Shown: positions 1 to 64,000 of the stretch, in pieces
How positions within the stretch are numbered: the stretch's first letter is position 1
Layout of the letters: the number at the start of each line of letters is the position of its first letter
Assembly: GCF_037039395.1 (NCBI RefSeq)
Contig: NZ_CP146243.1
Span: forward strand, 142,865-206,864
Direction of reading: 5' to 3'
Source of the DNA: Agrobacterium vitis
GTDB lineage: Bacteria > Pseudomonadota > Alphaproteobacteria > Rhizobiales > Rhizobiaceae
Length of the DNA stretch: 64,000 bases
Notes under the pieces: model-generated
The model's input: only the letters and a program-made list of their open reading frames with translations
The model's database searches: none
What the model was told of the DNA's origin: nothing
Translations under genes and position numbers: made by a program

Positions 1-114
1 GTTGGTTCACTAGTTTCGGCGGCGGACGCTGGAAGCGTGTTCTGGGCGCCGGCCGATCAAACCCTAGAAGCCGTGATAAGCGACATCGAGCGCTCCTTCA
101 GCGTGGTTGTCTGA
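1..114 (+). CDS. 3' end of an unidentified gene (partial)
   Basis: An open frame enters from the left edge and ends with TGA at 112-114, giving about 37 residues ending in SDIERSFSVVV. I do not recognise the family. Composition is coding-like and the reading frame is open from the first base, so this is plausibly the C-terminus of a gene that starts outside the window. A chance open frame of this length cannot be excluded. Confidence 0.3.
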   Translation, partial: VGSLVSAADAGSVFWAPADQTLEAVISDIERSFSVVV

Positions 115-1011
115 TATCATGGCGATCAGATCGTGAACGAACTACTTAAAGAAGTTCCATACCGGATACTGGGCTTAGCAAAAGGGGTTCCGTCTGCGCT
201 CCTGGTTTAGGCAAAGGGACAAGCTCAAGTAAGTTGCTGACGAGGCCCATTCTTATCGCCTGAATCGCACGATCAAAGTGGCAAATGCGATTAGCACCAC
301 AGCCGCTATCGCGAATTGTCCGCTCGCAGATGCCTCCATCCCAAAGAGTTTGATGTTCAGAAAAGCAGTCGGGTCATTCATGTCGCACCTCTCAGCAAAA
401 AGAAGAAGAGAAGCGCTGCCTGCTGCCGCATGTTGCCTGAGCTTGATCCCAAATCAAGCAAAGCTATTCGCCTGATCTACGACCTTCTTCAAATGGTCTT
501 CAAACACGCTTTGAAGGGGCTTTGAGAGGTCTTAAAATGCTAGTTGCAAGAAATTTTCCCGATGGGGAAATAATTTTCCAAAATTTACGGAATTCAGTGA
601 AATATCTTTTAAAATCCGTGCTTTAATTGTTTATGGCAGCAGGTGTCATCTGCGAAAGCAGCGAACTGGAAGTTGGACTCGGAAGGAATTTTGGCAGATG
701 AAGAGGAGGCTGTTATTGTCCTCAAAGAGGTTCTTCTCCCAACTTGGACTCGCCGACGAAGTTCGGTTGGTGTTGGCCTGGGCGGCCCGACAAGCCGTGA
801 TCGTGCCTGAGAAAGTAGCCGTCATGGAGGCCTGGCAGGCACGGTTTTCCAAGGCAGATTAAAAGCTCTAACCGACGTCTGTCATTAGCATTGTAGATTT
901 CTAATCGAGCGAAGTCCCGCAGAGCGGCTTCTATCTCGACAGAGCACAAATTCATCCATAACGTGTATAAGGTGTCCATAATTGTCATAATTGAAGGTCG
1001 ATAACTCAATC
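115..1011. other. Intergenic DNA, no confident gene
   Basis: About 900 bases without a gene I can support. Bases 530-625 are AT-rich and non-coding in appearance. A short plus-strand frame at 698-861 (54 residues, ending VMEAWQARFSKAD) has a coding-like second half and could be the tail of a decayed gene. The remaining open frames on both strands have low-complexity or arginine/cysteine-rich translations typical of chance frames. The stretch just before 1012 should hold the promoter of the following HTH reading frame, but I see no clear -35/-10 pair. Confidence 0.4.
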
Positions 1012-2016
1012 ATGTCGTTCTCAAAGGCGCAGGATTTAATAAGGTTGGCGCGTTTGGCGGCCACGCGGCGGGTCGGAATCAGTTTGGATGAAATCTGCAA
1101 GGAATTCACTGTTTCCCATCGAACAGCGCAGCGCATGACTGATGCGCTTGAGACGGTATTTGCAAACGTGGAAGCAATTGATGGCGAGGACATCAGCGCT
1201 GCGGAACGGCGCCGCCTTGCATGGCATCTTCCGGACGATTTCAGCAGTCTGCCGTTCTCCAAGCGGGAGGAAATCATCGAATGGGTGCGCAGGGTCATCA
1301 TCTCGGGCTCGACCGACTATCGCCGCTACCAGGCGGCGGCGATCAAACAGCGTTATGCAATTCGGTTTCCAGGCGTCACCTATGGTGGGGCAGCCCTGTC
1401 ACCCCGATCGCAGATCACTCCAGAAAGCAGGACCCACAATACGCAAGCCTTAGAAGATCCTGATCTCCTGTCCGGCGTCGTCGATGCGCCGCCGCGGCTG
1501 GCTATGGAGATGGCCGATCTGATCCGCTTCAAGACATCAACGCTGACCGCGATCGGCTTCCAACGAAATGGAGTTTGGGGAGAGGAAACCGCATCCCAGA
1601 AGGTCGAGCATCTAGGCCTCATGTTCGGGGCGCTCGCCGCCTCACCTGCCGGCGTCGTCAAAGGGCGCGGCGTGCCGCTCAGCCAACTGACCTTTGGCCT
1701 GCTAATCTTCCCAGGCGTATGGGATTGGTACCTGCAATGGCGCGAGCAGCGGCGTGGCTTCTATACCAAGTGGGAAGAAGACATGCTGATGGTCGCCCAA
1801 GCTCTCACCCGGGCGGAGGTGGGCTGGATCCGCCAGCATCCGGAGCTCCTGAAGAAGGTTCAGCCAATCGAAGGGCTGATCGCGCCAGAGGAGATAGACT
1901 TTGCGGCGCGTGACTGGCACGGCGCCTGCGATGCATTCCACCGGCACGCTGCCAATCGCTCGAAGGAAATCCAGCGTGTCATGCGGGTGCATCGCGATCC
2001 GTTCGAGCCGATCATG
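1012..2016 (+). pseudogene. Chimeric ORF: WYL-type HTH fused to the C-terminal part of a site-specific integrase-like protein
   Basis: From ATG 1012 the first ~58 residues read as the N-terminal HTH of a WYL-family regulator (KAQDLIRLARLAATRR, then VSHRTAQRMTDALE). Near base 1190 the frame passes without a stop into a different protein, beginning around DISAAERRRLAWHLPDDF and running through FPGVTYGG, GFQRNGVWGEETASQK, FGLLIFPGVWDWYLQWREQ to MRVHRDPFEPIM near 2016. I recall this second part as the middle of large rhizobial integrase-like proteins, but have not been able to search. From ~2017 the frame continues to 2202 only as antisense of the opposing fragment. The WYL ligand domain and the integrase C-terminus with catalytic residues are missing, so both parents are broken. 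Whether the fusion is expressed is unknown. Confidence 0.6.
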
Positions 2017-2613
2017 GTGAGTCTTGTCATCGAAAGTCTCGCCCAATCGAATAACGGCGCGATACAGTTGCCAGTAGCTCTCGCCGAACCGACGCATCTG
2101 ATAAACGAGTGCATCATGGAAGCCGGTCGGATCATCGGTTGCTTCGAACAATGGTTCAGGAAACGGACTAATCGGTTTCGGTTGGGGCTCTCTTGGCATT
2201 GACGAAGATTGAGCCGGGATCTTGTCTGAGAGGATCTGTTGCGGCCTGGAACGCGTCACAGTTTCCGACTTGCGGGGAACGGCTTTCTTCGATTTCGCAC
2301 GTGGTTTTGTGGACAGGATGTCCTCGGCGACAGGTGGCGCTCCAAGCCAGCGGATAATCGCGTCCAAACCTGGACGCAGCTGCTTCTTCAACTCCGCTTT
2401 CATTTCGCCTTCAATCCCACATGTCTGGCCAATGGCCGTCCAGTCCATACGGCCATTCACGATCGGTGGTGGTCGGCGGTGGATGACGAGCCCTATGAGA
2501 TAGGACCGAATGCAATCCACCACCCGCTTTGAGGCGATTTGGGCAATGCGCACCTCGCAGAAATCCGAGATTTTTCGTTGAAAGTGATGAATTGAAAGAT
2601 CGTGTTTTACCAT
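2017..2613 (-). pseudogene. N-terminal fragment of the same integrase-like protein, inverted
   Basis: From ATG 2613 (minus strand) the protein starts MVKHDLSIHHFQRK and continues SKRVVDCIRSYLIGLVIHRR, RMDWTAIGQTCGIE, LRPGLDAIIRWLGAPP and, after a charged linker, FHDALVYQMRRFGESYWQLYRAVIRLGETFDDKT near 2017. Past that point the frame runs to a stop at 1702, but only as antisense of the plus-strand fragment. I judge this to be the amino-terminal region of the family whose later part lies on the plus strand at 1190-2016. The two converge tail to tail at about 2016/2017, with an internal segment absent. No catalytic residues are present. Confidence 0.5.
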
Positions 2614-2771
2614 GCTCTTATTCCATTTCTCTCGGCACCAGTGCCGAGGGCGGGCGGGAATAGGAGCGGACGTTTAACAAATGGTTTTGCCGCAGCTGCG
2701 AGCATTTGGCCCCCAGGCTTAATCCCCAGATTTCAGATGAAGCATCAAGAGCCTCATGCTAAAGGTTGCGG

Positions 2772-3683
2772 ATGGGATTCGGGGTTTTCATTCACCGATC
2801 AGATTCGATTTACGACGACAGCCCGGCCGAACAATACCAGTTCCCAGGCCAGTATCTCGGTCGTGTCCAGGCGTGTGTGGGTGACTGGATCGTTTACTAC
2901 GAGCCTCGGAAGGTCGCCGCGACCCGCGGCTATTTTGCTGTCGCCAAAGTTGAAAGGGTTATTCCTGATCCGAAGGCGCCCGGCATGTATCTGGCGCTGA
3001 TCGAACACGGTAGCTATCTCGACTTCATCAATCCCGTTCCGTTCAGTGGGCCAGAGGGTGTCATAGAACGAGGCGTGCTGAATGAAGAAGGCCGCATTTC
3101 GGGCAGGGCACAGGCGGCAGTCCGGCCGATATCCGCAGCAGATTTCAACCGCATCGTATCGATCGGCATAGACGAGCATGAGCCTGAACTGCCTCGGTTG
3201 GATGAGCCGCTGCTCACTCCTGCGATCGATGGATTTGCAGATGAAGCTCAAGCGCCGTTCATATTCGAGCAGGAGCGCGACCGGGTTATGCAACTCTCGT
3301 CGCGGATCGTTCGAAATCGGCTGTTTCGCCGGCTCGTTCTTCAGGCCTATGATAAACGATGCGCCATCACGGGATTGAAGCTCATCAACGGTGGTGGCCG
3401 GGCGGAGGTCGATGCCGCACATATTCGCCCCGTAGAAGCGAGTGGACCTGACATTCTTTCCAACGGAATTGCGCTTTCGGGTACCGCACACTGGATGTTT
3501 GACCGCGGTCTGATTGGCCTTTCGGACGATCTTGATATCCTGATATCGCGTCACGCGAATGATCCTGACAGCATCCAAGGACTCCTCAACAAGACCGGGA
3601 AGGCGATCGTGCCTTGCCGGGTCTTCGAGCGGCCACATCCCCAGTTCCTGAGATGGCACCGTGAGAACTGCTTCAAGCAGTGA
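2772..3683 (+). CDS. HNH endonuclease family protein
   Basis: A 303-residue protein whose last ~120 residues form an HNH_2-type nuclease domain. The stretch LVLQAYDKRCAITGLK is followed by VDAAHIRPVEASGPDILSNG (the DAAHI histidine), then GIALSGTAHWMFDRGLIGL carrying the second H. Only one CxxT-type knuckle is seen, so no full zinc ribbon. The N-terminal ~170 residues begin GFGVFIHRSDSIYDD and resemble the leader domain seen in restriction-like HNH proteins. ATG 2772 is preferred over TTG 2766 because AAAGG ends at 2765, giving a 6-base spacing to the ATG. It lies just upstream of hipBA. Cleavage target unknown. Confidence 0.8.
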   Translation: MGFGVFIHRSDSIYDDSPAEQYQFPGQYLGRVQACVGDWIVYYEPRKVAATRGYFAVAKVERVIPDPKAPGMYLALIEHGSYLDFINPVPFSGPEGVIERGVLNEEGRISGRAQAAVRPISAADFNRIVSIGIDEHEPELPRLDEPLLTPAIDGFADEAQAPFIFEQERDRVMQLSSRIVRNRLFRRLVLQAYDKRCAITGLKLINGGGRAEVDAAHIRPVEASGPDILSNGIALSGTAHWMFDRGLIGLSDDLDILISRHANDPDSIQGLLNKTGKAIVPCRVFERPHPQFLRWHRENCFKQ

Positions 3684-3711
3684 GCGCTAGGGTAAGTCTT
3701 GCGCTGTGGTT

Positions 3712-3826
3712 TCATCCCGTACGGTTCTATTTCGGTCCGTTGGTGCAAACAAACCTGAAATCATCCCGATCGGTTCTTTTGACTTCCCTTTATGCCGTCT
3801 GGTAGTATAATCGTCCCGATAGGTGT
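3712..3826 (+). promoter_or_regulatory. Three evenly spaced operator-like repeats upstream of hipB
   Basis: Three copies of a TCRTCCCGNNNGG element start at 3712 (TCATCCCGTACGGTTCT), 3761 (TCATCCCGATCGGTTCT) and 3811 (TCGTCCCGATAGGTGT), spaced 49 and 50 bases apart. The cores CCGTACGG and CCGATCGG are perfect palindromes. They fill the gap between the HNH gene and hipB, the last one ending 5 bases before the hipB start. HipB-type antitoxins bind several spaced palindromic operators to repress their own operon, so these are the likely autoregulatory sites. Confidence 0.7.
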
Positions 3827-3830
3827 GATT

Positions 3831-4058
3831 ATGGAAAAGATCAAAGATACGAAAAGCCTCGGCATGCTGATCCGTCAGGAGCGCAAACAGCAAGGGTTAA
3901 CCCAAGAGCAACTCGCCGGGGTAATTGGCGTAGGCGTCCGGTTTCTGCGTGAACTCGAGGCCGGCAAAGAGAGCTGCCAGATCGGCCGTGCGATGCAAGT
4001 CCTAGCTGGTCTTGGTCTCGTCGTTTCCATCGGCCGTCGCCAAGGTTCGCGATCATGA
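3831..4058 (+). CDS. hipB: HipB-like antitoxin (XRE family HTH)
   Basis: A 75-residue protein starting MEKIKDTKSLGMLIRQ, with a helix-turn-helix of the HTH_3 type (LGMLIRQERKQQGLTQEQLA, then VRFLRELEAGKESCQIG). An in-frame ATG at 3792 would add 13 residues running through the third operator repeat, so 3831 is preferred. The stop codon overlaps the hipA start by four bases (ATGA), implying translational coupling. The predicted role is to neutralise the kinase toxin and repress the operon through the repeats upstream. Confidence 0.85.
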   Translation: MEKIKDTKSLGMLIRQERKQQGLTQEQLAGVIGVGVRFLRELEAGKESCQIGRAMQVLAGLGLVVSIGRRQGSRS

Positions 4059-5317
4059 CCCGCGTATTGGACGTCTATTTTCGCGACACCAAGGCGGGCG
4101 TACTCAGCCGGCTTGACGACGGCTTGCTGACTTTTGCCTATGATGGCGCGTATCTCCTGCACCAACTATCGCGTGCGATCTCGTTCTCGATGCCCCTGCA
4201 AGAAGAGCCCTTTGGTGATCAGGTGGTGCGCCCTTTTTTCTCCGGTCTCTTGCCGGACGAGGGGGCGCGGCAACGCCTCGCTGGTGCGCTCGGCCTCTCA
4301 GCAGGCAATGCCTTCGGGCTACTGGAAGTTATCGGGGGCGAGTGCGCAGGTGCTTTGTCACTCTACCCGACAGGCACGGCGCCCGAACCTCCTAGCCGAT
4401 CCCACGCCGAAATTCTCACTTCAGAACGTCTGGATGAAATTCTCAGCAGGCTACGGACCCGGCCTTTGCTTGGCGGAGACGAGGGCATTCGCCTATCGCT
4501 CGCCGGCGCGCAGGATAAACTGGCGGTCATTGTCGATGGAGATTCCATTGCCTTGGCAAAAGACGGCAGACCAACGACCCATATTTTGAAGCCAGTCATC
4601 CAGGCGTTGGAAGGCACGGTGGAGAACGAGTATTTTTGTATGCGGCTGGCTGCCCGCCTTAAGCTGCCGGTACCCGATGTCGAGATACGCCTAGACGGGG
4701 CGACCGCCTTTCTCCTGGTTGAGCGTTATGATCGGACGAAAGCTGCAGACGGCATCATTGAGCGCCTACACCAGGAAGACTTTTGCCAGGCCCTTAGCGT
4801 CCCGCCGGAACTGAAGTATGAGGCCGAGGGCGGACCGGGGACAGAACGGGCTCTCGGGCTGATCGACCAGGCCTGCGCTAGACCTGTCGCGGATCGTTTA
4901 CAGCTCATCCGCATGCTGATCTTCCATTATCTCGTCGGTAACGCCGATGCTCACGGCAAGAATTACGCCCTGCTTTATGGCTCCGATGAACCGGATCTGG
5001 CACCGATCTACGATGTCGTTTGCACGGCTGTTTATCCCCGCTTGTCAAAGAGGCTCGCCATGAAGATTGGCGGCCGCGATGTGCCCGACACGATTCAGCT
5101 GAAGCATTGGAAGGCATTGGTGCCCGACACTAAATCTTCCCAGCGCATCCTTGTTCGCGATCTTGCCCAGATGGCGGAAAGGATTGTGAGCGAGGCCGAT
5201 GCCCTTGTTGCAGAACTGGCTGACGAGGGGATCAGGCACCCCATCCTGAGTGCAATTCGCAAGGTCATCTCTAGTCGGGCTGGTTTGCTACAGAGGGCCG
5301 CGGAGCAGGTCCTTTAA
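4055..5317 (+). CDS. hipA: HipA-like serine/threonine kinase toxin
   Basis: A 420-residue protein of full family length. An N-terminal HipA_N domain (FFSGLLPDEGARQRLA near residue 61) is followed by the kinase core. Key residues look intact by analogy with E. coli HipA: the autophosphorylation/P-loop serine in RLSLAGAQDK (S148), ATP lysine in HILKP (K179), catalytic loop NADAHGKN (D298, N303) and the metal-binding aspartate in APIYD (D320). HipA of E. coli phosphorylates glutamyl-tRNA synthetase and induces persistence; the target here is unknown. Coupled to hipB by a four-base overlap. Confidence 0.88.
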   Translation: MTRVLDVYFRDTKAGVLSRLDDGLLTFAYDGAYLLHQLSRAISFSMPLQEEPFGDQVVRPFFSGLLPDEGARQRLAGALGLSAGNAFGLLEVIGGECAGALSLYPTGTAPEPPSRSHAEILTSERLDEILSRLRTRPLLGGDEGIRLSLAGAQDKLAVIVDGDSIALAKDGRPTTHILKPVIQALEGTVENEYFCMRLAARLKLPVPDVEIRLDGATAFLLVERYDRTKAADGIIERLHQEDFCQALSVPPELKYEAEGGPGTERALGLIDQACARPVADRLQLIRMLIFHYLVGNADAHGKNYALLYGSDEPDLAPIYDVVCTAVYPRLSKRLAMKIGGRDVPDTIQLKHWKALVPDTKSSQRILVRDLAQMAERIVSEADALVAELADEGIRHPILSAIRKVISSRAGLLQRAAEQVL

Positions 5318-5338
5318 GCAGTAGAATGGTCTCGATAT

Positions 5339-5372
5339 CCACCGCTTTGTCCTTGGACAAACGGGTCGGTGG
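5339..5372. terminator. Hairpin between convergent hipA and lysR genes
   Basis: A two-part stem: CCACCG pairs with CGGTGG, enclosing TTTGTCC paired with GGACAAA around a TT centre. It lies in the 141-base gap between the convergent ends of hipA and the LysR gene, where a bidirectional terminator is expected. No U-tract follows on either strand, so it is a weak call as an intrinsic terminator. Confidence 0.35.
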
Positions 5373-5458
5373 TTCGGCTCCTTTCAAGAGCAAAAGACAT
5401 CTACCTCATTTCATCGACCGGATTTTGGCTCTTGTGACCTTGCCATAAATCGTCCGGT

Positions 5459-6373
5459 TTAGGTCCCTGTCTGACCTTCAGACATCCATGCCTCCGGAAG
5501 TGCATCCTGCAACGCTTGCCGAATGATCGTAGCAAGATGCTCGCTGATCCGGGTTTCCTTTTTCCCCGGACGGAGGAGACTGAGGCCAAGGGAGGGAAGT
5601 TGCGGCAAACCGCTTGTGGCGGGATCGAGGACGCGCACTGAAGCTGGTCGACCAAACGGCGTGCGGAGTGCAATGCCAAGGCCTGCCGCCGTCGCTGCCC
5701 ACATTCCGCCAAGGCTTGGGCTGACGAATGCAATTCGCCATGCAATACCTTGTCGGTCAAGATGGCTGCAGGCAATGGAGCGAAGTAGGCACGGCGCCTC
5801 CAATGCGGCAAGCGGCAGTGGATCATTCGTGCCTTGCTGCCAAACGGGTTGATCTTCCGCCGAACCGAGCCAACATAACGGCACTGAGGCAATCCTTTCC
5901 GCGGACGACGCGGTCATATCATCCCACACCAGCGCCAAGTCAAGATGACCTGAGTCGATCTTATCTCGCAACTCACTATTCCGGGCGATACGCCCTTCAA
6001 TCCGAACACGGGGATGTGCGCGTGCAAAACGGCCGAGCACTCGCGGCAATACCGTTTCTCCAAAATCCTCTTGAATGCCGAGGCGTATCCAGCCTTCAAG
6101 TTCCGGGGTGCGAACGGCGCTGATGGCCTCGTCATTGAGGTTCAGCAAGCGCCGGGCATAGGAAAGCAGAATGTCGCCGCTATCGGTCAGAGCCAGGCCG
6201 CGTCCCGATTTGCGTACCAATTCGGTCTCCATCTGATCCTCCAGCTTCTTGAGCTGGGCACTGACAGCCGAAGTGGACCGGCCAAGCCGATCAGCGGCCT
6301 GCGCAAATGATCCTGCTTCGATTCCGGCCACGAAGCTCCGCAGAGCGTCCATATCGAGATTGGTCAAGCGCAT
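5459..6373 (-). CDS. LysR family transcriptional regulator
   Basis: A 304-residue protein with the LysR N-terminal winged HTH (MDALRSFVAGIEAGSFAQAA, then RSTSAVSAQLKKLEDQ) and a periplasmic-binding-like effector domain from about residue 90. Length is standard. It is transcribed divergently from the tautomerase/cupin/DUF4865 operon with a ~107-base gap that contains two inverted repeats, so it most likely controls that operon and itself. The effector is unknown. Confidence 0.88.
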   Translation of the reverse strand: MRLTNLDMDALRSFVAGIEAGSFAQAADRLGRSTSAVSAQLKKLEDQMETELVRKSGRGLALTDSGDILLSYARRLLNLNDEAISAVRTPELEGWIRLGIQEDFGETVLPRVLGRFARAHPRVRIEGRIARNSELRDKIDSGHLDLALVWDDMTASSAERIASVPLCWLGSAEDQPVWQQGTNDPLPLAALEAPCLLRSIACSHLDRQGIAWRIAFVSPSLGGMWAATAAGLGIALRTPFGRPASVRVLDPATSGLPQLPSLGLSLLRPGKKETRISEHLATIIRQALQDALPEAWMSEGQTGT

Positions 6374-6390
6374 TAATATTGTCCCAAAAA

Positions 6391-6442
6391 ACAGGATAAC
6401 GTGTCCTGAATAATCTGATTATCAGAACGATAATGTCGTTCT
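6391..6442. promoter_or_regulatory. Inverted repeats in the lysR / tautomerase divergent promoter
   Basis: CAGGA at 6392-6396 pairs with TCCTG at 6404-6408. AGAACGA at 6424-6430 pairs perfectly with TCGTTCT at 6436-6442. Both sit between the divergent start codons, where LysR regulators bind dyads of the T-N11-A type. They are candidate binding and activation sites for the adjacent LysR protein. Confidence 0.5.
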
Positions 6443-6480
6443 ATACTGTGCCTGTCAATGCGCATCAAGGAACCGAACTT

Positions 6481-6882
6481 ATGCCCTTCACTCGAATATC
6501 TTTGCTTGCGGGCAAATCCGCCGACTATCTCGCCGCAGTTTCCGACAGTCTCGACCGTGCCCTTGTCGACTGTTTCGAGGTTCCGGAATTGGACCGCTTC
6601 GCCGCAATCCATCAGCACCAACCGGGCGAATTGATCTTCGACCGAAGCTATCGTGGCGGCCCGCGATCAGACGACTATATCTTCTTCCACATTACCACGG
6701 GTAAGGCGCGTTCGCGGGAAACAAAGGCGCGTTTCTACAAAAGGCTCGTCGAAAACCTGGCAGTGGCACCCGGAATAAGGCCAGAGGACGTGATGGTCGC
6801 CATTGCCAATTCTACATTCGAGGACTGGTCATTCGCGTCGGGTGTTTCAGCCGAAGTGCCTTCAACGGAGGGCGTCCGATGA
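6481..6882 (+). CDS. Tautomerase family protein
   Basis: A 133-residue protein beginning MPFTRISLLAGKSADYLAAV. Start 6481 is chosen over an in-frame ATG at 6433 because tautomerases use the amino-terminal proline, exposed after Met removal, as catalytic base, and because AAGGA lies 9 bases upstream. The length and the segment PGELIFDRSYRGGPRSDDYI fit the longer tautomerase_2-like group. The stop overlaps the next gene by four bases. The substrate is not apparent. Confidence 0.78.
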   Translation: MPFTRISLLAGKSADYLAAVSDSLDRALVDCFEVPELDRFAAIHQHQPGELIFDRSYRGGPRSDDYIFFHITTGKARSRETKARFYKRLVENLAVAPGIRPEDVMVAIANSTFEDWSFASGVSAEVPSTEGVR

Positions 6883-7313
6883 CCGATGTTTTCGACATGC
6901 AGACGGCCTGTCCATTAGAGATGACCATCCGTCGGGCAGGTGAAGGGATCGCGACTGCGCCTGACGGTATCTCTAGCAGATCCTTTCTTGTCCAGATGCT
7001 CCTCTCCAGCCAAACCGAAGGTGAAATAACGGCAATGCGTGCCTTTGTCTCGCCGGGAGTTGTAACCCATTGGCACAGCCATCCGCGAGGCCAGCTTCTC
7101 TTCGTCCTCGATGGCGTCGGGCTCGTCCAGCGAGCAGGCGACGATCCGGCCGAGGTTCGCGCTGGAGATGCCATCTGGTTTGCGCCCGACGAACGTCACT
7201 GGCATGGCGCAACACCCCTCAGCCCTTTCAGTTATTTGAGTGTCCAACCTGTGAAAGACGGAACCGCCGTCCGCTGGTTAGGTCCAGTCCAACAGGAGGA
7301 ATTCAAGCAATGA
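6879..7313 (+). CDS. Cupin domain protein
   Basis: A 144-residue single-domain cupin. The first motif reads VVTHWHSHPRGQLLFVLDGVG, with the usual HxH...E-like metal ligand pattern, here with Gln in place of the usual Glu. The second reads GDAIWFAPDERHWHGA. Such small cupins act as isomerases or oxygenases, or as binding proteins for small acids. It overlaps its neighbours by four bases on both sides (ATGA junctions), so the three genes form a coupled operon. Confidence 0.8.
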   Translation: MTDVFDMQTACPLEMTIRRAGEGIATAPDGISSRSFLVQMLLSSQTEGEITAMRAFVSPGVVTHWHSHPRGQLLFVLDGVGLVQRAGDDPAEVRAGDAIWFAPDERHWHGATPLSPFSYLSVQPVKDGTAVRWLGPVQQEEFKQ

Positions 7314-7864
7314 TTGCTATGCAGTACAGTTTCACCCTACCTGCCGACTACGATATGGCAATCATTGAGCGGCGCATTCGCGATAAAGGGCCATTGCTCG
7401 ACGGATTTCCACGCCTTCGCTTCAAGGCCTATCTTTATGCGCGAAAGCAGGGTGTTGGCTTTACCAGTCGCGAAAATCTTTATGCGCCGTTCTATCTTTG
7501 GAATGAGCCTAAAGGCATCGACGGCTTTCTGTCCAGCCCCGGTTTTGCGGGCCTGGCTCGGGATTTCGGTTGGCCATCTATCCAGACATGGCTAGTATGG
7601 CATGCCCAAACCGCTTCTGACCTTACGGGCGTTCGATTTGCCACACGGGAGATCCGGCAAATTACGGCCTATTCCGATCTCGCTAGCCAGCGCGATGCGG
7701 CCACAGCCGAGGCGCAATCAGCAGTGCGGTCTGGCGCGCTCGCGGCCGTCGCAGCATTCGATCCGACGAATTGGCGACTAGAGCATTTTTGTCTTTGGTC
7801 GACAATGCCCGTCATAGCAGAAACAAGGCAAGTCTATTACGTCGGCCACATCTCGTTGCCTTAA
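7310..7864 (+). CDS. DUF4865 family protein
   Basis: A 184-residue protein starting MIAMQYSFTLPADYDMAIIERRI, which I recognise as the DUF4865 family. GGAGG stands at 7294-7298 and the start overlaps the cupin stop. A longer frame open back to 7070 runs through the cupin gene and is not used. Conserved-looking stretches include LYAPFYLWNEPKGIDGFL and HFCLWSTMP. Function is unknown; the consistent grouping with a tautomerase and a cupin suggests one small-molecule pathway controlled by the divergent LysR. Confidence 0.75.
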   Translation: MIAMQYSFTLPADYDMAIIERRIRDKGPLLDGFPRLRFKAYLYARKQGVGFTSRENLYAPFYLWNEPKGIDGFLSSPGFAGLARDFGWPSIQTWLVWHAQTASDLTGVRFATREIRQITAYSDLASQRDAATAEAQSAVRSGALAAVAAFDPTNWRLEHFCLWSTMPVIAETRQVYYVGHISLP

Positions 7865-7978
7865 TGTAATAAATTGCCCTGTCCGATAAACGTCACGCAC
7901 CTCCATAGGCCCAGTCGGCCCGAAGCTGCGATTTTGGCCAACTCAAAGAACGGATGGTGAACTCGTGATCACATAGTC

Positions 7979-8131
7979 TTATGGCGAACCTTGACCTTCC
8001 AAGGCGCGGTAGACAGTCATCCTGGAAATGTTCAGCTCACGAGCGACGGCAGCTTTCGTTGCACCAGCCGTGATCCGCCTGCGAATCTCGGCGTCATCGA
8101 CATTCTTCTTCCTGCCCTTGTAGATGCCGTC
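7979..8131 (-). pseudogene. 3' fragment of a serine resolvase/invertase
   Basis: Minus-strand reading from 8131 to the TAA at 7979 gives 50 residues: DGIYKGRKKNVDDAEIRRRI, then TAGATKAAVARELNISRMTV and YRALEGQGSP. This is the C-terminal HTH of Tn3-type serine recombinases. The catalytic N-terminal domain is absent because the frame is cut exactly at the left end of the IS6-family element (8132). Confidence 0.75.
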
Positions 8132-8949
8132 GGCACTGTAAACTTATCGCCTTGAACGCAACATCTTGGCGCGAGGAATTAGTTCATGCGGCGTGAAGGC
8201 GCGCGATTTGGTGCCATGCTTGCATGGCTGCTGTTCGCAGTTCGCGATGGTGGACGGATGGGATATCGTGTCGGGGAACGTTAAAGAGGTTGGCGATGGG
8301 GTCATGGATGGAAACGAAACGCTGAAGATGTCGTGCTGACTTGAAGCGCTTCATGATCTTCTCGCGTCGTCGGACGGGCTGATGCGAGTTTTCTGCCCGA
8401 TTGTTCAATCCTTTGTGAGAACGATGCTCAATGCCGGGCATGACCTCCCGCTTTGCTGCACCATAGGATCGTAGTTTGTCGGTAATCATCACACGCGGCG
8501 CACGGCCTTGGGCTTTCAGGAGCTTGGGCATCAAACGTTTTGCCGCCTTGGTATTGCGGCGGTTTTGCACCAGCACGTCGAGAACAAAGCCATCCTGATC
8601 AACGGCGCGCCAAAGCCAGTGTTTCCTTCCAACGATGGTGATGACAACCTCATCGAGATGCCATTTGTCCCCGAGCCTGCCGGTAGATCGTTTGCGGATA
8701 TCATTGGCAAAGTGTCTACCGAATTTCTCAGCCCAGAGCCGCACGGTTTGATGAGAGACGATGACGCCACGCGCTGCCAGCAGATCTTCGACCATCCGCA
8801 GGCTAAGCGGAAACCGGAAATACAGCCAAACTGCATGGGCAATAACTTCAGCGGGAAATCGGTGGCGACGATAAAGTGGATCACGGCTAGATCTGGTCAT
8901 GCAACCAGATCCCACATTTTGATCGATGTCCGGTTAACGTTACGATGCC
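8132..8949 (-). mobile_element. IS6-family insertion sequence
   Basis: An ~818-base element with one transposase gene. The left end starts GGCACTGTAA (8132), the typical IS6/IS26-type terminus. The right end, read inward from 8949, is GGCATCGTAACGTTAA, an imperfect inverted match. No convincing 8-bp target duplication is visible at the flanks, which may reflect recombination between IS6 copies. It truncates the resolvase fragment on its left. Confidence 0.7.
8184..8900 (-). CDS. IS6-family transposase
   Basis: A 238-residue DDE transposase from ATG 8900 (MTRSSRDPLYRRHRFPAEVI). The catalytic triad is visible: D in WHLDEVVITI, D in MITDKLRSYG and E in GLNNRAENSHQPVRRRE. The length is typical of the family and no frameshift is seen, so the element may be active. 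A GTG at 8915 would add five residues and is less likely. Confidence 0.88.
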   Translation of the reverse strand: MTRSSRDPLYRRHRFPAEVIAHAVWLYFRFPLSLRMVEDLLAARGVIVSHQTVRLWAEKFGRHFANDIRKRSTGRLGDKWHLDEVVITIVGRKHWLWRAVDQDGFVLDVLVQNRRNTKAAKRLMPKLLKAQGRAPRVMITDKLRSYGAAKREVMPGIEHRSHKGLNNRAENSHQPVRRREKIMKRFKSARHLQRFVSIHDPIANLFNVPRHDIPSVHHRELRTAAMQAWHQIARLHAA

Positions 8950-9415
8950 CTTCATACCATGGCCAAAACGAAAGAAACCCGCCGGGGTGCGCAGTTCGAA
9001 GCCGAAGCTAAGTCCGAGGCGTGGCGGGTCTTATTGATGAGACATCTGGCCCATGCTCCTTAACAAAGCAATAAGTCGGATCGGAATAATTTTCCAAATG
9101 ATGGTAGCGCGCGATCGCTCGATCCTCCACCAGTTTTTAAAGCCATCTTCGACTTCCGACCAATCAACGCGCTGCGTCCTCGAAGCCGCATGGCCATGCC
9201 TACAACCGGGGTATGGCTTCATCCCAGCAGTAAAATTGGCTTCGGCCGAAAGTCGGATGCTTACTTCTCTAAGCTGAAGGAACATGGGCATATTCCGTCA
9301 AAGCTGTGTCGCCGAGCAAAGGGCCAGGGTTCATATCCTATCAAGGCGGGCATTTCTGGATGGCATGGGGAACGGGAAAGCAGGAACACTGTTATTCACG
9401 TTCCCCTTCATGTCA
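8950..9415. other. Intergenic DNA with possible gene remnants
   Basis: A short plus-strand frame at 8959-9063 (34 residues, MAKTKETRRGAQFEAEAKSE...) follows the IS6 end and could be the start of a gene broken by the insertion. I do not recognise it. A minus-strand frame (9031-9291) contains a plausible segment, WSEVEDGFKNWWRIERSRA, but no known family. Nothing else is supportable before the aminotransferase gene. Confidence 0.35.
9367..9406 (-). terminator. Hairpin just downstream of the demethylation operon
   Basis: GGGGAACG (9367-9374) pairs with CGTTCCCC (9399-9406) ten bases beyond the stop of the last gene of the minus-strand operon. The stem has eight base pairs and a long 24-base loop. 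There is no clear U-tract, so this is a possible transcription end or mRNA-stabilising hairpin. Confidence 0.35.
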
Positions 9416-10744
9416 TTAGGCGCGATCGATTGCGTCAGCAAGTAACGAAACGATGTCATCGATCTGGCTCGTTTCAATCGTCAACGGTGGAGAGAGCGCG
9501 ATGATGTCTCCGGTTACGCGGATCAAAACGCCGCGGTTGAAGCAGTCGACAAAGACGTCATAGGCACGCGTCCCGACGGAGGTTCCGCGTGGCGCGAGTT
9601 CGATCCCGGCAACAAGACCGATCGTTCGAATGTCGATGACGTTCATTCGCCCCTTTAAGGCGTGGATAGCGGTTTCCCAGTGCTGTGAAAGTTCCGCAGC
9701 ACGCGTTAGGAGCCCTTCCTTTTGGTAGATTTCGAGCGTGGCGAGACCGGCGGCGCATGCAACGGGATGACCGGAATACGTGTAGCCATGGAATAGTTCG
9801 ATTGCAGATTCCAGACCGTGCATGAGAGCGTCGTGAACCGCCGAACTGGTAAATACCGCTCCCATTGGAACGACACCGTTGGTAAGGCCCTTGGCTGTGG
9901 TGATGATATCGGGTGTTATGCCAAAATAGTCGACTGCAAATGGAGTACCCAAACGGCCAAAGCCGCTGATGACCTCGTCGAAGATCAACAATATGCCATG
10001 CTTGTCGGCTATGGCGCGAAGACGTTCGAGATAGCCTTTCGGAGGGAGCAGGACCCCGGTGGAGCCGGCAACAGGCTCTACGATTACGGCTGCTATGGTT
10101 TCGGCGCCGTGCAGCCCAACCAGGCGCTCCAGATCGTCCGCCAGATCGGCGCCGTGTTCAGGAAGACCGCCCTTCGTAAATGCGTTTTTGGCAAGGTCGT
10201 GGGTATGGCGAAGATGGTCTGTGCCGGGAAGGGTTGGGAATACACGACGGTTGTTGACGAGACCGCCAACGGAAATGCCGCCGAATCCGACGCCATGATA
10301 GCCGCGCTCCCGACCAATCACGCGCGTACGCGTTCCCTGTCCAATGGCGCGCTGATATGCAATTGCGATCTTCAGCGCCGTGTCGACGGATTCCGAGCCG
10401 GAGCCCGTATAGAAGATCTTGTCGAGCTTCTTGCCATCCTCGCCTGGCGCGACATCGGCAAGGCGCTCGGCGAATTGGAACGCGATAGGATGCCCCATCT
10501 GAAACGACGGCGCAAAATCGAGCGTCATCAGCTGGCGCTCAACGGCTTGGGCAATGGATTTCCGGCCGTGGCCAGCATTCACACACCATAGGCCGGCAGT
10601 GCCGTCCAGCACCTTGTTGCCGTCGACATCTTGATAATAAACACCCTCGGCCGAGGCGAGGAGGCGAGGGGCTTTCTTGAACTGCCTGTTCGCCGTAAAG
10701 GGCATCCAGTAGCTATCGAGATTAACGGTGTTGGCGATCGTCAT
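9416..10744 (-). CDS. Class III omega-aminotransferase (beta-alanine:pyruvate type)
   Basis: A 442-residue PLP enzyme of fold type I. It begins MTIANTVNLDSYWMPFTANR, close to omega-amino acid:pyruvate transaminases. The cofactor-binding aspartate is in LIFDEVISGFGR (D256) and the Schiff-base lysine in ITTAKGLTNG (K285). The family moves a terminal amino group from beta-alanine, GABA or similar amines to pyruvate. It is the last gene of the operon below two N-demethylating flavoproteins, which fits a role in deaminating the fully demethylated primary amine. The exact substrate cannot be read from sequence. Confidence 0.85.
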   Translation of the reverse strand: MTIANTVNLDSYWMPFTANRQFKKAPRLLASAEGVYYQDVDGNKVLDGTAGLWCVNAGHGRKSIAQAVERQLMTLDFAPSFQMGHPIAFQFAERLADVAPGEDGKKLDKIFYTGSGSESVDTALKIAIAYQRAIGQGTRTRVIGRERGYHGVGFGGISVGGLVNNRRVFPTLPGTDHLRHTHDLAKNAFTKGGLPEHGADLADDLERLVGLHGAETIAAVIVEPVAGSTGVLLPPKGYLERLRAIADKHGILLIFDEVISGFGRLGTPFAVDYFGITPDIITTAKGLTNGVVPMGAVFTSSAVHDALMHGLESAIELFHGYTYSGHPVACAAGLATLEIYQKEGLLTRAAELSQHWETAIHALKGRMNVIDIRTIGLVAGIELAPRGTSVGTRAYDVFVDCFNRGVLIRVTGDIIALSPPLTIETSQIDDIVSLLADAIDRA

Positions 10745-10767
10745 TTTGAGTACTCCCTAGGCCATTG

Positions 10768-13215
10768 TTAGAGCTTGGTTCGTTCTGATTTCGGGTCATA
10801 CATCGAGCGTATCGATGCGTCCGCCGCGAACCGCTGGCCTGCCACTTCGATTTCGTAGACCGACGCAAGGACCTGTTCCTCGGTTTCTCCCTTGCACGGC
10901 ACGTAACCCATGCCGATTGCTCCTCCGAGGTGATGGCCGTAATTGCCGGATGTGATGATCGAGACGATTTCCCCATCGCGCACCAAGGCTTCGTTGTGGA
11001 AAAGCAAGGGTTCCGGATCACGCAGCTTGAACTGCAACATCCGGCGTTCAAGACCGGTCTCCCGCTTTTGGACCACGGCATCCCGACCTATGAAGTCACC
11101 CTTGTTAGTTTTGACGGCGAACCCGAGCCCTGCTTCCAGAACGTGGTCTTCGTCGGTGATGTCATGGCCAAAATGGCGGAAGCCCTTTTCGATACGGCAG
11201 GAGTCCAGAGCGTGTAACCCGCAAAGCTTCAGGCCAACTTCTTTCCCGGCGTCCTCAAGCGCTTCGAATACGTGCGCTGTCTGGTCACTCGACACGTACA
11301 ATTCCCAGCCCAACTCGCCGACATACGTGACACGGTGCGCGCGGGCCAGGCCCATCCCGATCTCAATCTCCTGAGCTGTTCCAAACGGGAATGCGGCGTT
11401 GGAAAAGTCATTGGGGCTGACCCGGGTGATGACATCGCGAGCCTTCGGTCCCATCAGCACCAGAACGGATTCGGCCGCTGAGATATCTGTGACAACGACG
11501 AACTCCTCCGGCTGAATCTGCTTGCGAAACCAGGCAAGGTCGCGTTGCAGCGTGGCACCTGGAACGACCGCGAAGAAGGCGGTGTTCGAGAGGCGCGTAA
11601 TTGTGAGGTCGCTCTCGATACCGCCGCGATTGTTCAGCATCTGCGTGTAGACGATACGGCCTGAAGGGACATCCATCTGGTTGGCGCAAACCCTTTGAAG
11701 GAACGCCAGGGCATCGCGACCTTCGATACGGATTTTGCCAAAGGAGGTCATGTCGAACAGACCGACGCCGTTTCTGATGGCAAGGTGCTCTTGCTTCTGG
11801 TTCTCGAACCAGTTCTGCCGTTTCCAGCTGTAACGGTACTCGCGCTCTTGCCCTTCGTTTGCGAACCAATTGGCGCGCTCCCAGCCGGCAACTTCGCCGA
11901 ACACGGCACCTCGCGCCTTCAGATGCTCGTGCAATGGAGACCGACGAATTCCGCGGGATGTCGCAACCTGCCGATAGGGGAAATGATCTGCGTATAGGAG
12001 ACCAAGTGTCTCCGTCACACGTTCCTTCAAGTAGGCGCGGTTCTTCTGGAATGGCTGGGCACGCCGGATGTCGACTTCCCAGAGATCGAACGGAGCTTCG
12101 CCGTCATTCATCCACTGGGCGAGTGCAAATCCTGCGCCACCCGACGACGAGATGCCGATGGAATTGTAACCGGCGGCAACCCAGTAGCCCTTCAATTCGG
12201 GCGCTTCGCCAAGATAATAACGGTCGTCCGGCGTGAAACTTTCCGGCCCGTTGAAGAAGGTGTGAATGCCGGCTGTTTCAAGCATCGGCATCCGGTTGAC
12301 GGCCTTCTCCAGGATAGGCTCGAAGTGATCGAAATCTTCCGGCAGCTGGTCAAAGCAGAAATCTTCGCGAATACCATTCATGCCCCATGGCTTTGCCTTC
12401 GGCTCGAACGCGCCAAGCAGCATCTTGCCCGCGTCTTCCTTGTAGTAGGCACACTCGTCCGGCACGCGAAGAACGGGAAGCCGCGAGAGGTTTTCGATGG
12501 CTTCGGTGACGATGTAGAAATGCTCGCACGCGTGAAGAGGCAAGGTGACCCCGGAGCGGGCCGCAAGGTCACGGCCCCACATGCCACCGCAATTGACGAC
12601 CAGGTCCGTCTCGATCGTCCCTTCATCTTCGCCCTGTGCCCATGACACGCCCGTAACGCGGCCATCCTTCTCATTGACCGCGGTTACCTTGACATTCTCG
12701 ATGATTTTCGCGCCACGCTGACGTGCGCCCTTTGCCAGCGCCATGGCGATATTGGCGGGGTCGCATTGCCCGTCCAAGGGCAAATGCACCGCGCCGACGA
12801 CGTCTGCGATGTTGAGGTGCGGATAGAGGTTCTTGACCTCCTCCGGCGAGATTTCATTCACATCGATGTCGAATGCCCTCGCCAGTGTCGCCTGACGGTA
12901 GATTTCTTCCTTACGCTCGTGTGTCAAGGCAACCGTGATCGAGCCATTCTGACGCATGCCGGTCGCAATGCCGGTCTCCTCTTCGAGCTTCACGTAAAGA
13001 TCGGCCGAGTATTTAGCCAGGCGTGTCATGTTCTGCGAGGCGCGAAGCTGGCCGATGAGGCCGGCTGCGTGCCACGTCGTTCCCGATGTCAACTGCTTGC
13101 GTTCGAGCAGAATGATGTCGGTCCATCCCAGTTTCGCTAAGTGGTATGCCACCGAGCAACCGGAAATGCCGCCGCCGATAATGACGACGCGTGCCTTGGC
13201 AGGAAGGTTACTCAT
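10768..13215 (-). CDS. Dimethylglycine/sarcosine dehydrogenase-like flavoprotein (second copy)
   Basis: An 815-residue protein. It has an N-terminal FAD-dependent DAO domain (RVVIIGGGISGCSVAYHLAK; covalent-FAD region near SGTTWHAAGLIGQLRAS), the FAO_M middle domain, then GcvT-like folate-binding domains from about residue 430 (FDMTSFGKIRIEGRDALAFL, ELGWELYVSSDQ). Such enzymes oxidise an N-methyl group, pass electrons to ETF, and channel formaldehyde to tetrahydrofolate as 5,10-methylene-THF. The start overlaps the stop of the first copy by four bases. The two proteins are clearly paralogous but diverged, suggesting different methylation states or substrates. Confidence 0.87.
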   Translation of the reverse strand: MSNLPAKARVVIIGGGISGCSVAYHLAKLGWTDIILLERKQLTSGTTWHAAGLIGQLRASQNMTRLAKYSADLYVKLEEETGIATGMRQNGSITVALTHERKEEIYRQATLARAFDIDVNEISPEEVKNLYPHLNIADVVGAVHLPLDGQCDPANIAMALAKGARQRGAKIIENVKVTAVNEKDGRVTGVSWAQGEDEGTIETDLVVNCGGMWGRDLAARSGVTLPLHACEHFYIVTEAIENLSRLPVLRVPDECAYYKEDAGKMLLGAFEPKAKPWGMNGIREDFCFDQLPEDFDHFEPILEKAVNRMPMLETAGIHTFFNGPESFTPDDRYYLGEAPELKGYWVAAGYNSIGISSSGGAGFALAQWMNDGEAPFDLWEVDIRRAQPFQKNRAYLKERVTETLGLLYADHFPYRQVATSRGIRRSPLHEHLKARGAVFGEVAGWERANWFANEGQEREYRYSWKRQNWFENQKQEHLAIRNGVGLFDMTSFGKIRIEGRDALAFLQRVCANQMDVPSGRIVYTQMLNNRGGIESDLTITRLSNTAFFAVVPGATLQRDLAWFRKQIQPEEFVVVTDISAAESVLVLMGPKARDVITRVSPNDFSNAAFPFGTAQEIEIGMGLARAHRVTYVGELGWELYVSSDQTAHVFEALEDAGKEVGLKLCGLHALDSCRIEKGFRHFGHDITDEDHVLEAGLGFAVKTNKGDFIGRDAVVQKRETGLERRMLQFKLRDPEPLLFHNEALVRDGEIVSIITSGNYGHHLGGAIGMGYVPCKGETEEQVLASVYEIEVAGQRFAADASIRSMYDPKSERTKL

Positions 13216-15659
13216 GCGCGAATTCTTTCGTTCTTAGGGTCCCAGAGCGGTTCGTCAGTATGGACGGTAGCCGCATGTCGTTGGCCAAAAATTTCAATTT
13301 CGAGTTTGGTGCCCGGTTCATGCAGCTCGGAGCGCAGCATGCCGAGGGCAATTGACTTGCCGACGCGGTGCCCATAGCCGCCCGATGTGGTTTCCCCGAC
13401 GATCGTGTCGCCGAGCCAGATGGTGGACATGTAGGGCGCATCGAAATCGCCTGCATCGACAGTCAAAGTCGCAAACCGTTTTTTCACGCCCGCCTGCTTT
13501 TCGCCCGCCAATGCCGCCTTGCCGAGGAAGTTTTCCTTGTCCCACTTCACGAAACGGTCGAGACCGCCCTGCAGGATCGTGTAGTCGGTCGAAAGGTCAC
13601 CCTTCCAGGTGCGATAGCCCTTTTCAAGCCGCAGCGAATCCAGTGCGAACATCCCGAACGGACGCAGCCCGAAACCCTTGCCTGCTTCCCAAATCGCATC
13701 GAATACGGATGGTGTATCCTCGACTCGGCTGTGGATTTCCCAGCCAAGCTCACCGGCGAACGATACGCGGATGATCCGGCAGGGGCGATCGGCGATCTCG
13801 GTTGTTTGATGTGTCAACCATCCCTTAGAGAGATCGCAGGCGGTGACGCACGCCAATATATCGCGCGAGGCCGGACCAGTCAGGATCTGGCACGAATACT
13901 GTTCCGTGACGTCGGTGATGGTGACATTCCCGTCTTTCGGCAGATGCTTCTCCAGCCATTCGCGGTCATGCCACTGGGCTACCGCTGCGGTGATGAGCAC
14001 GAACTCGTCTTCGTCGTTCGCCATGATCGACATCTCGGTAACGATACGTCCCTTCTCGTCCGCGAAGTAGGCCAGACCAATGCGCCCGGGCTTCGGAACA
14101 AGACCCGTGGTCATGCTCAGAAGCCATTCGCGTGTGCCGGGGCCTTCGACCTTGAATCGCGAAAAGCCCGGAAGGTCGAGGATGCCTGCATGGTCACGAA
14201 CAGCAAGGCATTCTTCACGAATGCGCTGCTGCCACGGTCCATCTCGGCTAAATGTCTCGGTTGAGTGTTCTGACGTGTCGTCGTCGGGCTGCGCGTACCA
14301 ATTGGCTCGTTCCCAACCATTGTATGCGCCGAACTGGCCCCCGAGTGCCTGGATGCGATTATGGATTGGAGAAAGCTTCCTGTCGCGGCCTGCTGGCCAC
14401 ATGTGTTTTGGAAAATGAATGGCATATTCGTTGCCATAGACTTCCATAGCCTTGTCTACACAGTATTGCTGGTCAGTATAATGTGTGAATCGACGCGGAT
14501 CGCAGGACCACATGTCCCATTCGGTCTGGCCTTCGGTGATCCATTCGGCGAGCACCTTTCCGGCACCACCGCCCTGTGCGATGCCGAAAGTGAAGACACA
14601 TGCCTCGAACGCATTGGGTACACCTGGCATCGGCCCGATCAAAGGATTGCCGTCCGGAGTATAAGGGATAGGACCATTGATGATCTTGGATAGACCAGCG
14701 GTGCCAAGGATCGGAACACGTTCGACGGCATCATTCAGATACCATTCGAGGCGATCGAGGTCGTCTGGATAGAGCTGGAATGAAAAGTCCGCTGGCATCG
14801 GATCCTCGGCGGTATTCCAGTGTGCCCGGCAGTTACGCTCATATGGACCGAGATTCATCCCGGTCTTCTCTTGTCGCAGATAGTAGGAGCTATCGACATC
14901 GCGCAGAAGGGGCAGTTTGCCACCATTCTCCTTCGACCATGCAGCGAGTTCCGGGATTTCCTCGAAGAGGATGTATTGATGGCTCATCACCGCCATCGGA
15001 ACGTTTCTGCCGAACATGCGGCCCACTTCCTGTGCGCGGTAACCTGCGGCATTGACGACGTAGTCACATCGGATGTCACCTTTCTCAGTCGAGATAACCC
15101 ATTCCTCTTTGTCGCGGCTGACGGATGTCACAGGGCAAAAGCGGATGATCCTGGCACCCATGTCGCGGGCACCTTTGGCAAGCGCCTGGGTGAGCTGGGC
15201 AGGATCGATGTCTCCATCGTTCGGATCGTAAAGTGCGCCCTTGAGGTCGTGGGTTTCCAGGAAGGGATAGCGGCTCGTAATCTCGTCTACGCCAAGGACC
15301 TCAATGTCCATGCCCTGATAGCGTCCCATTCCCTTGACGCGTTGGAACTCCAACATTCGCTCATCTGTGTGCGCGAGCCGTAGCGAGCCGGTGACATGAT
15401 AGTTCATCGGGTAGTCGACTTCGGCACCAAGCTTTTTGTACAGCTCGGTCGAGTAGCGTTGCATATTCATGAGCGACCAGGAGGACGAAAACGTCGGAAC
15501 ATTGCCGGCCGCGTGCCAGGTAGAGCCGGAGGTCAGCTCATTCTTTTCGAGCAGAACGCAATCCGTCCAGCCGGCTTTAGCAAGATGATAGAGGCCTGAG
15601 ACGCCAACGACGCCACCACCAATGATGACAACGCGCGCTCTTGTTGGTACTTCAGACAT
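13212..15659 (-). CDS. Dimethylglycine/sarcosine dehydrogenase-like flavoprotein (first copy)
   Basis: An 815-residue protein of the same architecture as the downstream copy: Rossmann motif VVIIGGGVVGVSGLYHLAKA, flavin-linkage region SGSTWHAAGNVPTFSSSW, central FAO_M, then aminomethyltransferase-like domains (LDLPGFSRFKVEGPGTREWL, FAGELGWEIHSRVED). ATG 15659 (MSEVPTRARV) is chosen over a frame extension to 15698 because GGAG precedes it on the minus strand. It follows the ETF alpha gene after about 130 bases. Expected to demethylate an N-methylated amino acid with ETF as acceptor. Confidence 0.87.
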   Translation of the reverse strand: MSEVPTRARVVIIGGGVVGVSGLYHLAKAGWTDCVLLEKNELTSGSTWHAAGNVPTFSSSWSLMNMQRYSTELYKKLGAEVDYPMNYHVTGSLRLAHTDERMLEFQRVKGMGRYQGMDIEVLGVDEITSRYPFLETHDLKGALYDPNDGDIDPAQLTQALAKGARDMGARIIRFCPVTSVSRDKEEWVISTEKGDIRCDYVVNAAGYRAQEVGRMFGRNVPMAVMSHQYILFEEIPELAAWSKENGGKLPLLRDVDSSYYLRQEKTGMNLGPYERNCRAHWNTAEDPMPADFSFQLYPDDLDRLEWYLNDAVERVPILGTAGLSKIINGPIPYTPDGNPLIGPMPGVPNAFEACVFTFGIAQGGGAGKVLAEWITEGQTEWDMWSCDPRRFTHYTDQQYCVDKAMEVYGNEYAIHFPKHMWPAGRDRKLSPIHNRIQALGGQFGAYNGWERANWYAQPDDDTSEHSTETFSRDGPWQQRIREECLAVRDHAGILDLPGFSRFKVEGPGTREWLLSMTTGLVPKPGRIGLAYFADEKGRIVTEMSIMANDEDEFVLITAAVAQWHDREWLEKHLPKDGNVTITDVTEQYSCQILTGPASRDILACVTACDLSKGWLTHQTTEIADRPCRIIRVSFAGELGWEIHSRVEDTPSVFDAIWEAGKGFGLRPFGMFALDSLRLEKGYRTWKGDLSTDYTILQGGLDRFVKWDKENFLGKAALAGEKQAGVKKRFATLTVDAGDFDAPYMSTIWLGDTIVGETTSGGYGHRVGKSIALGMLRSELHEPGTKLEIEIFGQRHAATVHTDEPLWDPKNERIRA

Positions 15660-15789
15660 TGTTTGTCTCCGGAATGACAAGGAGGCTGCCGCTAGCACCC
15701 CTCATTTTTTGTTATTTCTGGCAACCGATAAACTCGCGCATAGGCGTGTTGACTCGTCGGCCTACTTCTCTTTAGTGACTCGGCTGCGA

Positions 15790-16719
15790 CTACAGAATCC
15801 GTTGAAGCTCGGGCAAAGCGTCGAACAGGTCGGCCACGAGTCCGTAATCGGCGACCTGGAAGATCGGCGCTTCCTCGTCCTTGTTGATTGCGACGATGAC
15901 CCTCGAATCCTTCATGCCGGCGAGGTGCTGGATCGCACCGGAGATGCCGCAAGCGATGTAAAGCTGCGGTGCAACAACCTTGCCTGTCTGGCCAATCTGC
16001 AAGTCGTTCGGAGCATATCCTGCGTCCACCGCCGCGCGAGATGCGCCAACAGCCGCTCCCAACTTGTCAGCGACCGGGAAGACCACTTCCGAAAATTTCT
16101 CGGCGGATCCAAGCGCACGACCACCGGAAATGATAATTTTGGCCGATGAGAGCTCGGGACGATCCGAGGACGAAAGTGCATCGCCCACAAAGGTCGATAG
16201 CTCATGGTTTACCGAAGCATCTATTGTTTCGATTGGTGCGCCACCGGCTACCCCTGTAGGTTCGAAAGCCGCGGCCCTGACGGTAATGACGCGCTTGGTA
16301 TCCGTTGCCTGAATCGTCTGGATTGCGTTTCCGGCGTAGATCGGGCGCCTGAACGTGTCAGGTGTCACAACCTCGATGATTTCGGACACTTGAGCCACAT
16401 CGAGAAGTGCTGCGACCCTGGGCATGACGTTTTTGCCGACGGAGGTCGCCGCCATGATCAGTGTATCGTATGCTGGAGACAGACCAACAATGAGGTCGGC
16501 AAGTGGCTCGGCAAGATTGTTTGCGAAATGGGCCGCGTCGGCTATCACGACTCTTGCCACGCCTTCAAGGGCCGCAGCCGCAGTCGCTGCGCCCTTTGCA
16601 TTGTGCCCGGCAACCAGAATGTGGACGACACTGCCAATCTTCCGAGCGGCTGTAAGGGCTTTTGCTGTCTGGTCCGACACTGATACGGTATCGTGATCTG
16701 CGATGAGTAATATTGTCAT
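15790..16719 (-). CDS. etfA: Electron transfer flavoprotein alpha subunit
   Basis: A 309-residue FixB/EtfA protein. Start ATG 16719 ([10 protein letters not shown]) fits because GGGAG lies six bases upstream; ATG 16725 abuts the same GGGAG. The C-terminal FAD domain is recognisable: [58 protein letters not shown] and [20 protein letters not shown]. It accepts electrons from the two demethylating dehydrogenases and hands them to ETF-ubiquinone oxidoreductase, which is encoded in the divergent operon. Confidence 0.93.
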
Positions 16720-16732
16720 GGTCATCTCCCGA

Positions 16733-17482
16733 CTATAGGACGCCAGCTTCAGTTCTGAGTTTTTCGACAAGTTCGGCGACCGACTTAACGTTGATGCCCG
16801 ACTTGCGGCCCGCAGGCTCTTCTGTCTTCAACAGCTTGAGACGAGGCTCCGTCGAAACGCCCAACGCGGCAGGCGTTGTCTTGTCGAGTGGCATCTTCTT
16901 TGCTTTCATGATGTTCGGCAACGATGCGTAGCGCGGCTCGTTAAGCCGCAGATCGGTCGTGACAACAGCGGGGAGCTTGATGCGGATCGTCTGCAGACCG
17001 CCATCGACTTCGCGTGTGACGGTCGCCTTTTCTTCTGCAATCTCCAGCTTGGAAGCAAATGTGCCCTGAGCCCATCCAAGAAGGGCTGCCAACATCTGAC
17101 CGGTCTGGTTGCAGTCATCGTCGATAGCCTGCTTGCCGACGATGATGAGACCAGGCTGTTCTGCCTCAGCGATCGATCTCAGTATTTTAGCGACGGCAAG
17201 CGGTTCGACCGGCGTATCCGTTTCGACGAGGATTGCACGATCTGCACCCATGGCCAGAGCAGTTCGCAGCGTTTCTTCCGCCTTTGCTGGACCGATCGAT
17301 ACGACAACAATTTCCTTCGCCAAGCCGGCTTCCCTCAAACGAAGGGCTTCCTCGACGGAGATTTCGTCGAACGGGTTCATAGACATCTTGACGTTCGCGA
17401 GCTCGACATCAGATCCATCGGGTTTGACCCGAATTTTGACGTTGTAGTCGATCACTCTTTTGACAGGGACAAGAATCTTCAT
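16733..17482 (-). CDS. etfB: Electron transfer flavoprotein beta subunit
   Basis: A 249-residue EtfB/FixA protein beginning [20 protein letters not shown]. It shows the family signature [18 protein letters not shown] and the AMP-binding region [16 protein letters not shown] frame extension to 17506 lacks support; ATG 17482 follows AGACCACC. Paired directly with etfA in the same operon. The C-terminus has the usual KAKKMPLDK recognition-loop-like stretch. Confidence 0.93.
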
Positions 17483-17515
17483 GGTGGTCTCCGAGATCGA
17501 GCGCACTATTCTGCG

Positions 17516-18331
17516 TCAGGGTTCGGCTCGCTCCTGGCGGGCCTGAAGGGCGTTTGCCGTCAGCATCAATGCTGCTGCAACAATGATAAGAAGTGTGGCG
17601 ACCGCTGTAATCGCCGGGCTGATTTGCTCTCTCAAGCCTGACCACATTTGCCGCGGAAGTGTTTTCTGCTCGGCGCCAGTCACAAAAAGAGCCACCACGA
17701 CATCATCAAAAGAGGTGACGAATGCGAAGATCGCACCGGAAACGACACCCGGCATGATGATTGGGAGCATAACCCGGCGGAAAGCGGTCGTTGGTGCGGC
17801 TCCGAGACTGGCTGCGGCCCGCATAAGACGGTGGTCGAAGCCCTCGAGCGTTGCGGCCACGGTAATCATCACGAAAGGCGCACCGAGAGCAGTGTGCGAG
17901 AGGATCAATCCAGTCAGCGTGTTCAGCAGACCGATGTCTGCATAAAAGTAGAAAATACCGACAGCCGCGACGACGACCGGTATAACGATCGGCGAAATGA
18001 TGATGGCCGACAGGGCCATCTTCCAGGGGCAGTCCGGTCGATTGAGGCCAATCGCGGCTAGGGTACCCAGGATAGTCGACAGCAAAGTTGCAAAGATCGC
18101 CACAATGACACTGTTGCGCGCTGCCAACTGCCAATCCGCCGAGGCAAACACGTCCTCGTACCAGCGAAGCGAAAAGCCGGGCATGGGATAAGTGAAAAAG
18201 GGCTCGGCATTGAATGACAACGGTATGATTGCGAGAATTGGTGCCATGAGGAAAAAAAGCACAAGCGCCGAGAAGAAACGCAGTAGCCAGCGTGCGCCGG
18301 TGGCCTTTGGAAGCGAGACTGCCATACTCAT
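17516..18331 (-). CDS. ABC transporter permease (PotC-like)
   Basis: A 271-residue inner-membrane permease with about six hydrophobic segments (LLRFFSALVLFFLMAPILAI at the start, IIISPIVIPVVVAAVGIFYF in the middle). The EAA-like loop LMRAAASLGAAPTTAFRRVM contacts the ATPase. ATG 18331 overlaps the stop of the other permease by four bases, so the long upstream extension of the frame is spurious. Belongs to the spermidine/putrescine-type importers of the same operon. Confidence 0.87.
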   Translation of the reverse strand: MSMAVSLPKATGARWLLRFFSALVLFFLMAPILAIIPLSFNAEPFFTYPMPGFSLRWYEDVFASADWQLAARNSVIVAIFATLLSTILGTLAAIGLNRPDCPWKMALSAIIISPIVIPVVVAAVGIFYFYADIGLLNTLTGLILSHTALGAPFVMITVAATLEGFDHRLMRAAASLGAAPTTAFRRVMLPIIMPGVVSGAIFAFVTSFDDVVVALFVTGAEQKTLPRQMWSGLREQISPAITAVATLLIIVAAALMLTANALQARQERAEP

Positions 18332-19599
18332 GCTTTTGCTCCCGTGCGCCGACCATAAGCGACAACGAGCGCCGTATAGAAACCAACGACGAGGCCAAGC
18401 AGCACAACTGCGAGTGCTGCTGCCATACCCCAGTTCGACGATTGATTGACGAAATAGGCAATGAAGTAGCTCAGCATCTGGTCTTTCGGACCCCCAACGA
18501 GGGCTGGCGTGATGTAGTAGCCAAGCGCCAGAATGAACACGAGGAGCGCTCCCGCTCCCACACCAGGTAATGTGAGCGGGAGATAAACGCGCAAGAAGGC
18601 CTTGTAGGGTGGTGCGCCGAGTGACGATGCGGCCCGCCAATATGTTCCGGGGATCCCTTTCATGACGGCGTGCACCGGAAGGACGACAAACGGCAAGAGG
18701 ATGTGGGTCATCGCAATGAGGACGCCAGCGCGGTTATGGACAAGTTCCAATGGATTGGTGATCAGGCCAAGCGTTCGCAGAAGGGAATTTACCACCCCGT
18801 TGTTCTGCAGGAGTACCAGCCACGCGGTCGTTCGCACGAGCAGGGACGTCCAGAATGGCAGGAGAACCAGCATCATCAACCAGCGCGTAGTTTTGGGATC
18901 TGTAGAAGCCAGCATGTAGGCAAGTGGATAGCCAATCAGGACACAAAGGATAGTCACTGACAGACTTATAAGGACCGTCCGGATGATGACGTCGATATAG
19001 ATCGCGTCCTGTGTTTCCATCACGATTGAACCGTCGGGTGCCTTCTTGAGATCGAGTGCTTTCAAAAGGTAGTAATCCGTAATCGCGGGCGAGCCATCCA
19101 GGATGGTTTGCCAGGTCGCGACCTGCCCCCATTTTTCGTTAATAGCGATCAGTCCCTGCTTGGTGTTAGCCGGATCGAGGTCACCAAGTTCCTTAACGGT
19201 ACGAGTAACCAGTGTGCGAAATCCTGCGTCCAAATAGTTGAGGCGCTTTCCCAACTCGGCAATCCGATCACGCGGGGCTGCCTTTAGATCCGCGACAAAT
19301 GCGCGGAAAGTTTCATCGGAGGGAAGCTCCCGACCATCCCATCGGGCCAGAAGCGGCGCACTTAAAGCCAGAACGTTTGGAACTTCCCGATTGTCCACGG
19401 CGCGGACCAGAAGAAGTCCGATCGGAAACAGGAAAGTCACCAAGAGAAACACGAGAAGCGGCGCAACGAGCCCCAGAGCCTTGAGGCTTCCGGCCCTACG
19501 CGACCTTTCGAGCCGCTTCTTCAATGCGAGGTTTGGGCCGGATGCGGTCTTTGTCACGACGGTCTCATTGTAGGGCATGTCATGTTTAGGCAGTGCCAT
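18328..19599 (-). CDS. ABC transporter permease (PotB-like) with an extended periplasmic insert
   Basis: A 423-residue permease from ATG 19599. TM1 (APLLVFLLVTFLFPIGLLLV) is followed by an unusually long hydrophilic segment (about residues 65-190) before the second membrane helix. The conserved permease core then holds the EAA loop YWRAASSLGAPPYKAFLRVY. Polyamine-type PotB proteins are usually shorter (~280-300 residues); extended versions are known in rhizobial polyamine/opine-like importers. A TTG at 19614 would add five residues; the ATG is more likely. Confidence 0.85.
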   Translation of the reverse strand: MALPKHDMPYNETVVTKTASGPNLALKKRLERSRRAGSLKALGLVAPLLVFLLVTFLFPIGLLLVRAVDNREVPNVLALSAPLLARWDGRELPSDETFRAFVADLKAAPRDRIAELGKRLNYLDAGFRTLVTRTVKELGDLDPANTKQGLIAINEKWGQVATWQTILDGSPAITDYYLLKALDLKKAPDGSIVMETQDAIYIDVIIRTVLISLSVTILCVLIGYPLAYMLASTDPKTTRWLMMLVLLPFWTSLLVRTTAWLVLLQNNGVVNSLLRTLGLITNPLELVHNRAGVLIAMTHILLPFVVLPVHAVMKGIPGTYWRAASSLGAPPYKAFLRVYLPLTLPGVGAGALLVFILALGYYITPALVGGPKDQMLSYFIAYFVNQSSNWGMAAALAVVLLGLVVGFYTALVVAYGRRTGAKA

Positions 19600-19670
19600 C
19601 GATACTCTCGCCAACGAAAACGGACATTGAAAACTCGGCGGAGGGTTGCCCCTCCACCGAGAGGGTTGCC

Positions 19671-20735
19671 TTATTGAGCGAGCCAGGTGTTGAAGCGCGC
19701 TGTCAGTTCCTCGTCGTGGTCGGCCCAGAACTGAGCTGAGATCGAGAACGACGTCTTTGAATTGTCCGGAGCTGTCGGAAGGTTTGACATGACGGATGCA
19801 TCAACGAACTTCGATGCCTCGAGGCTTGAAGGGCCATACGGCATGTACTTTGTCTGTTCGGCAAGGTTTTCAGGCTTGCTTGCGAAAGCAACGAACTTCT
19901 TTGCAAGTTCGAGCTTGGAGGTTCCCTTCGGGATCGCCCACATGTCCCAGTCGAGAGCCGCGCCATCCCAAACGATCTTGAAATTCTTTCCGCTGTTTTT
20001 CACGGCATCGTAGATGCGGCCGTTATATGCGGTGGTGATAGCCACTTCGCCGTCTGCAAGAAGCTGAGGCGGCTGAGCGCCGGCCCCCCACCAGACCTTT
20101 ACGTACGGCTTGATCTGGTCGAGTTTCTTGAATGCGCGATCGACCCCTTCCTTGGTGGCGAGCACCTTGTAAACGTCGGCCGGTGCGACGCCGTCCGCGA
20201 TCAAGGCAAGCTCGAGAGTCGACTTGGGGGATTTACGAAGGGAGCGTGCGCCCGGAAACCTCTTGACGTCCCAGATGTCTGCAACAGTTGTCGGGCCACC
20301 ATTGGGGAATTTCGAAGCATCATAGGCAAAAATGTAGGCAAAGGCGACGTTGCCGACTGCGCACTCCAGAGCAGCGCCGGGTAAGAATTTGTCTTTCCCA
20401 CCGAGGCTATTGTAATCAATGGGCTCTAGCCAGCCTTCGTCGCAACCTTGCAGCGCGTGACCTGGTTCGACGTCAACAACGTCCCAGCTCGTTGTACCGG
20501 TTTCGACCATGCCCTTGAGCTTCGCAGTTTCGCCGCTCCACTCATCGGTTACGATATTGACGCCGGACGCCTTCTTGAAAGGTTCGAAGTAGGCCTTTGC
20601 CTGGCTCTCTTGATACGCACCGCCCCAAGACGCGATCGTGAGGCTGTCTGCTGCATGGGCGAAAGTGGACGATCCCGACAGCAGGACTGCGTACATAGCT
20701 GCCGAGGTGAACTTGGACGTGATTTTGTTCTTCAT
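19671..20735 (-). CDS. Periplasmic substrate-binding protein (PotD/PotF-like)
   Basis: A 354-residue extracytoplasmic solute-binding protein of the polyamine type. It has a signal peptide (MKNKITSKFTSAAMYAVLL... cleaved after AHA) and mature N-terminus ADSLTIASWGGAYQESQAKA. ATG 20735 lies six bases after AGGGGA; ATG 20741 directly abuts it. The family binds spermidine, putrescine and other cationic amines, and by context may bind an N-methylated amino compound. It is followed by the two permeases. Confidence 0.88.
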   Translation of the reverse strand: MKNKITSKFTSAAMYAVLLSGSSTFAHAADSLTIASWGGAYQESQAKAYFEPFKKASGVNIVTDEWSGETAKLKGMVETGTTSWDVVDVEPGHALQGCDEGWLEPIDYNSLGGKDKFLPGAALECAVGNVAFAYIFAYDASKFPNGGPTTVADIWDVKRFPGARSLRKSPKSTLELALIADGVAPADVYKVLATKEGVDRAFKKLDQIKPYVKVWWGAGAQPPQLLADGEVAITTAYNGRIYDAVKNSGKNFKIVWDGAALDWDMWAIPKGTSKLELAKKFVAFASKPENLAEQTKYMPYGPSSLEASKFVDASVMSNLPTAPDNSKTSFSISAQFWADHDEELTARFNTWLAQ

Positions 20736-20850
20736 TGTCATTCCCCTGATTGTTATCGTTCAGTCACTGGCCAAGAACGATCAATTTGAAATGCCCGCCC
20801 TTGGTTATTTCCAGACAGCAACTCGAAAAATTGCTGCGCTGAATTCTTGG

Positions 20851-21945
20851 CTACTGGAGAGCAGAGCAGTCGGCCTGGCTCCAGCCGATATTGACCTTTT
20901 TCCCTTTGGTCATTTCCGATGACTGCAATGATCCATTTGGAACCTTGACGACGATATCGTTGCTTCCGAGAGCCGACAGACGAACCCGGACGTGGTCGCC
21001 GAGATAGAACACCTCTTCGATGATGGCGGCTGCGACATTGTCGTTGTCACCCTTTGGATCGATGTGAATACGTTCTGGTCTAATCGATAGCGTCGTGCGG
21101 GCACCGGCACTCATGGAGCCTGACGCTCTTGCCCGAACCAACTGGTCTGCACCATCCAGATGAACGTGACATTCGGATCCATTGATCGATTGCACTCGTC
21201 CAGCTAGCGCGTTGTTGTCGCCGATAAACCGCGCGACGAAGGGATTGGATGGGTTCTCGTAAATGTTGGTTGGGGAACCAAGCTGTTGAACGATACCATC
21301 GTTGAAGATGGCAATTCGGTCGGACATCGTCAGCGCCTCGCCTTGGTCGTGAGTCACGTAAACGATGGATATGCCGAGCCGTTCATGCAGGTGTTTGATT
21401 TCAAGCTGCATATGCTCGCGCAGTTGCTTGTCGAGCGCCCCGAGGGGCTCATCCATGAGGACCAGAGACGGTTTGAAAACGAGTGCTCTTGCCAGCGCTA
21501 TACGCTGTTGTTGACCGCCGGAAAGCTGAGCTGGTCGACGGTTTGCAAACTGGCCCATTTGAACCATGTCCAAGGCCGCCCGAACCTGTTCCTTCTGATC
21601 CACTTTCCCGACGCGCCGCATCTGGAGAGGAAACGCAACGTTCTCAGCGACCGTCATGTTTGGAAAAAGGGCGTAATTTTGAAAGACAACCCCGATATTG
21701 CGATGGTGCGGGGGTAGATTTTCGATGGGCCTGCCATCAAGAATGATCGCGCCTGAGGTAGGGGTCTCAAACCCTGCGAGCATCATGAGCGATGTTGTTT
21801 TGCCTGATCCCGATGGTCCCAGCATCGTCAGGAATTCGCCCTTTCGAATATCGAGGTTCAATCGTTTGACGACAATATTGACGCCGTCATAGGTCTTTTC
21901 AACGGCATCGAAGCGAACAATGTAAGTGTCGTTACTCTGGTTCAT
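20851..21945 (-). CDS. ABC transporter ATPase (PotA-like)
   Basis: A 364-residue ATPase. Walker A is LGPSGSGKTTS, the signature LSGGQQQRIALARAL and Walker B LVLMDEPLGALDKQ, followed by the H-loop VTHDQGEALTMSD and a C-terminal TOBE-like regulatory domain. ATG 21945 (MNQSNDTYIVRFDAVEKTYD) follows CGAGG; the in-frame extension to 21999 is not needed. It is the first gene of the long minus-strand operon running to the aminotransferase at 9416. Confidence 0.9.
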   Translation of the reverse strand: MNQSNDTYIVRFDAVEKTYDGVNIVVKRLNLDIRKGEFLTMLGPSGSGKTTSLMMLAGFETPTSGAIILDGRPIENLPPHHRNIGVVFQNYALFPNMTVAENVAFPLQMRRVGKVDQKEQVRAALDMVQMGQFANRRPAQLSGGQQQRIALARALVFKPSLVLMDEPLGALDKQLREHMQLEIKHLHERLGISIVYVTHDQGEALTMSDRIAIFNDGIVQQLGSPTNIYENPSNPFVARFIGDNNALAGRVQSINGSECHVHLDGADQLVRARASGSMSAGARTTLSIRPERIHIDPKGDNDNVAAAIIEEVFYLGDHVRVRLSALGSNDIVVKVPNGSLQSSEMTKGKKVNIGWSQADCSALQ

Positions 21946-22127
21946 TTCTGCCTCGCTCGATAGCTCAGCGGCAGGGTGCAGGTCTTGACCGACAGGCACG
22001 GCTGTGCAAGCCGGACGGTGCCCCGTCGGGCGTTCCGTTCAGAAAATCTCATGTTCCCACTCCGGTCTGAGGGCCTGATTTTTTTTCCCTTGCTTGGGGG
22101 TCAGTGCCACAATCCATATAATTTGGA

Positions 22128-22256
22128 CTAGAAAATTCATCTCATATAAAAAATGGTTTTACAAGTGTGAAAAAAATGGCTTGATTTTTCACCAATAAAT
22201 ATTCAGTATCACGCCAACATCAGAAAACTATTGAAAAACTGCGCTAGAAATTTCAT
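22128..22256. promoter_or_regulatory. Repeats in the divergent promoter of the demethylation island
   Basis: The AT-rich gap between the ABC ATPase and the XRE-cupin regulator holds a direct repeat, CTAGAAAATTCAT (22128-22140) and CTAGAAATTTCAT (22244-22256), 116 bases apart. Between them an inverted repeat pairs GTGAAAAA (22167-22174) with TTTTTCAC (22185-22192). Their position between two divergent operons makes them candidate operators for the adjacent cupin-type regulator. Confidence 0.5.
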
Positions 22257-22340
22257 GGAAGGCGATGACTCAACATTCAGAAATTGTCTGCGGCTCTGCC
22301 TGAGATGTAAATATTTCTGATTTTTTGCCGAGGAATCGCG

Positions 22341-22946
22341 ATGCCCCCGAGAAGTTTGCGTAGAGCTGAAGCCTTGAATGCCGAAGAGGTGGCGCCTGAG
22401 GCAGCGATTGGCGGACAGATCAGGGAACTGCGAAAGGTTAAGGGGCTCACGCTGCAACAGGTTGCCGACGCTGCTGAGATATCCGTGGGATACCTCAGTC
22501 AGATAGAGCGCAATCAGACGAAGTTGCCGATCGGCGTCCTGAAAAAGATCAGCGGCACTCTCGGTGTGCACATGAGCTGGTTTTTTCATGCTGACGACAT
22601 TCCGAGCCAGGAAAGGGACATAGTGGTGCGGTCACACAACCGCCGCCGCTTTACCTTTACCGGGATTGGCATTGAGGAAGAACTGCTCTCTCCCAATTTG
22701 AGCGGTCCGCTTGAGTTGCTCATGAGCACCATCGAGCCGGGCGCTGACAGCGGAGATTACAGCCACGATGGCGTTGAGGCAGGGCTCGTCGTTTCAGGAC
22801 GGCTGGACTTATGGGTGTCAGGTACGTTTTTCCAGCTCGAAGAGGGTGACAGTTTTTCCTTCAAGAGCACGGAAATCCACCGTTGTGCGAATTCCGGTGA
22901 CAAGCAGACGAAGGTCGTTTGGGTCATTACGCCGCCGCACTACTAG
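22341..22946 (+). CDS. XRE family regulator with C-terminal cupin sensor
   Basis: A 201-residue protein. The HTH_3 domain occupies about residues 25-80 (GGQIRELRKVKGLTLQQVAD, ISVGYLSQIERNQTKLPIGV) and a cupin domain residues 120-200 (HDGVEAGLVVSGRLDLWVSG, EGDSFSFKSTEIHRCANSGD). This PuuR/SutR-like arrangement senses small molecules such as polyamines or amino acids. It stands between the divergent import/demethylation operon and the purU-folD-ETF-QO genes, and probably controls both through the repeats upstream. Confidence 0.88.
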   Translation: MPPRSLRRAEALNAEEVAPEAAIGGQIRELRKVKGLTLQQVADAAEISVGYLSQIERNQTKLPIGVLKKISGTLGVHMSWFFHADDIPSQERDIVVRSHNRRRFTFTGIGIEEELLSPNLSGPLELLMSTIEPGADSGDYSHDGVEAGLVVSGRLDLWVSGTFFQLEEGDSFSFKSTEIHRCANSGDKQTKVVWVITPPHY

Positions 22947-23069
22947 CGTCGCGGAAGGCCTGCCGACCAGTCGTTCGATCGGTCTAAATTCAGTTAAGGG
23001 CGCTTTCGTCACTTCGCTTTGCGGAGCGATGACGGCTACCTACTCAGTGGCAAAAAAAGGGGAATAACC

Positions 23070-23921
23070 ATGCCATCAAACTTCATCCTGACGCTGAATT
23101 GCGTGGACAAGGTCGGAATCGTTGCGGCGGTGACGACAGAGCTGGCTGCTATTGGCGCGAACATTGCCGAAAGCAATCAGTATTGGGATAAGAATTCCAA
23201 TCGGTTCTTTATGCGTTTAGCATTCACTACGTCGGACGAGAAGTCCCGCGACGATGTCGAGCGCGTCCTGAAATCGGTAACCGACCGATTCGAGATGAAA
23301 ACCAAGCTTGTCGATGTCAGTCGCAAGCCGAAGATCATCATTATGGTTTCCAAATTCGACCACGCTATGCTCCATCTCCTGTATCAGATCCGAGTCGGAT
23401 GGCTGAATGCCGAAGTTGTGGCAATCGCTTCCAATCATGAGGATAGCGCTGCAACCGCAAAACTTGAAGGCATTCCCTACCATTGCTGGAAGGTGACGAG
23501 GGAGAACAAGGCGGAGCAAGAAGAGCGGCTGATTACGCTTGCAAGCGAAATGGGCGCTGATCTGGTTATTCTCGCTCGTTACATGCAGGTGCTGTCTGAC
23601 AACCTCTCGACACGGCTCTTCGGCAAGATCATCAATATCCACCATTCGTTCCTGCCTTCGTTCAAGGGTGCAAAGCCGTATCACCAGGCCTTTGACCGCG
23701 GTGTGAAGATTATTGGAGCGACCTCGCATTACGTCACACCGGATCTGGATGAGGGTCCGATTATCGAGCAAGAGACTGAACGGGTCACCCACGCGATGAG
23801 CGCAGAGGATTTCGTGGCGACCGGCCGTGACATCGAAAGCCGAGTACTGGCGCGCGCGGTGAAAATGCATCTGGAATGCCGCGTGATGCTGAACGGCCAC
23901 AAAACCGTCGTCTTTGCGTAA
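23070..23921 (+). CDS. purU: Formyltetrahydrofolate deformylase
   Basis: A 283-residue PurU. It has an N-terminal ACT domain (FILTLNCVDKVGIVAAVTTE) and a formyltransferase-like hydrolase domain with the active-site stretch IINIHHSFLPSFKGAKPYHQ and the later aspartate in YVTPDLDEGPIIEQ. It hydrolyses 10-formyl-THF to formate and THF. AGGGG at 23058-23062 precedes ATG 23070. In this context it would release the C1 unit derived from N-methyl groups and regenerate THF for the demethylases. Followed by folD after nine bases. Confidence 0.92.
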   Translation: MPSNFILTLNCVDKVGIVAAVTTELAAIGANIAESNQYWDKNSNRFFMRLAFTTSDEKSRDDVERVLKSVTDRFEMKTKLVDVSRKPKIIIMVSKFDHAMLHLLYQIRVGWLNAEVVAIASNHEDSAATAKLEGIPYHCWKVTRENKAEQEERLITLASEMGADLVILARYMQVLSDNLSTRLFGKIINIHHSFLPSFKGAKPYHQAFDRGVKIIGATSHYVTPDLDEGPIIEQETERVTHAMSAEDFVATGRDIESRVLARAVKMHLECRVMLNGHKTVVFA

Positions 23922-23930
23922 GGATCGACC

Positions 23931-24836
23931 ATGGACAAATTCTCAAAGGTGCTGTCTGGCAAGGTCGTTGCAGAAAACGTGCTGGAGCACGTCAAATCAG
24001 AAACAGTTCGTCTGGTTGCTCAAGGGATTAAGCCAGGCCTGGCCGTTGTTATCGTCGGGAACGATCCTGCGAGCCAGGTTTACGTGACATCCAAGGGAAA
24101 GAAGGCCGAAGAATGCGGCTTTCTTTCCATCAAGCATGAACTGGCGGAAAATACGAGTGAGGCTGAACTTCTTTCCCTCATCGCTTCTTTGAACGCCGAC
24201 GAGGCTCTCCACGGAATTCTGGTTCAGTTGCCCCTGCCGAAACATATCAACGCCGAAAAAGTAGTACAGTCGATCTCGCCGGACAAGGACGTGGATGGCT
24301 TTCACTACGTGAATGCCGGCAAACTCGCAACCGGCTCGCTCGCCCAGGCTTTTGTTCCCTGCACACCAGCAGGATCAATGGTTCTTATCGAAAAAGTGTT
24401 GGGAACTGATCTTTCTGGTCTCAATGCCGTCGTGATTGGTCGATCAAATATCGTCGGGAAACCGATGGCCAATCTATTACTCGCCGCCAATGCCACGGTG
24501 ACTATCGCTCATAGCAAGACCAAAGAACTTCCATCCGTCTGCCGCCGTGCTGACATTCTCGTCGTAGCGGTCGGGTGCCCGCGCATGGTCAACTCAGACT
24601 GGATCAAACCTGGCGCTCTCGTAGTTGATGTGGGCATCAACAGAATAGCTCCGGGCACGGACGTCGGTTCAACGTCGCGCCTTGTCGGGGACGTAGATTT
24701 CGATGATGTTCTCAACACCGTTGGGACGATAACTCCCGTGCCAGGGGGTGTCGGTCCGATGACCATCGCAATGCTCATGGCAAACACATTGAAGGCAGCG
24801 TGCCTCGCCAATGGGTTGCCCCAACCGGCTTTTTGA
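23931..24836 (+). CDS. folD: Bifunctional methylene-THF dehydrogenase/methenyl-THF cyclohydrolase
   Basis: A 301-residue FolD. Active-site residues are present in [13 protein letters not shown] (Y51, K55) and the folate site DKDVDGFH. The NADP-binding signature is [17 protein letters not shown] and the C-terminal motif [15 protein letters not shown]. It converts 5,10-methylene-THF to 10-formyl-THF, linking the demethylases to PurU. Such a dedicated copy beside demethylating flavoproteins suggests it is a pathway gene rather than the housekeeping copy. Confidence 0.93.
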
Positions 24837-24866
24837 GCCCGGACAAAAATACCTTGGATCAGCGCA

Positions 24867-26522
24867 ATGAGTGACGAAATAGAGCGCGAGAGTATGGAAT
24901 TCGACGTGGTGATTGTGGGTGCGGGGCCTGCGGGGCTTTCGGCGGCCATTCGCCTCAAGCAGGTCAATCCTGATCTGACGGTTGTGGTGCTGGAAAAGGG
25001 CGCGGAAGTCGGCGCCCATATTCTCTCCGGGGCCGTGGTCGATCCGGTTGGTGTCGATAAGCTCCTGCCGGATTGGCGCAAGGAAGCCGATCATCCGTTC
25101 AAGACCGAAGTCACCGCTGACCACTTTCTGTTTCTCGGACCGGCTGGCTCCATGCGCCTGCCCAACGCGCTGATGCCGCCGCTGATGAACAATCACGGCA
25201 ATTACATCGTCTCGCTCGGCAATGTCTGTCGCTGGCTGGCGGGCCATGCCGAGGCGCTCGGTGTCGAGATCTATCCGGGCTTTGCCGCAACCGAACTGCT
25301 TTATAATGAGGCTGGCGCAGTGATCGGTGTTGCCACCGGTGATATGGGCATCGAAAAGAACGGCGAACCCGGTTCCAGTTACACGCGCGGCATGGAATTG
25401 CTGGGCAAATATGTGCTGATCGGCGAAGGGGTGCGTGGCTCGCTTGCCAAGCAGCTGATCGCCAAATTCGATCTGTCCCGCGACAGCGATGTGCAGAAAT
25501 TCGGCCTGGGCATCAAGGAACTGTGGCAGGTCAAGCCTGAGCACCATAAGCCCGGCCTGGTCCAACACTCGTTCGGCTGGCCGCTGGACATGAAAACCGG
25601 CGGTGGCTCCTTCCTCTATCATCTGGAGGACAATCAGGTCGCGGTCGGCTTTGTCGTCCATCTGAACTATAAGAACCCCTATCTCTATCCGTTTGAAGAA
25701 TTCCAGCGCTTCAAGACCCATCCGGCGATCCGTGAAACCTTCGAGGGTGCCAAGCGGATTTCCTATGGAGCGCGGGCGATTACCGAAGGCGGCTATCAAT
25801 CGGTGCCGAAATTGTCCTTCCCCGGTGGAGCGCTGCTGGGCTGTTCGGCGGGCATGGTCAATGTGCCGCGCATCAAGGGCAGCCATAATGCTGTTCTCTC
25901 AGGCATGATGGCGGCGGAAAAGATTGCCGAGGCAATTGCCGCAGGCCGCGCCAATGATGAGCCGGTCGAGATCGAAAACAGCTGGCGTGGCAGCGAAATC
26001 GGCACGGATTTGCGGCGGGTGCGAAACGTCAAGCCGCTATGGTCGAAACTCGGCACGGTGCTCGGCGTGGCACTTGGCGGGCTGGACATGTGGACCAACC
26101 AGCTTCTCGGCTTGTCCGTATTCGGCACGCTGAAGCATGGCAAGACCGATGCCCAGAGCCTTGAACCGGCTGCAAAGCATAAGAAGATCGATTATCCCAA
26201 GCCGGATGGTGTGCTGACCTTCGACCGCCTGTCCTCGGTATTTCTGTCCAACACCAATCACGAGGAAGACCAGCCGGTTCATCTCAAGGTCAAGGACATG
26301 GCCCTGCAGAAGAGTTCCGAGCTTGGCGTCTATGCCGGTCCGTCCAGCCGCTACTGTCCCGCCGGGGTTTATGAATGGGTGGAGAAGGAGGGCGAGCCGA
26401 GCTTCGTCATCAACGCCCAGAACTGCGTCCACTGCAAGACCTGCGACATCAAGGACCCGAACCAGAACATCACCTGGGTGCCGCCACAAGGAGGCGAAGG
26501 ACCGGTTTATCCGAACATGTAA
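24867..26522 (+). CDS. Electron transfer flavoprotein-ubiquinone oxidoreductase
   Basis: A 551-residue ETF-QO. The FAD motif is DVVIVGAGPAGLSAAIRLKQ, the quinone/membrane-associated middle region includes GWPLDMKTGGGSFLYHLEDN, and the C-terminal [4Fe-4S] site has cysteines in SRYCPAGVYEW and NCVHCKTCDIKDP. It oxidises reduced ETF and reduces ubiquinone at the inner membrane. Codon use appears more GC-rich than in the preceding genes, suggesting it may be a later addition or a duplicate of a chromosomal gene. It completes the electron path from the demethylases. Confidence 0.92.
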   Translation: MSDEIERESMEFDVVIVGAGPAGLSAAIRLKQVNPDLTVVVLEKGAEVGAHILSGAVVDPVGVDKLLPDWRKEADHPFKTEVTADHFLFLGPAGSMRLPNALMPPLMNNHGNYIVSLGNVCRWLAGHAEALGVEIYPGFAATELLYNEAGAVIGVATGDMGIEKNGEPGSSYTRGMELLGKYVLIGEGVRGSLAKQLIAKFDLSRDSDVQKFGLGIKELWQVKPEHHKPGLVQHSFGWPLDMKTGGGSFLYHLEDNQVAVGFVVHLNYKNPYLYPFEEFQRFKTHPAIRETFEGAKRISYGARAITEGGYQSVPKLSFPGGALLGCSAGMVNVPRIKGSHNAVLSGMMAAEKIAEAIAAGRANDEPVEIENSWRGSEIGTDLRRVRNVKPLWSKLGTVLGVALGGLDMWTNQLLGLSVFGTLKHGKTDAQSLEPAAKHKKIDYPKPDGVLTFDRLSSVFLSNTNHEEDQPVHLKVKDMALQKSSELGVYAGPSSRYCPAGVYEWVEKEGEPSFVINAQNCVHCKTCDIKDPNQNITWVPPQGGEGPVYPNM

Positions 26523-26791
26523 TACCAAGTCTCGACGGAAAGAGTTGGGAAACGGAACAGTTAGACAAAGCTCAAGCTGGTTCAACTCCCTCCGACGTTG
26601 CCCACAGGACGAGAATGTATAAATCCGCAATCTATGCGAGTTTCTGGGCTCGGAATGTTGCGACAGATGCTAAGACGTGATCAGCCTGAGAGCTTGCTCT
26701 ACGGACCGTGATAATCAATGAAAGGCTGATAGTTCTGTTGCTTCTCTGTTTCCCGCGCGACTTTGCGCGTCGGAAACGCAATGGATCGAGC

Positions 26792-27682
26792 CTACTCGCC
26801 TGTCTTCAGGGCATTCAGCCATTTGCTGAAAAGCTGACACACGTCACGCCGCTCGCTTTTGGCGGGAATAACCAGATAGAATGCTTCCTGAGGATGGTAC
26901 TCGGCTCCAAACAACGCCGCCAGCCTGCCTTCGCGCACGAGGTCTCCGGTGTTTGATTCCCACCCCAGCATGACACCCTGACCGGAGAGCGCGGCCTGTG
27001 TGGCCTGCACATAATTGGTGAAATTGCGTCCCAGAGTCTTGTTGTCCGGTAGTCCTAAACGATCTAGATAATCTTTCCACGTCAGCCAAGTCGTGTCGGC
27101 GTTCACGACGTGAAGCAGTGTCGCATGGTTAAGATCGTCCAGCGACCTGATGCTATCCCGCAGGAGGGGGCTGAACACGGGCGTAACCTTCTCGTCGAAA
27201 AGCTTGACCGTGTGACCGTCGTTCCATCCGCCGGAACCATAGCGAATGACGAGATCGACACCGGGAAGCACTTCGGCACTTCCTGCCGTCGTCAGCACAT
27301 TCACCGCGATGTCGGGATGATCCGCATAGAAGCTGGCAAGGCGCGGCATCAGCCAATAGGTTGCCGTTCCGACAGTGCATGCGACCGTAACCGAGTTATC
27401 GGATGACAGATACAAAGCTCTGGCTCGTTCCATCGCGTCCGTTATCCTGCCAAGCCCTTCCGACACGCCAACCCTGAGGATTTCGCCAGCGGGTGTCAGT
27501 GTGATTGGCCGCGTCGTCCGATCGAAAAGCCTTACGCCAACGAAGTCTTCAAGTATTTTCAGGGCCTGACTCACCGCTGGCTGGGTGACATTCAGGTCAT
27601 TGGCAGCGCGTTGAGTGCTTCCCGTACGGGTCACAGCCTCGAACACGGCGAACAATCGCAGCGGAGGTAGCAGTGGCATCAT
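26792..27682 (-). CDS. LysR family regulator (GcvA-like)
   Basis: A 296-residue LysR protein beginning MMPLLPPLRLFAVFEAVTRT, with HTH segment NDLNVTQPAVSQALKILEDF and a ligand-binding domain typical of the GcvA group (VTVACTVGTATYWLMPRLAS). It is divergent from the dioxygenase gene with ~126 bases between start codons, so it most likely regulates the dioxygenase-aldolase pair. The effector is unknown. Confidence 0.9.
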   Translation of the reverse strand: MMPLLPPLRLFAVFEAVTRTGSTQRAANDLNVTQPAVSQALKILEDFVGVRLFDRTTRPITLTPAGEILRVGVSEGLGRITDAMERARALYLSSDNSVTVACTVGTATYWLMPRLASFYADHPDIAVNVLTTAGSAEVLPGVDLVIRYGSGGWNDGHTVKLFDEKVTPVFSPLLRDSIRSLDDLNHATLLHVVNADTTWLTWKDYLDRLGLPDNKTLGRNFTNYVQATQAALSGQGVMLGWESNTGDLVREGRLAALFGAEYHPQEAFYLVIPAKSERRDVCQLFSKWLNALKTGE

Positions 27683-27698
27683 TTTTCTATAATCTCAC

Positions 27699-27714
27699 CT
27701 TATACTATCGTAAG
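27699..27714. promoter_or_regulatory. Short dyad in the LysR / dioxygenase divergent promoter
   Basis: CTTATACTATCGTAAG contains CTTA and TAAG arms around an 8-base centre, 17 bases upstream of the LysR start on its side of the divergent gap. It is a plausible LysR binding dyad, but the arms are short and a chance occurrence is possible. Confidence 0.3.
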
Positions 27715-27808
27715 AATTTACAGCATTCCAAATAAGATATTTGCCTCGTATCCTTGATGTCGAAGCCAGTCATGCCTCGAAAAGATGTATAAGTCCGGGA
27801 TGGTCGTC

Positions 27809-28948
27809 ATGAACACACATTTTATGCCCGCCACTATGGTTGAGCTAGGAGAGAACGGGCTTCGGTTCGTCCAGGACGACGGCAAGACCAGCTATTTCAA
27901 TTATTATTGGCTTCGCGACAATTGTCCGACCTCGTTCGACACGGCAACGCGCGAGCGCCATTACGACATCTTTCACCTTGAAAACGCGCCGAAGCCGGAA
28001 TCGGCTGCCGTGGAAGGCGATGCGCTGGTAGTGAAATGGCAGGGCGAGAACCATACGTCGCGTTATCCAATTTCGATGCTTATGCGTTATGCCGATGGCA
28101 AACGTCGCGTTGATCCGGCCGACCTGCCGAGGAAGGCATGGTACAGCGACCACTATCCGACGATTGCGCGCTTCTCTCAGCCCGAGTTGGTCAAGGATCC
28201 TGCCAAGGTTGCCGAATGGATCAAGGCGATGATCACCGATGGCCTGACGATTGTCACGGACATGCCGGACGGCAATGAAGGATTGACCGAGACGGTGCAG
28301 CTGATGGGGCATGTGCGTCCTACATTCTTCGGCGACTATTTCGACGTCAAGACGCACATCAACCCCACGAACACAGCGTACACGGCCAAGGCTCTGGAAC
28401 TGCACACCGATACGCCGGCGGAGGAATTCGCGCCAGGTATCCAGTTCCTCCATTGCCGGGCGAACTCTGTGCAGGGTGGTCTCAGCATCTATTCGGACGG
28501 CGTCGCGGTCGCCAATGATTTCCGCACGCTTGATCCGGAAGGATTCCGGCTGCTGTCGGAGACCGAGATTCCCTTCTATTGTGAGCATGACACGTACGAT
28601 ATGCGTTCGCGCCAGCGGGTGATCGAACTCGACCAGCATGGCGACGTTTCCGGCCTGACGATCAGCCAGCACATGGCCGACATGTTCGATTTGCCTCAGG
28701 AATTCCTCGATGATTATTATCCGGCGTTCTGCCGGTTTGGAAAAATGCTTCAGGACGACAAGTACATGATGCGCTTTCTGATGAAGGCGGGTGAATGCAT
28801 GGTCTTCGACAATCACCGCATCGTTCATGGTCGTCTTGCCTATTCGGCTATCAGTGGCGACCGTTATCTGCGTGGATGTTATGCCGACCGTGCGGAAATG
28901 CGCTCCACCTATCGCGCCCTCGTCAGCGATGGGAGATTCAAGTCATGA
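27809..28948 (+). CDS. Gamma-butyrobetaine hydroxylase-like 2-oxoglutarate/Fe(II) dioxygenase
   Basis: A ~379-residue protein. An N-terminal GBBH-like domain (residues ~10-90, including YYWLRDNCPTSFD with part of the zinc-binding pattern) precedes a TauD/TfdA catalytic domain. The iron ligands are in LELHTDTPAEEF (HxD) and the distal histidine in FDNHRIVHGRLAY, which also carries the 2-oxoglutarate arginine. Family members hydroxylate gamma-butyrobetaine or trimethyllysine. Start 27809 (MNTHF) and 27785 (MYKSG) are both possible. The stop overlaps the aldolase gene by four bases. Confidence 0.82.
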   Translation: MNTHFMPATMVELGENGLRFVQDDGKTSYFNYYWLRDNCPTSFDTATRERHYDIFHLENAPKPESAAVEGDALVVKWQGENHTSRYPISMLMRYADGKRRVDPADLPRKAWYSDHYPTIARFSQPELVKDPAKVAEWIKAMITDGLTIVTDMPDGNEGLTETVQLMGHVRPTFFGDYFDVKTHINPTNTAYTAKALELHTDTPAEEFAPGIQFLHCRANSVQGGLSIYSDGVAVANDFRTLDPEGFRLLSETEIPFYCEHDTYDMRSRQRVIELDQHGDVSGLTISQHMADMFDLPQEFLDDYYPAFCRFGKMLQDDKYMMRFLMKAGECMVFDNHRIVHGRLAYSAISGDRYLRGCYADRAEMRSTYRALVSDGRFKS

Positions 28949-29709
28949 CTTTGGCAGCGCTTGAGAACGATATCACTGAACAGATCGAGATCGCTGCTCT
29001 GAGGAAGGACTTAGCCGCCGCTTTCCGCATTTGTCACAGGTTCGGCTGGAGCGAATCCGTCGGCAACCACTTCAGCGCCGCCGCGTCCCCCAGCGGTCGA
29101 AGGTTCTTGCTCAATCCGCGCTGGCAGCATTTCGCCACCATCAAGGCCAGCGATCTTCTGCTTCTGGACGCAGACGATCCGAACGTAATGCATGGTCCAA
29201 ACGCGCCCGATCCGTCGGCCTGGACGGTCCATGGCACGTTGCATCGCATGCTACCGGAGGCCCGCGTGGTCCTACACTGCCATTCGCCCTATGCGGTGGC
29301 GCTTTCATGCCTCAAGGATCCAACGATGATGCCGCTCGACAACAACACGGCGCGCTTTTTCGGAAGGATCGGCTATGACCTCGAGTTTGGAGGCATTGCC
29401 GATGCAGAAGAGGAGGGGGTTCGCCTTGCGCAGATGATGAGGGGCAAGTCTGTCCTTGTCATGGGCAATCACGGCGTTTCCATTGCTGGTCCAACCGTGG
29501 CAGACTCTTTCGAGGATCTCTATTTCTTCGAGAAAGCCGCCCAGACAGTCATTTTGGCGCTTTCCTCCGGAAAGCCACTCGCGGTCCTGTCAGACGAAGT
29601 GGCCGAAGCAACAACGAAGGGATGGATTCCCTACCGGGGAATGGCCGAACGTCACTTCGACTATCTGAAGTCGGAATTGGACAAAAGCGACCCATGCTAC
29701 AGGGAATGA
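28945..29709 (+). CDS. Class II aldolase/adducin family protein
   Basis: A 254-residue protein of the class II aldolase fold. Likely metal ligands lie in VVLHCHSPYAVAL (HxH) and MGNHGVSIAG, with the phosphate/anion loop region WSESVGNHFSAA. Family members cleave or epimerise hydroxylated substrates. Its start overlaps the stop of the dioxygenase, suggesting that the dioxygenase product (a beta-hydroxy compound) is cleaved next. It ends two bases before an IS6-type remnant. Confidence 0.83.
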   Translation: MTLAALENDITEQIEIAALRKDLAAAFRICHRFGWSESVGNHFSAAASPSGRRFLLNPRWQHFATIKASDLLLLDADDPNVMHGPNAPDPSAWTVHGTLHRMLPEARVVLHCHSPYAVALSCLKDPTMMPLDNNTARFFGRIGYDLEFGGIADAEEEGVRLAQMMRGKSVLVMGNHGVSIAGPTVADSFEDLYFFEKAAQTVILALSSGKPLAVLSDEVAEATTKGWIPYRGMAERHFDYLKSELDKSDPCYRE

Positions 29710-29710
29710 C

Positions 29711-29995
29711 GGTGTTGTCACGTTAAGGTTCCCATGCCGAGAATGAGTTGAGGATCTCGGATTTTCAGGGGATGCAAGCCGCAATTTTCCATGCGTCGAA
29801 AGCTTCGAGGTGATGGTAGCGAATTGTTTGTGCGGCTCGGCGGCGGGATGGAACTGAAAAGCAATTGCGGGTAGCGGAGTGCATGGAGACGAACCGTTGC
29901 AATGCTCCCGGCGATCGGTGGCCCGGCATGGTTCGTTCCCTTTTCGAAACGGCAGGTGGTTGTTTTCGGCCCGATTGTTGAGGCCGCTGGTGTGA
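29711..29995 (-). pseudogene. 3' remnant of a second IS6-family element
   Basis: The minus strand reads across two frames as the C-terminal part of an IS6 transposase: LNNRAENNHLPF, then a frameshift to KRERTMPGHRSPGALQRFVS and HHLEAFDAWKIAA. It aligns with GLNNRAENSH...HLQRFVS of the intact copy at 8184-8900 but is a different element. An IS6-like end (GGTGTTGTCACGTTAA) starts at 29711. The 5' part is lost where IS30 begins. Confidence 0.65.
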
Positions 29996-31104
29996 GTTCA
30001 CGCTGAAGCGCGACCTGCGTGGCTTTCAAGCTAGCTGGCATGTCGCATCTGCGCGAGTAGTTTCTTGCGGAAGACCTCAGCCGGTGTTCGGTAGCCAAGG
30101 CATTTACGCGGCGTCTGATTGAGTTGATTGCAGATCTTGATCAGATCGGCATCGGCTACGGACAAGGGGTCGACGTCCCTGGAAAGCCATTTCCGCGCTC
30201 GCCTGTTGGTGTTTTCGACCGTTCCCTTCTGCCAGGGCGACTGAGGGTCACAAAACCATGTTTGCGTTCCTATGCCTGCCTGAAGGTACGGCCAGTCGGT
30301 GAACTCGGTGCCTCGGTCGAATGTCATCGATCGACGGGCGAGGCGAGGGAGGCTCTTCAGCGCCTGGATGATGCCATCCATGACCGGGCGAGACTGGCGA
30401 TCATTGTTACGCAACAAGATCGTAAAGCGGCTCACCCGCTCAACGAGCGATGTCACATTGGCCTTGCCGAACTTCTTGCGGAACTGGATCAGATCGCATT
30501 CCCAATGCCCGAACTGCTTGCGGTCAGCAACGACATCCGGCCGGTGCAGAATGTTGAGTTCCGGGCCAAACCTTTGACCATGCTTGCGTCTTGCATGTCG
30601 TGGTCGTCGCCTGGCCCGATGCTCCGGCAAGTGACGCCACAGTTTGATGGCATGACCATCAGCCGAGTATGCGAACTTGTAGATTGTCTCGTGGCTGACA
30701 AAGATCGGATGGTGTTCCAGTCGCATGCGACCGGCGATCTGCTGGGGCGACCAGCCATGCATGATCCGGTCGATCACGGACTGCCTCACATTCGAGAAGC
30801 GCGCCAGCTTCCTCAGCTTGGCCCGCCGTTCGCACGCCATGTCATGCGCCGTGACGCAGTAATAGCCATTGAGGTCCGGGACCACCTCATCGATGAACGT
30901 ATTCCGTTTGATTTCACGAAAGATCGTCGAGCGATGGCGACCGAGTGTCTCGGCGATCATCTCAATACTCTGGCCCGCCATACGCCAGCGAGCGATCTTA
31001 CGGCGTTCGTCCAAGTCGATATGGGAGTAGGTGCGTTTCATTGCGCTTTCCTTGCAAGGGGTAAATCGTTGTTATCTATTGCAAGTCGCACTTCATCCTT
31101 GAAC
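29996..31104 (-). mobile_element. IS30-family insertion sequence
   Basis: A ~1.1-kb element. The left terminal repeat GTTCACGCTGAAGCGCGACC (from 29996) matches, inverted, the right end read from 31104, GTTCAAGGATGAAGTGCGAC, with a few mismatches and one gap over 23-24 bases. It contains one transposase gene and sits in the IS6-type remnant. The size and single ORF fit the family. Confidence 0.75.
30031..31041 (-). CDS. IS30-family transposase
   Basis: A 336-residue transposase. The N-terminal HTH reads YSHIDLDERRKIARWRMAGQ and IAETLGRHRSTIFREIKRNT, characteristic of IS30. The catalytic core includes D in FGHWECDLIQF, D in RRSMTFDRGTEFTDW and E in WQKGTVENTNRRARKWL. No frameshift is visible, so the protein may be functional. 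Confidence 0.92.
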   Translation of the reverse strand: MKRTYSHIDLDERRKIARWRMAGQSIEMIAETLGRHRSTIFREIKRNTFIDEVVPDLNGYYCVTAHDMACERRAKLRKLARFSNVRQSVIDRIMHGWSPQQIAGRMRLEHHPIFVSHETIYKFAYSADGHAIKLWRHLPEHRARRRPRHARRKHGQRFGPELNILHRPDVVADRKQFGHWECDLIQFRKKFGKANVTSLVERVSRFTILLRNNDRQSRPVMDGIIQALKSLPRLARRSMTFDRGTEFTDWPYLQAGIGTQTWFCDPQSPWQKGTVENTNRRARKWLSRDVDPLSVADADLIKICNQLNQTPRKCLGYRTPAEVFRKKLLAQMRHAS

Positions 31105-31240
31105 CCACCTGGCTACATCGCAAATATTGATAAGCATAATTATGGAACTTATTTTGGCGCTTATTATGGGAGTATGTGCAATGGGAATCTCCGTAGCGAT
31201 CGCCGAACACAAAACAACCTTCGCATGCATCCGGGAACTA

Positions 31241-32080
31241 TCACTCTGATACCAGATCCGCCCCAAACCACTTCAAGCTTAGCGCTTTCAGCGTGCCGTC
31301 AACCTTTAGAGATTTGATCGCAGCGTTGAGTTGCCCAGTTAGTTCCTTGTCCTGCTTTCGCAATCCGATCCCGACACCGGGCCCAAACACACCACCAGAA
31401 ATTTGTGGGCCATAAAGGGTCATTGCGTCGCCCTCTTTAGTTTCCAGAAAACTCTTCCAGACCGAGTAATCCGCCAATCCCGCATCGATCCGCCCGGCAA
31501 TCAGGTCAAGATTGAGGCTATCCTGCTTATCATAGGTGCGGACATCGACGGCCTCCCCCAGATAGTCGCGGACAAAGGCTTCGGCATTTGTAGAGCCCTG
31601 GACCCCTATGATTTTCCCTTGAAGATTGGCCTCCAGGACCTTCAAAGACTGGCTATCTTTCACTCCCATGGATGAGAGTGAAAGACGTGCCGTGCCGTCC
31701 ATCTCTGGAAGCTTAAGCGCCTTTGCGACGACAAAATAGTTGGAGGTAAGGGCATAAGGCTCCGAAAACCCGATGACGGCTTTTCGCTTATCAGTGATCG
31801 ACATGCCGGCCATGATTGCATCGACTTTGCCAACCGTCAGCGCGGGAATGATGCCGTCCCATGCTTGTGTGACAAACTCGCATCTGAGTTTGGCGCGCTC
31901 GCAGATCGCCTTGCCGGCATCGACATCAAATCCTATGGCATTTCCGGATGGATCAACTGCGTTCCAGGGCGGAAACGCGCCTTCGGTAGCAATCTTGATC
32001 AGTCGCGGTTCAACAGCCACAGCCGGTCCGACGATCGCAAAGATAGAAAGCAATATGAGTGGCAATCTAAATATATTCAT
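31241..32080 (-). CDS. Amino acid/opine-type periplasmic binding protein
   Basis: A 279-residue SBP_bac_3 protein with a signal peptide (MNIFRLPLILLSIFAIVGPAVA) and mature sequence beginning VEPRLIKIATEGAFPPWNAV. The pattern GFDVDAGKAICERAKLRCEF followed by WDGIIPALTVGKVDAIMAGM is that of the lysine/arginine/ornithine, histidine and opine (OccT/NocT) binding proteins. It is the last gene of a five-gene operon. Substrate is probably a basic or derivatised amino acid; the racemase-like gene before it hints at a D-form or an unusual amino acid. Confidence 0.88.
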   Translation of the reverse strand: MNIFRLPLILLSIFAIVGPAVAVEPRLIKIATEGAFPPWNAVDPSGNAIGFDVDAGKAICERAKLRCEFVTQAWDGIIPALTVGKVDAIMAGMSITDKRKAVIGFSEPYALTSNYFVVAKALKLPEMDGTARLSLSSMGVKDSQSLKVLEANLQGKIIGVQGSTNAEAFVRDYLGEAVDVRTYDKQDSLNLDLIAGRIDAGLADYSVWKSFLETKEGDAMTLYGPQISGGVFGPGVGIGLRKQDKELTGQLNAAIKSLKVDGTLKALSLKWFGADLVSE

Positions 32081-32103
32081 TGTTTGTTCCCTTTTTTGTC
32101 GGT

Positions 32104-33261
32104 TCAGAGATAGCGTCGAGGGACGTGGTCCCGTAGATCGGCATAGAGGCCGACAGCATCTGTGCCCCAGATGGCGCAGACTTCGTCGTGAGTGATCATC
32201 TCCGGTCCCTGTCGACCGAGAAGGATGACCTCGTCTCCCGTTCTGGCGTTCGGGATACCGGTCAGATCAATGCGAATATGTTCAAGATGCGCCGGCGCCA
32301 ACAGCCGAGCGCGCCTGCCTTGAACCAGACCAACAGCGCCTTCCGGAATATGCCGGGGCAAACCGTCTCCCCAGCCCATACCAATAACGCCGAGGGTCAT
32401 ATCTGTCTTGTAACCTGGGATTTCCGGCACTGGCCCAAGGGATGGGTCGAGGCGCTTGACACAAACGAGGCTCGTGGAAATAGCTTTAAGGGCCGGACGC
32501 AACTCGACTGCGCGCGCGAGCGTTGAAGAGCCGCCGATCCCCACGAACAGCGCTCCTGGATCAACGGCGTCGAAGTCCATGTCAGGATGGTTCAAGACAC
32601 CGTCAGTACTTGACATCATCACAACCGGCGGACGGATTCCCAGATTATCAAGATCAGTGATAATGCCGACCAAGCGTTCATGTTGCGCGTCGGCGTCGGT
32701 GGGTTGCACCGTCGGGAGCTCACTCATGTGAGCGTAGATACCCTCAACTCGGACAGTGGGATCTGCCATTGCCACGGCGACCAGCTTCCTGGCACCCGCA
32801 GGTGTGACCCCGGCCCGAAAAAACCCGAGATCCAGTTTGATGAACACTCGCAAGGTGTTGACGACAGCAGACCATTGTTGGAGTTCATCGAGGCTCGATA
32901 CACTGACGATGAGATCAAGGCTTTCCACCATGGCGGCCCCCACAGGTGTGACGCCGGGATATAGAAGGATCGGGTTCGAGACCCCCGCGCGCCGGATGGC
33001 TAAAGCATCCAGCAAGGAGGCAACTGCGAAGCCATCAATGTTCTCACAGGCTAGGGCCGAAGCGACCGGACCGGCGCCACAGCCATAGGCATTGCGTTTC
33101 AGGCAGGCAAAAACCTTGACATGGGCGGACAAATGTCCGCGCAGCTGACGATAATTATGCCGGATTGCGCCGAGATCAATATCATACCAGCTGCCGCGCA
33201 AAGCGGCCTCGCTCACCCCATAAAGTGGATCATTCGATGCAGGGAACATGCGACCGCTCAT
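32104..33261 (-). CDS. Alanine racemase-fold (type III PLP) protein with altered active site
   Basis: A 385-residue protein of the alanine racemase family. The PLP lysine is present in FACLKRNAYGCG (K55, equivalent to VKANAYGHG). Two other hallmarks are changed. The catalytic tyrosine motif IGYxDG is IGMGWGDGLPR here (Trp at 297). The VRPGxxLYG motif, whose Arg holds the PLP pyridine nitrogen, is VDPGALFVG (Asp at 234). It therefore may not be a racemase. It overlaps the upstream permease gene and precedes the binding-protein gene, so it acts on the imported compound. Confidence 0.8.
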   Translation of the reverse strand: MSGRMFPASNDPLYGVSEAALRGSWYDIDLGAIRHNYRQLRGHLSAHVKVFACLKRNAYGCGAGPVASALACENIDGFAVASLLDALAIRRAGVSNPILLYPGVTPVGAAMVESLDLIVSVSSLDELQQWSAVVNTLRVFIKLDLGFFRAGVTPAGARKLVAVAMADPTVRVEGIYAHMSELPTVQPTDADAQHERLVGIITDLDNLGIRPPVVMMSSTDGVLNHPDMDFDAVDPGALFVGIGGSSTLARAVELRPALKAISTSLVCVKRLDPSLGPVPEIPGYKTDMTLGVIGMGWGDGLPRHIPEGAVGLVQGRRARLLAPAHLEHIRIDLTGIPNARTGDEVILLGRQGPEMITHDEVCAIWGTDAVGLYADLRDHVPRRYL

Positions 33262-34016
33262 TGTGACGCCCTTTCTTTCGTCGAGAGTGGGGGTGTAACG
33301 TTGGTCAGTGCTTTGTATTCATTCACCTCAGAACTACGCTTTTCCTGGTTGGCCAGATGTCGCTCCAGGCAAGCAAAGATATGAACAAGAACCAGGGTCA
33401 GTCCAAGGTAGACTAGGGCCGCCGACACAAAGACTTCGTATGGCGAAAAGGTTTGGGCGACGAGCTTTCGGGCCGTTCCGGTCAACTCCATGAGCGTGAT
33501 CGTGCTGGCGAGAGAACTTGCCTTCAGCATCAGAACGACCTCATTTCCATAAGCGGGGAAGGATAGACGCAAGGCATTGGGAAAAATGATCCGCCTCATG
33601 CGCAACAGGGCCGGCATGCCGAGCGCCTTTGCCGCTTCCACTTCTCCTTTCGGAACAGCACGAATTCCACCCGCCAAGATTTCGGTCGCGTAGGCCGCGT
33701 GGTTGAGTGAAAAGGCGATAAGGGCGCAGCCATAGGGGTCGCGCAAGACAATCCAGGCCGGGCTCGCTCGAAGCCAGCCGATCTGGCTCGCACCATAGTA
33801 AATCAGGAAAAGCTGGACCAGCAGTGGCGTGCCCCGAAACAGGAAAGTGTAGAACTGAACGGGCGCGGAGACGACCAATGACGGAGATGCACGCAGTAAG
33901 GACAAGGGCACCGCAATCAGAAATCCGGCCACAACGGCCGTGACCGTCAATTCTGCTGTCAGCAATGCGCCACCAAGCAGATGCGGCAGAACCTCAAGGA
34001 TGAGAGTGATGTTCAT
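33258..34016 (-). CDS. Polar amino acid ABC permease (HisM/OccM type)
   Basis: A 252-residue permease with the family signature LNHAAYATEILAGGIRAVPK and the EAA loop GEVEAAKALGMPALLRMRRI. About five membrane helices; TM1 is LGGALLTAELTVTAVVAGFL. Ten bases separate its start from the end of the partner permease, and its stop overlaps the racemase-like gene. The C-terminal tail of about 30 residues after the last helix (NQEKRSSEVNEYKAL...) is longer than usual. Confidence 0.88.
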   Translation of the reverse strand: MNITLILEVLPHLLGGALLTAELTVTAVVAGFLIAVPLSLLRASPSLVVSAPVQFYTFLFRGTPLLVQLFLIYYGASQIGWLRASPAWIVLRDPYGCALIAFSLNHAAYATEILAGGIRAVPKGEVEAAKALGMPALLRMRRIIFPNALRLSFPAYGNEVVLMLKASSLASTITLMELTGTARKLVAQTFSPYEVFVSAALVYLGLTLVLVHIFACLERHLANQEKRSSEVNEYKALTNVTPPLSTKERASQ

Positions 34017-34025
34017 GATGATTTC

Positions 34026-34712
34026 CTATCGGTCCAGACCACGGCTTGCTCGCCGCTCGAGCAGCGTCAAAACCACCAAAGATACTGAGGTGAACAGCAG
34101 ATAGAGGCAGGCGGCAACCAGATAGAACCTGAGAGGATCGTGGGTCACTCCAGCCGCGACACCAGTCTTGCGCATGAGATCTTCCAGCCCGACCACGGAA
34201 ATGAGAGCCGTGTCCTTGAGCAAGGTGAGCCAGAGATTGCCAAGACCCGGCAAGGCGTAGCGCCACATCTGCGGCAGGACGATCAAATGCCAGAGAGCAA
34301 AGCGAGACAGTCCAAGGGCGCAAGCGGCCTCGATTTGTCCCCGTGGCACTGCCAGGATTGCGGCCCTGAAGACTTCAGTCGCATAGGCACCGAACACGAT
34401 GGTCAGGGCAAACACGCCGGCTGCAAACGCATTGACCTCGACATAGCGCCCGAACATCGCCGTCAGGGCAACAGTTCCCCCGAAATACAAGATGAGAATG
34501 ATCAGGAGTTCCGGAATGCCCCTGATGATTGTCGTGTAGGCTTGCGCCAGACGACGAAGCAGCGGCAAGCGGCTGCACTTTGCTGCTGCCCCGGACAGGC
34601 CGACAAAGATCCCCACAGGGAGGGTTGTTAATGCTGTCTGAAGCGTCGTGGCGGCACCTGCCGCGATTTGCGCTCCAAACCCTTGCAGGCCAAGCTCTTG
34701 CAGAGATATCAT
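34026..34712 (-). CDS. Polar amino acid ABC permease (HisQ/OccQ type)
   Basis: A 228-residue permease. Signature segments are TTIIRGIPELLIILILYFGG, FGAYATEVFRAAILAVPRGQ and IEAACALGLSRFALWHLIVL. It forms the heterodimeric channel with the neighbouring permease. Its start overlaps the ATPase stop by four bases. Confidence 0.88.
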   Translation of the reverse strand: MISLQELGLQGFGAQIAAGAATTLQTALTTLPVGIFVGLSGAAAKCSRLPLLRRLAQAYTTIIRGIPELLIILILYFGGTVALTAMFGRYVEVNAFAAGVFALTIVFGAYATEVFRAAILAVPRGQIEAACALGLSRFALWHLIVLPQMWRYALPGLGNLWLTLLKDTALISVVGLEDLMRKTGVAAGVTHDPLRFYLVAACLYLLFTSVSLVVLTLLERRASRGLDR

Positions 34713-35518
34713 CGGGTGGTCCTCCCGAACTGCGCGGATAGGAATTGGCGCAACCGCGGCGACACCGGTCGTTCGAATATGGCTTCAGGCGCCCCTTCCT
34801 CTTCGATCCGCCCCTGATGGAGGAAGAGAATGCGGTTGGAGACCTGACGCGCAAACGCGAGTTCATGGGTGACGATCAGCATGGTTCGCCCTTCATCGGC
34901 AAGCAACCGAATGACATTCAGAACCTCGCCAACCAGTTCGGGATCGAGAGCCGATGTCGGCTCGTCGAACAGGAGAATGTCGGGCTCCATCGCCAACGCC
35001 CGGGCGATGGCGACCCGCTGCTGTTGACCACCGGACAGATGCACAGGATAGGCATGGCGCTTATCCGCCAGGCCAACTTTCGACAGGAGGTCTTCAGCCC
35101 GAGCACATGCCATTTCTTTCGGGATCTTGCGCACGTAAACCGGCGCCTCGATCAGGTTTTCAAGAACTGTCTTATGAGACCAGAGATTGAAGGTCTGGAA
35201 CACCATACCAAGGCCGGCACGCAGGACATTGATTTCCGACTGGGCAGCCCGTCCCCGGCGCAGGTGAATATGCTGGCCGCCAATCCAGATGTCGCCACTG
35301 CTCGGTTCCTCGAGAAAATTGAGGCATCTGAGCAAGGTGCTTTTTCCTGATCCGCTGGATCCAAGGATTGAAATCACCTCACCGCGCGAAGCACTCAACG
35401 AGATCCCCTTTAGCACCTCGAGCGGACCGAACTGCTTTTTCAGATCCTTGACGCGCAATGCTGTCTGATCAGAGGGATGTGGCAGTTGCAGACGGGATGA
35501 AACGGCTTCGAATTCCAT
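34709..35518 (-). CDS. Polar amino acid ABC ATPase (HisP/OccP type)
   Basis: A 269-residue ATPase. Walker A is LGSSGSGKSTLLRCLNFLEE, the signature LSGGQQQRVAIARALAMEPD and Walker B ILLFDEPTSALDPELVGEVL, followed by the H-loop IVTHELAFARQVSN. First gene of the transporter/racemase operon; the AraC regulator gene ends 95 bases upstream of it. Confidence 0.92.
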   Translation of the reverse strand: MEFEAVSSRLQLPHPSDQTALRVKDLKKQFGPLEVLKGISLSASRGEVISILGSSGSGKSTLLRCLNFLEEPSSGDIWIGGQHIHLRRGRAAQSEINVLRAGLGMVFQTFNLWSHKTVLENLIEAPVYVRKIPKEMACARAEDLLSKVGLADKRHAYPVHLSGGQQQRVAIARALAMEPDILLFDEPTSALDPELVGEVLNVIRLLADEGRTMLIVTHELAFARQVSNRILFLHQGRIEEEGAPEAIFERPVSPRLRQFLSAQFGRTTR

Positions 35519-35612
35519 GATGACATCCTTGCGAAAGATATCACCATGATTGCCCGCTCATTTGCGTGGCGCTTGCAGGAAATTGATCTGGCAACGGGAT
35601 CTGATCAGGAAA

Positions 35613-36512
35613 TTACCGGAACGCCCTGTCGGACCATGTGGCACGATAGTCGAGCGGCGTTGTTCCGACTTCTTTTCTGAAGACATTGGCAAAGTGGCTT
35701 GCGCTCGAGAAACCACAGGACAGGGCAATCTCGGTGATCGAGAGAGATGTGTCGCGCAAGTGTTGTTTCGCACGCTCTATTCTGCGCTGAATGATATATC
35801 GATAGGGTGGCAAGCCGAAGGTCTGCTTGAAGGCCCGGCAAAGATGAGGAATGCTGAGCCCGGCCAGGTCTGCCAACTGCTGGAGAGACAGGCCATCGTC
35901 CAGCTCATCGTCGATCTTCTGGGCCACGCGGTTGAGGGTGGCAGATGAGAGCCCACCCTGGCGCCGCGCGGGTAGACTGCTTTGCCTTCGCATCAATTGC
36001 GTGAAGATCGTCGCGACATAGCTTTCGACAAGAAGATTGCTCAGTGGACTCTCCTCCCGAATTTCCGAGCCGATCCCGCGCATTGCATACATGACAATCG
36101 GATCTTCAAAGCCAAGATCGGGCGAAAGGGAAAGGCAGGACACGGTTCGTGACGGCACAGATGCAAACAGACCCGTCAGCTTTGCGGGATCGACGCCGAG
36201 AGACAGATAGGCGGCATTGGACGCCCCCGTTTCCCAGCCCCGCCAGATACTGCCAGCTGGAACGAAGAGGATTGCACCCGGTTTTCGGCGCACGAAACCA
36301 GCTCTACGATTGTCCAGAAAATGCTCGCCCCGCTCCGAATGTCCGTGAAGATTGAGAAGAACAAGATGCCGGTCAGCGATAAACACTGTCTCTTCCCGGT
36401 CAAGACCCGTCCTGCGCACCAGATCGGCGCGCATATGGTGCCAGGATTTCGACTGGTGTGATAAGGTTCGGCAAGGTCCGCGTTTGAAGGTCGGGTGCAA
36501 ATCAGACGCCAT
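35613..36512 (-). CDS. AraC family transcriptional regulator (copy 1)
   Basis: A 299-residue protein from ATG 36512, preferred because GAGG lies six bases upstream (ATG 36515 and 36530 are alternatives). It has an N-terminal AraC_binding-like ligand domain and a C-terminal double HTH (LSLQQLADLAGLSIPHLCRA, LSITEIALSCGFSSASHFAN, then VFRKEVGTTPLDYRA). It lies directly upstream of the ABC/racemase operon in the same direction. A paralogue with the same N-terminal signature (RADLVRRTG) is encoded at 38275-39189. Confidence 0.87.
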   Translation of the reverse strand: MASDLHPTFKRGPCRTLSHQSKSWHHMRADLVRRTGLDREETVFIADRHLVLLNLHGHSERGEHFLDNRRAGFVRRKPGAILFVPAGSIWRGWETGASNAAYLSLGVDPAKLTGLFASVPSRTVSCLSLSPDLGFEDPIVMYAMRGIGSEIREESPLSNLLVESYVATIFTQLMRRQSSLPARRQGGLSSATLNRVAQKIDDELDDGLSLQQLADLAGLSIPHLCRAFKQTFGLPPYRYIIQRRIERAKQHLRDTSLSITEIALSCGFSSASHFANVFRKEVGTTPLDYRATWSDRAFR

Positions 36513-36530
36513 CATGCGCCTCGGCCCCAT

Positions 36531-36980
36531 TCATCAATGGCAACGATATCGCCCAGGCGCGTGCCACATTCACATGCTGCGGCGATGATGGATGGGATGC
36601 TGACTTCTGGCGCTCATGGGCAACCAGTTCGGCATGTCGCAGATCATAATGCTGAACGGCTTGCTGTCCCATCGGTTGCTCCCCATCAAGAGAGTTTGTC
36701 GCGGTCCGTCCCCGCGATAGACTCACTTAACCTCCGAATGATCGGGGAGTTGGAAACTGTCCGTGACAGCCCTGTGGCCTTTAGTTCCGGGGAACCTGGA
36801 CATACGCCACAGGCTCCCCGACCCGAAAGGTCAGAGAGTTCGATGCTGAATCGACCAGCATCAGTCGCACGGAGGGGTTTCCACGCCCCAAGGCAGCACG
36901 TACTGCCTCACGTCACAGGATAAATGAGATGACAGCGCTTCGCCAGTCTGCGCTGGCGAAAAACACATCGGAACTTCGCA
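36531..36980. other. Intergenic DNA between AraC copy 1 and the MFS gene
   Basis: No convincing gene in 450 bases. A minus-strand frame (36502-36726) and a plus-strand frame (36495-36923) are open but unrecognisable and low-complexity. CCTGTGGC (36771-36778) pairs with GCCACAGG (36806-36813), a possible hairpin downstream of the MFS gene, without a U-tract. The AraC promoter should lie near 36515-36600. Confidence 0.4.
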
Positions 36981-38166
36981 TCAGTGGCTTTTGCGCTGAA
37001 CCGGCAGGCTTGCCAGAGCGCTCACGCTCAATACGACAAGGCCTGAAAACATCAAAAACATGGTTGAGGGTTCGAGATCATCCGATGTCAGAGAGATTAT
37101 CGCAACCAGAAGCAGGCTCACGGCAACGGCGATGGAATGGATGGTGCCTTTGGCCCGGCCGAGCTTCGTCTTGCGCAACGCAAGCCTGCAGCGCCACCTC
37201 GACGGACACCCTGCCAAGATTATAGAAGGCCCCCAGCATGGCGAAGACGAGCAGGTTCCAGGAAAAAGCAACAAAGGCCGTGGCTGCAAACAGGCTGGCC
37301 ATGACGACAAGGACGATCAGATGCAAGCTGGAGAGCTTGATGAACCGCATCATCGGGATCAGCATGAGAACCCCGAGGATAGAACCGGCTGACCATGCAC
37401 TTTCCAGATGCCCAAAATCCATGGCCCGTCCCAGATGTTCCTCCCACACAAAACTGGGTCCAACCACGCTCACCAACATACCGCCGGCGTTCAAAAGGGC
37501 ATAGATGACGGCAAGCCGCAGCAAGGCGTCATTAAGTACCAATGATATGTCTCTCGATACGACCTCTCGCCACGGAGTTTGCCTTTCATTGTGCATCAGG
37601 CCAACGCAGGCAGCCGAAAGGCAAAAGCATCCAGCAATGGCGAACAATGCGGCCCGAGGGGAGCACGCCTGCAGCAGGAAACCGATGATGGCTGCGGAAG
37701 CGAGGCTTCCAATCTGCAGTATGACGAACACAATCGAATTGATTCTTGCCAGCGATTGGTCGGCTCTCAACGATGGAATCATAGACTGTGTCGCCGTGAG
37801 GGACAGCCTGTCGCAGCCCGAGAACACAATGGTCGACAACCACAGCATCCAAGGCAGATCAGCGACCATAATCATGGCTGCAATCAGCAGTGCAGCAAAC
37901 AGTCGGGTGATGTCGGCGATCATTGACAGGTTGCGGCGATCATATCGGTCGGACAGCCATCCGGCGATCGGACTTGTCACAAGCTCTGTCAAGCTGGAGA
38001 CAGCAAAAAACACCGCAACGGATGTGGTGCCGTGACCCGAGGCAACGAGAAGCCACGAGCACGCGAAATTATAGCTGTTGCGGCCGAAGGACATAAAGAA
38101 AATTGCGACGAGAAAACAGATTTGAGACGCCCGTCCCGTGTCTGCTGCAAGGCATCGTCGAAACAT
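36981..38166 (-). pseudogene. MFS transporter, frameshifted near its C-terminus
   Basis: The frame from 38166 encodes a major facilitator protein (CFLVAIFFMSFGRNSYNFAC, SPIAGWLSDRYDRRNLSMIA, LWLSTIVFSGCDRLSLTATQ). It runs in a transport-like frame to LGRVSVEVALQACVAQDEARPG near 37150, then becomes non-membrane-like and stops at 37078. The expected last helices continue in another frame: KGTIHSIAVAVSLLLVAIIS and PSTMFLMFSGLVVLSVSALA, ending at 36981. A single-base indel near 37150-37175 therefore disrupts the last two helices. Either a real pseudogene or a sequencing error. Confidence 0.75.
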
Positions 38167-38223
38167 CGGGCACCTTCATCGATGGTCAAAGGCCATGATG
38201 GAGGGATCACATGTCGCACGCTT

Positions 38224-38255
38224 TCATAATCGTGCCTAGATATCATGATCGTGCC
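38224..38255. promoter_or_regulatory. Direct repeats upstream of the MFS gene, candidate AraC sites
   Basis: TCATAATCGTGCC (38224-38236) and TCATGATCGTGCC (38243-38255) differ at one base and are 19 bases apart. They lie 58-89 bases upstream of the MFS start on its side and just downstream of the AraC copy 2 gene. AraC proteins commonly bind direct half-sites about two helical turns apart near -35, so these are probable activator sites. Confidence 0.6.
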
Positions 38256-38274
38256 ATAAACAAGCGGAAAGGCT

Positions 38275-39189
38275 TCAACTGCGCCATCCGCGACGATATT
38301 CCAGCGGGCTGACGCCGAAGGTGCGCCGGAAGGCATAGGTGAAGTGGCTCGAACTTGCAAAACCGCATTCCAAAGCAATCTCTGTGGCCGAGAGTTCAGT
38401 GCCGTTCAACAGTGCAAGGGCCTGTTTCAGTCTGTATTCAGCCAGATAGCTATGCGGTGTTTTCCCGGTCGACTGTTTGAAGGCGCGAAAGAAGTGGCGC
38501 CGGCTGACGCCTGCCACTGTGGCCATTTCCAGAAGGGTGGGAGGCTTTGTAAGCCGCTCCTCGATAAATGCCAGAACACGTTTCAGATCAAAGGAAGACA
38601 GTCCGCCCTTGGTGGGCTTCAATCCCGCACCATTTATCCGCAGGATCTGCACAAAAAGCTGGATGATCTGGCTCTCGACCATCACGAGGCTGATCGGATC
38701 CGGGTTTTTCAGCTCCGCTGATATCCGGTGCAGGCAGGCTTCGACAGTGTTGTCGCGAAAGCCGATCGCAGGTTTTAATCCAGGGACCCAATGCGAGCCG
38801 ATTGTCTGCTCAATAAAACCAGTGTTGATGGAAACGAACAAGTAGGATCCAGCCGCGTCGCCCTCGTCCCAGCCTCTCCATTCGTGATGGGCCGGAATGA
38901 AAATCACCGATCCTGGTCGGCGCGGTGTGAAGGCGACCGGGCGCCCCTCGACAAAATCCTCGCCGATGCGCGCCTCGCCGTGCAGGTTGATCAGCAAGCA
39001 GTGATGCTTCAATGCAACTTTCGTTTCCTGCCGCTTGAAACCCGTTCTTCTGACAAGGTCGGCGCGAACAATGCCCCAATCGACATACTGATGAACCAGC
39101 TTTCGGTGGTCGCAACGACGGGCCTCATCTGGGCGAAAATCACAGGTCTTCGTCAAACAGGGCAATCCTCCCACATGAAAAACCGCCAA
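38275..39189 (-). CDS. AraC family transcriptional regulator (copy 2)
   Basis: A 304-residue paralogue of the regulator at 35613-36512. The ligand domain shares IVRADLVRRTGFKRQET, LLINLHGEARIGEDFVEG and RRPGSVIFIPAHHEWRGWDE with the corresponding stretches of copy 1. The C-terminal HTH pair is TLLEMATVAGVSRRHFFRAF and LSATEIALECGFASSSHFTY, then AFRRTFGVSPLEYRR. It precedes the MFS gene and the repeats at 38224-38255. Confidence 0.87.
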   Translation of the reverse strand: MAVFHVGGLPCLTKTCDFRPDEARRCDHRKLVHQYVDWGIVRADLVRRTGFKRQETKVALKHHCLLINLHGEARIGEDFVEGRPVAFTPRRPGSVIFIPAHHEWRGWDEGDAAGSYLFVSINTGFIEQTIGSHWVPGLKPAIGFRDNTVEACLHRISAELKNPDPISLVMVESQIIQLFVQILRINGAGLKPTKGGLSSFDLKRVLAFIEERLTKPPTLLEMATVAGVSRRHFFRAFKQSTGKTPHSYLAEYRLKQALALLNGTELSATEIALECGFASSSHFTYAFRRTFGVSPLEYRRGWRS

Positions 39190-39641
39190 TCATCACTTTT
39201 ATAGGTCGATTCAGGCGTCCTGAACAACCGCCGCGGATCCACGCTGGTCCGATCATGGCACTTTCATGACAAAACGGCATGCCGATGAAAGCACAGCGTG
39301 AAATACCGACTTAGGACGAGTTGACGCCGCCCATATTCCGTCACCCTCCGGCATTTATCTCTTTCCAGATCTTTTGGGTGTCGTCGCGTTGATCCCTCAT
39401 TTTTTAAAGGTTTAGAAATGCAGGATTTCAGTAGTTTCCTTCAAGAATGTGATCAAGGTCCACGATTGAACCGGTTGGCCGGGTTCTTTGACGAAACCGC
39501 ATCCGGTAGCAGAGGCATGCCTGTTCGACGCCCCGTTGCCGATATGCGTCTTCTGCCAACCGACCCCCTGCTTTACCGGATCGTCGAGCTTCATTCCCGC
39601 CGGCAGGGATTTTTCGACAAACACTACCACGGCAGCATTCC
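39190..39641. other. Boundary region with an unidentified C-terminal remnant
   Basis: Bases 39190-39411 hold no gene that I can see. On the minus strand a frame from about 39645 to a stop at 39412 reads VVFVEKSLPAGMKLDDPVKQ and, later, GFVKEPGQPVQSWTLITF. It looks protein-like, but I do not recognise it and it has no good start codon (only GTG at 39630). It may be the tail of a gene whose front was removed when traA was truncated, since it begins exactly where traA stops. Confidence 0.35.
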
Positions 39642-41723
39642 TTAGCCGTGATCGAGATTGTTGTAGAAGCGCTGCTCGACCAACACCTGACGCTGCTGAT
39701 CGCTCTCCCCGACGACGACCGAAATCCGGTTCGCTGCTGCCTCGACGACGCGGCCGATCATGCCATTCTTGACGCCAAGCGAACCTTCATTTTTCAGGAA
39801 GACGATCTGGTCGCCGGCATCGAAATGGCGGATACCATCGGCGGTCCTGAAGGCATGGCCCTCGGCCACGATACCGCGCTCGACAAGCTTTTCGCGCGCC
39901 ATGGCATTCAGCATGCGAACGTCGCGACGCAGATGCGCCAGCATCAACATGGACTTTGCCGGATCGTAGTCGCGGTTCCAGTCGGCAATGAGGTTTTCGA
40001 CAGCCTGAGCCTTCAGCTCGGAACCAAGCACCCTGCCCTCTGAGCGATAGGCAGCCAGCGCCTCTCCGACGCGGCCCCGCGCCAGATCGAGCGAGGCTTT
40101 GCGCATCCAGTCCTCACGCTGGCGATAGATGGTTTCGAGTTCGGCGTATCCAATGCGATCAACAATGGCGCGGAAGGCAGCCCCCGCCTCGATCGGCTGA
40201 AGCTGCTCGGGATCGCCGACCAGGACGATCTTGGCGCCTGCCCTCACAACGGCATCGACAAAGCCCGCCATCTGTTTGGAGGCGACCATGCCGGCCTCGT
40301 CCATGACGAAGATGGTCCTGTCATTGAGCATGTCGCGGCCCCGACCCCAGCGCAGCTCCCACGACGCCAACGTCCGGCTCTGGATGCCAGCCTCCTTCTC
40401 CAAGCCTTCGGCCGCTTTGCCCGCAAGCGCGCCGCCGACCACACGATAGCCGGCCAGTTCCCATGCCTCACGCGCCGCCTTCATCATCGTGGTCTTGCCA
40501 GCGCCCGCACGGCCAACCACGGCAGCGATCCGGGCGGAGCCGGTGATCCGTTCGATTGCAGTCCGTTGCTCGTCCGAAAGCCGTTCATGACGTCGGAACG
40601 TAGCATCCAGCACAGCGTCAGAGACGGCACGTCCTTGCTGGTTCGACAGCCAGATGGCCTGCCGTGCCATCGTTGCTTCCAGGTGGATCATCGCCCGCGT
40701 GGTGTAGCGGGCCCGCACCGTGTCGCCCGTGGCGAAGTCGATCGTATCGCGCTGCAAACGCAGCACATCCGGGCTCTGGATAATGCGCGCCATCAACTGC
40801 TGAAAGATGCCGGGATCGTCGATATAGCGATGCAGCACCTTGGCGACATCTCGCTCATCAAAGACGCTCTTCTCCCGAGTGATCAGGTCGAGGACGATCT
40901 CTGGGCGTCGCAGAATTCGACGGGTGTTCTCGCTTCGACGCTGCTCATTCAGCTCGATCCGCTCGAGCTCTGGACGCACGCCCTGGCTTTCGGCCTTGCG
41001 CTCGACCGCTTTTGCGCCGACGCCGAGATGGATGGTCGGCTCCAGGTCTATGCCCTGCTTCTCGTAGGAGCGGCCATCGACACGAAGATCTATACCACTG
41101 AGCGCCAAGTGATGGTTCTGGCGTTCGAACCATCCATCGCGCAGCTTGTTGAAATCTTCGGTGGAACCGGCCCAGAGTTTGTAAAGGATCTTGCCGGACT
41201 TGGTGCGGACCTGCTGGCCATCCTCACCTGTGACCGCGACCTTCTTTGCCCCAAACCCATCTTCGGTGAGCGGGCGCAATGTGGTCATCAGATGGATGTG
41301 CGGATTGCCGGGATTGTCGTGGTAGACCCAATCGGCCACCATGCCCTTGGCAAGGATGTGCTTTTCCACGAAGTCGCGTACCAGTGCGATGTTCTGCTCG
41401 GCCGTCAGCTCCAGCGGAAGTGCGATGGTCAGGTCCCGCGCGAGCTGGGCATCGGAGCGCTTCTCGAAGGCCTCGACCTTGTTCCAGAAGGCCTCGACCG
41501 CTCCCGATACAGAGCGATCGGCGATAAGGGAGCGGACCCATTTCGGGGCATCTACGGGGAGGACGAACTCCTCATGTAAGAGGCCATGTTTACGGGTATA
41601 ATCAATGGTGCGGGCCTCGCGCTCATAGTCCATCTTCGCACAGTGCCGGTAGGCCGCAGACAGCACGGCACTGCGGCCGTCGCCGCGGCTGACGATGCTG
41701 GCTGAGAAATGGGCGATGGCCAC
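39642..41723 (-). CDS. traA: Ti-type conjugative relaxase TraA, C-terminally truncated
   Basis: A 693-residue protein from GTG 41723 (VAIAHFSASIVSRGDGRS), the usual TraA opening. The N-terminal MobA/MobL relaxase domain carries the histidine motif NPHIHLMTTLRP. A RecD-like helicase follows with Walker A AAVVGRAGAGKTTMM and Walker B IFVMDEAGMV. Full Ti-type TraA is about 1100 residues; here the frame ends at RFYNNLDHG, just before the expected YATTIHKSQG helicase motif. The last helicase motifs and C-terminal domain are missing, so nicking may persist while helicase-driven transfer is likely lost. Divergent from traCDG across oriT. Confidence 0.88.
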   Translation of the reverse strand: MAIAHFSASIVSRGDGRSAVLSAAYRHCAKMDYEREARTIDYTRKHGLLHEEFVLPVDAPKWVRSLIADRSVSGAVEAFWNKVEAFEKRSDAQLARDLTIALPLELTAEQNIALVRDFVEKHILAKGMVADWVYHDNPGNPHIHLMTTLRPLTEDGFGAKKVAVTGEDGQQVRTKSGKILYKLWAGSTEDFNKLRDGWFERQNHHLALSGIDLRVDGRSYEKQGIDLEPTIHLGVGAKAVERKAESQGVRPELERIELNEQRRSENTRRILRRPEIVLDLITREKSVFDERDVAKVLHRYIDDPGIFQQLMARIIQSPDVLRLQRDTIDFATGDTVRARYTTRAMIHLEATMARQAIWLSNQQGRAVSDAVLDATFRRHERLSDEQRTAIERITGSARIAAVVGRAGAGKTTMMKAAREAWELAGYRVVGGALAGKAAEGLEKEAGIQSRTLASWELRWGRGRDMLNDRTIFVMDEAGMVASKQMAGFVDAVVRAGAKIVLVGDPEQLQPIEAGAAFRAIVDRIGYAELETIYRQREDWMRKASLDLARGRVGEALAAYRSEGRVLGSELKAQAVENLIADWNRDYDPAKSMLMLAHLRRDVRMLNAMAREKLVERGIVAEGHAFRTADGIRHFDAGDQIVFLKNEGSLGVKNGMIGRVVEAAANRISVVVGESDQQRQVLVEQRFYNNLDHG

Positions 41724-41803
41724 GGCGTAAAATACTCCCGGTTCGAATCTCGTTCGTCGGGGCGACGACCCCACAACGACCCCGCCAGGGCCGTGAGCAA
41801 GCA

Positions 41804-41834
41804 CGTCGCATCAGCGACGTATAATTGCGCCCTT
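41804..41834. other. oriT: Ti-type origin of transfer (oriT) nic region
   Basis: The inverted repeat CGTCGC (41804-41809) / GCGACG (41814-41819) is followed at once by ATAATTGCGCCCTT (41821-41834). This matches the Q-type (RSF1010/pTiC58-like) nic consensus and lies, as in Ti and related plasmids, between divergent traA and traCDG. A tandem ATCTGCAG repeat occurs nearby at about 41888-41905. Confidence 0.85.
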
Positions 41835-41970
41835 GGAGCCATTCCTACGGAACGGCGGGATCATTCACGAAAGCATCGCCCTTGGCGATCTGCAGATCTG
41901 CAGATTCCCTTTGTCGCGCATCCGGGAGAAAGTTGGCGTCGCAACAGCAACGCCAGGGAGAGCAACCGGA

Positions 41971-42267
41971 ATGAAAAAGCCATCGTCGAAGATCAGGGAA
42001 GAAATCGCCAGATTGCAGGACCAGCTGAGAGCGGCTGAAACACGCGAGGCCGAACGCATCGGCCGGATCGCGCTGAAGGCCGGGATTGGTGAGATCGAGA
42101 TTGACGAGGCAGAGCTTCAGGCGGCTTTCGAGGAGATTGCACGACGGTTTCGCGGAGGCAAAGGACCTGCGACCGGAAAAGAGAATGGGCATGGTGACAA
42201 GCCAGATCGCGACACCCGCCCGTCGTTCACGCCTGGCGCGGATGCGGGCGGGCCTGGTGAGGCTTGA
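41971..42267 (+). CDS. traC: Conjugal transfer protein TraC
   Basis: A 98-residue protein beginning [20 protein letters not shown], then [20 protein letters not shown], typical of Ti-type TraC, with a coiled-coil N-terminus and charged glycine-rich tail. TraC is an accessory relaxosome protein. ATG 41971 follows AGGGAGAG. First gene of the plus-strand half of the dtr region. Confidence 0.87.
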
Positions 42268-42271
42268 TCGG

Positions 42272-42487
42272 ATGGCGAAGGCGATGACGACAGAAGCGCG
42301 CAAAAAGGACACGCGCGAAAAGATCGAGCTCGGCGGCCTGATCGTGAAAGCGGGCTTGCGCTATGAACAGCGGGCGCTGCTGCTCGGTCTTCTGATCGAT
42401 GCGAGCAACCGGATCAAGGACAATGAGGCGGAGCGATCACGCCTGACATCCATCGGCGTGGAGGCGTTTGGCAATGAGGGTGAATAG
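42272..42487 (+). CDS. traD: Conjugal transfer protein TraD
   Basis: A 71-residue protein. The characteristic core is [20 protein letters not shown] followed by [21 protein letters not shown] 42272 or 42284 could be the start; the longer upstream frame overlaps traC and is not expected. TraD is a small helper of the coupling protein. Its 3' end overlaps the traG start by 14 bases. Confidence 0.85.
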
Positions 42488-44441
42488 GCTTGTGCTGTTC
42501 GTCCTGCCAGCGGCAATCATGCTTGCCGCGTTGGTCATGACATTCGGAATGGAACATCGGCTGGCGGAGCTCGGCTCATCCCCCCAGGCAAAGCTGATGC
42601 TGGGACGAACAGGCCTTGCCCTCCCCTACATCACGGTCGCCGCAACTGGTGTCGTTGCGTTGTTCGCGGCAAATGGATCAGCCAACATCAAGACGGCGGG
42701 TCTGAGCGTCCTTGCCGGAAACGGTGCGGCGATCGTTATCGCGATCATACCCGAGACGATCCGCCTGACCGGCATCGCGAGCAGCGTACCGGCAGGACAA
42801 TCGGTTCTCACCTATGCCGATCCAGCGACAATGGTCGGTGTAGGCGTCGCCTTTGTCAGTGCAATGTTTGCGCTGCGCGTCGCGATCAAGGGCAACGCCG
42901 CTTTTGCTCAAACCGGACCTAAGCGGGTCGGCGGAAAGCGGGCAGTGCATGGGGAAGCCGACTGGATGAAGTTGCAGGAGGCGGCAAAGCTCTTTCCCGA
43001 ACCCGGCGGCATCGTCATTGGCGAGCGATATCGAGTCGACAAGGACAGCGTGGCTACTATGCCTTTTCGAGCCGATGATCCGCAGAGCTGGGGTGCCGGA
43101 GGCAAGTCACCGCTGCTCTGCTTCGATGGCTCGTTCGGCTCCTCGCACGGTATCGTTTTTGCCGGCTCCGGTGGCTTCAAGACGACGTCGGTAACAATCC
43201 CGGCCGCGCTCAAATGGGGTGGTGGACTGGTTGTGCTTGATCCGTCCAGCGAGGTCGCACCGATGGTCGTCGATCACAGACGCAAGGCTGGCCGGAAGGT
43301 GATTGTGCTGGATCCCACCCTGCAGGGAGTGGGCTTCAACGCGCTCGACTGGATCGGTCGTCACGGCAATACGAAGGAAGAAGATATCGTCGCCGTCGCC
43401 ACCTGGATCATGACCGACAATGCACGCACAGCATCCGCCCGCGACGATTTCTTTCGCGCCTCGGCCATGCAGCTTCTGACCGCACTCATCGCCGACGTTT
43501 GTCTGTCCGGTCACACGGACGAGAAGAACCAGACACTGCGCCTTGTCCGGGCCAATCTCTCCGAACCAGAGCCCAAGCTGCGGGGCCGGTTGACCGAGAT
43601 CTATGAGCAGTCGGAATCCGACTTCGTCAAGGAGAACGTCGCTGTCTTCGTCAACATGACGCCGGAAACGTTTTCCGGCGTCTACGCGAACGCGGTGAAG
43701 GAGACACACTGGCTATCCTACCCGAACTATGCCAGCCTCGTGTCGGGCGATAGTTTCTCCACCGACGATCTCGCCGAGGGCGGAACGGACATCTTCATCG
43801 CACTCGATCTGAAGGTGTTGGAAGCCCATCCCGGCCTGGCGCGTGTCGTCATCGGCTCGCTGCTCAATGCCATTTACAATCGCAACGGTGATGTGAAGGG
43901 ACGCACCCTCTTCCTGCTTGATGAGGTCGCCCGGCTCGGTTACCTGCGCATCCTTGAAACTGCCCGCGATGCAGGTCGTAAATACGGCATCACGCTGACG
44001 CTGATCTTCCAGTCGCTGGGCCAGATGCGCGAGGCCTATGGCGGCCGGGACGCGACGTCCAAATGGTTCGAATCCGCGTCGTGGATATCATTTGCGGCGA
44101 TCAACGATCCTGATACCGCAGACTACATCTCGAAGCGATGTGGCGATACCACGGTTGAGGTCGACCAAACCAATCGCTCCTCCGGAATGAAGGGATCGTC
44201 ACGGTCGCGATCAAAACAGCTCAGCCGCCGGCCGTTGATCCTGCCGCATGAGGTTCTGCGCATGCGCAGCGACGAGCAAATCGTCTTTACTGCTGGCAAT
44301 GCACCGCTACGCTGCGGGCGCGCCATCTGGTTTCGACGCGAAGACATGAAAGCCTGCGTCGGGGAGAATAGGTTCCACCACCCCCATACGACAACAACGG
44401 CCATTGCCGCACCCAAAGTGACGAAGTCGGATGAAGACTGA
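42474..44441 (+). CDS. traG: Type IV coupling protein TraG
   Basis: A 655-residue VirD4/TraG-type ATPase. Three or more N-terminal membrane helices ([20 protein letters not shown] onward) are followed by the motor domain: Walker [13 protein letters not shown], Walker [15 protein letters not shown] and [20 protein letters not shown] near the C-terminus. It docks the relaxosome to the mating channel. Full length with no visible defect, unlike traA. Confidence 0.92.
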
Positions 44442-44503
44442 GGCGGTACGCTCCTGTCAACAGGGCGATCCATACCTATCCGTTTTGTTCACATTGGGCG
44501 CGG

Positions 44504-44743
44504 CTACGTTTCTTTACAACAAGTCGAGGTCGCTTCGACGTCGAGGTGTTTCGGCTCGGCTGTTGGCATCCAGCCTCGTGTATATCCGCAGCCCATTGCA
44601 ACCGCCGCCAGCCGCAACTGTTCATGAAGATGGCGACAATCTTTGAGTAAAGTCCGGATGGCAGCCGTCGCGTCTCCATCGTGCCAAGCGATGAGGTGAG
44701 CCGCCTCATCATGAACCTGGGGTTCAATTGGTTTTGTTTGCAT
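44504..44743 (-). CDS. Small hypothetical protein (79 residues)
   Basis: Starts MQTKPIEPQVHDEAAHLIAW at ATG 44743 and contains DATAAIRTLLKDCRHLHEQL, an amphipathic helical stretch. No family recognised. It overlaps the 3' end of the upstream small gene by 20 bases, so both form one operon driven from the promoter carrying the LexA-type box at 44951. A longer frame to 44779 lacks support. Confidence 0.6.
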   Translation of the reverse strand: MQTKPIEPQVHDEAAHLIAWHDGDATAAIRTLLKDCRHLHEQLRLAAVAMGCGYTRGWMPTAEPKHLDVEATSTCCKET

Positions 44744-44933
44744 GGCCCGCCCCGATGTTGAGAGTGAGTTGCTGGCCACCGTATTTCCTTACCATATAGG
44801 TCGGAGGACGACGTATCATGGCCTCTGCCTTGCGTTGCATTTCCAAGCGTTGCGCCATGTGTACCTCACGGGCGGCTCGTATCTTGGATATTTCCTGCCT
44901 GGCGTTTTGAATTGCAATGTCGGCTGTGTTCAT
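44724..44933 (-). CDS. Small basic hypothetical protein (69 residues)
   Basis: Begins MNTADIAIQNARQEISKIRA and is rich in charged residues throughout (REVHMAQRLEMQRKAEAMIR). Predicted to be helical and basic. ATG 44933 follows GGAGGCGACC. The alphaproteobacterial SOS box lies 18-32 bases upstream of the start, so expression is probably LexA-controlled. Function not recognised. Confidence 0.62.
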   Translation of the reverse strand: MNTADIAIQNARQEISKIRAAREVHMAQRLEMQRKAEAMIRRPPTYMVRKYGGQQLTLNIGAGHANKTN

Positions 44934-44950
44934 GGTCGCCTCCGATCAAT

Positions 44951-44965
44951 GTTCACTTTATGTTC
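44951..44965 (-). promoter_or_regulatory. LexA (SOS) box
   Basis: GTTCACTTTATGTTC fits the alphaproteobacterial LexA operator GTTC-N7-GTTC exactly. It lies 18 bases upstream of the minus-strand small gene at 44933. The second GTTC is also part of a dyad, GTTCTC (44962-44967) with GAGAAC (44978-44983). Confidence 0.7.
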
Positions 44966-45212
44966 TCATTATCTTTTGAGAACGTCAAGCCTCAACACGA
45001 CATATCCAAGATCCCCATTGCATGTTCGACGTGCATCTTATCAAGAGATTCCGGGACACCGCGCGTTTGGTGCCATCTTCGAGGGATGATCTTGCACCCA
45101 CAAAAGAGCACATTGGCCGTCATTGCGAATTTGTCAGCGGGATCGCGCTGCAACCCGAATGGGACAAAACCACCTCGCCCATTTCGGTATTGTCCAACAG
45201 CGGCGGTTCATC

Positions 45213-45548
45213 ATGGCTTTGAATCAATCAAGCCTCATCGATTCAGAAAAGTCGTTGGACGCAGCTCCAAGAGGAAACAACAATGCGGTCATGGAAAAAG
45301 ACGCGAAAGACCTGGTTCATCTTCACCGCATTGACACGACGCAGAACATGCGACGCTTCTACTTGCTTGCAATCCAGCCAACACTGTTTGGAGGCGCATC
45401 AGTCATTCGCAACTGGGGCCGGATCGGCTCAGGCGGCCAGACGATGATTGAAACCTTCGATCGCCAGGAAGACGCGGATTGGGCCGTTTCCCACCTCGAG
45501 CGCACAAAGAAACGACGGGGTTATTCCGAGGTCAATCGCACTGAATAG
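45213..45548 (+). CDS. WGR domain protein (copy 1)
   Basis: A 111-residue protein from ATG 45213 (MALNQSSLIDSEK). The WGR domain spans about residues 30-110: NMRRFYLLAIQPTLFGGASV, then IRNWGRIGSGGQTMIETFDR with the Trp-Gly-Arg signature. WGR domains occur in PARPs and bind DNA ends or other nucleic acids; stand-alone versions are common on rhizobial plasmids. A similar gene lies at 56512-56784, on the other side of the T6SS module. Confidence 0.85.
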   Translation: MALNQSSLIDSEKSLDAAPRGNNNAVMEKDAKDLVHLHRIDTTQNMRRFYLLAIQPTLFGGASVIRNWGRIGSGGQTMIETFDRQEDADWAVSHLERTKKRRGYSEVNRTE

Positions 45549-45928
45549 CTGCCCTTTTTGTAGTGGCGCGCAATAAATGAGAATGAAATCATATTCCTTG
45601 CGATGAACGCACATGATTGATTTCGAAGATCATGCTCATTGTTCCTCGAACTTACTCCGGCAGGGGTGTGCAGCTTTTGATGGCACTGATGGGTCAGGAT
45701 GCTTGGATTTTGGCCTGTTGCTCAACAAAAGGCGACTGTTTAAAGCGAATTGCTGCGAAAACACAACCAGACAAAAATCTACAACCGAGACCTTGACCTT
45801 TTGGTAGGGTGATCTAGGTTCGAGATTCGATGTCGTGATTGCGACACTTGATGAGTGAATATTAGGATAGCCATTGCGTGGCCAGCAATACGATCTTTTG
45901 ATTTTGAAAACGACATTTGGGGGCTTCC
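45549..45928. other. Intergenic AT-rich DNA upstream of vgrG
   Basis: No gene recognised in 380 bases; opposing open frames have chance-like translations. Composition is lower in GC than the flanks. It should hold the vgrG promoter, with TTTGGGGG near 45917 as a possible ribosome binding region, but no unambiguous -35/-10 pair is evident. Confidence 0.4.
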
Positions 45929-48385
45929 ATGGACGACGTTCTGTCACCTGCCGATTTCATCCAGGCCAGCCGTGTACTGAAACTGTCGTCGCCCTTGGGT
46001 GAGGATCAGTTGTTGCCTGAACGGATGATGGTTGACGAAGGCGTCAATCGTCTGTTCGAGATCACCTTGTCGGTGCGCGCCAAGCGTGAGGCCGTCAAGC
46101 CGGAAGAGCTGATCGGCAAACTGGTCGATGTCTCCCTGGAAATCCGCCAGGGCGAATTGGATGGCGAGGGCGTGCGACGGCCCTTTAATGGACTTGTGAC
46201 CAATCTGTCCGAAGGTCCGCCAGTCACACGGGGGTTACGCTCCTACACGCTGACTATCCGCCCGCAACTCTGGCTGTTATCACGCCGGTCCGATTGCCGG
46301 ATCTGGCAGAACATGACGGCCATCCAGGTGATGGAGACATTGTTCTCTGAGCATGGCATTCCGGCCCCCGCATATGCCCCTCTGCATAAAACGCCGCCGT
46401 CGCGGGAATATTCAACGCAATGGAACGAGACCGATCTCGATTATCTGCTGCGTCGCTTCGAGCAAGAAGGGTTGTTCTTCTGGTTTGAACATGAGACCGG
46501 CGTTCACCGCCTGAAGGTCAGCGACAGCAAGGTAGCCTGGAGCAAGCCATCGGCTTCAGCAGAAGGCGAGCAGAATGTGCGTCTTGCCCAAGGCTCCTCG
46601 GATCGCAACCATATCAATGAATGGATGCGGCAGTTCTCCTATGTCCCCGGCCAGCGCGCCGGCGCGGACTGGAATTTCGAGACGCCAAGCACAGTTCCGC
46701 TCAACGTCACGCCGTCGCTGATCCAGATGCCAGGCGCCAAGCAGCGCGAGCTTTACGAATATCCAGCCCGCATCTCCGATGTCAAAGAGGCCGAAGTGGC
46801 CGAGACGTTTCGGATGCAGGCTGTGGAAGCCGATCATGAGCGGGTGACGGGCCAGTCCAATGTGCGTTTCCTGGAACCTGGCCGTCGGTTCACCCCTTAC
46901 GAGGAGCCGCATCCGGAACATAAATACGAAGAGCATGTCATCACCCATATTACCCATTGGGTCGTTGATCGCTCCTATGAGACGACGGAGAACGAACCGG
47001 AATATCGCAATGCGTTCGAGGCTATTCCGTCGCGGGTTCCGCTGACGCCACATCGCGACACGAAACGCCCCCGCATTGAGGGGGCGCAGGTGGCGATCGT
47101 CGCCGGACCCTCCGGTGAAGAGATCCACACCGACCAGTATGGCCGCATCAAGGTCTGGTATCCCTGGGACCGCAAGGCAAAGAAGGATGGCAGCGACACT
47201 TGCTGGGTGCGGGTTGCCCAGAACTGGGCGGGCGGCCAGTGGGGAGGGCAGATCATCCCACGGATCGGCATGGAAGTTATGGTCGCTTTCATTGATGGCG
47301 ATCCGGACCGGCCATTGGTGACGGGGGTGGTGCCCAATCCGAAGAATGCTGTGCCTTATGATCTTCCGGCCAATAAGACCCGGATGGTGCTGCGCTCCAA
47401 CACCCACAAAGGTAGCGGCTTCAACGAGATGACTTTCGAGGACGAGAACGGCCAGGAGAACATGTTCTTCCATGCCCAGAAGGATCAGACGTCACGCGTG
47501 CTGAACGATCGCACCAAGCGCGTCGACCGGCATGAGGTCGCCTCCATCGGCGGCAACCGCGCCGTGGAAGTCGCGGGCAACCAGAAGCACGAAATCGGCG
47601 GCTCAGTGCATTTGACTGTAGGTGCAATTGGTGTTGGTGCTCAATGGCAGGCGAAACGCTATTCGGAAATGGCGAAAGTTACCGCAACAATGCTCGACGA
47701 AGCCGGAAGAGATTCTGGCCGACCTTCTGAAATCAAGCCATTTACTGACGCTATAAGCGGCCTCGCTTTAGGATATTTTGATAGCCAGAGCTTGGATGCC
47801 AGAGACAATCTTATTTCGAATGCCTCACCGCGGACGGACGCTGGAGATATGATGCGGGCATCCGGCTCCTTGGTGGGCGAAGTGATGAGCAACTTGTTCC
47901 CACAAACGGGAGTGATGAACACCGTTGTTGGGAGCTTCCGCTCAGAAACTGTCGGTATGGCTAGCGTTGAGCAGGTAGGGGTCACCAAGGTTGTCAATGT
48001 TGGTAAGACCCTTCAAAGCAATATTGGAAAAAAGTCAGTCAGCGTCGTCGGTGATGAACAGGAAACCCATGTCGGGAAACGAAAATCTATCAACGTAGGC
48101 AACGAGTTCACGATCGAGGTTGGTACGCGGTTCTCCATCAAGGTAGGAAGCTCTTCCCTAACCATGGAGAAAGATGGAACTATATCAATCACCGCAGGCA
48201 AAACGACTACTGTTAAAGGTGGCGGCGCGCAATTTACCATTGGTCCAGGGCCAATTCTCTATACCCCTGTTATCGTTCAGGGGCAGTCACCAGGCCCCGG
48301 CGCACCGAGTGTCCCCCGAAAAACACGTAAACCTTTTGCCGAGGAGTGCCGATATGCTTCCGCCAATGCGAGCACGTCACAATGA
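45929..48385 (+). CDS. vgrG: Type VI secretion tip protein VgrG
   Basis: An 818-residue VgrG from ATG 45929. The gp27/gp44-like N-terminal domains span about residues 15-370 (LDYLLRRFEQEGLFFWFEHE). The gp5-like OB fold includes IHTDQYGRIKVWYPWDRKAK and RIGMEVMVAFIDGDPDRPLV. A long C-terminal beta-helix needle follows (VGKRKSINVGNEFTIEVGTR). The last ~40 residues (GPILYTPVIVQGQSPGPGAP and a basic tail) differ from common VgrG ends and may specify cargo. No T6SS sheath or baseplate genes are in the window, so this is an orphan cargo module. Confidence 0.92.
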   Translation: MDDVLSPADFIQASRVLKLSSPLGEDQLLPERMMVDEGVNRLFEITLSVRAKREAVKPEELIGKLVDVSLEIRQGELDGEGVRRPFNGLVTNLSEGPPVTRGLRSYTLTIRPQLWLLSRRSDCRIWQNMTAIQVMETLFSEHGIPAPAYAPLHKTPPSREYSTQWNETDLDYLLRRFEQEGLFFWFEHETGVHRLKVSDSKVAWSKPSASAEGEQNVRLAQGSSDRNHINEWMRQFSYVPGQRAGADWNFETPSTVPLNVTPSLIQMPGAKQRELYEYPARISDVKEAEVAETFRMQAVEADHERVTGQSNVRFLEPGRRFTPYEEPHPEHKYEEHVITHITHWVVDRSYETTENEPEYRNAFEAIPSRVPLTPHRDTKRPRIEGAQVAIVAGPSGEEIHTDQYGRIKVWYPWDRKAKKDGSDTCWVRVAQNWAGGQWGGQIIPRIGMEVMVAFIDGDPDRPLVTGVVPNPKNAVPYDLPANKTRMVLRSNTHKGSGFNEMTFEDENGQENMFFHAQKDQTSRVLNDRTKRVDRHEVASIGGNRAVEVAGNQKHEIGGSVHLTVGAIGVGAQWQAKRYSEMAKVTATMLDEAGRDSGRPSEIKPFTDAISGLALGYFDSQSLDARDNLISNASPRTDAGDMMRASGSLVGEVMSNLFPQTGVMNTVVGSFRSETVGMASVEQVGVTKVVNVGKTLQSNIGKKSVSVVGDEQETHVGKRKSINVGNEFTIEVGTRFSIKVGSSSLTMEKDGTISITAGKTTTVKGGGAQFTIGPGPILYTPVIVQGQSPGPGAPSVPRKTRKPFAEECRYASANASTSQ

Positions 48386-48451
48386 TGGACCGCAGCAATC
48401 ATGCGCTAGTTCAAGATTCAGCGAGTTAAACTCGCAACCATCAAGGAGAAT

Positions 48452-49038
48452 TTGTGGTACAATGCTGACTCTGACGTTGGCGTATGGGCATTGCTCGATG
48501 GCCAATGGGCGCCAAACCTCGCTCACGAACTCATTAATAGCAAGTTAGAGTTCTGCAGCCTGTTTGAAGGCCCTATCGAGAATGATCGCATTATCAATAG
48601 TCCGTATCTTGTTCGACTGGAGCCGGACAACCGGCTCACCGACTGGCTCCTGAGTGAGGGATGGTCGAAAGGTTGGGGTGTATATTTTCAGGTTTCGTGT
48701 GAAACACTGAGTCGCGAATACCCTTCGACGAATTCTGAACACATTGCCCGCAAGCGTGCAGCCGGGGAGTTCTTCGGTTCGGATGGCTTGGAAGTTCTTG
48801 AGGACGCCACGATATTGCGGTTGAGGCGGCATTTCCGCAAATTCACCCGGGTCCGCCTTTTTCCCAACGATCGGATTGTCGTGTTCCGCTTCTACGATCC
48901 GCGACATTACGTACTTATTTGATGAATGCAGACTATTATGAGCTAAGACAATTCGCCGGTCCTATTCGCCTGTTCATTTTCGAGGATTACTGTATGCGGC
49001 GTCCACGCCCCATTGATTTTTCAGTTGCAGCGGCTTGA
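48452..49038 (+). pseudogene. DUF4123 T6SS adaptor/chaperone, 5' part, frameshifted and interrupted
   Basis: From TTG 48452 (AAGGAG just upstream) the frame reads VGVWALLDGQWAPNLAHELI and SPYLVRLEPDNRLTDWLLSE, then RRHFRKFTRVRLFPNDRIVV and FRFYDPRHYVLI, stopping at 48922. This is the DUF4123 domain that loads effectors onto VgrG. The expected continuation is in another frame from about 48905: RTYLMNADYYELRQFAGPIR, LFIFEDY, up to a TGA at 49036. A one-base indel near 48900 therefore breaks the gene before the IS66 insertion. The 3' part resumes after the insertion, at about 52979. Confidence 0.7.
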
Positions 49039-49089
49039 TAGTTTTGCCTGGGGGCCGGATGTGAGCTCACCGATGAGTATCTGACGAGC

Positions 49090-50778
49090 TCATTGTGAGG
49101 CCTTGATACGGGTGGCATAGGCCCAAGGCATCAGGGCATCGATGTCTTTCACGAGGTGGCCGTTTGCGAGGCGGGTGAAGAGGTCGCAAAGATAGGCGTA
49201 AGGTTCAACGCCGTTCATTTTGCAAGTGCCGATAAGACTGGCAAACCGAGCCCAATTGCGGCCCCCTTCATCGTGCCCCGCAAAGAGCGCATTGCGGCGG
49301 TTCATGGCCGGGCGGCGGATCGCGTTTTCCACCAGGTTGGAGTCGATATCGACATGGCCATCGTCCAGGAACAGCCGGAATCCGTCCTGTCGCGTCAGCA
49401 TATAGGCCAGGGCTTTTCCGAGGTCAGATTTGCGTGAGACGCGCGCGGCCTGGGCTGCCAGCCAGGTGAAGAACTCCTCCACCAGCGGGAGGGACAGGTC
49501 CTGTCGAACTGCCCGGCGATGTTCGGGGTCTGAGCCTCGGATACTGTCTTCGATCTTGTAGAGCGCGGCGATCCGCACCAACGCCTCGTCGACGATGGGC
49601 GATCCGCTCTTTGGCGTGGCCTTGATCAGCTTTCTGCGCCCGTGTGCCCAACAGAAAGCCAACTTCAGCGGAGCGCCGCCGATACGATCGGACGTAGCGA
49701 GATGAGAGTAACCGCCGTAGGCATCCACTTGGATTGTGCCGTTGAACCCGTCAAGGATCTCAGCGGCATATTCTCCTTTACGCCCGGGCCGATAATGGAA
49801 CACCACACCTGACGGAGCAGAACCATTCCAGCCGCGGTCGTCACGCAGCACGGCCCAGAGATAGCCGGTCTTTGTCTTGCCTCGCCCAGGATCCAGCACC
49901 GGGGCGGTCGTTTCGTCGACATAGAGGCGCGTGCTTTCCCACAGCAGCCGTTTGGCCATGTGGTCGACCACCGGTGCGATTTCGCTACCCGTGCGCCCCA
50001 TCCAATCGGCCAGCACCGTGCGGTCGATTGGCACGCCGTGTCGCGCCATGACCTCGGCCTGACGGTTGAGGGGCATGTGTTCGGAATGCTTGGAGACGGC
50101 AATCTCCGCCAGAAGGGCCTCCGTCGGCCAGCTCCCTTCCAGAAGATGCGCCGGCGCTCTGGCCTGGACGACGCCGGTTCGACCCTTGGGGCATGCGTAT
50201 TTCGGGCGGATCGTGACGATCACCTCGTAGCGCGCCGGGATCCGGTCGAGCCGTTCCGTCCGGTCCTCGCCGATCCGGACCATGTTGCCGCAACCGCAGG
50301 GACAAACGATGCTATCGGGCTCGATCACGCGCTCGACCCGCGGCAGGTGTTCGGGCAGTGCACGGGCCTTGCGCTCCTTGCGAGAAACGGCCTTGTCCGG
50401 ATCGCCAACCTCTCCAGAATTGCCAGCCTTTTCGGGATCATCTGCGCTGGCTTCGATCTTCTTCTCGACGGCGGCGATCCGCGCCTGTGTTTCGGCAATC
50501 GCCGTTTCAAGGTCTTCCAGTGCCAGTTCCATCTGCGCCGGATCGAGCTTTTCCGATTTTGGCCCGAACTTCGTGCGCCTGTAGTCGTGAACCTGCCCCT
50601 CAAGCTTCTCGATCAGTTCCTTCAGCTCAGTGATGAACGCGTCCTTTTCGGCAACGACCGCCTGCTCATGCTGGCGTGCCGCACGCTCGACCGACAGTTC
50701 GAACTGCATCGCCGCAAAGGCTTTGACTACCTCTGGCGGAAGGTCCGGAAACAGGCTGAGATCAATAGGTTGCGACAT
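49090..50778 (-). CDS. tnpC: IS66 transposase TnpC
   Basis: A 562-residue IS66 transposase. An N-terminal coiled-coil helical region and RRTKFGPKSEKLDPAQMELA are followed by a Cys-rich zinc motif (IVCPCGCGNM; YACPKGRTG) and the DDE domain (LYVDETTAPVLDPGRGKTKT, QVDAYGGYSHLA, VDIDSNLVENAIRRPAMNRR). Full length and apparently intact. It cannot transpose alone if TnpB is required. Confidence 0.93.
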   Translation of the reverse strand: MSQPIDLSLFPDLPPEVVKAFAAMQFELSVERAARQHEQAVVAEKDAFITELKELIEKLEGQVHDYRRTKFGPKSEKLDPAQMELALEDLETAIAETQARIAAVEKKIEASADDPEKAGNSGEVGDPDKAVSRKERKARALPEHLPRVERVIEPDSIVCPCGCGNMVRIGEDRTERLDRIPARYEVIVTIRPKYACPKGRTGVVQARAPAHLLEGSWPTEALLAEIAVSKHSEHMPLNRQAEVMARHGVPIDRTVLADWMGRTGSEIAPVVDHMAKRLLWESTRLYVDETTAPVLDPGRGKTKTGYLWAVLRDDRGWNGSAPSGVVFHYRPGRKGEYAAEILDGFNGTIQVDAYGGYSHLATSDRIGGAPLKLAFCWAHGRRKLIKATPKSGSPIVDEALVRIAALYKIEDSIRGSDPEHRRAVRQDLSLPLVEEFFTWLAAQAARVSRKSDLGKALAYMLTRQDGFRLFLDDGHVDIDSNLVENAIRRPAMNRRNALFAGHDEGGRNWARFASLIGTCKMNGVEPYAYLCDLFTRLANGHLVKDIDALMPWAYATRIKASQ

Positions 50779-50840
50779 GCCGCTTTATAGCAAAGCAGCT
50801 CAAAAAATCCAAATAAAACAATAGAAAGACGGCCGAACAA

Positions 50841-50995
50841 TCATCCTGCCGCCGACGGCGCGGTCACCCGTTGCGCCATCACCCGCCGCCAGTCAAGACC
50901 TTCGAACAAAGCCTCATATTGACCCCTGGAAAGACGCATCGTCCCATCCTGAACCTTGGGCCAGGCAAAGCTTCCATGTTCAAGAATTTTGTAAG
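50841..50995 (-). pseudogene. tnpB: IS66 TnpB, 3' part
   Basis: Reads TYKILEHGSFAWPKVQDGTM and RLSRGQYEALFEGLDWRRVM to the stop at 50841, the usual end of IS66 TnpB. The 5' part lies at 52310-52508 across the IS5-family insertion. The two pieces (199 and 155 bases) add up to 354 bases, a complete 117-residue TnpB in one frame. Confidence 0.8.
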
Positions 50996-52309
50996 TTGGA
51001 CACCTCGATTTACCGGTCGCAGTTGGCAAGATGGTGCCGTGGATGTATTTCCGCGATGAACTCGCGCGGATGATCGCCCATTTTTTGTGATGATTGCCGC
51101 ATCTGCGGCATGCATTTCGGCCTTCCGGCCAGCTGCGCGTTATGCGGTCCGTGGTTTTCCAGTCAGCCAGACATAGCGAAGCATGTTGTAGGTGATATTG
51201 GCCATGCCGATCTTCACCCTCGCTCGGCTGATTCCGATGGTGCGCACGAAGAGCTTCATCTTGTCCTTCTGCCGCGCAAAGACATGTTCGATGGCGGAGC
51301 GGACCTTCGAACGACGGCCGTTGGCGCGCGACATCGCCTCCGGCATGGGTTTGCCCTTTGGCTTCTTCTGATGGATGTCGGACTTTAGGCCATTGTCCTG
51401 CAACCATTCCTCGTTGGTCTTGGAGCGATAGGCCGTATCGGCCCAGACCGTCGACGCGGTATTGTCTTTGGTCACTACGTTTCGAAGCTGGGCTCCGTCA
51501 TGGGCGCTCGCACTCGTCACCGTCCATCCCCGGATAAAGCCATGGGCTCGGTCGATGCCTGCATGGTTTTTGTAACCAAACATTGGAATGGCAATATCGT
51601 GCTGGCCAGTCGTCGTCGACGTCGGCGTCTCCGTTGGCCGTTTCGCCTTGGAATACTTCACTGTCCATCGCGCGTCGCGGTCCTTCTGGGCCAGCCTGGC
51701 GGGTTTATCCTTCCAGTCCTCAGGGATTTCGCCGGCCTTGATCGCGTCTTTCTCGTCCTGGCTGTTATGTTGCTTGGGAGCCTGGATGATCGTGGCGTCA
51801 ACGATCTGCCCGCCTTTGGCCAGATATCCGGAACGTGAGAGATGCTTGTCGAAACGGGCAAACAGATTATCAATGGCACCTGCACGCACCAAACTCTCTC
51901 GGAACAGCCAGATCGTCTTGGCATCCGGCACCTTCTGCGAAAGGGAAAGGCCAAGGAAACGCATAAACGACAGCCGGTCCTGGATAACAAACTCCGCTTG
52001 GTCGTCGGAGAGATTATAAAGCGCTTGCAGCACCAGGATTTTAAACATCAGAACCGACGGAAATGGTGGACGTCCACCCTTCGATCCGTCGGACCGCTTC
52101 AGCGCCTTCGCTAAAGGTTTTTCAAATATCGCCCATGGAATGATGCTGTTGAGCTTCTCCAGCGGATCGCCGACGGCACTCAGCCGTTCGTAACGATCAT
52201 CCAAATCCCAAAAGCCCGGTTGCCCACGCATCATCCGCTCCCAGAAAATCACACTGGCCGGATTGAATCATGAAACGCGGAAAATGGGGAGGTTTTTAGA
52301 GGTGTCCAG
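50996..52309 (-). mobile_element. IS5-family insertion sequence nested in IS66 tnpB
   Basis: A ~1.3-kb element. The left end TTGGACACCTCG (50996) and the right end GAGGTGTCCAG (ending 52309) form inverted repeats with the shared core GGACACCTC. It contains one transposase gene. The flanking bases do not show an evident target duplication. Confidence 0.8.
51140..52252 (-). CDS. IS5-family transposase
   Basis: A 370-residue transposase from GTG 52252 (FWERMMRGQPGFWDLDDRYE). IS5-type features include GGRPPFPSVLMFKILVLQAL, LSDDQAEFVIQDRLSFMRFL, GGQIVDATIIQAPKQHNSQD (first D), STVWADTAYRSKTNEEWL (second D) and the C-terminal RSKVRSAIEHVFARQKDKMK (E). It appears intact. Confidence 0.9.
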   Translation of the reverse strand: MIFWERMMRGQPGFWDLDDRYERLSAVGDPLEKLNSIIPWAIFEKPLAKALKRSDGSKGGRPPFPSVLMFKILVLQALYNLSDDQAEFVIQDRLSFMRFLGLSLSQKVPDAKTIWLFRESLVRAGAIDNLFARFDKHLSRSGYLAKGGQIVDATIIQAPKQHNSQDEKDAIKAGEIPEDWKDKPARLAQKDRDARWTVKYSKAKRPTETPTSTTTGQHDIAIPMFGYKNHAGIDRAHGFIRGWTVTSASAHDGAQLRNVVTKDNTASTVWADTAYRSKTNEEWLQDNGLKSDIHQKKPKGKPMPEAMSRANGRRSKVRSAIEHVFARQKDKMKLFVRTIGISRARVKIGMANITYNMLRYVWLTGKPRTA

Positions 52310-52508
52310 TTAGCACCATTCCTGTGCCATCCCACACCAGGATCTTCAGACGATCCCCGCGCTTCGACCGGAAGATCACCGTCACCCCGGAATGCGGGTC
52401 CAGCTTCAACTCGGTCTGCACCATCAAAGCCAGCGCCTGATGCCCACAGCGGAAGTCAACCGGACGGGTTGCGATCAGGATCGGCAGTCGTTGGCCCGCG
52501 ACGATCAT
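52310..52508 (-). pseudogene. tnpB: IS66 TnpB, 5' part
   Basis: Starts MIVAGQRLPILIATRPVDFR at 52508, then LDPHSGVTVIFRSKRGDRLK and ILVWDGTGMVL, the conserved N-terminal two thirds of TnpB. It is cut at 52310 by the IS5-family element and continues at 50995. The start overlaps the tnpA stop by four bases. Confidence 0.82.
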
Positions 52509-52957
52509 GACGCTCCTCGCACAGCGTGAACCAGAGCGGCGACCCGTTCAACGGGCACATTATTAGGAACCCGCATCACAACGTCTGAGCCAATCTCCAA
52601 CGTCAAAACCTGCACACTCGGCCCGTCGGAGGCCAGCTTCGGCAGCGGCAAACGATTGACAGGCTCAGGCGGCTCCGCAGCGATTGCCAGAGGAACAAAT
52701 GACGGCTCGACACCATCGTGCTCCGACGGCGTCGTTGCCGCCGCAAACGGCAGCACCAGAATGCCGTCACGCACTTGACGTCGCCAATCGGAAAGCTGGT
52801 TTGCTATAACGCCGTGACGGCGCGCGACATCCACAACACGAACACCAGGCTCAAAGCTTTCCGCCACGATCCGCGCCTTCACATCATCCGGCCAACGCCG
52901 GTTACCGCGGCGCGGCTCGACAACTTCGTAGCGACCAACAAATCCATCATCTGCCAT
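52505..52957 (-). CDS. tnpA: IS66 TnpA (Orf1)
   Basis: A 150-residue protein from ATG 52957. The HTH part reads RRGNRRWPDDVKARIVAESF and VVDVARRHGVIANQLSDWRR, typical of IS66/IS3-type Orf1 proteins. A linker and a C-terminal part follow (IGSDVVMRVPNNVPVERVAA). Translation is coupled to tnpB. Confidence 0.88.
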   Translation of the reverse strand: MADDGFVGRYEVVEPRRGNRRWPDDVKARIVAESFEPGVRVVDVARRHGVIANQLSDWRRQVRDGILVLPFAAATTPSEHDGVEPSFVPLAIAAEPPEPVNRLPLPKLASDGPSVQVLTLEIGSDVVMRVPNNVPVERVAALVHAVRGAS

Positions 52958-52978
52958 GCAAATCTCCAGATAAAACTG

Positions 52979-53635
52979 GAAACCTTCTCGCATACGCAGC
53001 AAGCCTCAAAATACACCCAATCCAATGGGGCGGAGACCGCGCTTACGGATTACTCCGAAGTCGAGAGTCTTAACGCTCCTGGCAACATGCTGATGTTCTC
53101 AGTGTCGTGTGACGAAGATGGTACGAGGGCTAAAATTCGCGCAGGCATTCTGGATATTCGCCTACGAGAAGTAAGGGAGCTTGCATCCTCACCAAACTAT
53201 ATCGCGCCGGTCGGGAGTTCCCATCAACGGGAGGTTCAGCAGTTACGCGACGAAACTGATACGGGGGCGCCTTACCCCCGCATTGGCGCTCATCATGTTG
53301 AGGCGTTTCAAAAGGTCGAAGATGCGAAGTTTAGAGAGCAAGTTGCAACTGGACTTATTGAATGCCTCGGGGCCGAAAGAAACATTAATCTGGAGGAGGC
53401 ACGAACAATCAGCAAGCTGGAAATCGAGCGTGGGAAACAACACGGCTTAACGACAAAGACGGACTTGATCAATTTCGTAATTTGCTCAGCAAGACATAGT
53501 CAATTCCCTCAGAAGTATCCGATCGCGAATGAGGCGCTTTCATCGGCAGAAGGCGGGGACGAATTCAGTCAAGAAAAGCTCTCCAGATTGCTTCATCGAT
53601 GGGCGGCTCAGGAACAACGGGAAGTTCTCGAATGA
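52979..53635 (+). pseudogene. DUF4123 T6SS adaptor, 3' part
   Basis: The open frame emerging from the IS66 end reads SEVESLNAPGNMLMFSVSCD and, in the last 120 residues, EAFQKVEDAKFREQVATGLI followed by ISKLEIERGKQHGLTTKTDL. This resembles the helical C-terminal extension of DUF4123 proteins (an arm ending in RLLHRWAAQEQ). Its stop overlaps the following gene start by four bases (53632-53635). The frame also extends upstream into the IS but has no start of its own. It is separated from the 5' part by 3.9 kb of insertion. Confidence 0.6.
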
Positions 53636-54294
53636 GTGACAGCAGTGTGTCTAACTCGTTGGCTAAGTTACAAGCTCAGGCAGGTGGGCAGCAGAACACG
53701 GACGAAGTCTGCCAGAACTGCAGTTGTAAAGTGGAGGTGGGTGCTTTCAACGTAGTAACAGTAAAAGATCCGACGGGTTATATAGATAGTAAGGCACAAT
53801 TTGGGCATTTGTTTATCCGCTATACGTTAGCCGATGGCACGGTCCGCTTCTACCGTGGCGGCCCGACCTCGGGTAACAAGCTCTCAGGTGCGCCTGGGAT
53901 AACGGAATATAATCATCAAAATTCTCAGCCTTCTGGGAAATTTAGGCCATCTGACCAGACTACTTTGGATGACGGATGGTGGAGCAAAATGAGTGTGTTT
54001 GGCGCGATCATAACGCACACGGGGAATTGGAGGGGAAGTTACGAGCAGAGGACATTTGAAAGCTCTCCGCAAGGCATTATCACGATTGCGGAAGGTCCAG
54101 AACATTGCGGTTACCATGATAAATTCATTGCGATTATGAGAGATATTTCAGCTGCGCGAATTGAGTATGAAATACAAGGGCCGAACAGTAATTCGGTCGC
54201 GTACACAATATTGAAACACACTGGCCTTCCAACGCGGAAACCTTCAACATCTATAAATCCTGGTTGGGGAACGGACCTACTGATTGCCAGGTAA
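53632..54294 (+). CDS. Candidate T6SS cargo effector
   Basis: A 220-residue protein coupled to the adaptor gene, in the position where DUF4123-dependent effectors are normally encoded. I see GHLFIRYTLADGTVRFYRGG, with a histidine in a beta-hairpin, and near the C-terminus IQGPNSNSVAYTILKHTGLP. An H ... N-[S/C]-NS order is reminiscent of permuted NlpC/P60-like amidases, with serine where a cysteine would be expected. That is only an inference. Two cysteines near residue 30 (CQNCSC) precede the domain. GC content is lower than in the neighbouring genes, as is usual for horizontally acquired cargo. Confidence 0.55.
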   Translation: MSDSSVSNSLAKLQAQAGGQQNTDEVCQNCSCKVEVGAFNVVTVKDPTGYIDSKAQFGHLFIRYTLADGTVRFYRGGPTSGNKLSGAPGITEYNHQNSQPSGKFRPSDQTTLDDGWWSKMSVFGAIITHTGNWRGSYEQRTFESSPQGIITIAEGPEHCGYHDKFIAIMRDISAARIEYEIQGPNSNSVAYTILKHTGLPTRKPSTSINPGWGTDLLIAR

Positions 54295-54315
54295 AAATAA
54301 GCCAGGAGGGCTGTG

Positions 54316-54702
54316 ATGAATTCAGACGAACAAAAGATGTTGTTGATCGGTTTTCCGCAAAACGGGAGAGTGCTCACATTTGACGACTGGAATAGACGGG
54401 ACGAGGCAGGTGCTACAGCGTACTATGCGGAAATTTTAATGGGTAAAAGGCGGGAGGAAATTAGGCGCATTGTTGACCACGAAGTTCGTCTTGAGGCGGA
54501 AGGCGCCCATGATGCTAGCAACATATATTATAGTGATGTCGAAGATGACCCAGCGAAAGCAGTAATCTCCTATCGCTTCGGACTTAAGGATCCTAAACAG
54601 GACACGGTTATGGCCGCAATGATGTGGGAGGTTTACCTTACGTTTAACGAACAAGGCGTTGTCTCTAAAGTTGTCGCTGAGGCGAGCATATTGGCACCCT
54701 AA
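54316..54702 (+). CDS. Small acidic protein, candidate immunity protein
   Basis: A 128-residue protein from ATG 54316 (AGGAGGG six bases upstream), beginning MNSDEQKMLLIGFPQNGRVL. No signal peptide. Contains acidic stretches (YYSDVEDDPAKAVISYRF) and no recognised domain. It follows the candidate effector after 21 bases, the usual place for a cognate immunity gene. Function inferred from position only. Confidence 0.5.
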   Translation: MNSDEQKMLLIGFPQNGRVLTFDDWNRRDEAGATAYYAEILMGKRREEIRRIVDHEVRLEAEGAHDASNIYYSDVEDDPAKAVISYRFGLKDPKQDTVMAAMMWEVYLTFNEQGVVSKVVAEASILAP

Positions 54703-54743
54703 GCAACGCTGTTACCTAAAGAAACGCTTACGAGGTCCAACCT

Positions 54744-54983
54744 GTGAGAGCTCTCAAGATAGCGCTTACATTTAGTCTAATTGCATTTCTCTGTATCCTT
54801 CTAGGATATAAGACGGCTATGTGGGCTGCCATTAATGGTCTATATGAGTGCAGCAATGACATTGCATGCCCAGTTATTGTGATGTTCATAAGTGGACCGC
54901 TAATTAGCATTGGCTACGCAGCCTTGACTGGCTGCATCTTTCTCGCGTGGCGATATGTTTCCCGGAGTAGAAGAGGCAGTTGA
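54744..54983 (+). CDS. Small two-helix membrane protein
   Basis: A 79-residue protein from GTG 54744 (CGAGG upstream). Two membrane helices: IALTFSLIAFLCILLGYKTA and VIVMFISGPLISIGYAALTG, with a Cys-containing loop (ECSNDIACP) between them. It is the last gene of the low-GC effector segment and may be a second immunity factor in the inner membrane. No family recognised. Confidence 0.5.
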   Translation: MRALKIALTFSLIAFLCILLGYKTAMWAAINGLYECSNDIACPVIVMFISGPLISIGYAALTGCIFLAWRYVSRSRRGS

Positions 54984-55137
54984 TTGAGCCTCACACTGAA
55001 AAGCGAATGCACTTCGAACTTTTGTAAGCAAAAGTTGGCCGGCTCAATATTTTACATTCGGCGAAGCTGTGGACTTGTGCCAACCCACTGTACGTCGTCG
55101 ATGAATACCTGATGTCCATCCTCAATGGAAGTAGACG

Positions 55138-55725
55138 ATGACTAGACCGAGACTCAGCCTTCTTCGAAAGGAGCAGTTCCACGACGAGGCGATGTATGCG
55201 ATCAATCGGCTCGACGTCGACCGACACAAACAAGATGCCTGGATGGTCAACATGTCGCGCGGCGGGAAATCGATCCACATGACCTTCAGTGACAGCACCT
55301 ATGGTGGCAAGGAACAGGCGCTGGAAGTGGCGCAAGCCTACCGCGATGCCGTTCTCCGGGTCGTACCCCCATTGACCAACAATGATATGCGGATGTTGGT
55401 GCGCAAAAATCGCTCAGAAGGCAGTAGCGTGCCGGGCGTCTATTTTATCGGACCTACCGGGGCACATAAAAGCGGTATCTGGATGGCTCGTATTGAGATC
55501 GCCCTCGATGATAACACGCCGGTCCCTGCGGGAAAGCGCCGCCGCCGACAGTTCACGCGCACCTTCAACGTCAGCAAATTCGGCTATGAGACAGCCCGCC
55601 GCATGGCGGAAGAAGAACGCATTCGTATGGTCCTGGCTGTCGAAAATGGCGAAGATCCGGCTTTACGCAGCCCGCAAGCTTTGAAACTTCATGACAAGCT
55701 TACCCTAGACGACAACGACGATTAG
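55138..55725 (+). CDS. Protein with AP2-like DNA-binding segments
   Basis: A 195-residue basic protein. Two regions look like AP2/ERF-type beta-sheet plus helix units. The first is WMVNMSRGGKSIHMTFSDST with GGKEQALEVAQAYRDAVLRV; the second is GVYFIGPTGAHKSGIWMARI, then RRQFTRTFNVSKFGYETARR. Bacterial AP2 domains are often found with HNH homing nucleases, but no nuclease domain is present here. Probably DNA-binding; role unknown. A strong palindromic terminator follows 17 bases after the stop. Confidence 0.65.
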   Translation: MTRPRLSLLRKEQFHDEAMYAINRLDVDRHKQDAWMVNMSRGGKSIHMTFSDSTYGGKEQALEVAQAYRDAVLRVVPPLTNNDMRMLVRKNRSEGSSVPGVYFIGPTGAHKSGIWMARIEIALDDNTPVPAGKRRRRQFTRTFNVSKFGYETARRMAEEERIRMVLAVENGEDPALRSPQALKLHDKLTLDDNDD

Positions 55726-55742
55726 AAGGCATTGTCATCAGC

Positions 55743-55773
55743 ACTACCAAAAAACGGCCCGTTTTTTGGTAGT
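55743..55773. terminator. Perfect 15-bp palindrome, bidirectional intrinsic terminator
   Basis: ACTACCAAAAAACGG pairs perfectly with CCGTTTTTTGGTAGT around a single central C. The stem carries a T6 run on either strand, so transcripts in both directions would form a hairpin rich in A:U pairs. It lies 17 bases past the AP2-like gene. Confidence 0.75.
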
Positions 55774-56511
55774 AGTGAATAGACCGATATTGGCGTTAGA
55801 AAATCACGAGAAGACCCGTTGCGGAAATCAGCGCAAGGGTAAATCCACCCTTTGGTCTTTTCTGGCGAGTTTAAAGACACCGACAATTTGCGCCGCCGTA
55901 TCATGATTTTGCGTCTGTCTCCGAGATTGTGAACCTTGTCTCAACGAATGTGCGTCGCGGGATCGCTTCCGTCTCAAATAATTTGCACCAAAATCACCAT
56001 TTATTGCGCCTCAGAACAATCACTATTCCGCGCCGCTACACCTCATCATCAGAAAGTCGATGTTTCCTGTGGTTTTGAGGGATCTTCCCGCCAGTCCTGC
56101 TTTCGCGTCCCTTTCGTTGCCACATCTTGATTGTCATACCGGAAGACAGGTAAAACAAAGGGCGCTGGTGCAGGGATCGGCAAACGTGCGGAACCTGGTC
56201 TTTGATGGCCCTGCTTATTCGGTTTCTCCCGTCAAGGCTTGGCGACGAACGGATGGCGTCCGCAAGCAAGCATAGCGCGGCTGGCCACCAAGCGTCATGC
56301 GACGTGGGGCTTCCCAGCCCGCCGTTGCTTCCGGCGTTTTCCAAGGAGTCAAACTGCCACGGCGGCAAAGACCCCCTCATACTCCGCCCAGTTCGTCAAT
56401 TTGAACTTCATCTTACCGATGTGACGGCGGCGGGCGGTGTTATGTTTGTGCGGCATCCGGGATCAATCAACCTGTTTTTGATCCCGGCGTATAGACGTAG
56501 AACATTGAAAT
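55774..56511. other. Intergenic DNA, no gene seen
   Basis: About 740 bases with only short, overlapping open frames on both strands whose translations look random. I see no RNA gene or transposon end. A decayed gene cannot be ruled out. Confidence 0.4.
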
Positions 56512-56784
56512 TTGATCTCCGCACCAACGCGCTACCGCATCTATGTCGAGCGTATCGCGCCGGAACAGAACATGGCGCGGTTCTATGCGCTTGCTGTTCA
56601 ACCGACATTGTTCGGAGAGGTGTCGCTTGTGCACGCCTGGGGCCGGATCGGAACGCGCGGACAGCAGATGGTGCATCTGTTCGACAATGAGAGCCAGGCC
56701 ATTAACCTGTTCCTCGACGTGCTTCGCGAGAAGCCCAAACGAGGTTATCGGCCAAAACGACCTGTGGACATCCAGCGGATCTGA
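56512..56784 (+). CDS. WGR domain protein (copy 2)
   Basis: A 90-residue protein, essentially one WGR domain: RYRIYVERIAPEQNMARFYA, then LAVQPTLFGEVSLVHAWGRI and GTRGQQMVHLFDNESQA. It aligns closely with the protein at 45213-45548 (shared N-M-x-RFY-LA-QPTLFG and WGRIG-GGQ/GQQ). Only a TTG start (56512) is available in frame, without a strong ribosome binding site, so the true start or expression is uncertain. Confidence 0.75.
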   Translation: MISAPTRYRIYVERIAPEQNMARFYALAVQPTLFGEVSLVHAWGRIGTRGQQMVHLFDNESQAINLFLDVLREKPKRGYRPKRPVDIQRI

Positions 56785-56867
56785 CCCTCGTCCCAATCCT
56801 TGCCGATGACAATCCGCTCATAAGCTGACACGGATTTTATCTTTGTGACAAGATGCAAGGAATTTCC

Positions 56868-57027
56868 ATGACCACCACCAATGAAATCGCCGACAAGATC
56901 GCCGCCGACAACGGCCTGACAAAGGTTCAGGCCAAGGGCATCGTCGAATCCGTGTTCCAGGCCATCGCCGACGCCGCAGGCTCCGACGCGGAAACGTCAA
57001 TCCCCGGCTTCGGCAAATTTAAGGTGA
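56868..57027 (+). CDS. HU family DNA-binding protein, exon 1 (split by group II intron)
   Basis: From ATG 56868 (AAGGA upstream) the reading is MTTTNEIADKIAADNGLTKV, then QAKGIVESVFQAIADAAGSD and AETSIPGFGKFKV, the N-terminal half of a bacterial HU. Unspliced, the frame stops four codons later at 57038. Joining base 57027 to base 59260 gives 279 bases, a 92-residue HU, with the last A of exon 1 completing a lysine codon (V-K-T-S-P-E-R-E-G-R-N-P). The break is therefore an intron, not decay, provided splicing occurs. Confidence 0.85.
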
Positions 57028-57645
57028 GTGCGACGTGAAAGTTGCCTAAGTAATTGTTTGTACGGGATTTATATTCCGGGACAAACCTGATGTTCCGTCA
57101 TCAGTAGCCTACCGGCACATGCGGGACTGGTAACGGTCCGGTTTGAAGCTGTCGGGACAATGTAGCCGGGCCTTCGGGCCATGCCGATGTCGTGAGGCTG
57201 AGGCATCTTCTGCGAGCATCAGTGCGGATGAGGCGCTAGGCTGGGTGGTATGATCAATGCAAATGAACTGCTGATAAACGTCGTGAAATTTGACAAGCCA
57301 AAGATGCTGACAGGCTTGAACCAAAAGGTGTGCGGTCGGCTGCTTCCCTTTACTTTGGAGGCACACGGACGAAGGACCGCCGGCGGATAGGCAGGATCTA
57401 ACCCACCCGCGTTATTTAGGTGAAACACGGTAAACCCGTATCGTCGCCCGGCAACGGGCAGGCCGACCGCAAGGAAAGTTGTTGGCGGTGCGGGCAGAGG
57501 ATGTCGGAGAAAGCGAACGCCGGACTGTAATGGTTTGGACAGGGGTTGCGGCTCGCCAACATCACCCCGCCCGAAAGGGGGCAGACTTCCGACGGGTCTC
57601 CCGTCGCGAGAGAATGTGCAGAACCCTCGGCAGGAGGACAGGCAA

Positions 57646-59186
57646 ATGACGGTCACAACAGTGACTGGTGCGGCCTCCCGCGAAGCGGTGAGCTGGGACC
57701 AGATTGACTGGCGCAAGGCTTACCAACACGTGCGACGGCTGCAGATGCGTATTGCGAAGGCGGTTAGGGAAGGTCGCTGGGGCAAGGTGAAAGCCTTGCA
57801 ACGGCTGCTGACCCACTCGTTCAGCGGCAAAGCGCTTGCCGTGAAACGGGTTACTGGAAATCAGGGAAAGAGAACACCCGGAGTGGACCGGATCATCTGG
57901 GACACACCGGGTAAGTGCGTCAGAGGATTATTGTCGCTCAACGGCGTGGGTATCATCCTTTGCCGTTGAGGCGGGTATATATCCCGAAAGCAAATAGCAA
58001 GAAACTGCGTCCGCTCGGTATTCCGACGATGAAGGACAGGGCCATGCAGGCACTTCACCTGCTCGCTCTGCTACCTGTCGCGGAAACGACGGCAGACCCG
58101 AATTCGTACGGTTTCCGACCGTTTCGAGCGACCCGTGATGCGGCCCGCCAGTGCTATATTGCTCTGCGCGGACGAGGCACGGCGGAATGGGTCTTAGATG
58201 CGGACATTGCTGGTTGCTTCGACGAAATCAGCAAAGACTGGCTCATCGCCAACATCCCCATGGACAAGGTGGTGCTCCGGAAATGGCTGGACTCCGGTTA
58301 CATACAGGATGGTGATTGGCACGCGACGAAAGCGGGTACTCCGCAAGGGGGAATAATCTCGCCCACGCTCGCTAACATGGCCTTGGACGGAATGGAAAAG
58401 ATGTTACGGGACTTCTACGGCCCAAGACGTCGCAACAGCCTGACCAAGGTCCACTTGATACGTTACGCCGATGACTTCGTCGTCACAGGTGCTTCGAAAG
58501 AGGTGCTTGAGGAGGCGAAATCTCTAGTCGAGGACTTTCTGTCGGAACGAGGTCTGTCTCTGTCTGAAGAAAAGACTCGCATCGTGCGGGTCGAGGAAGG
58601 TTTCGACTTCCTCGGCTGGAACGTGCGCAGATATGATGGGCATACCCACATCAAACCCGCCAAAAAGAACGTGGTGGCGTTTATGCGCAAGATTCGGACG
58701 ATCATCAAGGGTGCCGCCGATGTGAAGCAGGAGTATCTGATAATGCGGCTGAACCCGGTCATAAGGGGATGGACCAATTATCATCACAACCAGGTGGCGA
58801 AGGAGACCTTCCGCAAGGTCGATCATCTCATCTGGAAGTGTCTCTGGCAGTGGGCCTGTCGTAGACACCCGGACAAGCCGCTTCGCTGGGTGAAGTATCG
58901 TTACTTCGCTCGGGAAGGTACACGAGACTGGGTATTCCGCGCAGGGATGAAGGATAAGGCAGGAAACCTCAAGTTCATCCGCCTCATCCACGCGTCCGAC
59001 GTACCGATACGTCGCCACTGCAAAATCCGGGCCGAAGCGAATCCTTTCGATCCCATGTGGGACAGCTACTTCGCCGGAAGGCGCGGTCTGCCGTCGGAAG
59101 TTACGGATCGGCCCGGTGATTCCACATCTCATACCGATGCACAGGAACTGGCGGCTCTGGTCAAACAGGGCTTGGCGGAGGCTTGA
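57646..59186 (+). pseudogene. ltrA: Group II intron reverse transcriptase/maturase, frameshifted
   Basis: The N-terminal part (from ATG 57646, GGAGG nearby) reads WDQIDWRKAYQHVRRLQMRI and RTPGVDRIIWDTPGKC in one frame, which stops at 57969. The rest, VAQRRGYHPLPLRRVYIPKA onward, is in another frame through to 59186. It includes ADIAGCFDEI, AGTPQGGIISPTLAN and the catalytic VHLIRYADDFVVTGAS, plus maturase domain X (HLIWKCLWQWACRRHPDKPL). A one-base indel near 57930-57945 breaks the protein. No HNH endonuclease Cys pairs are visible at the C-terminus. Confidence 0.82.
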
Positions 59187-59218
59187 GCTGTATGCTGGGA
59201 AACTCGCACGTACAGTTC
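59185..59218 (+). ncRNA. Group II intron domain V
   Basis: A 34-nucleotide hairpin: GAGCTGTATGCTGG opens the stem, a GAAA tetraloop follows, then CTCGCACGTACAGTTC closes it, with the usual two-base bulge. This is the catalytic domain V with compensated pairing (GAGCTGTA against TACAGTTC). It ends 41 bases before the 3' splice site. Confidence 0.85.
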
Positions 59219-59259
59219 TTAGGGAGGAGCGGCCCGGCAACGGGTCGTTCCTACCCGAC

Positions 59260-59378
59260 AAACATCACCTGAGCGCGAGGGTCGCAATCCCGCGACCGGA
59301 GAAAAAATGACTGTTGCAGCTTCGAAGAAGCTGACTTTCGCGCCTGCCAAGGCCCTCAAGGATGCACTGAACAAGTGA
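59260..59378 (+). CDS. HU family DNA-binding protein, exon 2
   Basis: In frame with exon 1 after intron removal: K-TSPEREGRNPATGEKMTVAA, then SKKLTFAPAKALKDALNK and TGA at 59376. This is the DNA-binding arm and C-terminal helix of HU. An internal ATG (59308) could permit only a short peptide if the intron is not removed. Confidence 0.85.
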
Positions 59379-59393
59379 TCTCTGACGTGGAGA

Positions 59394-59413
59394 GCCCCGC
59401 CGCAAGGCGGGGC
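59394..59413. terminator. GC-rich hairpin between convergent HU and DUF736 genes
   Basis: GCCCCGCC pairs perfectly with GGCGGGGC around a GCAA tetraloop. It lies 15 bases after the HU stop and eight bases beyond the 3' end of the opposite-strand DUF736 gene, so it can serve both. No long U-tract follows, but the stem is very stable. Confidence 0.65.
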
Positions 59414-59421
59414 ATCCAGTC

Positions 59422-59733
59422 TCAGTCCCGGTTCGACCGGGACCAGATGAGGGAGAGGCCTTCCTCGCCCTCGACCTCGATCAGCGTTGCGTAGATCGGA
59501 GCCGGGAAGCTCGGGTCGTCGAGCTTAACGGAGAGGTAATCGCGACCTTCGTTCGAGGTCTTCTTCCAGGCAGCGCCGAATTCGACCGTAGCCCCGGCGA
59601 GGATGCGGTAGTCCGGGCCCTTTTCGGAAGTGCGCTCGACGGCGCGGATGGTTGCCTTGACGTTGAGGTTAAGGGTCTTGATGGTGCCGGAGAAGCCGTT
59701 GCCGGAAGCGGTGAAAGAGCCGATGGTTGCCAT
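59422..59733 (-). CDS. DUF736 family protein
   Basis: A 103-residue protein from ATG 59733: [20 protein letters not shown], then [20 protein letters not shown] and [20 protein letters not shown]. This is the DUF736 family, common on plasmids and ICEs of alphaproteobacteria near transfer and partition genes. Function unknown. The upstream frame extension to 59916 runs into non-coding DNA beside the IS110 element. Confidence 0.9.
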
Positions 59734-59869
59734 TGTCGTAATCCTTTTCGGTTGTTCGGGCCGCGTCCATCGCGGCCTCGATGGCAGTCGATAGGACCGG
59801 AGACGATCGGCCTGCACCTGAAGGGCCGAAACAGAGTGGAGGACGGCCAAAGGAGAGGCTTTCTTGATG

Positions 59870-61225
59870 ATGTGGACACCCCCACCACTACCGCCGAGAA
59901 TATCGGCAGGGACCAATCAAACGTTGGAAAGGAAACGGGATGTCCAGGCTGACAATCGGAATCGACCTTGCAAAGAATGTCTTCCAGGTTCACGGCATTG
60001 ATGACAGCAGTCGTGTCGTGATCGCTCAGAAACTCCGGCGCACACACCTTCTTGCATTCTTTGCCAAGCTGGAGCCGAGTCTGATCGGCATGGAGGCGTG
60101 CGGCTCCGCGCATCACTGGGCTCGCGAACTGACAGGCATGGGCCATGAGGTCAAGCTGATGGCGCCGGCTTATGTGAAGCCGTACGTGAAGCGGGGGAAG
60201 AACGACATGGTGGATGCCGAGGCGATCTGCGAGGCTGTGACCCGGCCGACCATGCGGTTCGTTCCAATCAAAACCGCGTCGCAGCAGTCGATCCTGATGG
60301 TGCACAAGTCGCGTGCTCTCCTCATCCGGCAGAGGACCATGCTGGTGAACGCCTTACGAGGCCATCTCACCGAGATCGGCATCGTGGCGCCGGTCGGGAT
60401 CGAAAGAACGGCAGAGCTCGTCGAGCGGGTGCTCGCACACGAGCCGACAGAGCTGGACGTTCCGCCGCTCGTGACTGACATTGTCGTATCCTTGGCCAGG
60501 CAAATCGACTCCCTGACCGCCGAGGTCAGGACACTTGAAGCCAAGATACGCGAATGGCAACGAACGAGCGAAGCAGGCCGCAGGCTTGCGACGATCCCGG
60601 GCGTCGGCGTCATCACTGCCACAGCACTGGCGGCGACGGTGCCTGATGCGTCAGTCTTCAGGTCGGGGCGAGAATTTGCCGCATGGCTCGGGCTGACGCC
60701 ACGATCGAATTCGTCTGGAGGAAAAGAGCGCCTCGGCAGGATCACGAAGGCCGGGAACCGATATCTGCGAACGCTGCTGATCGTCGGCGCGACAGCCGTC
60801 CTCAGGCATGTCAGGCATAAGATGCACGGGCCGCTCATCGAGTGGGTCAGGAAATTGTTGTTAACGAAGCCCCCGCGCCTGACGACCGTGGCGCTGGCGA
60901 ACAAGATGGCGCGGATCGCATGGGCCGTGATGACTCGGCAGACGGTATACACAAACGCCATCGCATAGAAACCGACGCACCAGCGTCACCGAGTTCGGAG
61001 GGCCTGCCAGACGATCGTGATGAATACCGGTTCCGCCGGGGATCAGGACAACCCGTTCGCGAGACTGCATCTGCAGAATGCGCTTTTTTGATTGGGACCA
61101 TGATCCGCGGATTTCATCAAGGCCCGCGGCCGTTCGGCCGATCATCAGAGAGGCCGGACATATGCGAGCAGCCAGCCGGGTTCAAAAAGATCAGAAGAAA
61201 GGCTTGACCGAGGGGGTGTCCACAT
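59870..61225 (+). mobile_element. IS110/IS1111-family insertion sequence
   Basis: Inverted copies of ATGTGGACACCCCC stand at 59870-59883 and, reversed, at 61212-61225, bracketing a single transposase gene. Such subterminal repeats are typical of the IS1111 branch. The true ends may be a few bases outside these repeats. The ~240 bases downstream of the transposase hold no gene and may include the non-coding (bridge-RNA-type) region known for this family. Confidence 0.78.
59940..60968 (+). CDS. IS110-family transposase
   Basis: A 342-residue DEDD transposase. The N-terminal RuvC-like domain starts MSRLTIGIDLAKNVFQVHGI (first D) and contains LIGMEACGSAHHWARELTGM (E) and KRGKNDMVDAEAICEAVTRP (DxxDA). 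The C-terminal Tnp20 domain includes RLATIPGVGVITATALAATV, AAWLGLTPRSNSSGGKERLG with the catalytic serine, and RITKAGNRYLRTLLIVGATA. It appears intact. AAAGGAAA precedes the start. Confidence 0.93.
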   Translation: MSRLTIGIDLAKNVFQVHGIDDSSRVVIAQKLRRTHLLAFFAKLEPSLIGMEACGSAHHWARELTGMGHEVKLMAPAYVKPYVKRGKNDMVDAEAICEAVTRPTMRFVPIKTASQQSILMVHKSRALLIRQRTMLVNALRGHLTEIGIVAPVGIERTAELVERVLAHEPTELDVPPLVTDIVVSLARQIDSLTAEVRTLEAKIREWQRTSEAGRRLATIPGVGVITATALAATVPDASVFRSGREFAAWLGLTPRSNSSGGKERLGRITKAGNRYLRTLLIVGATAVLRHVRHKMHGPLIEWVRKLLLTKPPRLTTVALANKMARIAWAVMTRQTVYTNAIA

Positions 61226-61929
61226 ATGCCTCGCGAGGAATGGCGGCTAAGCCGACAGGGGAAGAAAACGAGCCGGCCGTTGCGGATGCCGAGCGAGCCG
61301 AGCACCGCGAGGCGGTCTTTGGTCAGACATGCCCCATCGAGACCGCAGTGGACGTGCCAGCTGGCAGATAAAGGGGTACGGCAATGGCATCGTCGAGTGG
61401 TAACTAATGGGGGTGTATACATACCGCCAACAAACCCTGGTCGTATGGTCGAAGCCAGCGCCCACATATGGGAGATTGCCAGGAAAGGAACGTTGCATTT
61501 CCTCGCGTAGATTGGTTGTCGGACCATGCCTGGATATTCTCGGGTAAGCACTGCTATGTGACGCTGACGCGATTGCAGAATTTGCAGCAGGCTCCTTCAA
61601 GTCGATTGCCGCCATGGCTCAGATGCGCCACAAGCGGACTATTCAACGTGGGATGTCGAATGATAGCGCATGACCCGTTGAAGGTCGCCGCCCACTTGGC
61701 GGTCAAAAACTAGCCGCCCTTGGGCCGCGTGCAGAATTCTCACGCACGCTCCTATTGACAATCTGTGAGTTTGCTGGCTTTTCTCGCGAAGGTTCCGAGC
61801 ACCTGCCGCCTGCAGACGCAAGTCACGGTAAAGCCCGGCATATGACGTTTTTTCTCACCCTCGAAGCATTTCGTTGGTGGCAATGCAGGCCCCCATCACA
61901 GTCGAAATGCCTCTTTGGAGGAGTGAGTG
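61226..61929. other. Intergenic DNA, possible decayed sequences
   Basis: About 700 bases without a gene I can support. Open frames on the minus strand (61117-61551, 61639-61821) contain coding-like bits (LTKDRLAVLGSLGIRNGRLV; GRLVFDRQVGGDLQRVMRYH), but I recognise no family. The stretch right before 61930 supplies the ribosome binding site GGAG (61917-61920) of the MATE gene. Confidence 0.4.
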
Positions 61930-63324
61930 ATGTCTTTGCGACAATCGCCCGAAAATCGTTTTCTGAGTGTCTCGCCAGGCAAAATTTTTGCCGCAACCGC
62001 GTTTCCTATGGTCGCCATCATGGTGATGAACGGGATGCTAGGTATTATCGACGCCGTCTTTTTGGGGCATTTCGTCGGTGCGGACGCCATGGCGGCCGTC
62101 GGCATGGCGTTTCCAGTTCTGATGCTGACGATCGCGCTTTCGACCCTTGTCAGCGGGGGAATGTCCAGCCTGCTGGCTCGCCAGCTCGGCGCCGACGACC
62201 GTAACGCGGCCAACGCGACCTTCGCCGGCGCGCATGGACTTGCGTTGACGACCGCGTCAGCGCTGATCGTGATCTTCTTTGCGGGCGGGTGGGCCTTCGC
62301 TCTGCACATTGCCGGCACCGATGGCCCGGTTGCCGAAATGGTGTGGATCTTCCTGGCAATCACCATATTCGGAACCCCGGTACAATTTCTGCTCGGTATT
62401 CATGCCGACGCCTGGAGGAACGAAGGACAGGCGGGATTGATGGCGCTCATGTCACTTGGGGTCACACTCATCAACATCCTGCTGAACTACATCCTGGTCG
62501 TCGTGCTTGAACTGGGCGTCGCGGGATCGGCTACGGGCACGGTTCTGGCACAGACGCTCGGACTGGTGCTTCTGGCGGGGCTACGCCCGTTCCTTGGGGG
62601 CATGATGCCGCTCAACAGCCTCTGGCGGAACCGATGGACGGGCAGTTGGAGGCGTATTGCTGCGCTGGGTGCCCCCGTCAGTCTGGGTTTTATCGGAATG
62701 GCGCTTTCAGCCGCCAGTGTGGTTCTCGCTCTCCGTCTTGCAGGCGCCACCGATTACGCCACGACCATTGCCGCCTACGGGATCGTGACACGCATTTTCA
62801 GTTTTGCCTTCCTGCCAATCATGGCGATCGCGATGGCGATGCAGAGCATCGTCGGCAACAATGTTGGAGCGCGGCTTTACTCCCGCTCGGATGCGGTCCT
62901 GCGGATCGCTGCAGCAACAACATTGCTCTACTGTCTTGCCGTCGAGGTTTTGTTGCTGAGCCAAGGCACAGTCGTCGGAGCGGCCTTTGTCGCTGATCCG
63001 GATGTGATCGGCGAGGTCGGCCGATTGCTTCGTCCCATGGCTGCGGTCTATCTCTTTTCCGGACCAGTTTTTGTGCTCGGGCTATATTTCCAAGCCATCG
63101 GCCAACCGGCCCGCGCGGCTCTTCTGACCGTGGTCAAGCCGCTTATCCTGTTGCCTGTCTTGGTCACGATCGCTGCGGCAATGTTGGGCGCGGATGCGAT
63201 TTGGTTCGCCTATCCGTTGGCCGATGGCGTGGCCGCAGTCATCGCAACTCTTGTGCTCGCCGTCGCCCTGAAGGCGCGGGGAACCGCTGGTGTCGGGCTC
63301 AAGGCCCTGGGGACCATGTCATGA
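61930..63324 (+). CDS. MATE family efflux transporter
   Basis: A 464-residue protein with about 12 hydrophobic helices, beginning MSLRQSPENRFLSVSPGKIF. MATE-type features include MVAIMVMNGMLGIIDAVFLG, HFVGADAMAAVGMAFPVLML and, in the second half, SFAFLPIMAIAMAMQSIVGN. It exports cationic or toxic compounds in exchange for Na+ or H+. ATG 61930 is preferred to the adjacent GTG 61927. The stop overlaps the next gene by four bases. Confidence 0.92.
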   Translation: MSLRQSPENRFLSVSPGKIFAATAFPMVAIMVMNGMLGIIDAVFLGHFVGADAMAAVGMAFPVLMLTIALSTLVSGGMSSLLARQLGADDRNAANATFAGAHGLALTTASALIVIFFAGGWAFALHIAGTDGPVAEMVWIFLAITIFGTPVQFLLGIHADAWRNEGQAGLMALMSLGVTLINILLNYILVVVLELGVAGSATGTVLAQTLGLVLLAGLRPFLGGMMPLNSLWRNRWTGSWRRIAALGAPVSLGFIGMALSAASVVLALRLAGATDYATTIAAYGIVTRIFSFAFLPIMAIAMAMQSIVGNNVGARLYSRSDAVLRIAAATTLLYCLAVEVLLLSQGTVVGAAFVADPDVIGEVGRLLRPMAAVYLFSGPVFVLGLYFQAIGQPARAALLTVVKPLILLPVLVTIAAAMLGADAIWFAYPLADGVAAVIATLVLAVALKARGTAGVGLKALGTMS

Positions 63325-63743
63325 CAGTCAGAAACATCGCAGAAGCCAAGGCGCACGCAAAATCTCTGAGGAGCGCACTTGCCGCCGACGGTACCGTGTT
63401 GGGCCATGCCCAGGCGCTGGAACTGATCGCCCGGCAGAACGGCGCGCGCGACTGGAACACCTTGTCCGCCCGCCTCGCCAACGCTGCTCCCCCTCCGTTC
63501 CATTTGCACCAAAGGGTACAGGGGCGGTATCTTGGGCACTCCTTCAAGGGCGAAATCAGCGCATTATCATCCTCGGGCTCGCACTATTGCGTAACTGTCC
63601 GTTTCGATGAACCGGTGGACACGGTTACCTTCGACAGCTTTTCGAACATGCGTCGAATGGTAAGAGGTACGGTGGATATCAATGGAACTTCCGTACGCAA
63701 GACATCAAACGGGACGCCGCACCTGACTTTAAGCGCGTTATGA
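63321..63743 (+). CDS. Small glyoxalase-superfamily-like protein
   Basis: A 140-residue protein. The N-terminal ~50 residues (IAEAKAHAKSLRSALAADGT, GHAQALELIARQNGARDWNT) match a helical module often annotated as glyoxalase superfamily in rhizobia. The rest is beta-rich (GRYLGHSFKGEISALSSSGS) and I do not recognise it. It starts at the ATGA overlap with the MATE gene, implying translational coupling. Function unknown. Confidence 0.65.
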   Translation: MTVRNIAEAKAHAKSLRSALAADGTVLGHAQALELIARQNGARDWNTLSARLANAAPPPFHLHQRVQGRYLGHSFKGEISALSSSGSHYCVTVRFDEPVDTVTFDSFSNMRRMVRGTVDINGTSVRKTSNGTPHLTLSAL

Positions 63744-64000
63744 GCCTCTGTGAGTTAAAGGTTCGCGGCCGATTTTTGCGGTGGCCAATGTCCGCAAAGG
63801 GCAGAATGCCGTCATGCCACGAGTGCGCCAAAGCGTCATCCGGCTCCGGCTAAAGGTCCCAATACTCCTTTTCACGATAGCAAGCGTATCCAGGATTATG
63901 GAAAAGGCGGGGGTTGGCTGGCGACGGCTTAGACAGCAGAGGTGATAGCCAGAGGCCGGGGGTGACCAATCGGCAGCACGGGTCGCGCACCCAATCCCGT
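63744..64000. other. Terminal region, nothing identified
   Basis: The last 257 bases carry no open frame I can support on either strand and no obvious hairpin or repeat. Any gene starting here would continue outside the window. Confidence 0.4.

Follow-up and report, generated by a model that had tools for sequence, protein, structure and literature searches.

Positions 9416 to 26522 of the window (the whole 64-kb stretch of DNA analysed here) hold a block of 13 genes that, judged by its synteny, is a transferable unit. We give about an even chance to the reading that this unit serves the catabolism of a small N,N-dimethylated amino acid, probably of the omega-amino acid class, under the control of an XRE-cupin regulator. 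All 13 genes have open frames and were identified by profile searches, confirming the gene content described in an earlier note on this DNA. The start codons are our choice, and the open reading frame listing holds longer frames for some of the genes. The features are:

9416..10744, minus strand: AptA, class-III omega-aminotransferase of beta-alanine:pyruvate type (NF052567, 713.8 bits, cut-off 500)
10768..13215, minus strand: DH2, DMGDH/SARDH-family flavoprotein with folate domain, which probably removes the last N-methyl (DAO, FAO_M, GCV_T, GCV_T_C)
13212..15659, minus strand: DH1, DMGDH-like flavoprotein with folate domain, which probably removes the first of two N-methyls (DAO, FAO_M, GCV_T, GCV_T_C)
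15790..16725, minus strand: EtfA, electron transfer flavoprotein alpha (PF01012 and PF00766)
16733..17482, minus strand: EtfB, electron transfer flavoprotein beta (PF01012)
17516..18331, minus strand: ABC importer permease, PotC-like (BPD_transp_1; best model PotC, under its cut-off; start at the frame's first ATG)
18328..19578, minus strand: ABC importer permease, PotB/PotH-like (BPD_transp_1; best models PotH/PotB, under their cut-offs; start codon uncertain)
19671..20741, minus strand: periplasmic binding protein, SBP_bac_8, GABA/opine-binding subgroup (profile and sequence comparison)
20851..21945, minus strand: ABC importer ATPase, PotA-like (TIGR01187, 380 bits, cut-off 356)
22167..22192, no strand: palindromic operator GTGAAAAA-N10-TTTTTCAC, probable XRE-cupin binding site (conserved in the blocks)
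22341..22946, plus strand: XRE-cupin (PuuR-like) regulator (HTH_3 and Cupin_2)
23070..23921, plus strand: PurU, formyl-THF deformylase (TIGR00655, 318.1 bits, cut-off 286)
23931..24836, plus strand: FolD, methylene-THF dehydrogenase/cyclohydrolase (NF010785, 461.5 bits, cut-off 396)
24867..26522, plus strand: ETF-ubiquinone oxidoreductase, ETF-QO (PF05187, PF21162)

The genes form two divergent sets separated by an intergenic region of 395 bases. There is a 4-base overlap between DH2 and DH1 and another between the two permease genes, and the gaps between PurU and FolD (9 bases) and between EtfA and EtfB (7 bases) are short, a spacing that suggests operons. The same gene order is found in six other records (L010, L084, L085, L123, L124 and L145), which represent about four further lineages with different flanks; the limits of the conserved block are 9416 and 26522. 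Because this order recurs in six other records, a chance grouping of the 13 genes is ruled out, and the co-conservation that the earlier note had named as a check is borne out. Some copies are incomplete: L010 carries 12 of the 13 genes and its locus stops before ETF-QO, AptA is truncated and frameshifted in L145, and in L123 AptA, one permease and the regulator are matched in pieces and DH1 and DH2 only partly. Relative to the ATG positions listed above, the permease queries used for relatives started 3 codons earlier (PermC) and 1 codon later (PermB). The LysR, TauD/GBBH-like dioxygenase and class II aldolase genes at 26792-29709 were considered as members of the unit and rejected. They are unmatched in L084, L085, L123, L124 and L010, the comparison being limited in L010 by the absence of the side beyond FolD from the locus, and L145 has a 62-residue LysR match only.

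We postulate that the Pot-type importer brings the zwitterion into the cell, where DH1 would oxidise one N-methyl group and pass it to tetrahydrofolate (THF), and DH2 would treat the second likewise. Electrons from both flavoproteins would flow through the dedicated ETF and ETF-QO to ubiquinone. FolD would oxidise the two methylene-THF to formyl-THF, from which PurU would release formate and free THF, keeping the THF supply from being exhausted; AptA would deaminate the remaining primary amine. N,N-dimethyl-beta-alanine is the first candidate substrate and dimethyl-GABA the second. The routing of electrons to ETF/ETF-QO and of C1 units to formate, already proposed in the earlier note, agrees with the family assignments; its description of the pathway as self-contained is too strong, as the block holds neither a semialdehyde dehydrogenase nor a quaternary-amine demethylase. 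The parts are known singly. In the pAO1 4-methylaminobutyrate demethylase cluster of Paenarthrobacter, the parallel named in the earlier note, a DMGO-type demethylase with an omega-amino acid substrate is accompanied by folD and purU; that cluster has one demethylase, compared with two in the block. The 13-gene combination and the exact food molecule are not established, and the titles and opening abstracts of the open-licence literature searched hold no description of this arrangement or route.

Two sequential folate-linked demethylations by DH1 and DH2 are well supported by protein family, catalytic residues and gene context. Both proteins carry DAO, FAO_M, GCV_T and GCV_T_C in one chain. 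H49, H227 and Y260 of DH1 are invariant in 85/85 aligned rows, as are H49, H232 and Y257 of DH2 in 79/79; the covalent-FAD histidine is aligned in both and invariant in the same numbers of rows (85/85 and 79/79). The DMGO dyad His-225/Tyr-259 corresponds to H232/Y257 of DH2 in an alignment to 1pj5, and to H227/Y260 of DH1 when mapped via rat DMGDH; the roles of the covalent-FAD histidine and the His/Tyr dyad follow passages of PMC5082570. That DH1 would act before DH2 is supported by its closeness to rat DMGDH (575.6 bits, against 451.6 bits for DH2) and by locus L229, which has DH2 but no DH1 and in which a methyl may be removed by a Rieske enzyme ahead of DH2. No DH1 match lies next to DH2 in L229, L230 or L231. 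We also considered DH1 and DH2 as a visibly new specificity group and rejected this, with only 3 block-specific columns in DH1 (against 79 relatives in other contexts) and 8 in DH2 (against 73). This comparison covered 85 of the 87 best hits for DH1 and 79 of 87 for DH2, leaving out those of 700 residues or fewer or of 60% identity or less. With so few columns, the flavoproteins give no pointer to a new substrate. Nine genomes with the pair in other contexts encode 4-10 FAO_M proteins each, so the pair need not be the sole such enzymes there.

Support for the omega-amino acid class comes from AptA and the binding protein. AptA belongs to the beta-alanine:pyruvate aminotransferase family, its best PDB relatives being 4b98, 4uhm and 3a8u at 449-466 bits and the next scoring 291. 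Malonate semialdehyde could be taken onward by the genome's methylmalonate-semialdehyde dehydrogenase (657.6 bits, cut-off 448.5); in TP15 such a gene lies about 8 kb from the block. A GABA aminotransferase and semialdehyde dehydrogenase near ETF-QO in WSM2304 were discarded as counterparts, since only ETF-QO and a stretch near EtfA matched the window DNA. The importer does not reach the curated PotB, PotC or PotD cut-offs, and its sole pass is the PotA subfamily model TIGR01187. The pocket of the binding protein (W39, Y43, V132, F134, Y239, R242, D266 and Y302) is identical in the window and five other block copies, L123 being outside the comparison. It keeps five of the eight GABA-site positions of iGABASnFR2/9D57, Arg and Asp included and Phe102 of the unmutated protein counted, by the eight-residue list in a passage of PMC12999171. 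Proteins binding GABA or 5-aminovalerate (Atu4243, the iGABASnFR2 domain and AgtB, as covered in parts of PMC12999171, PMC11113362 and PMC6829864) likewise are SBP_bac_8 members with this Arg and Asp. The block protein differs from them at the other three positions (T13Y, F100V and W202Y), changes that may make room for N-methyl groups. Neither residue is peculiar to the block, the Arg occurring in 18/18 and the Asp in 12/18 of the proteins compared. Binding-protein relatives of about 65% stand in another context (RidA, PLP aminotransferase), and Asn replaces the pocket Asp. The omega-amino acid substrate suggested in the earlier note draws support from the GABA-type Arg/Asp and the AptA family; weighing against it are the few block-specific columns of DH1 and DH2 and the incomplete AptA of L145 and L123.

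A possible but rather unlikely alternative is that the block degrades N,N-dimethylglycine (and sarcosine), with DH1 as dimethylglycine dehydrogenase, DH2 as sarcosine dehydrogenase, glycine as the product, and AptA serving another amine or riding as a passenger. The scarcity of block-specific columns fits this reading, and so do the contexts of relatives. The contexts come from the best 80 of at least 587 confirmed relatives, which weights them towards close relatives. In 53 of these loci, genes of the MttB-like, GbcA-like Rieske or homocysteine-methyltransferase (HMT) type stand close to the DH1-DH2 pair; AT6 matches in this count go down to 33% identity, and the relatives' tree was built quickly, with neither bootstrap nor topology test. 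In other alphaproteobacterial loci, DH1 relatives accompany MttB-like genes in 13/20 cases, 12 of them beside the pair (L213 lacks DH2), and an HMT lies between DH1 and DH2 in 3/20. In L234, a DH1-DH2-Rieske group stands beside genes annotated for carnitine breakdown. Passages of PMC3141670 read the DMGDH-HMT-SARDH order of Roseobacter litoralis as glycine betaine breakdown. Ruegeria pomeroyi (DMGDH SPO3400, SARDH SPO3396, likened to DH1 and DH2 by enzyme type) grows on GBT, DMG and sarcosine according to parts of PMC4744692. Both operons place the same two flavoprotein types close together as the block does, and many of the related loci compared here share its XRE-cupin type and operator class; a DH1-DH2 core under an XRE-cupin and its predicted operator is common to the block and the glycine-betaine-type loci.

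Unlike the block, however, those loci have MttB-like, Rieske or HMT genes for the first methyl. At E <= 1e-30 none of these is present in the window or in L010, L084, L085, L123, L124 and L145; the MTTB family is unmatched anywhere in this genome, and a GbcA-like protein, below its cut-off, is on contig C2. In place of a first-methyl step, the block has an importer of the omega-amino-acid type and an aminotransferase of the beta-alanine:pyruvate type, and it brings its own ETF, ETF-QO, PurU and FolD. The importer falls in the omega-amino-acid/opine subgroup rather than among ProU-type betaine importers, and AptA is recognisable in 7/7 blocks and whole in 5/7. Two sarcosine oxidases above cut-off elsewhere in this genome make a further sarcosine route less needed. 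Moreover, glycine betaine breakdown is itself only a proposed role for the relatives: their representative Rieske, MttB-like and HMT proteins fall short of the GbcA, MttB and homocysteine S-methyltransferase cut-offs, and R. litoralis is described in a passage of PMC3141670 as unable to use DMG. We lean slightly towards an N,N-dimethyl omega-amino acid as the substrate, ahead of dimethylglycine.

Part of the block also occurs in other company. A new observation is that proline-betaine-like clusters contain an XRE-PurU-FolD-ETF-DH2 core but lack DH1, this Pot importer and AptA, which gives the core the appearance of a reusable cassette. L229 (pAt1D1609a) and L235 (S. meliloti AK57 pSymA) share the XRE-cupin (74-75%), PurU, FolD, EtfB, EtfA and DH2 with the block, DH2, EtfB and XRE matching only in pieces in L235; the operator is present in L229 and not in L235. 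In contrast to the block, they have no match to DH1, Pot importer or AptA, and instead carry ProU-type importers, a DHDPS-family protein and other enzymes, L229 also having a Rieske protein, a reductase and a formaldehyde dehydrogenase. Their gene families suggest proline or hydroxyproline betaine as the substrate. We tentatively propose a portable "C1-stripping" cassette (XRE-cupin with operator, PurU, FolD, EtfBA and DH2) that would move between rhizobial plasmids and be adapted to different N-methylated plant compounds through swaps of importer, first demethylase and last enzyme. The window copy would be the version for an N,N-dimethyl-omega-amino acid, in which two folate-linked demethylations are followed by a transamination. 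If true, this gives a testable rule for N-demethylation loci of soil and plant bacteria, in which the chemistry is read from the shared cassette and the food from the importer and end enzyme that are exchanged, and the regulator-operator pair flags the locus. The demethylation of methylated osmolytes is important to the flow of nitrogen and C1 units, and a passage of a 2021 paper calls the gut fate of 4-dimethylaminobutyrate unknown (PMC8604678).

More doubtful is a broad-range role, in which the DH pair would be a general N-methyl amino acid demethylase cassette and the block would serve another zwitterion, such as an N-methylated opine-like, cyclic or guanidino acid. DH2 proteins of 87-89% identity do occur in clusters with a ProU-type importer, a DHDPS-family protein and an aldehyde dehydrogenase, and one of these clusters also has a proline-racemase-family protein; the closest solved relative of the binding protein binds agropine; and the binding-protein relatives L133 and L134 (about 50%), differing at 2/8 pocket places, have neighbours that look creatinase-like. 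Against this, it is hard to see what AptA would do with a cyclic or guanidino product. That plasmid traffic gathered genes of no common pathway is highly improbable: IS6 (8184-8915) and IS30 (30031-31041) transposases flank the region, but about five lineages keep the gene order despite differing flanks, and the operator between the arms is conserved.

The XRE-cupin protein, binding the 26-base palindrome at 22167-22192 as is probable from its conservation, would control both arms, probably as a repressor released by substrate or product. A relaxed form of the operator is present in 7/7 blocks (within 450 bases on each side of XRE), and in 33/47 other XRE-linked loci against 0/52 loci without XRE (1600 bases upstream of DH1); 5 of the 47 have no operator form in that stretch. 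That the operator tracks the XRE-cupin regulator is a new observation. The pattern matches once in the window and never in 100 shuffles. The whole genome holds five sites, one in the block and four elsewhere (reversed control, none), where a rough hand estimate gives about three by chance.

The window forms the final 64 kb of its contig (C3, 206,864 bases) in a genome of 6.04 Mb. Frame inspection reveals 13 intact genes at 9416-26522 (the block), arranged as two divergent sets. Open frames and profile searches show the gene list and coordinates of the earlier note to be correct.

9416-26522, minus strand: AptA (omega-aminotransferase), DH2 and DH1 (tandem DMGDH/SARDH-family flavoproteins), EtfA, EtfB, two permeases, binding protein, ATPase
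9416-26522, plus strand: XRE-cupin regulator (XRE), PurU, FolD, ETF-QO
26792-29709: LysR regulator, gamma-butyrobetaine/TmpA-like 2-oxoglutarate dioxygenase and class II aldolase, adjoining the block

Measured in 2-kb steps, GC across the block is 0.52-0.58, without a sharp break. Transposase genes of the IS6 type (8184-8915) and the IS30 type (30031-31041) lie one on each side.

Judged from its sequence, the block is a putative module for two folate-linked N-demethylations that brings a dedicated importer, an electron chain, a means of C1 disposal and an aminotransferase of its own. Protein families, residues and synteny support the mechanism proposed in the earlier note, and profile searches and synteny confirm the 13-gene grouping; as to the substrate, the evidence only tilts to an omega-amino acid.

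A tblastn search with the 13 block proteins and three downstream neighbours bore out the suggested co-conservation of the whole set, recovering six further records with 12-13 genes each in the same order. All 13 genes keep their order in R. leguminosarum 31B (L085), R. ruizarguesonis TP15 (L124), S. fredii NGR234 (L084) and, with several genes in pieces or partial, R. leguminosarum RCAM0626 (L123). Aureimonas endophytica (L010) carries 12 of 13 in order, its locus stopping short of ETF-QO, and A. tumefaciens H25/79 (L145) carries 13 of 13, with AptA truncated and frameshifted. L085 and L124 are near-identical in sequence, and the block copies, including that of the window, therefore represent about five lineages. 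A plant source is stated for four of the six records, and their flanks are unlike one another. Close orthologues of the block binding protein are rare: at E <= 1e-60 it matched 257 plasmid records, of which only 5 reach 80-90% identity, all 5 belonging to the six block records. Besides the window's own genome, no match above 66% occurred among 394 family genomes (40 matched, E <= 1e-100) or 397 order genomes (3 matched, E <= 1e-140). Shared order, differing flanks and few close orthologues show the block to be a rare, mobile and tightly linked unit.

Over their full length DH1 and DH2 are related to DMGDH, scoring 575.6 and 451.6 bits against the rat enzyme. Both retain, by alignment and by invariance across relatives, the histidine for covalent FAD and the His/Tyr dyad, whose functional roles are described in PMC5082570. 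Scanning species genomes with DH1 yielded at least 587 confirmed relatives, and the best 80 were taken for context study. Within these 80, DH2 (79% or more) was found in 77 loci, two of the other three ending early, and the block was seen in Aureimonas only. The block DH1s fall into a single clade (SH-aLRT 99) that includes L001, a locus with XRE, DH1 and DH2 and no match to the remaining block genes. Block-specific columns number 3 of 820 in DH1 and 8 of 821 in DH2, so few that they speak against an enzyme specificity that is visibly new.

Of the same best 80 stretches, 53 contain a gene for a GbcA-like Rieske protein, an MttB-like protein or a homocysteine methyltransferase, 38 an aminotransferase match and 34 SoxA. 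Representatives of the first three protein types do not reach the curated cut-offs of the models they are named after, so these names stand at family level only. Among 385 sampled alphaproteobacterial genomes, 20 others held DH1 at E <= 1e-300. MttB-like genes occur in 13 of these 20 loci, adjoining the pair (DH1 and DH2) in 12, the remaining one (L213) having no DH2; homocysteine methyltransferase lies between DH1 and DH2 in three, and an XRE relative (37-44%) is found in 10. The block is absent from all 20 loci (6.5 to 20 kb each); in two of them (L202, L203) MttB is followed by an importer of the Pot type at 36-45% identity. The neighbours in the 80 and 20 loci therefore show that DH1 and DH2 usually accompany enzymes from families that demethylate quaternary amines. 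Settings like these are interpreted as glycine betaine breakdown in PMC3141670 and PMC4744692. A second kind of aminotransferase is linked to the same pair in Mesorhizobium and Aminobacter: this cluster 6 comprises 31 of the best 80 loci. In 29 of them the gene separates DH1 from DH2; in the other two, where DH2 was not seen, it follows DH1. It is a PLP aminotransferase of a family other than AptA (L006-L076), and its best NCBIfam models score below their cut-offs.

When the intergenic regions of the seven blocks were aligned, strong conservation appeared around GTGAAAAA-N10-TTTTTCAC, a palindrome that is a candidate operator tied to the XRE-cupin regulator. The exact form has one match in the window versus none in 100 shuffles. 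All seven blocks carry a relaxed form (TGAAAA, 9-12 bases, TTTTCA) at the regulator. Of 47 XRE-linked loci, 33 have it upstream of DH1, or 42 if shorter arms are allowed, and five had neither form within the stretch examined; many of the 47 are related Mesorhizobium loci and thus not independent. The background in XRE-linked loci is 0.003 per equal length, and the relaxed form occurs in 0 of 52 loci without XRE nearby. The relaxed form also precedes DH2 in P. denitrificans (L231), and the operator precedes EtfB-EtfA-DH2 in pAt1D1609a (L229).

The latter groups XRE (74%), PurU (50%), FolD (62%), the operator, EtfB (84%), EtfA (76%) and DH2 (89%), whereas DH1, AptA and, from the Pot importer, the permeases and binding protein gave no match there; the grouped genes look like a reusable cassette. 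Nearby are a formaldehyde dehydrogenase, an aldehyde dehydrogenase, a DHDPS-family protein, a ProU-type importer and a GbcA-like Rieske protein that stays below its cut-off at 497 bits. S. meliloti AK57 pSymA (L235) resembles it; several of its genes come in pieces, and the operator had no match. In S. americanum CCGM7 (L230), DH2 (87%) stands alone in a similar setting that includes a proline-racemase-family protein. From the gene families we infer proline- or hydroxyproline-betaine breakdown for these three clusters, which resemble a published pathway. The presence of DH2 relatives in betaine-like clusters suggests that closely similar DH2 proteins act in different substrate pathways; DH2 seems to be shared, with the importer and end enzymes as the substrate-specific parts. 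In R. leguminosarum A1 pRL12 (L236), EtfA (78%) stands with EtfB, NADH:flavin oxidoreductase and glutathione-dependent formaldehyde genes, further neighbours being a DHDPS-family protein and betaine importers; this is apparently a version using glutathione in place of folate for the C1 unit.

It is in its accessory genes that the block stands apart. The nearest relatives of the binding protein bind agropine and GABA. The GABA site of iGABASnFR2 is defined by eight residues (PMC12999171), of which the block protein retains five, including the Arg and Asp and counting Phe102 of the unmutated protein, whereas Thr13, Phe100 and Trp202 are replaced by Tyr, Val and Tyr. All eight letters are identical across six block copies compared. 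The Arg is present in 18 of 18 binding proteins compared and the Asp in 12; relatives of about 65% have Asn at the Asp position. Relatives of about 50% (L133, L134), whose neighbours look creatinase-like, differ at two pocket positions. AptA is of the beta-alanine:pyruvate type by profile score and PDB relatives. The same genome encodes, above cut-off, a second AptA (contig C2), two sarcosine oxidases and two more PurU; it also has a methylmalonate-semialdehyde dehydrogenase and, below its cut-off, a GbcA-like protein (518 of 670 bits), and a family search of this genome gave no MTTB match. Pocket, AptA type and enzyme set favour an N,N-dimethyl omega-amino acid as the substrate to some degree; dimethylglycine, the less favoured choice, is still compatible with them.

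The adjoining LysR-dioxygenase-aldolase genes are a small module separate from the block. The dioxygenase scores below the gamma-butyrobetaine/TmpA model cut-offs, and related dioxygenases turn up on plasmids of Rhizobium, Thioclava, Palleronia and Sulfitobacter; for several of them an aldolase is annotated under the match. At the DNA level the ETF-QO stretch (24882-26523) is 95% identical to a single piece, at a single place, of two plasmid records from Agrobacterium vitis; the rest of the 21-kb query had no match in them. This isolated match, set against about 86% protein identity to the ETF-QO of other blocks, suggests that the window's ETF-QO may have been exchanged. Outside the window, a PurU above cut-off lies ~2 kb from a SoxA-like protein (850 bits, below cut-off) at 267755-273187 of contig C1; the two may belong to a further N-demethylation cluster of this genome.
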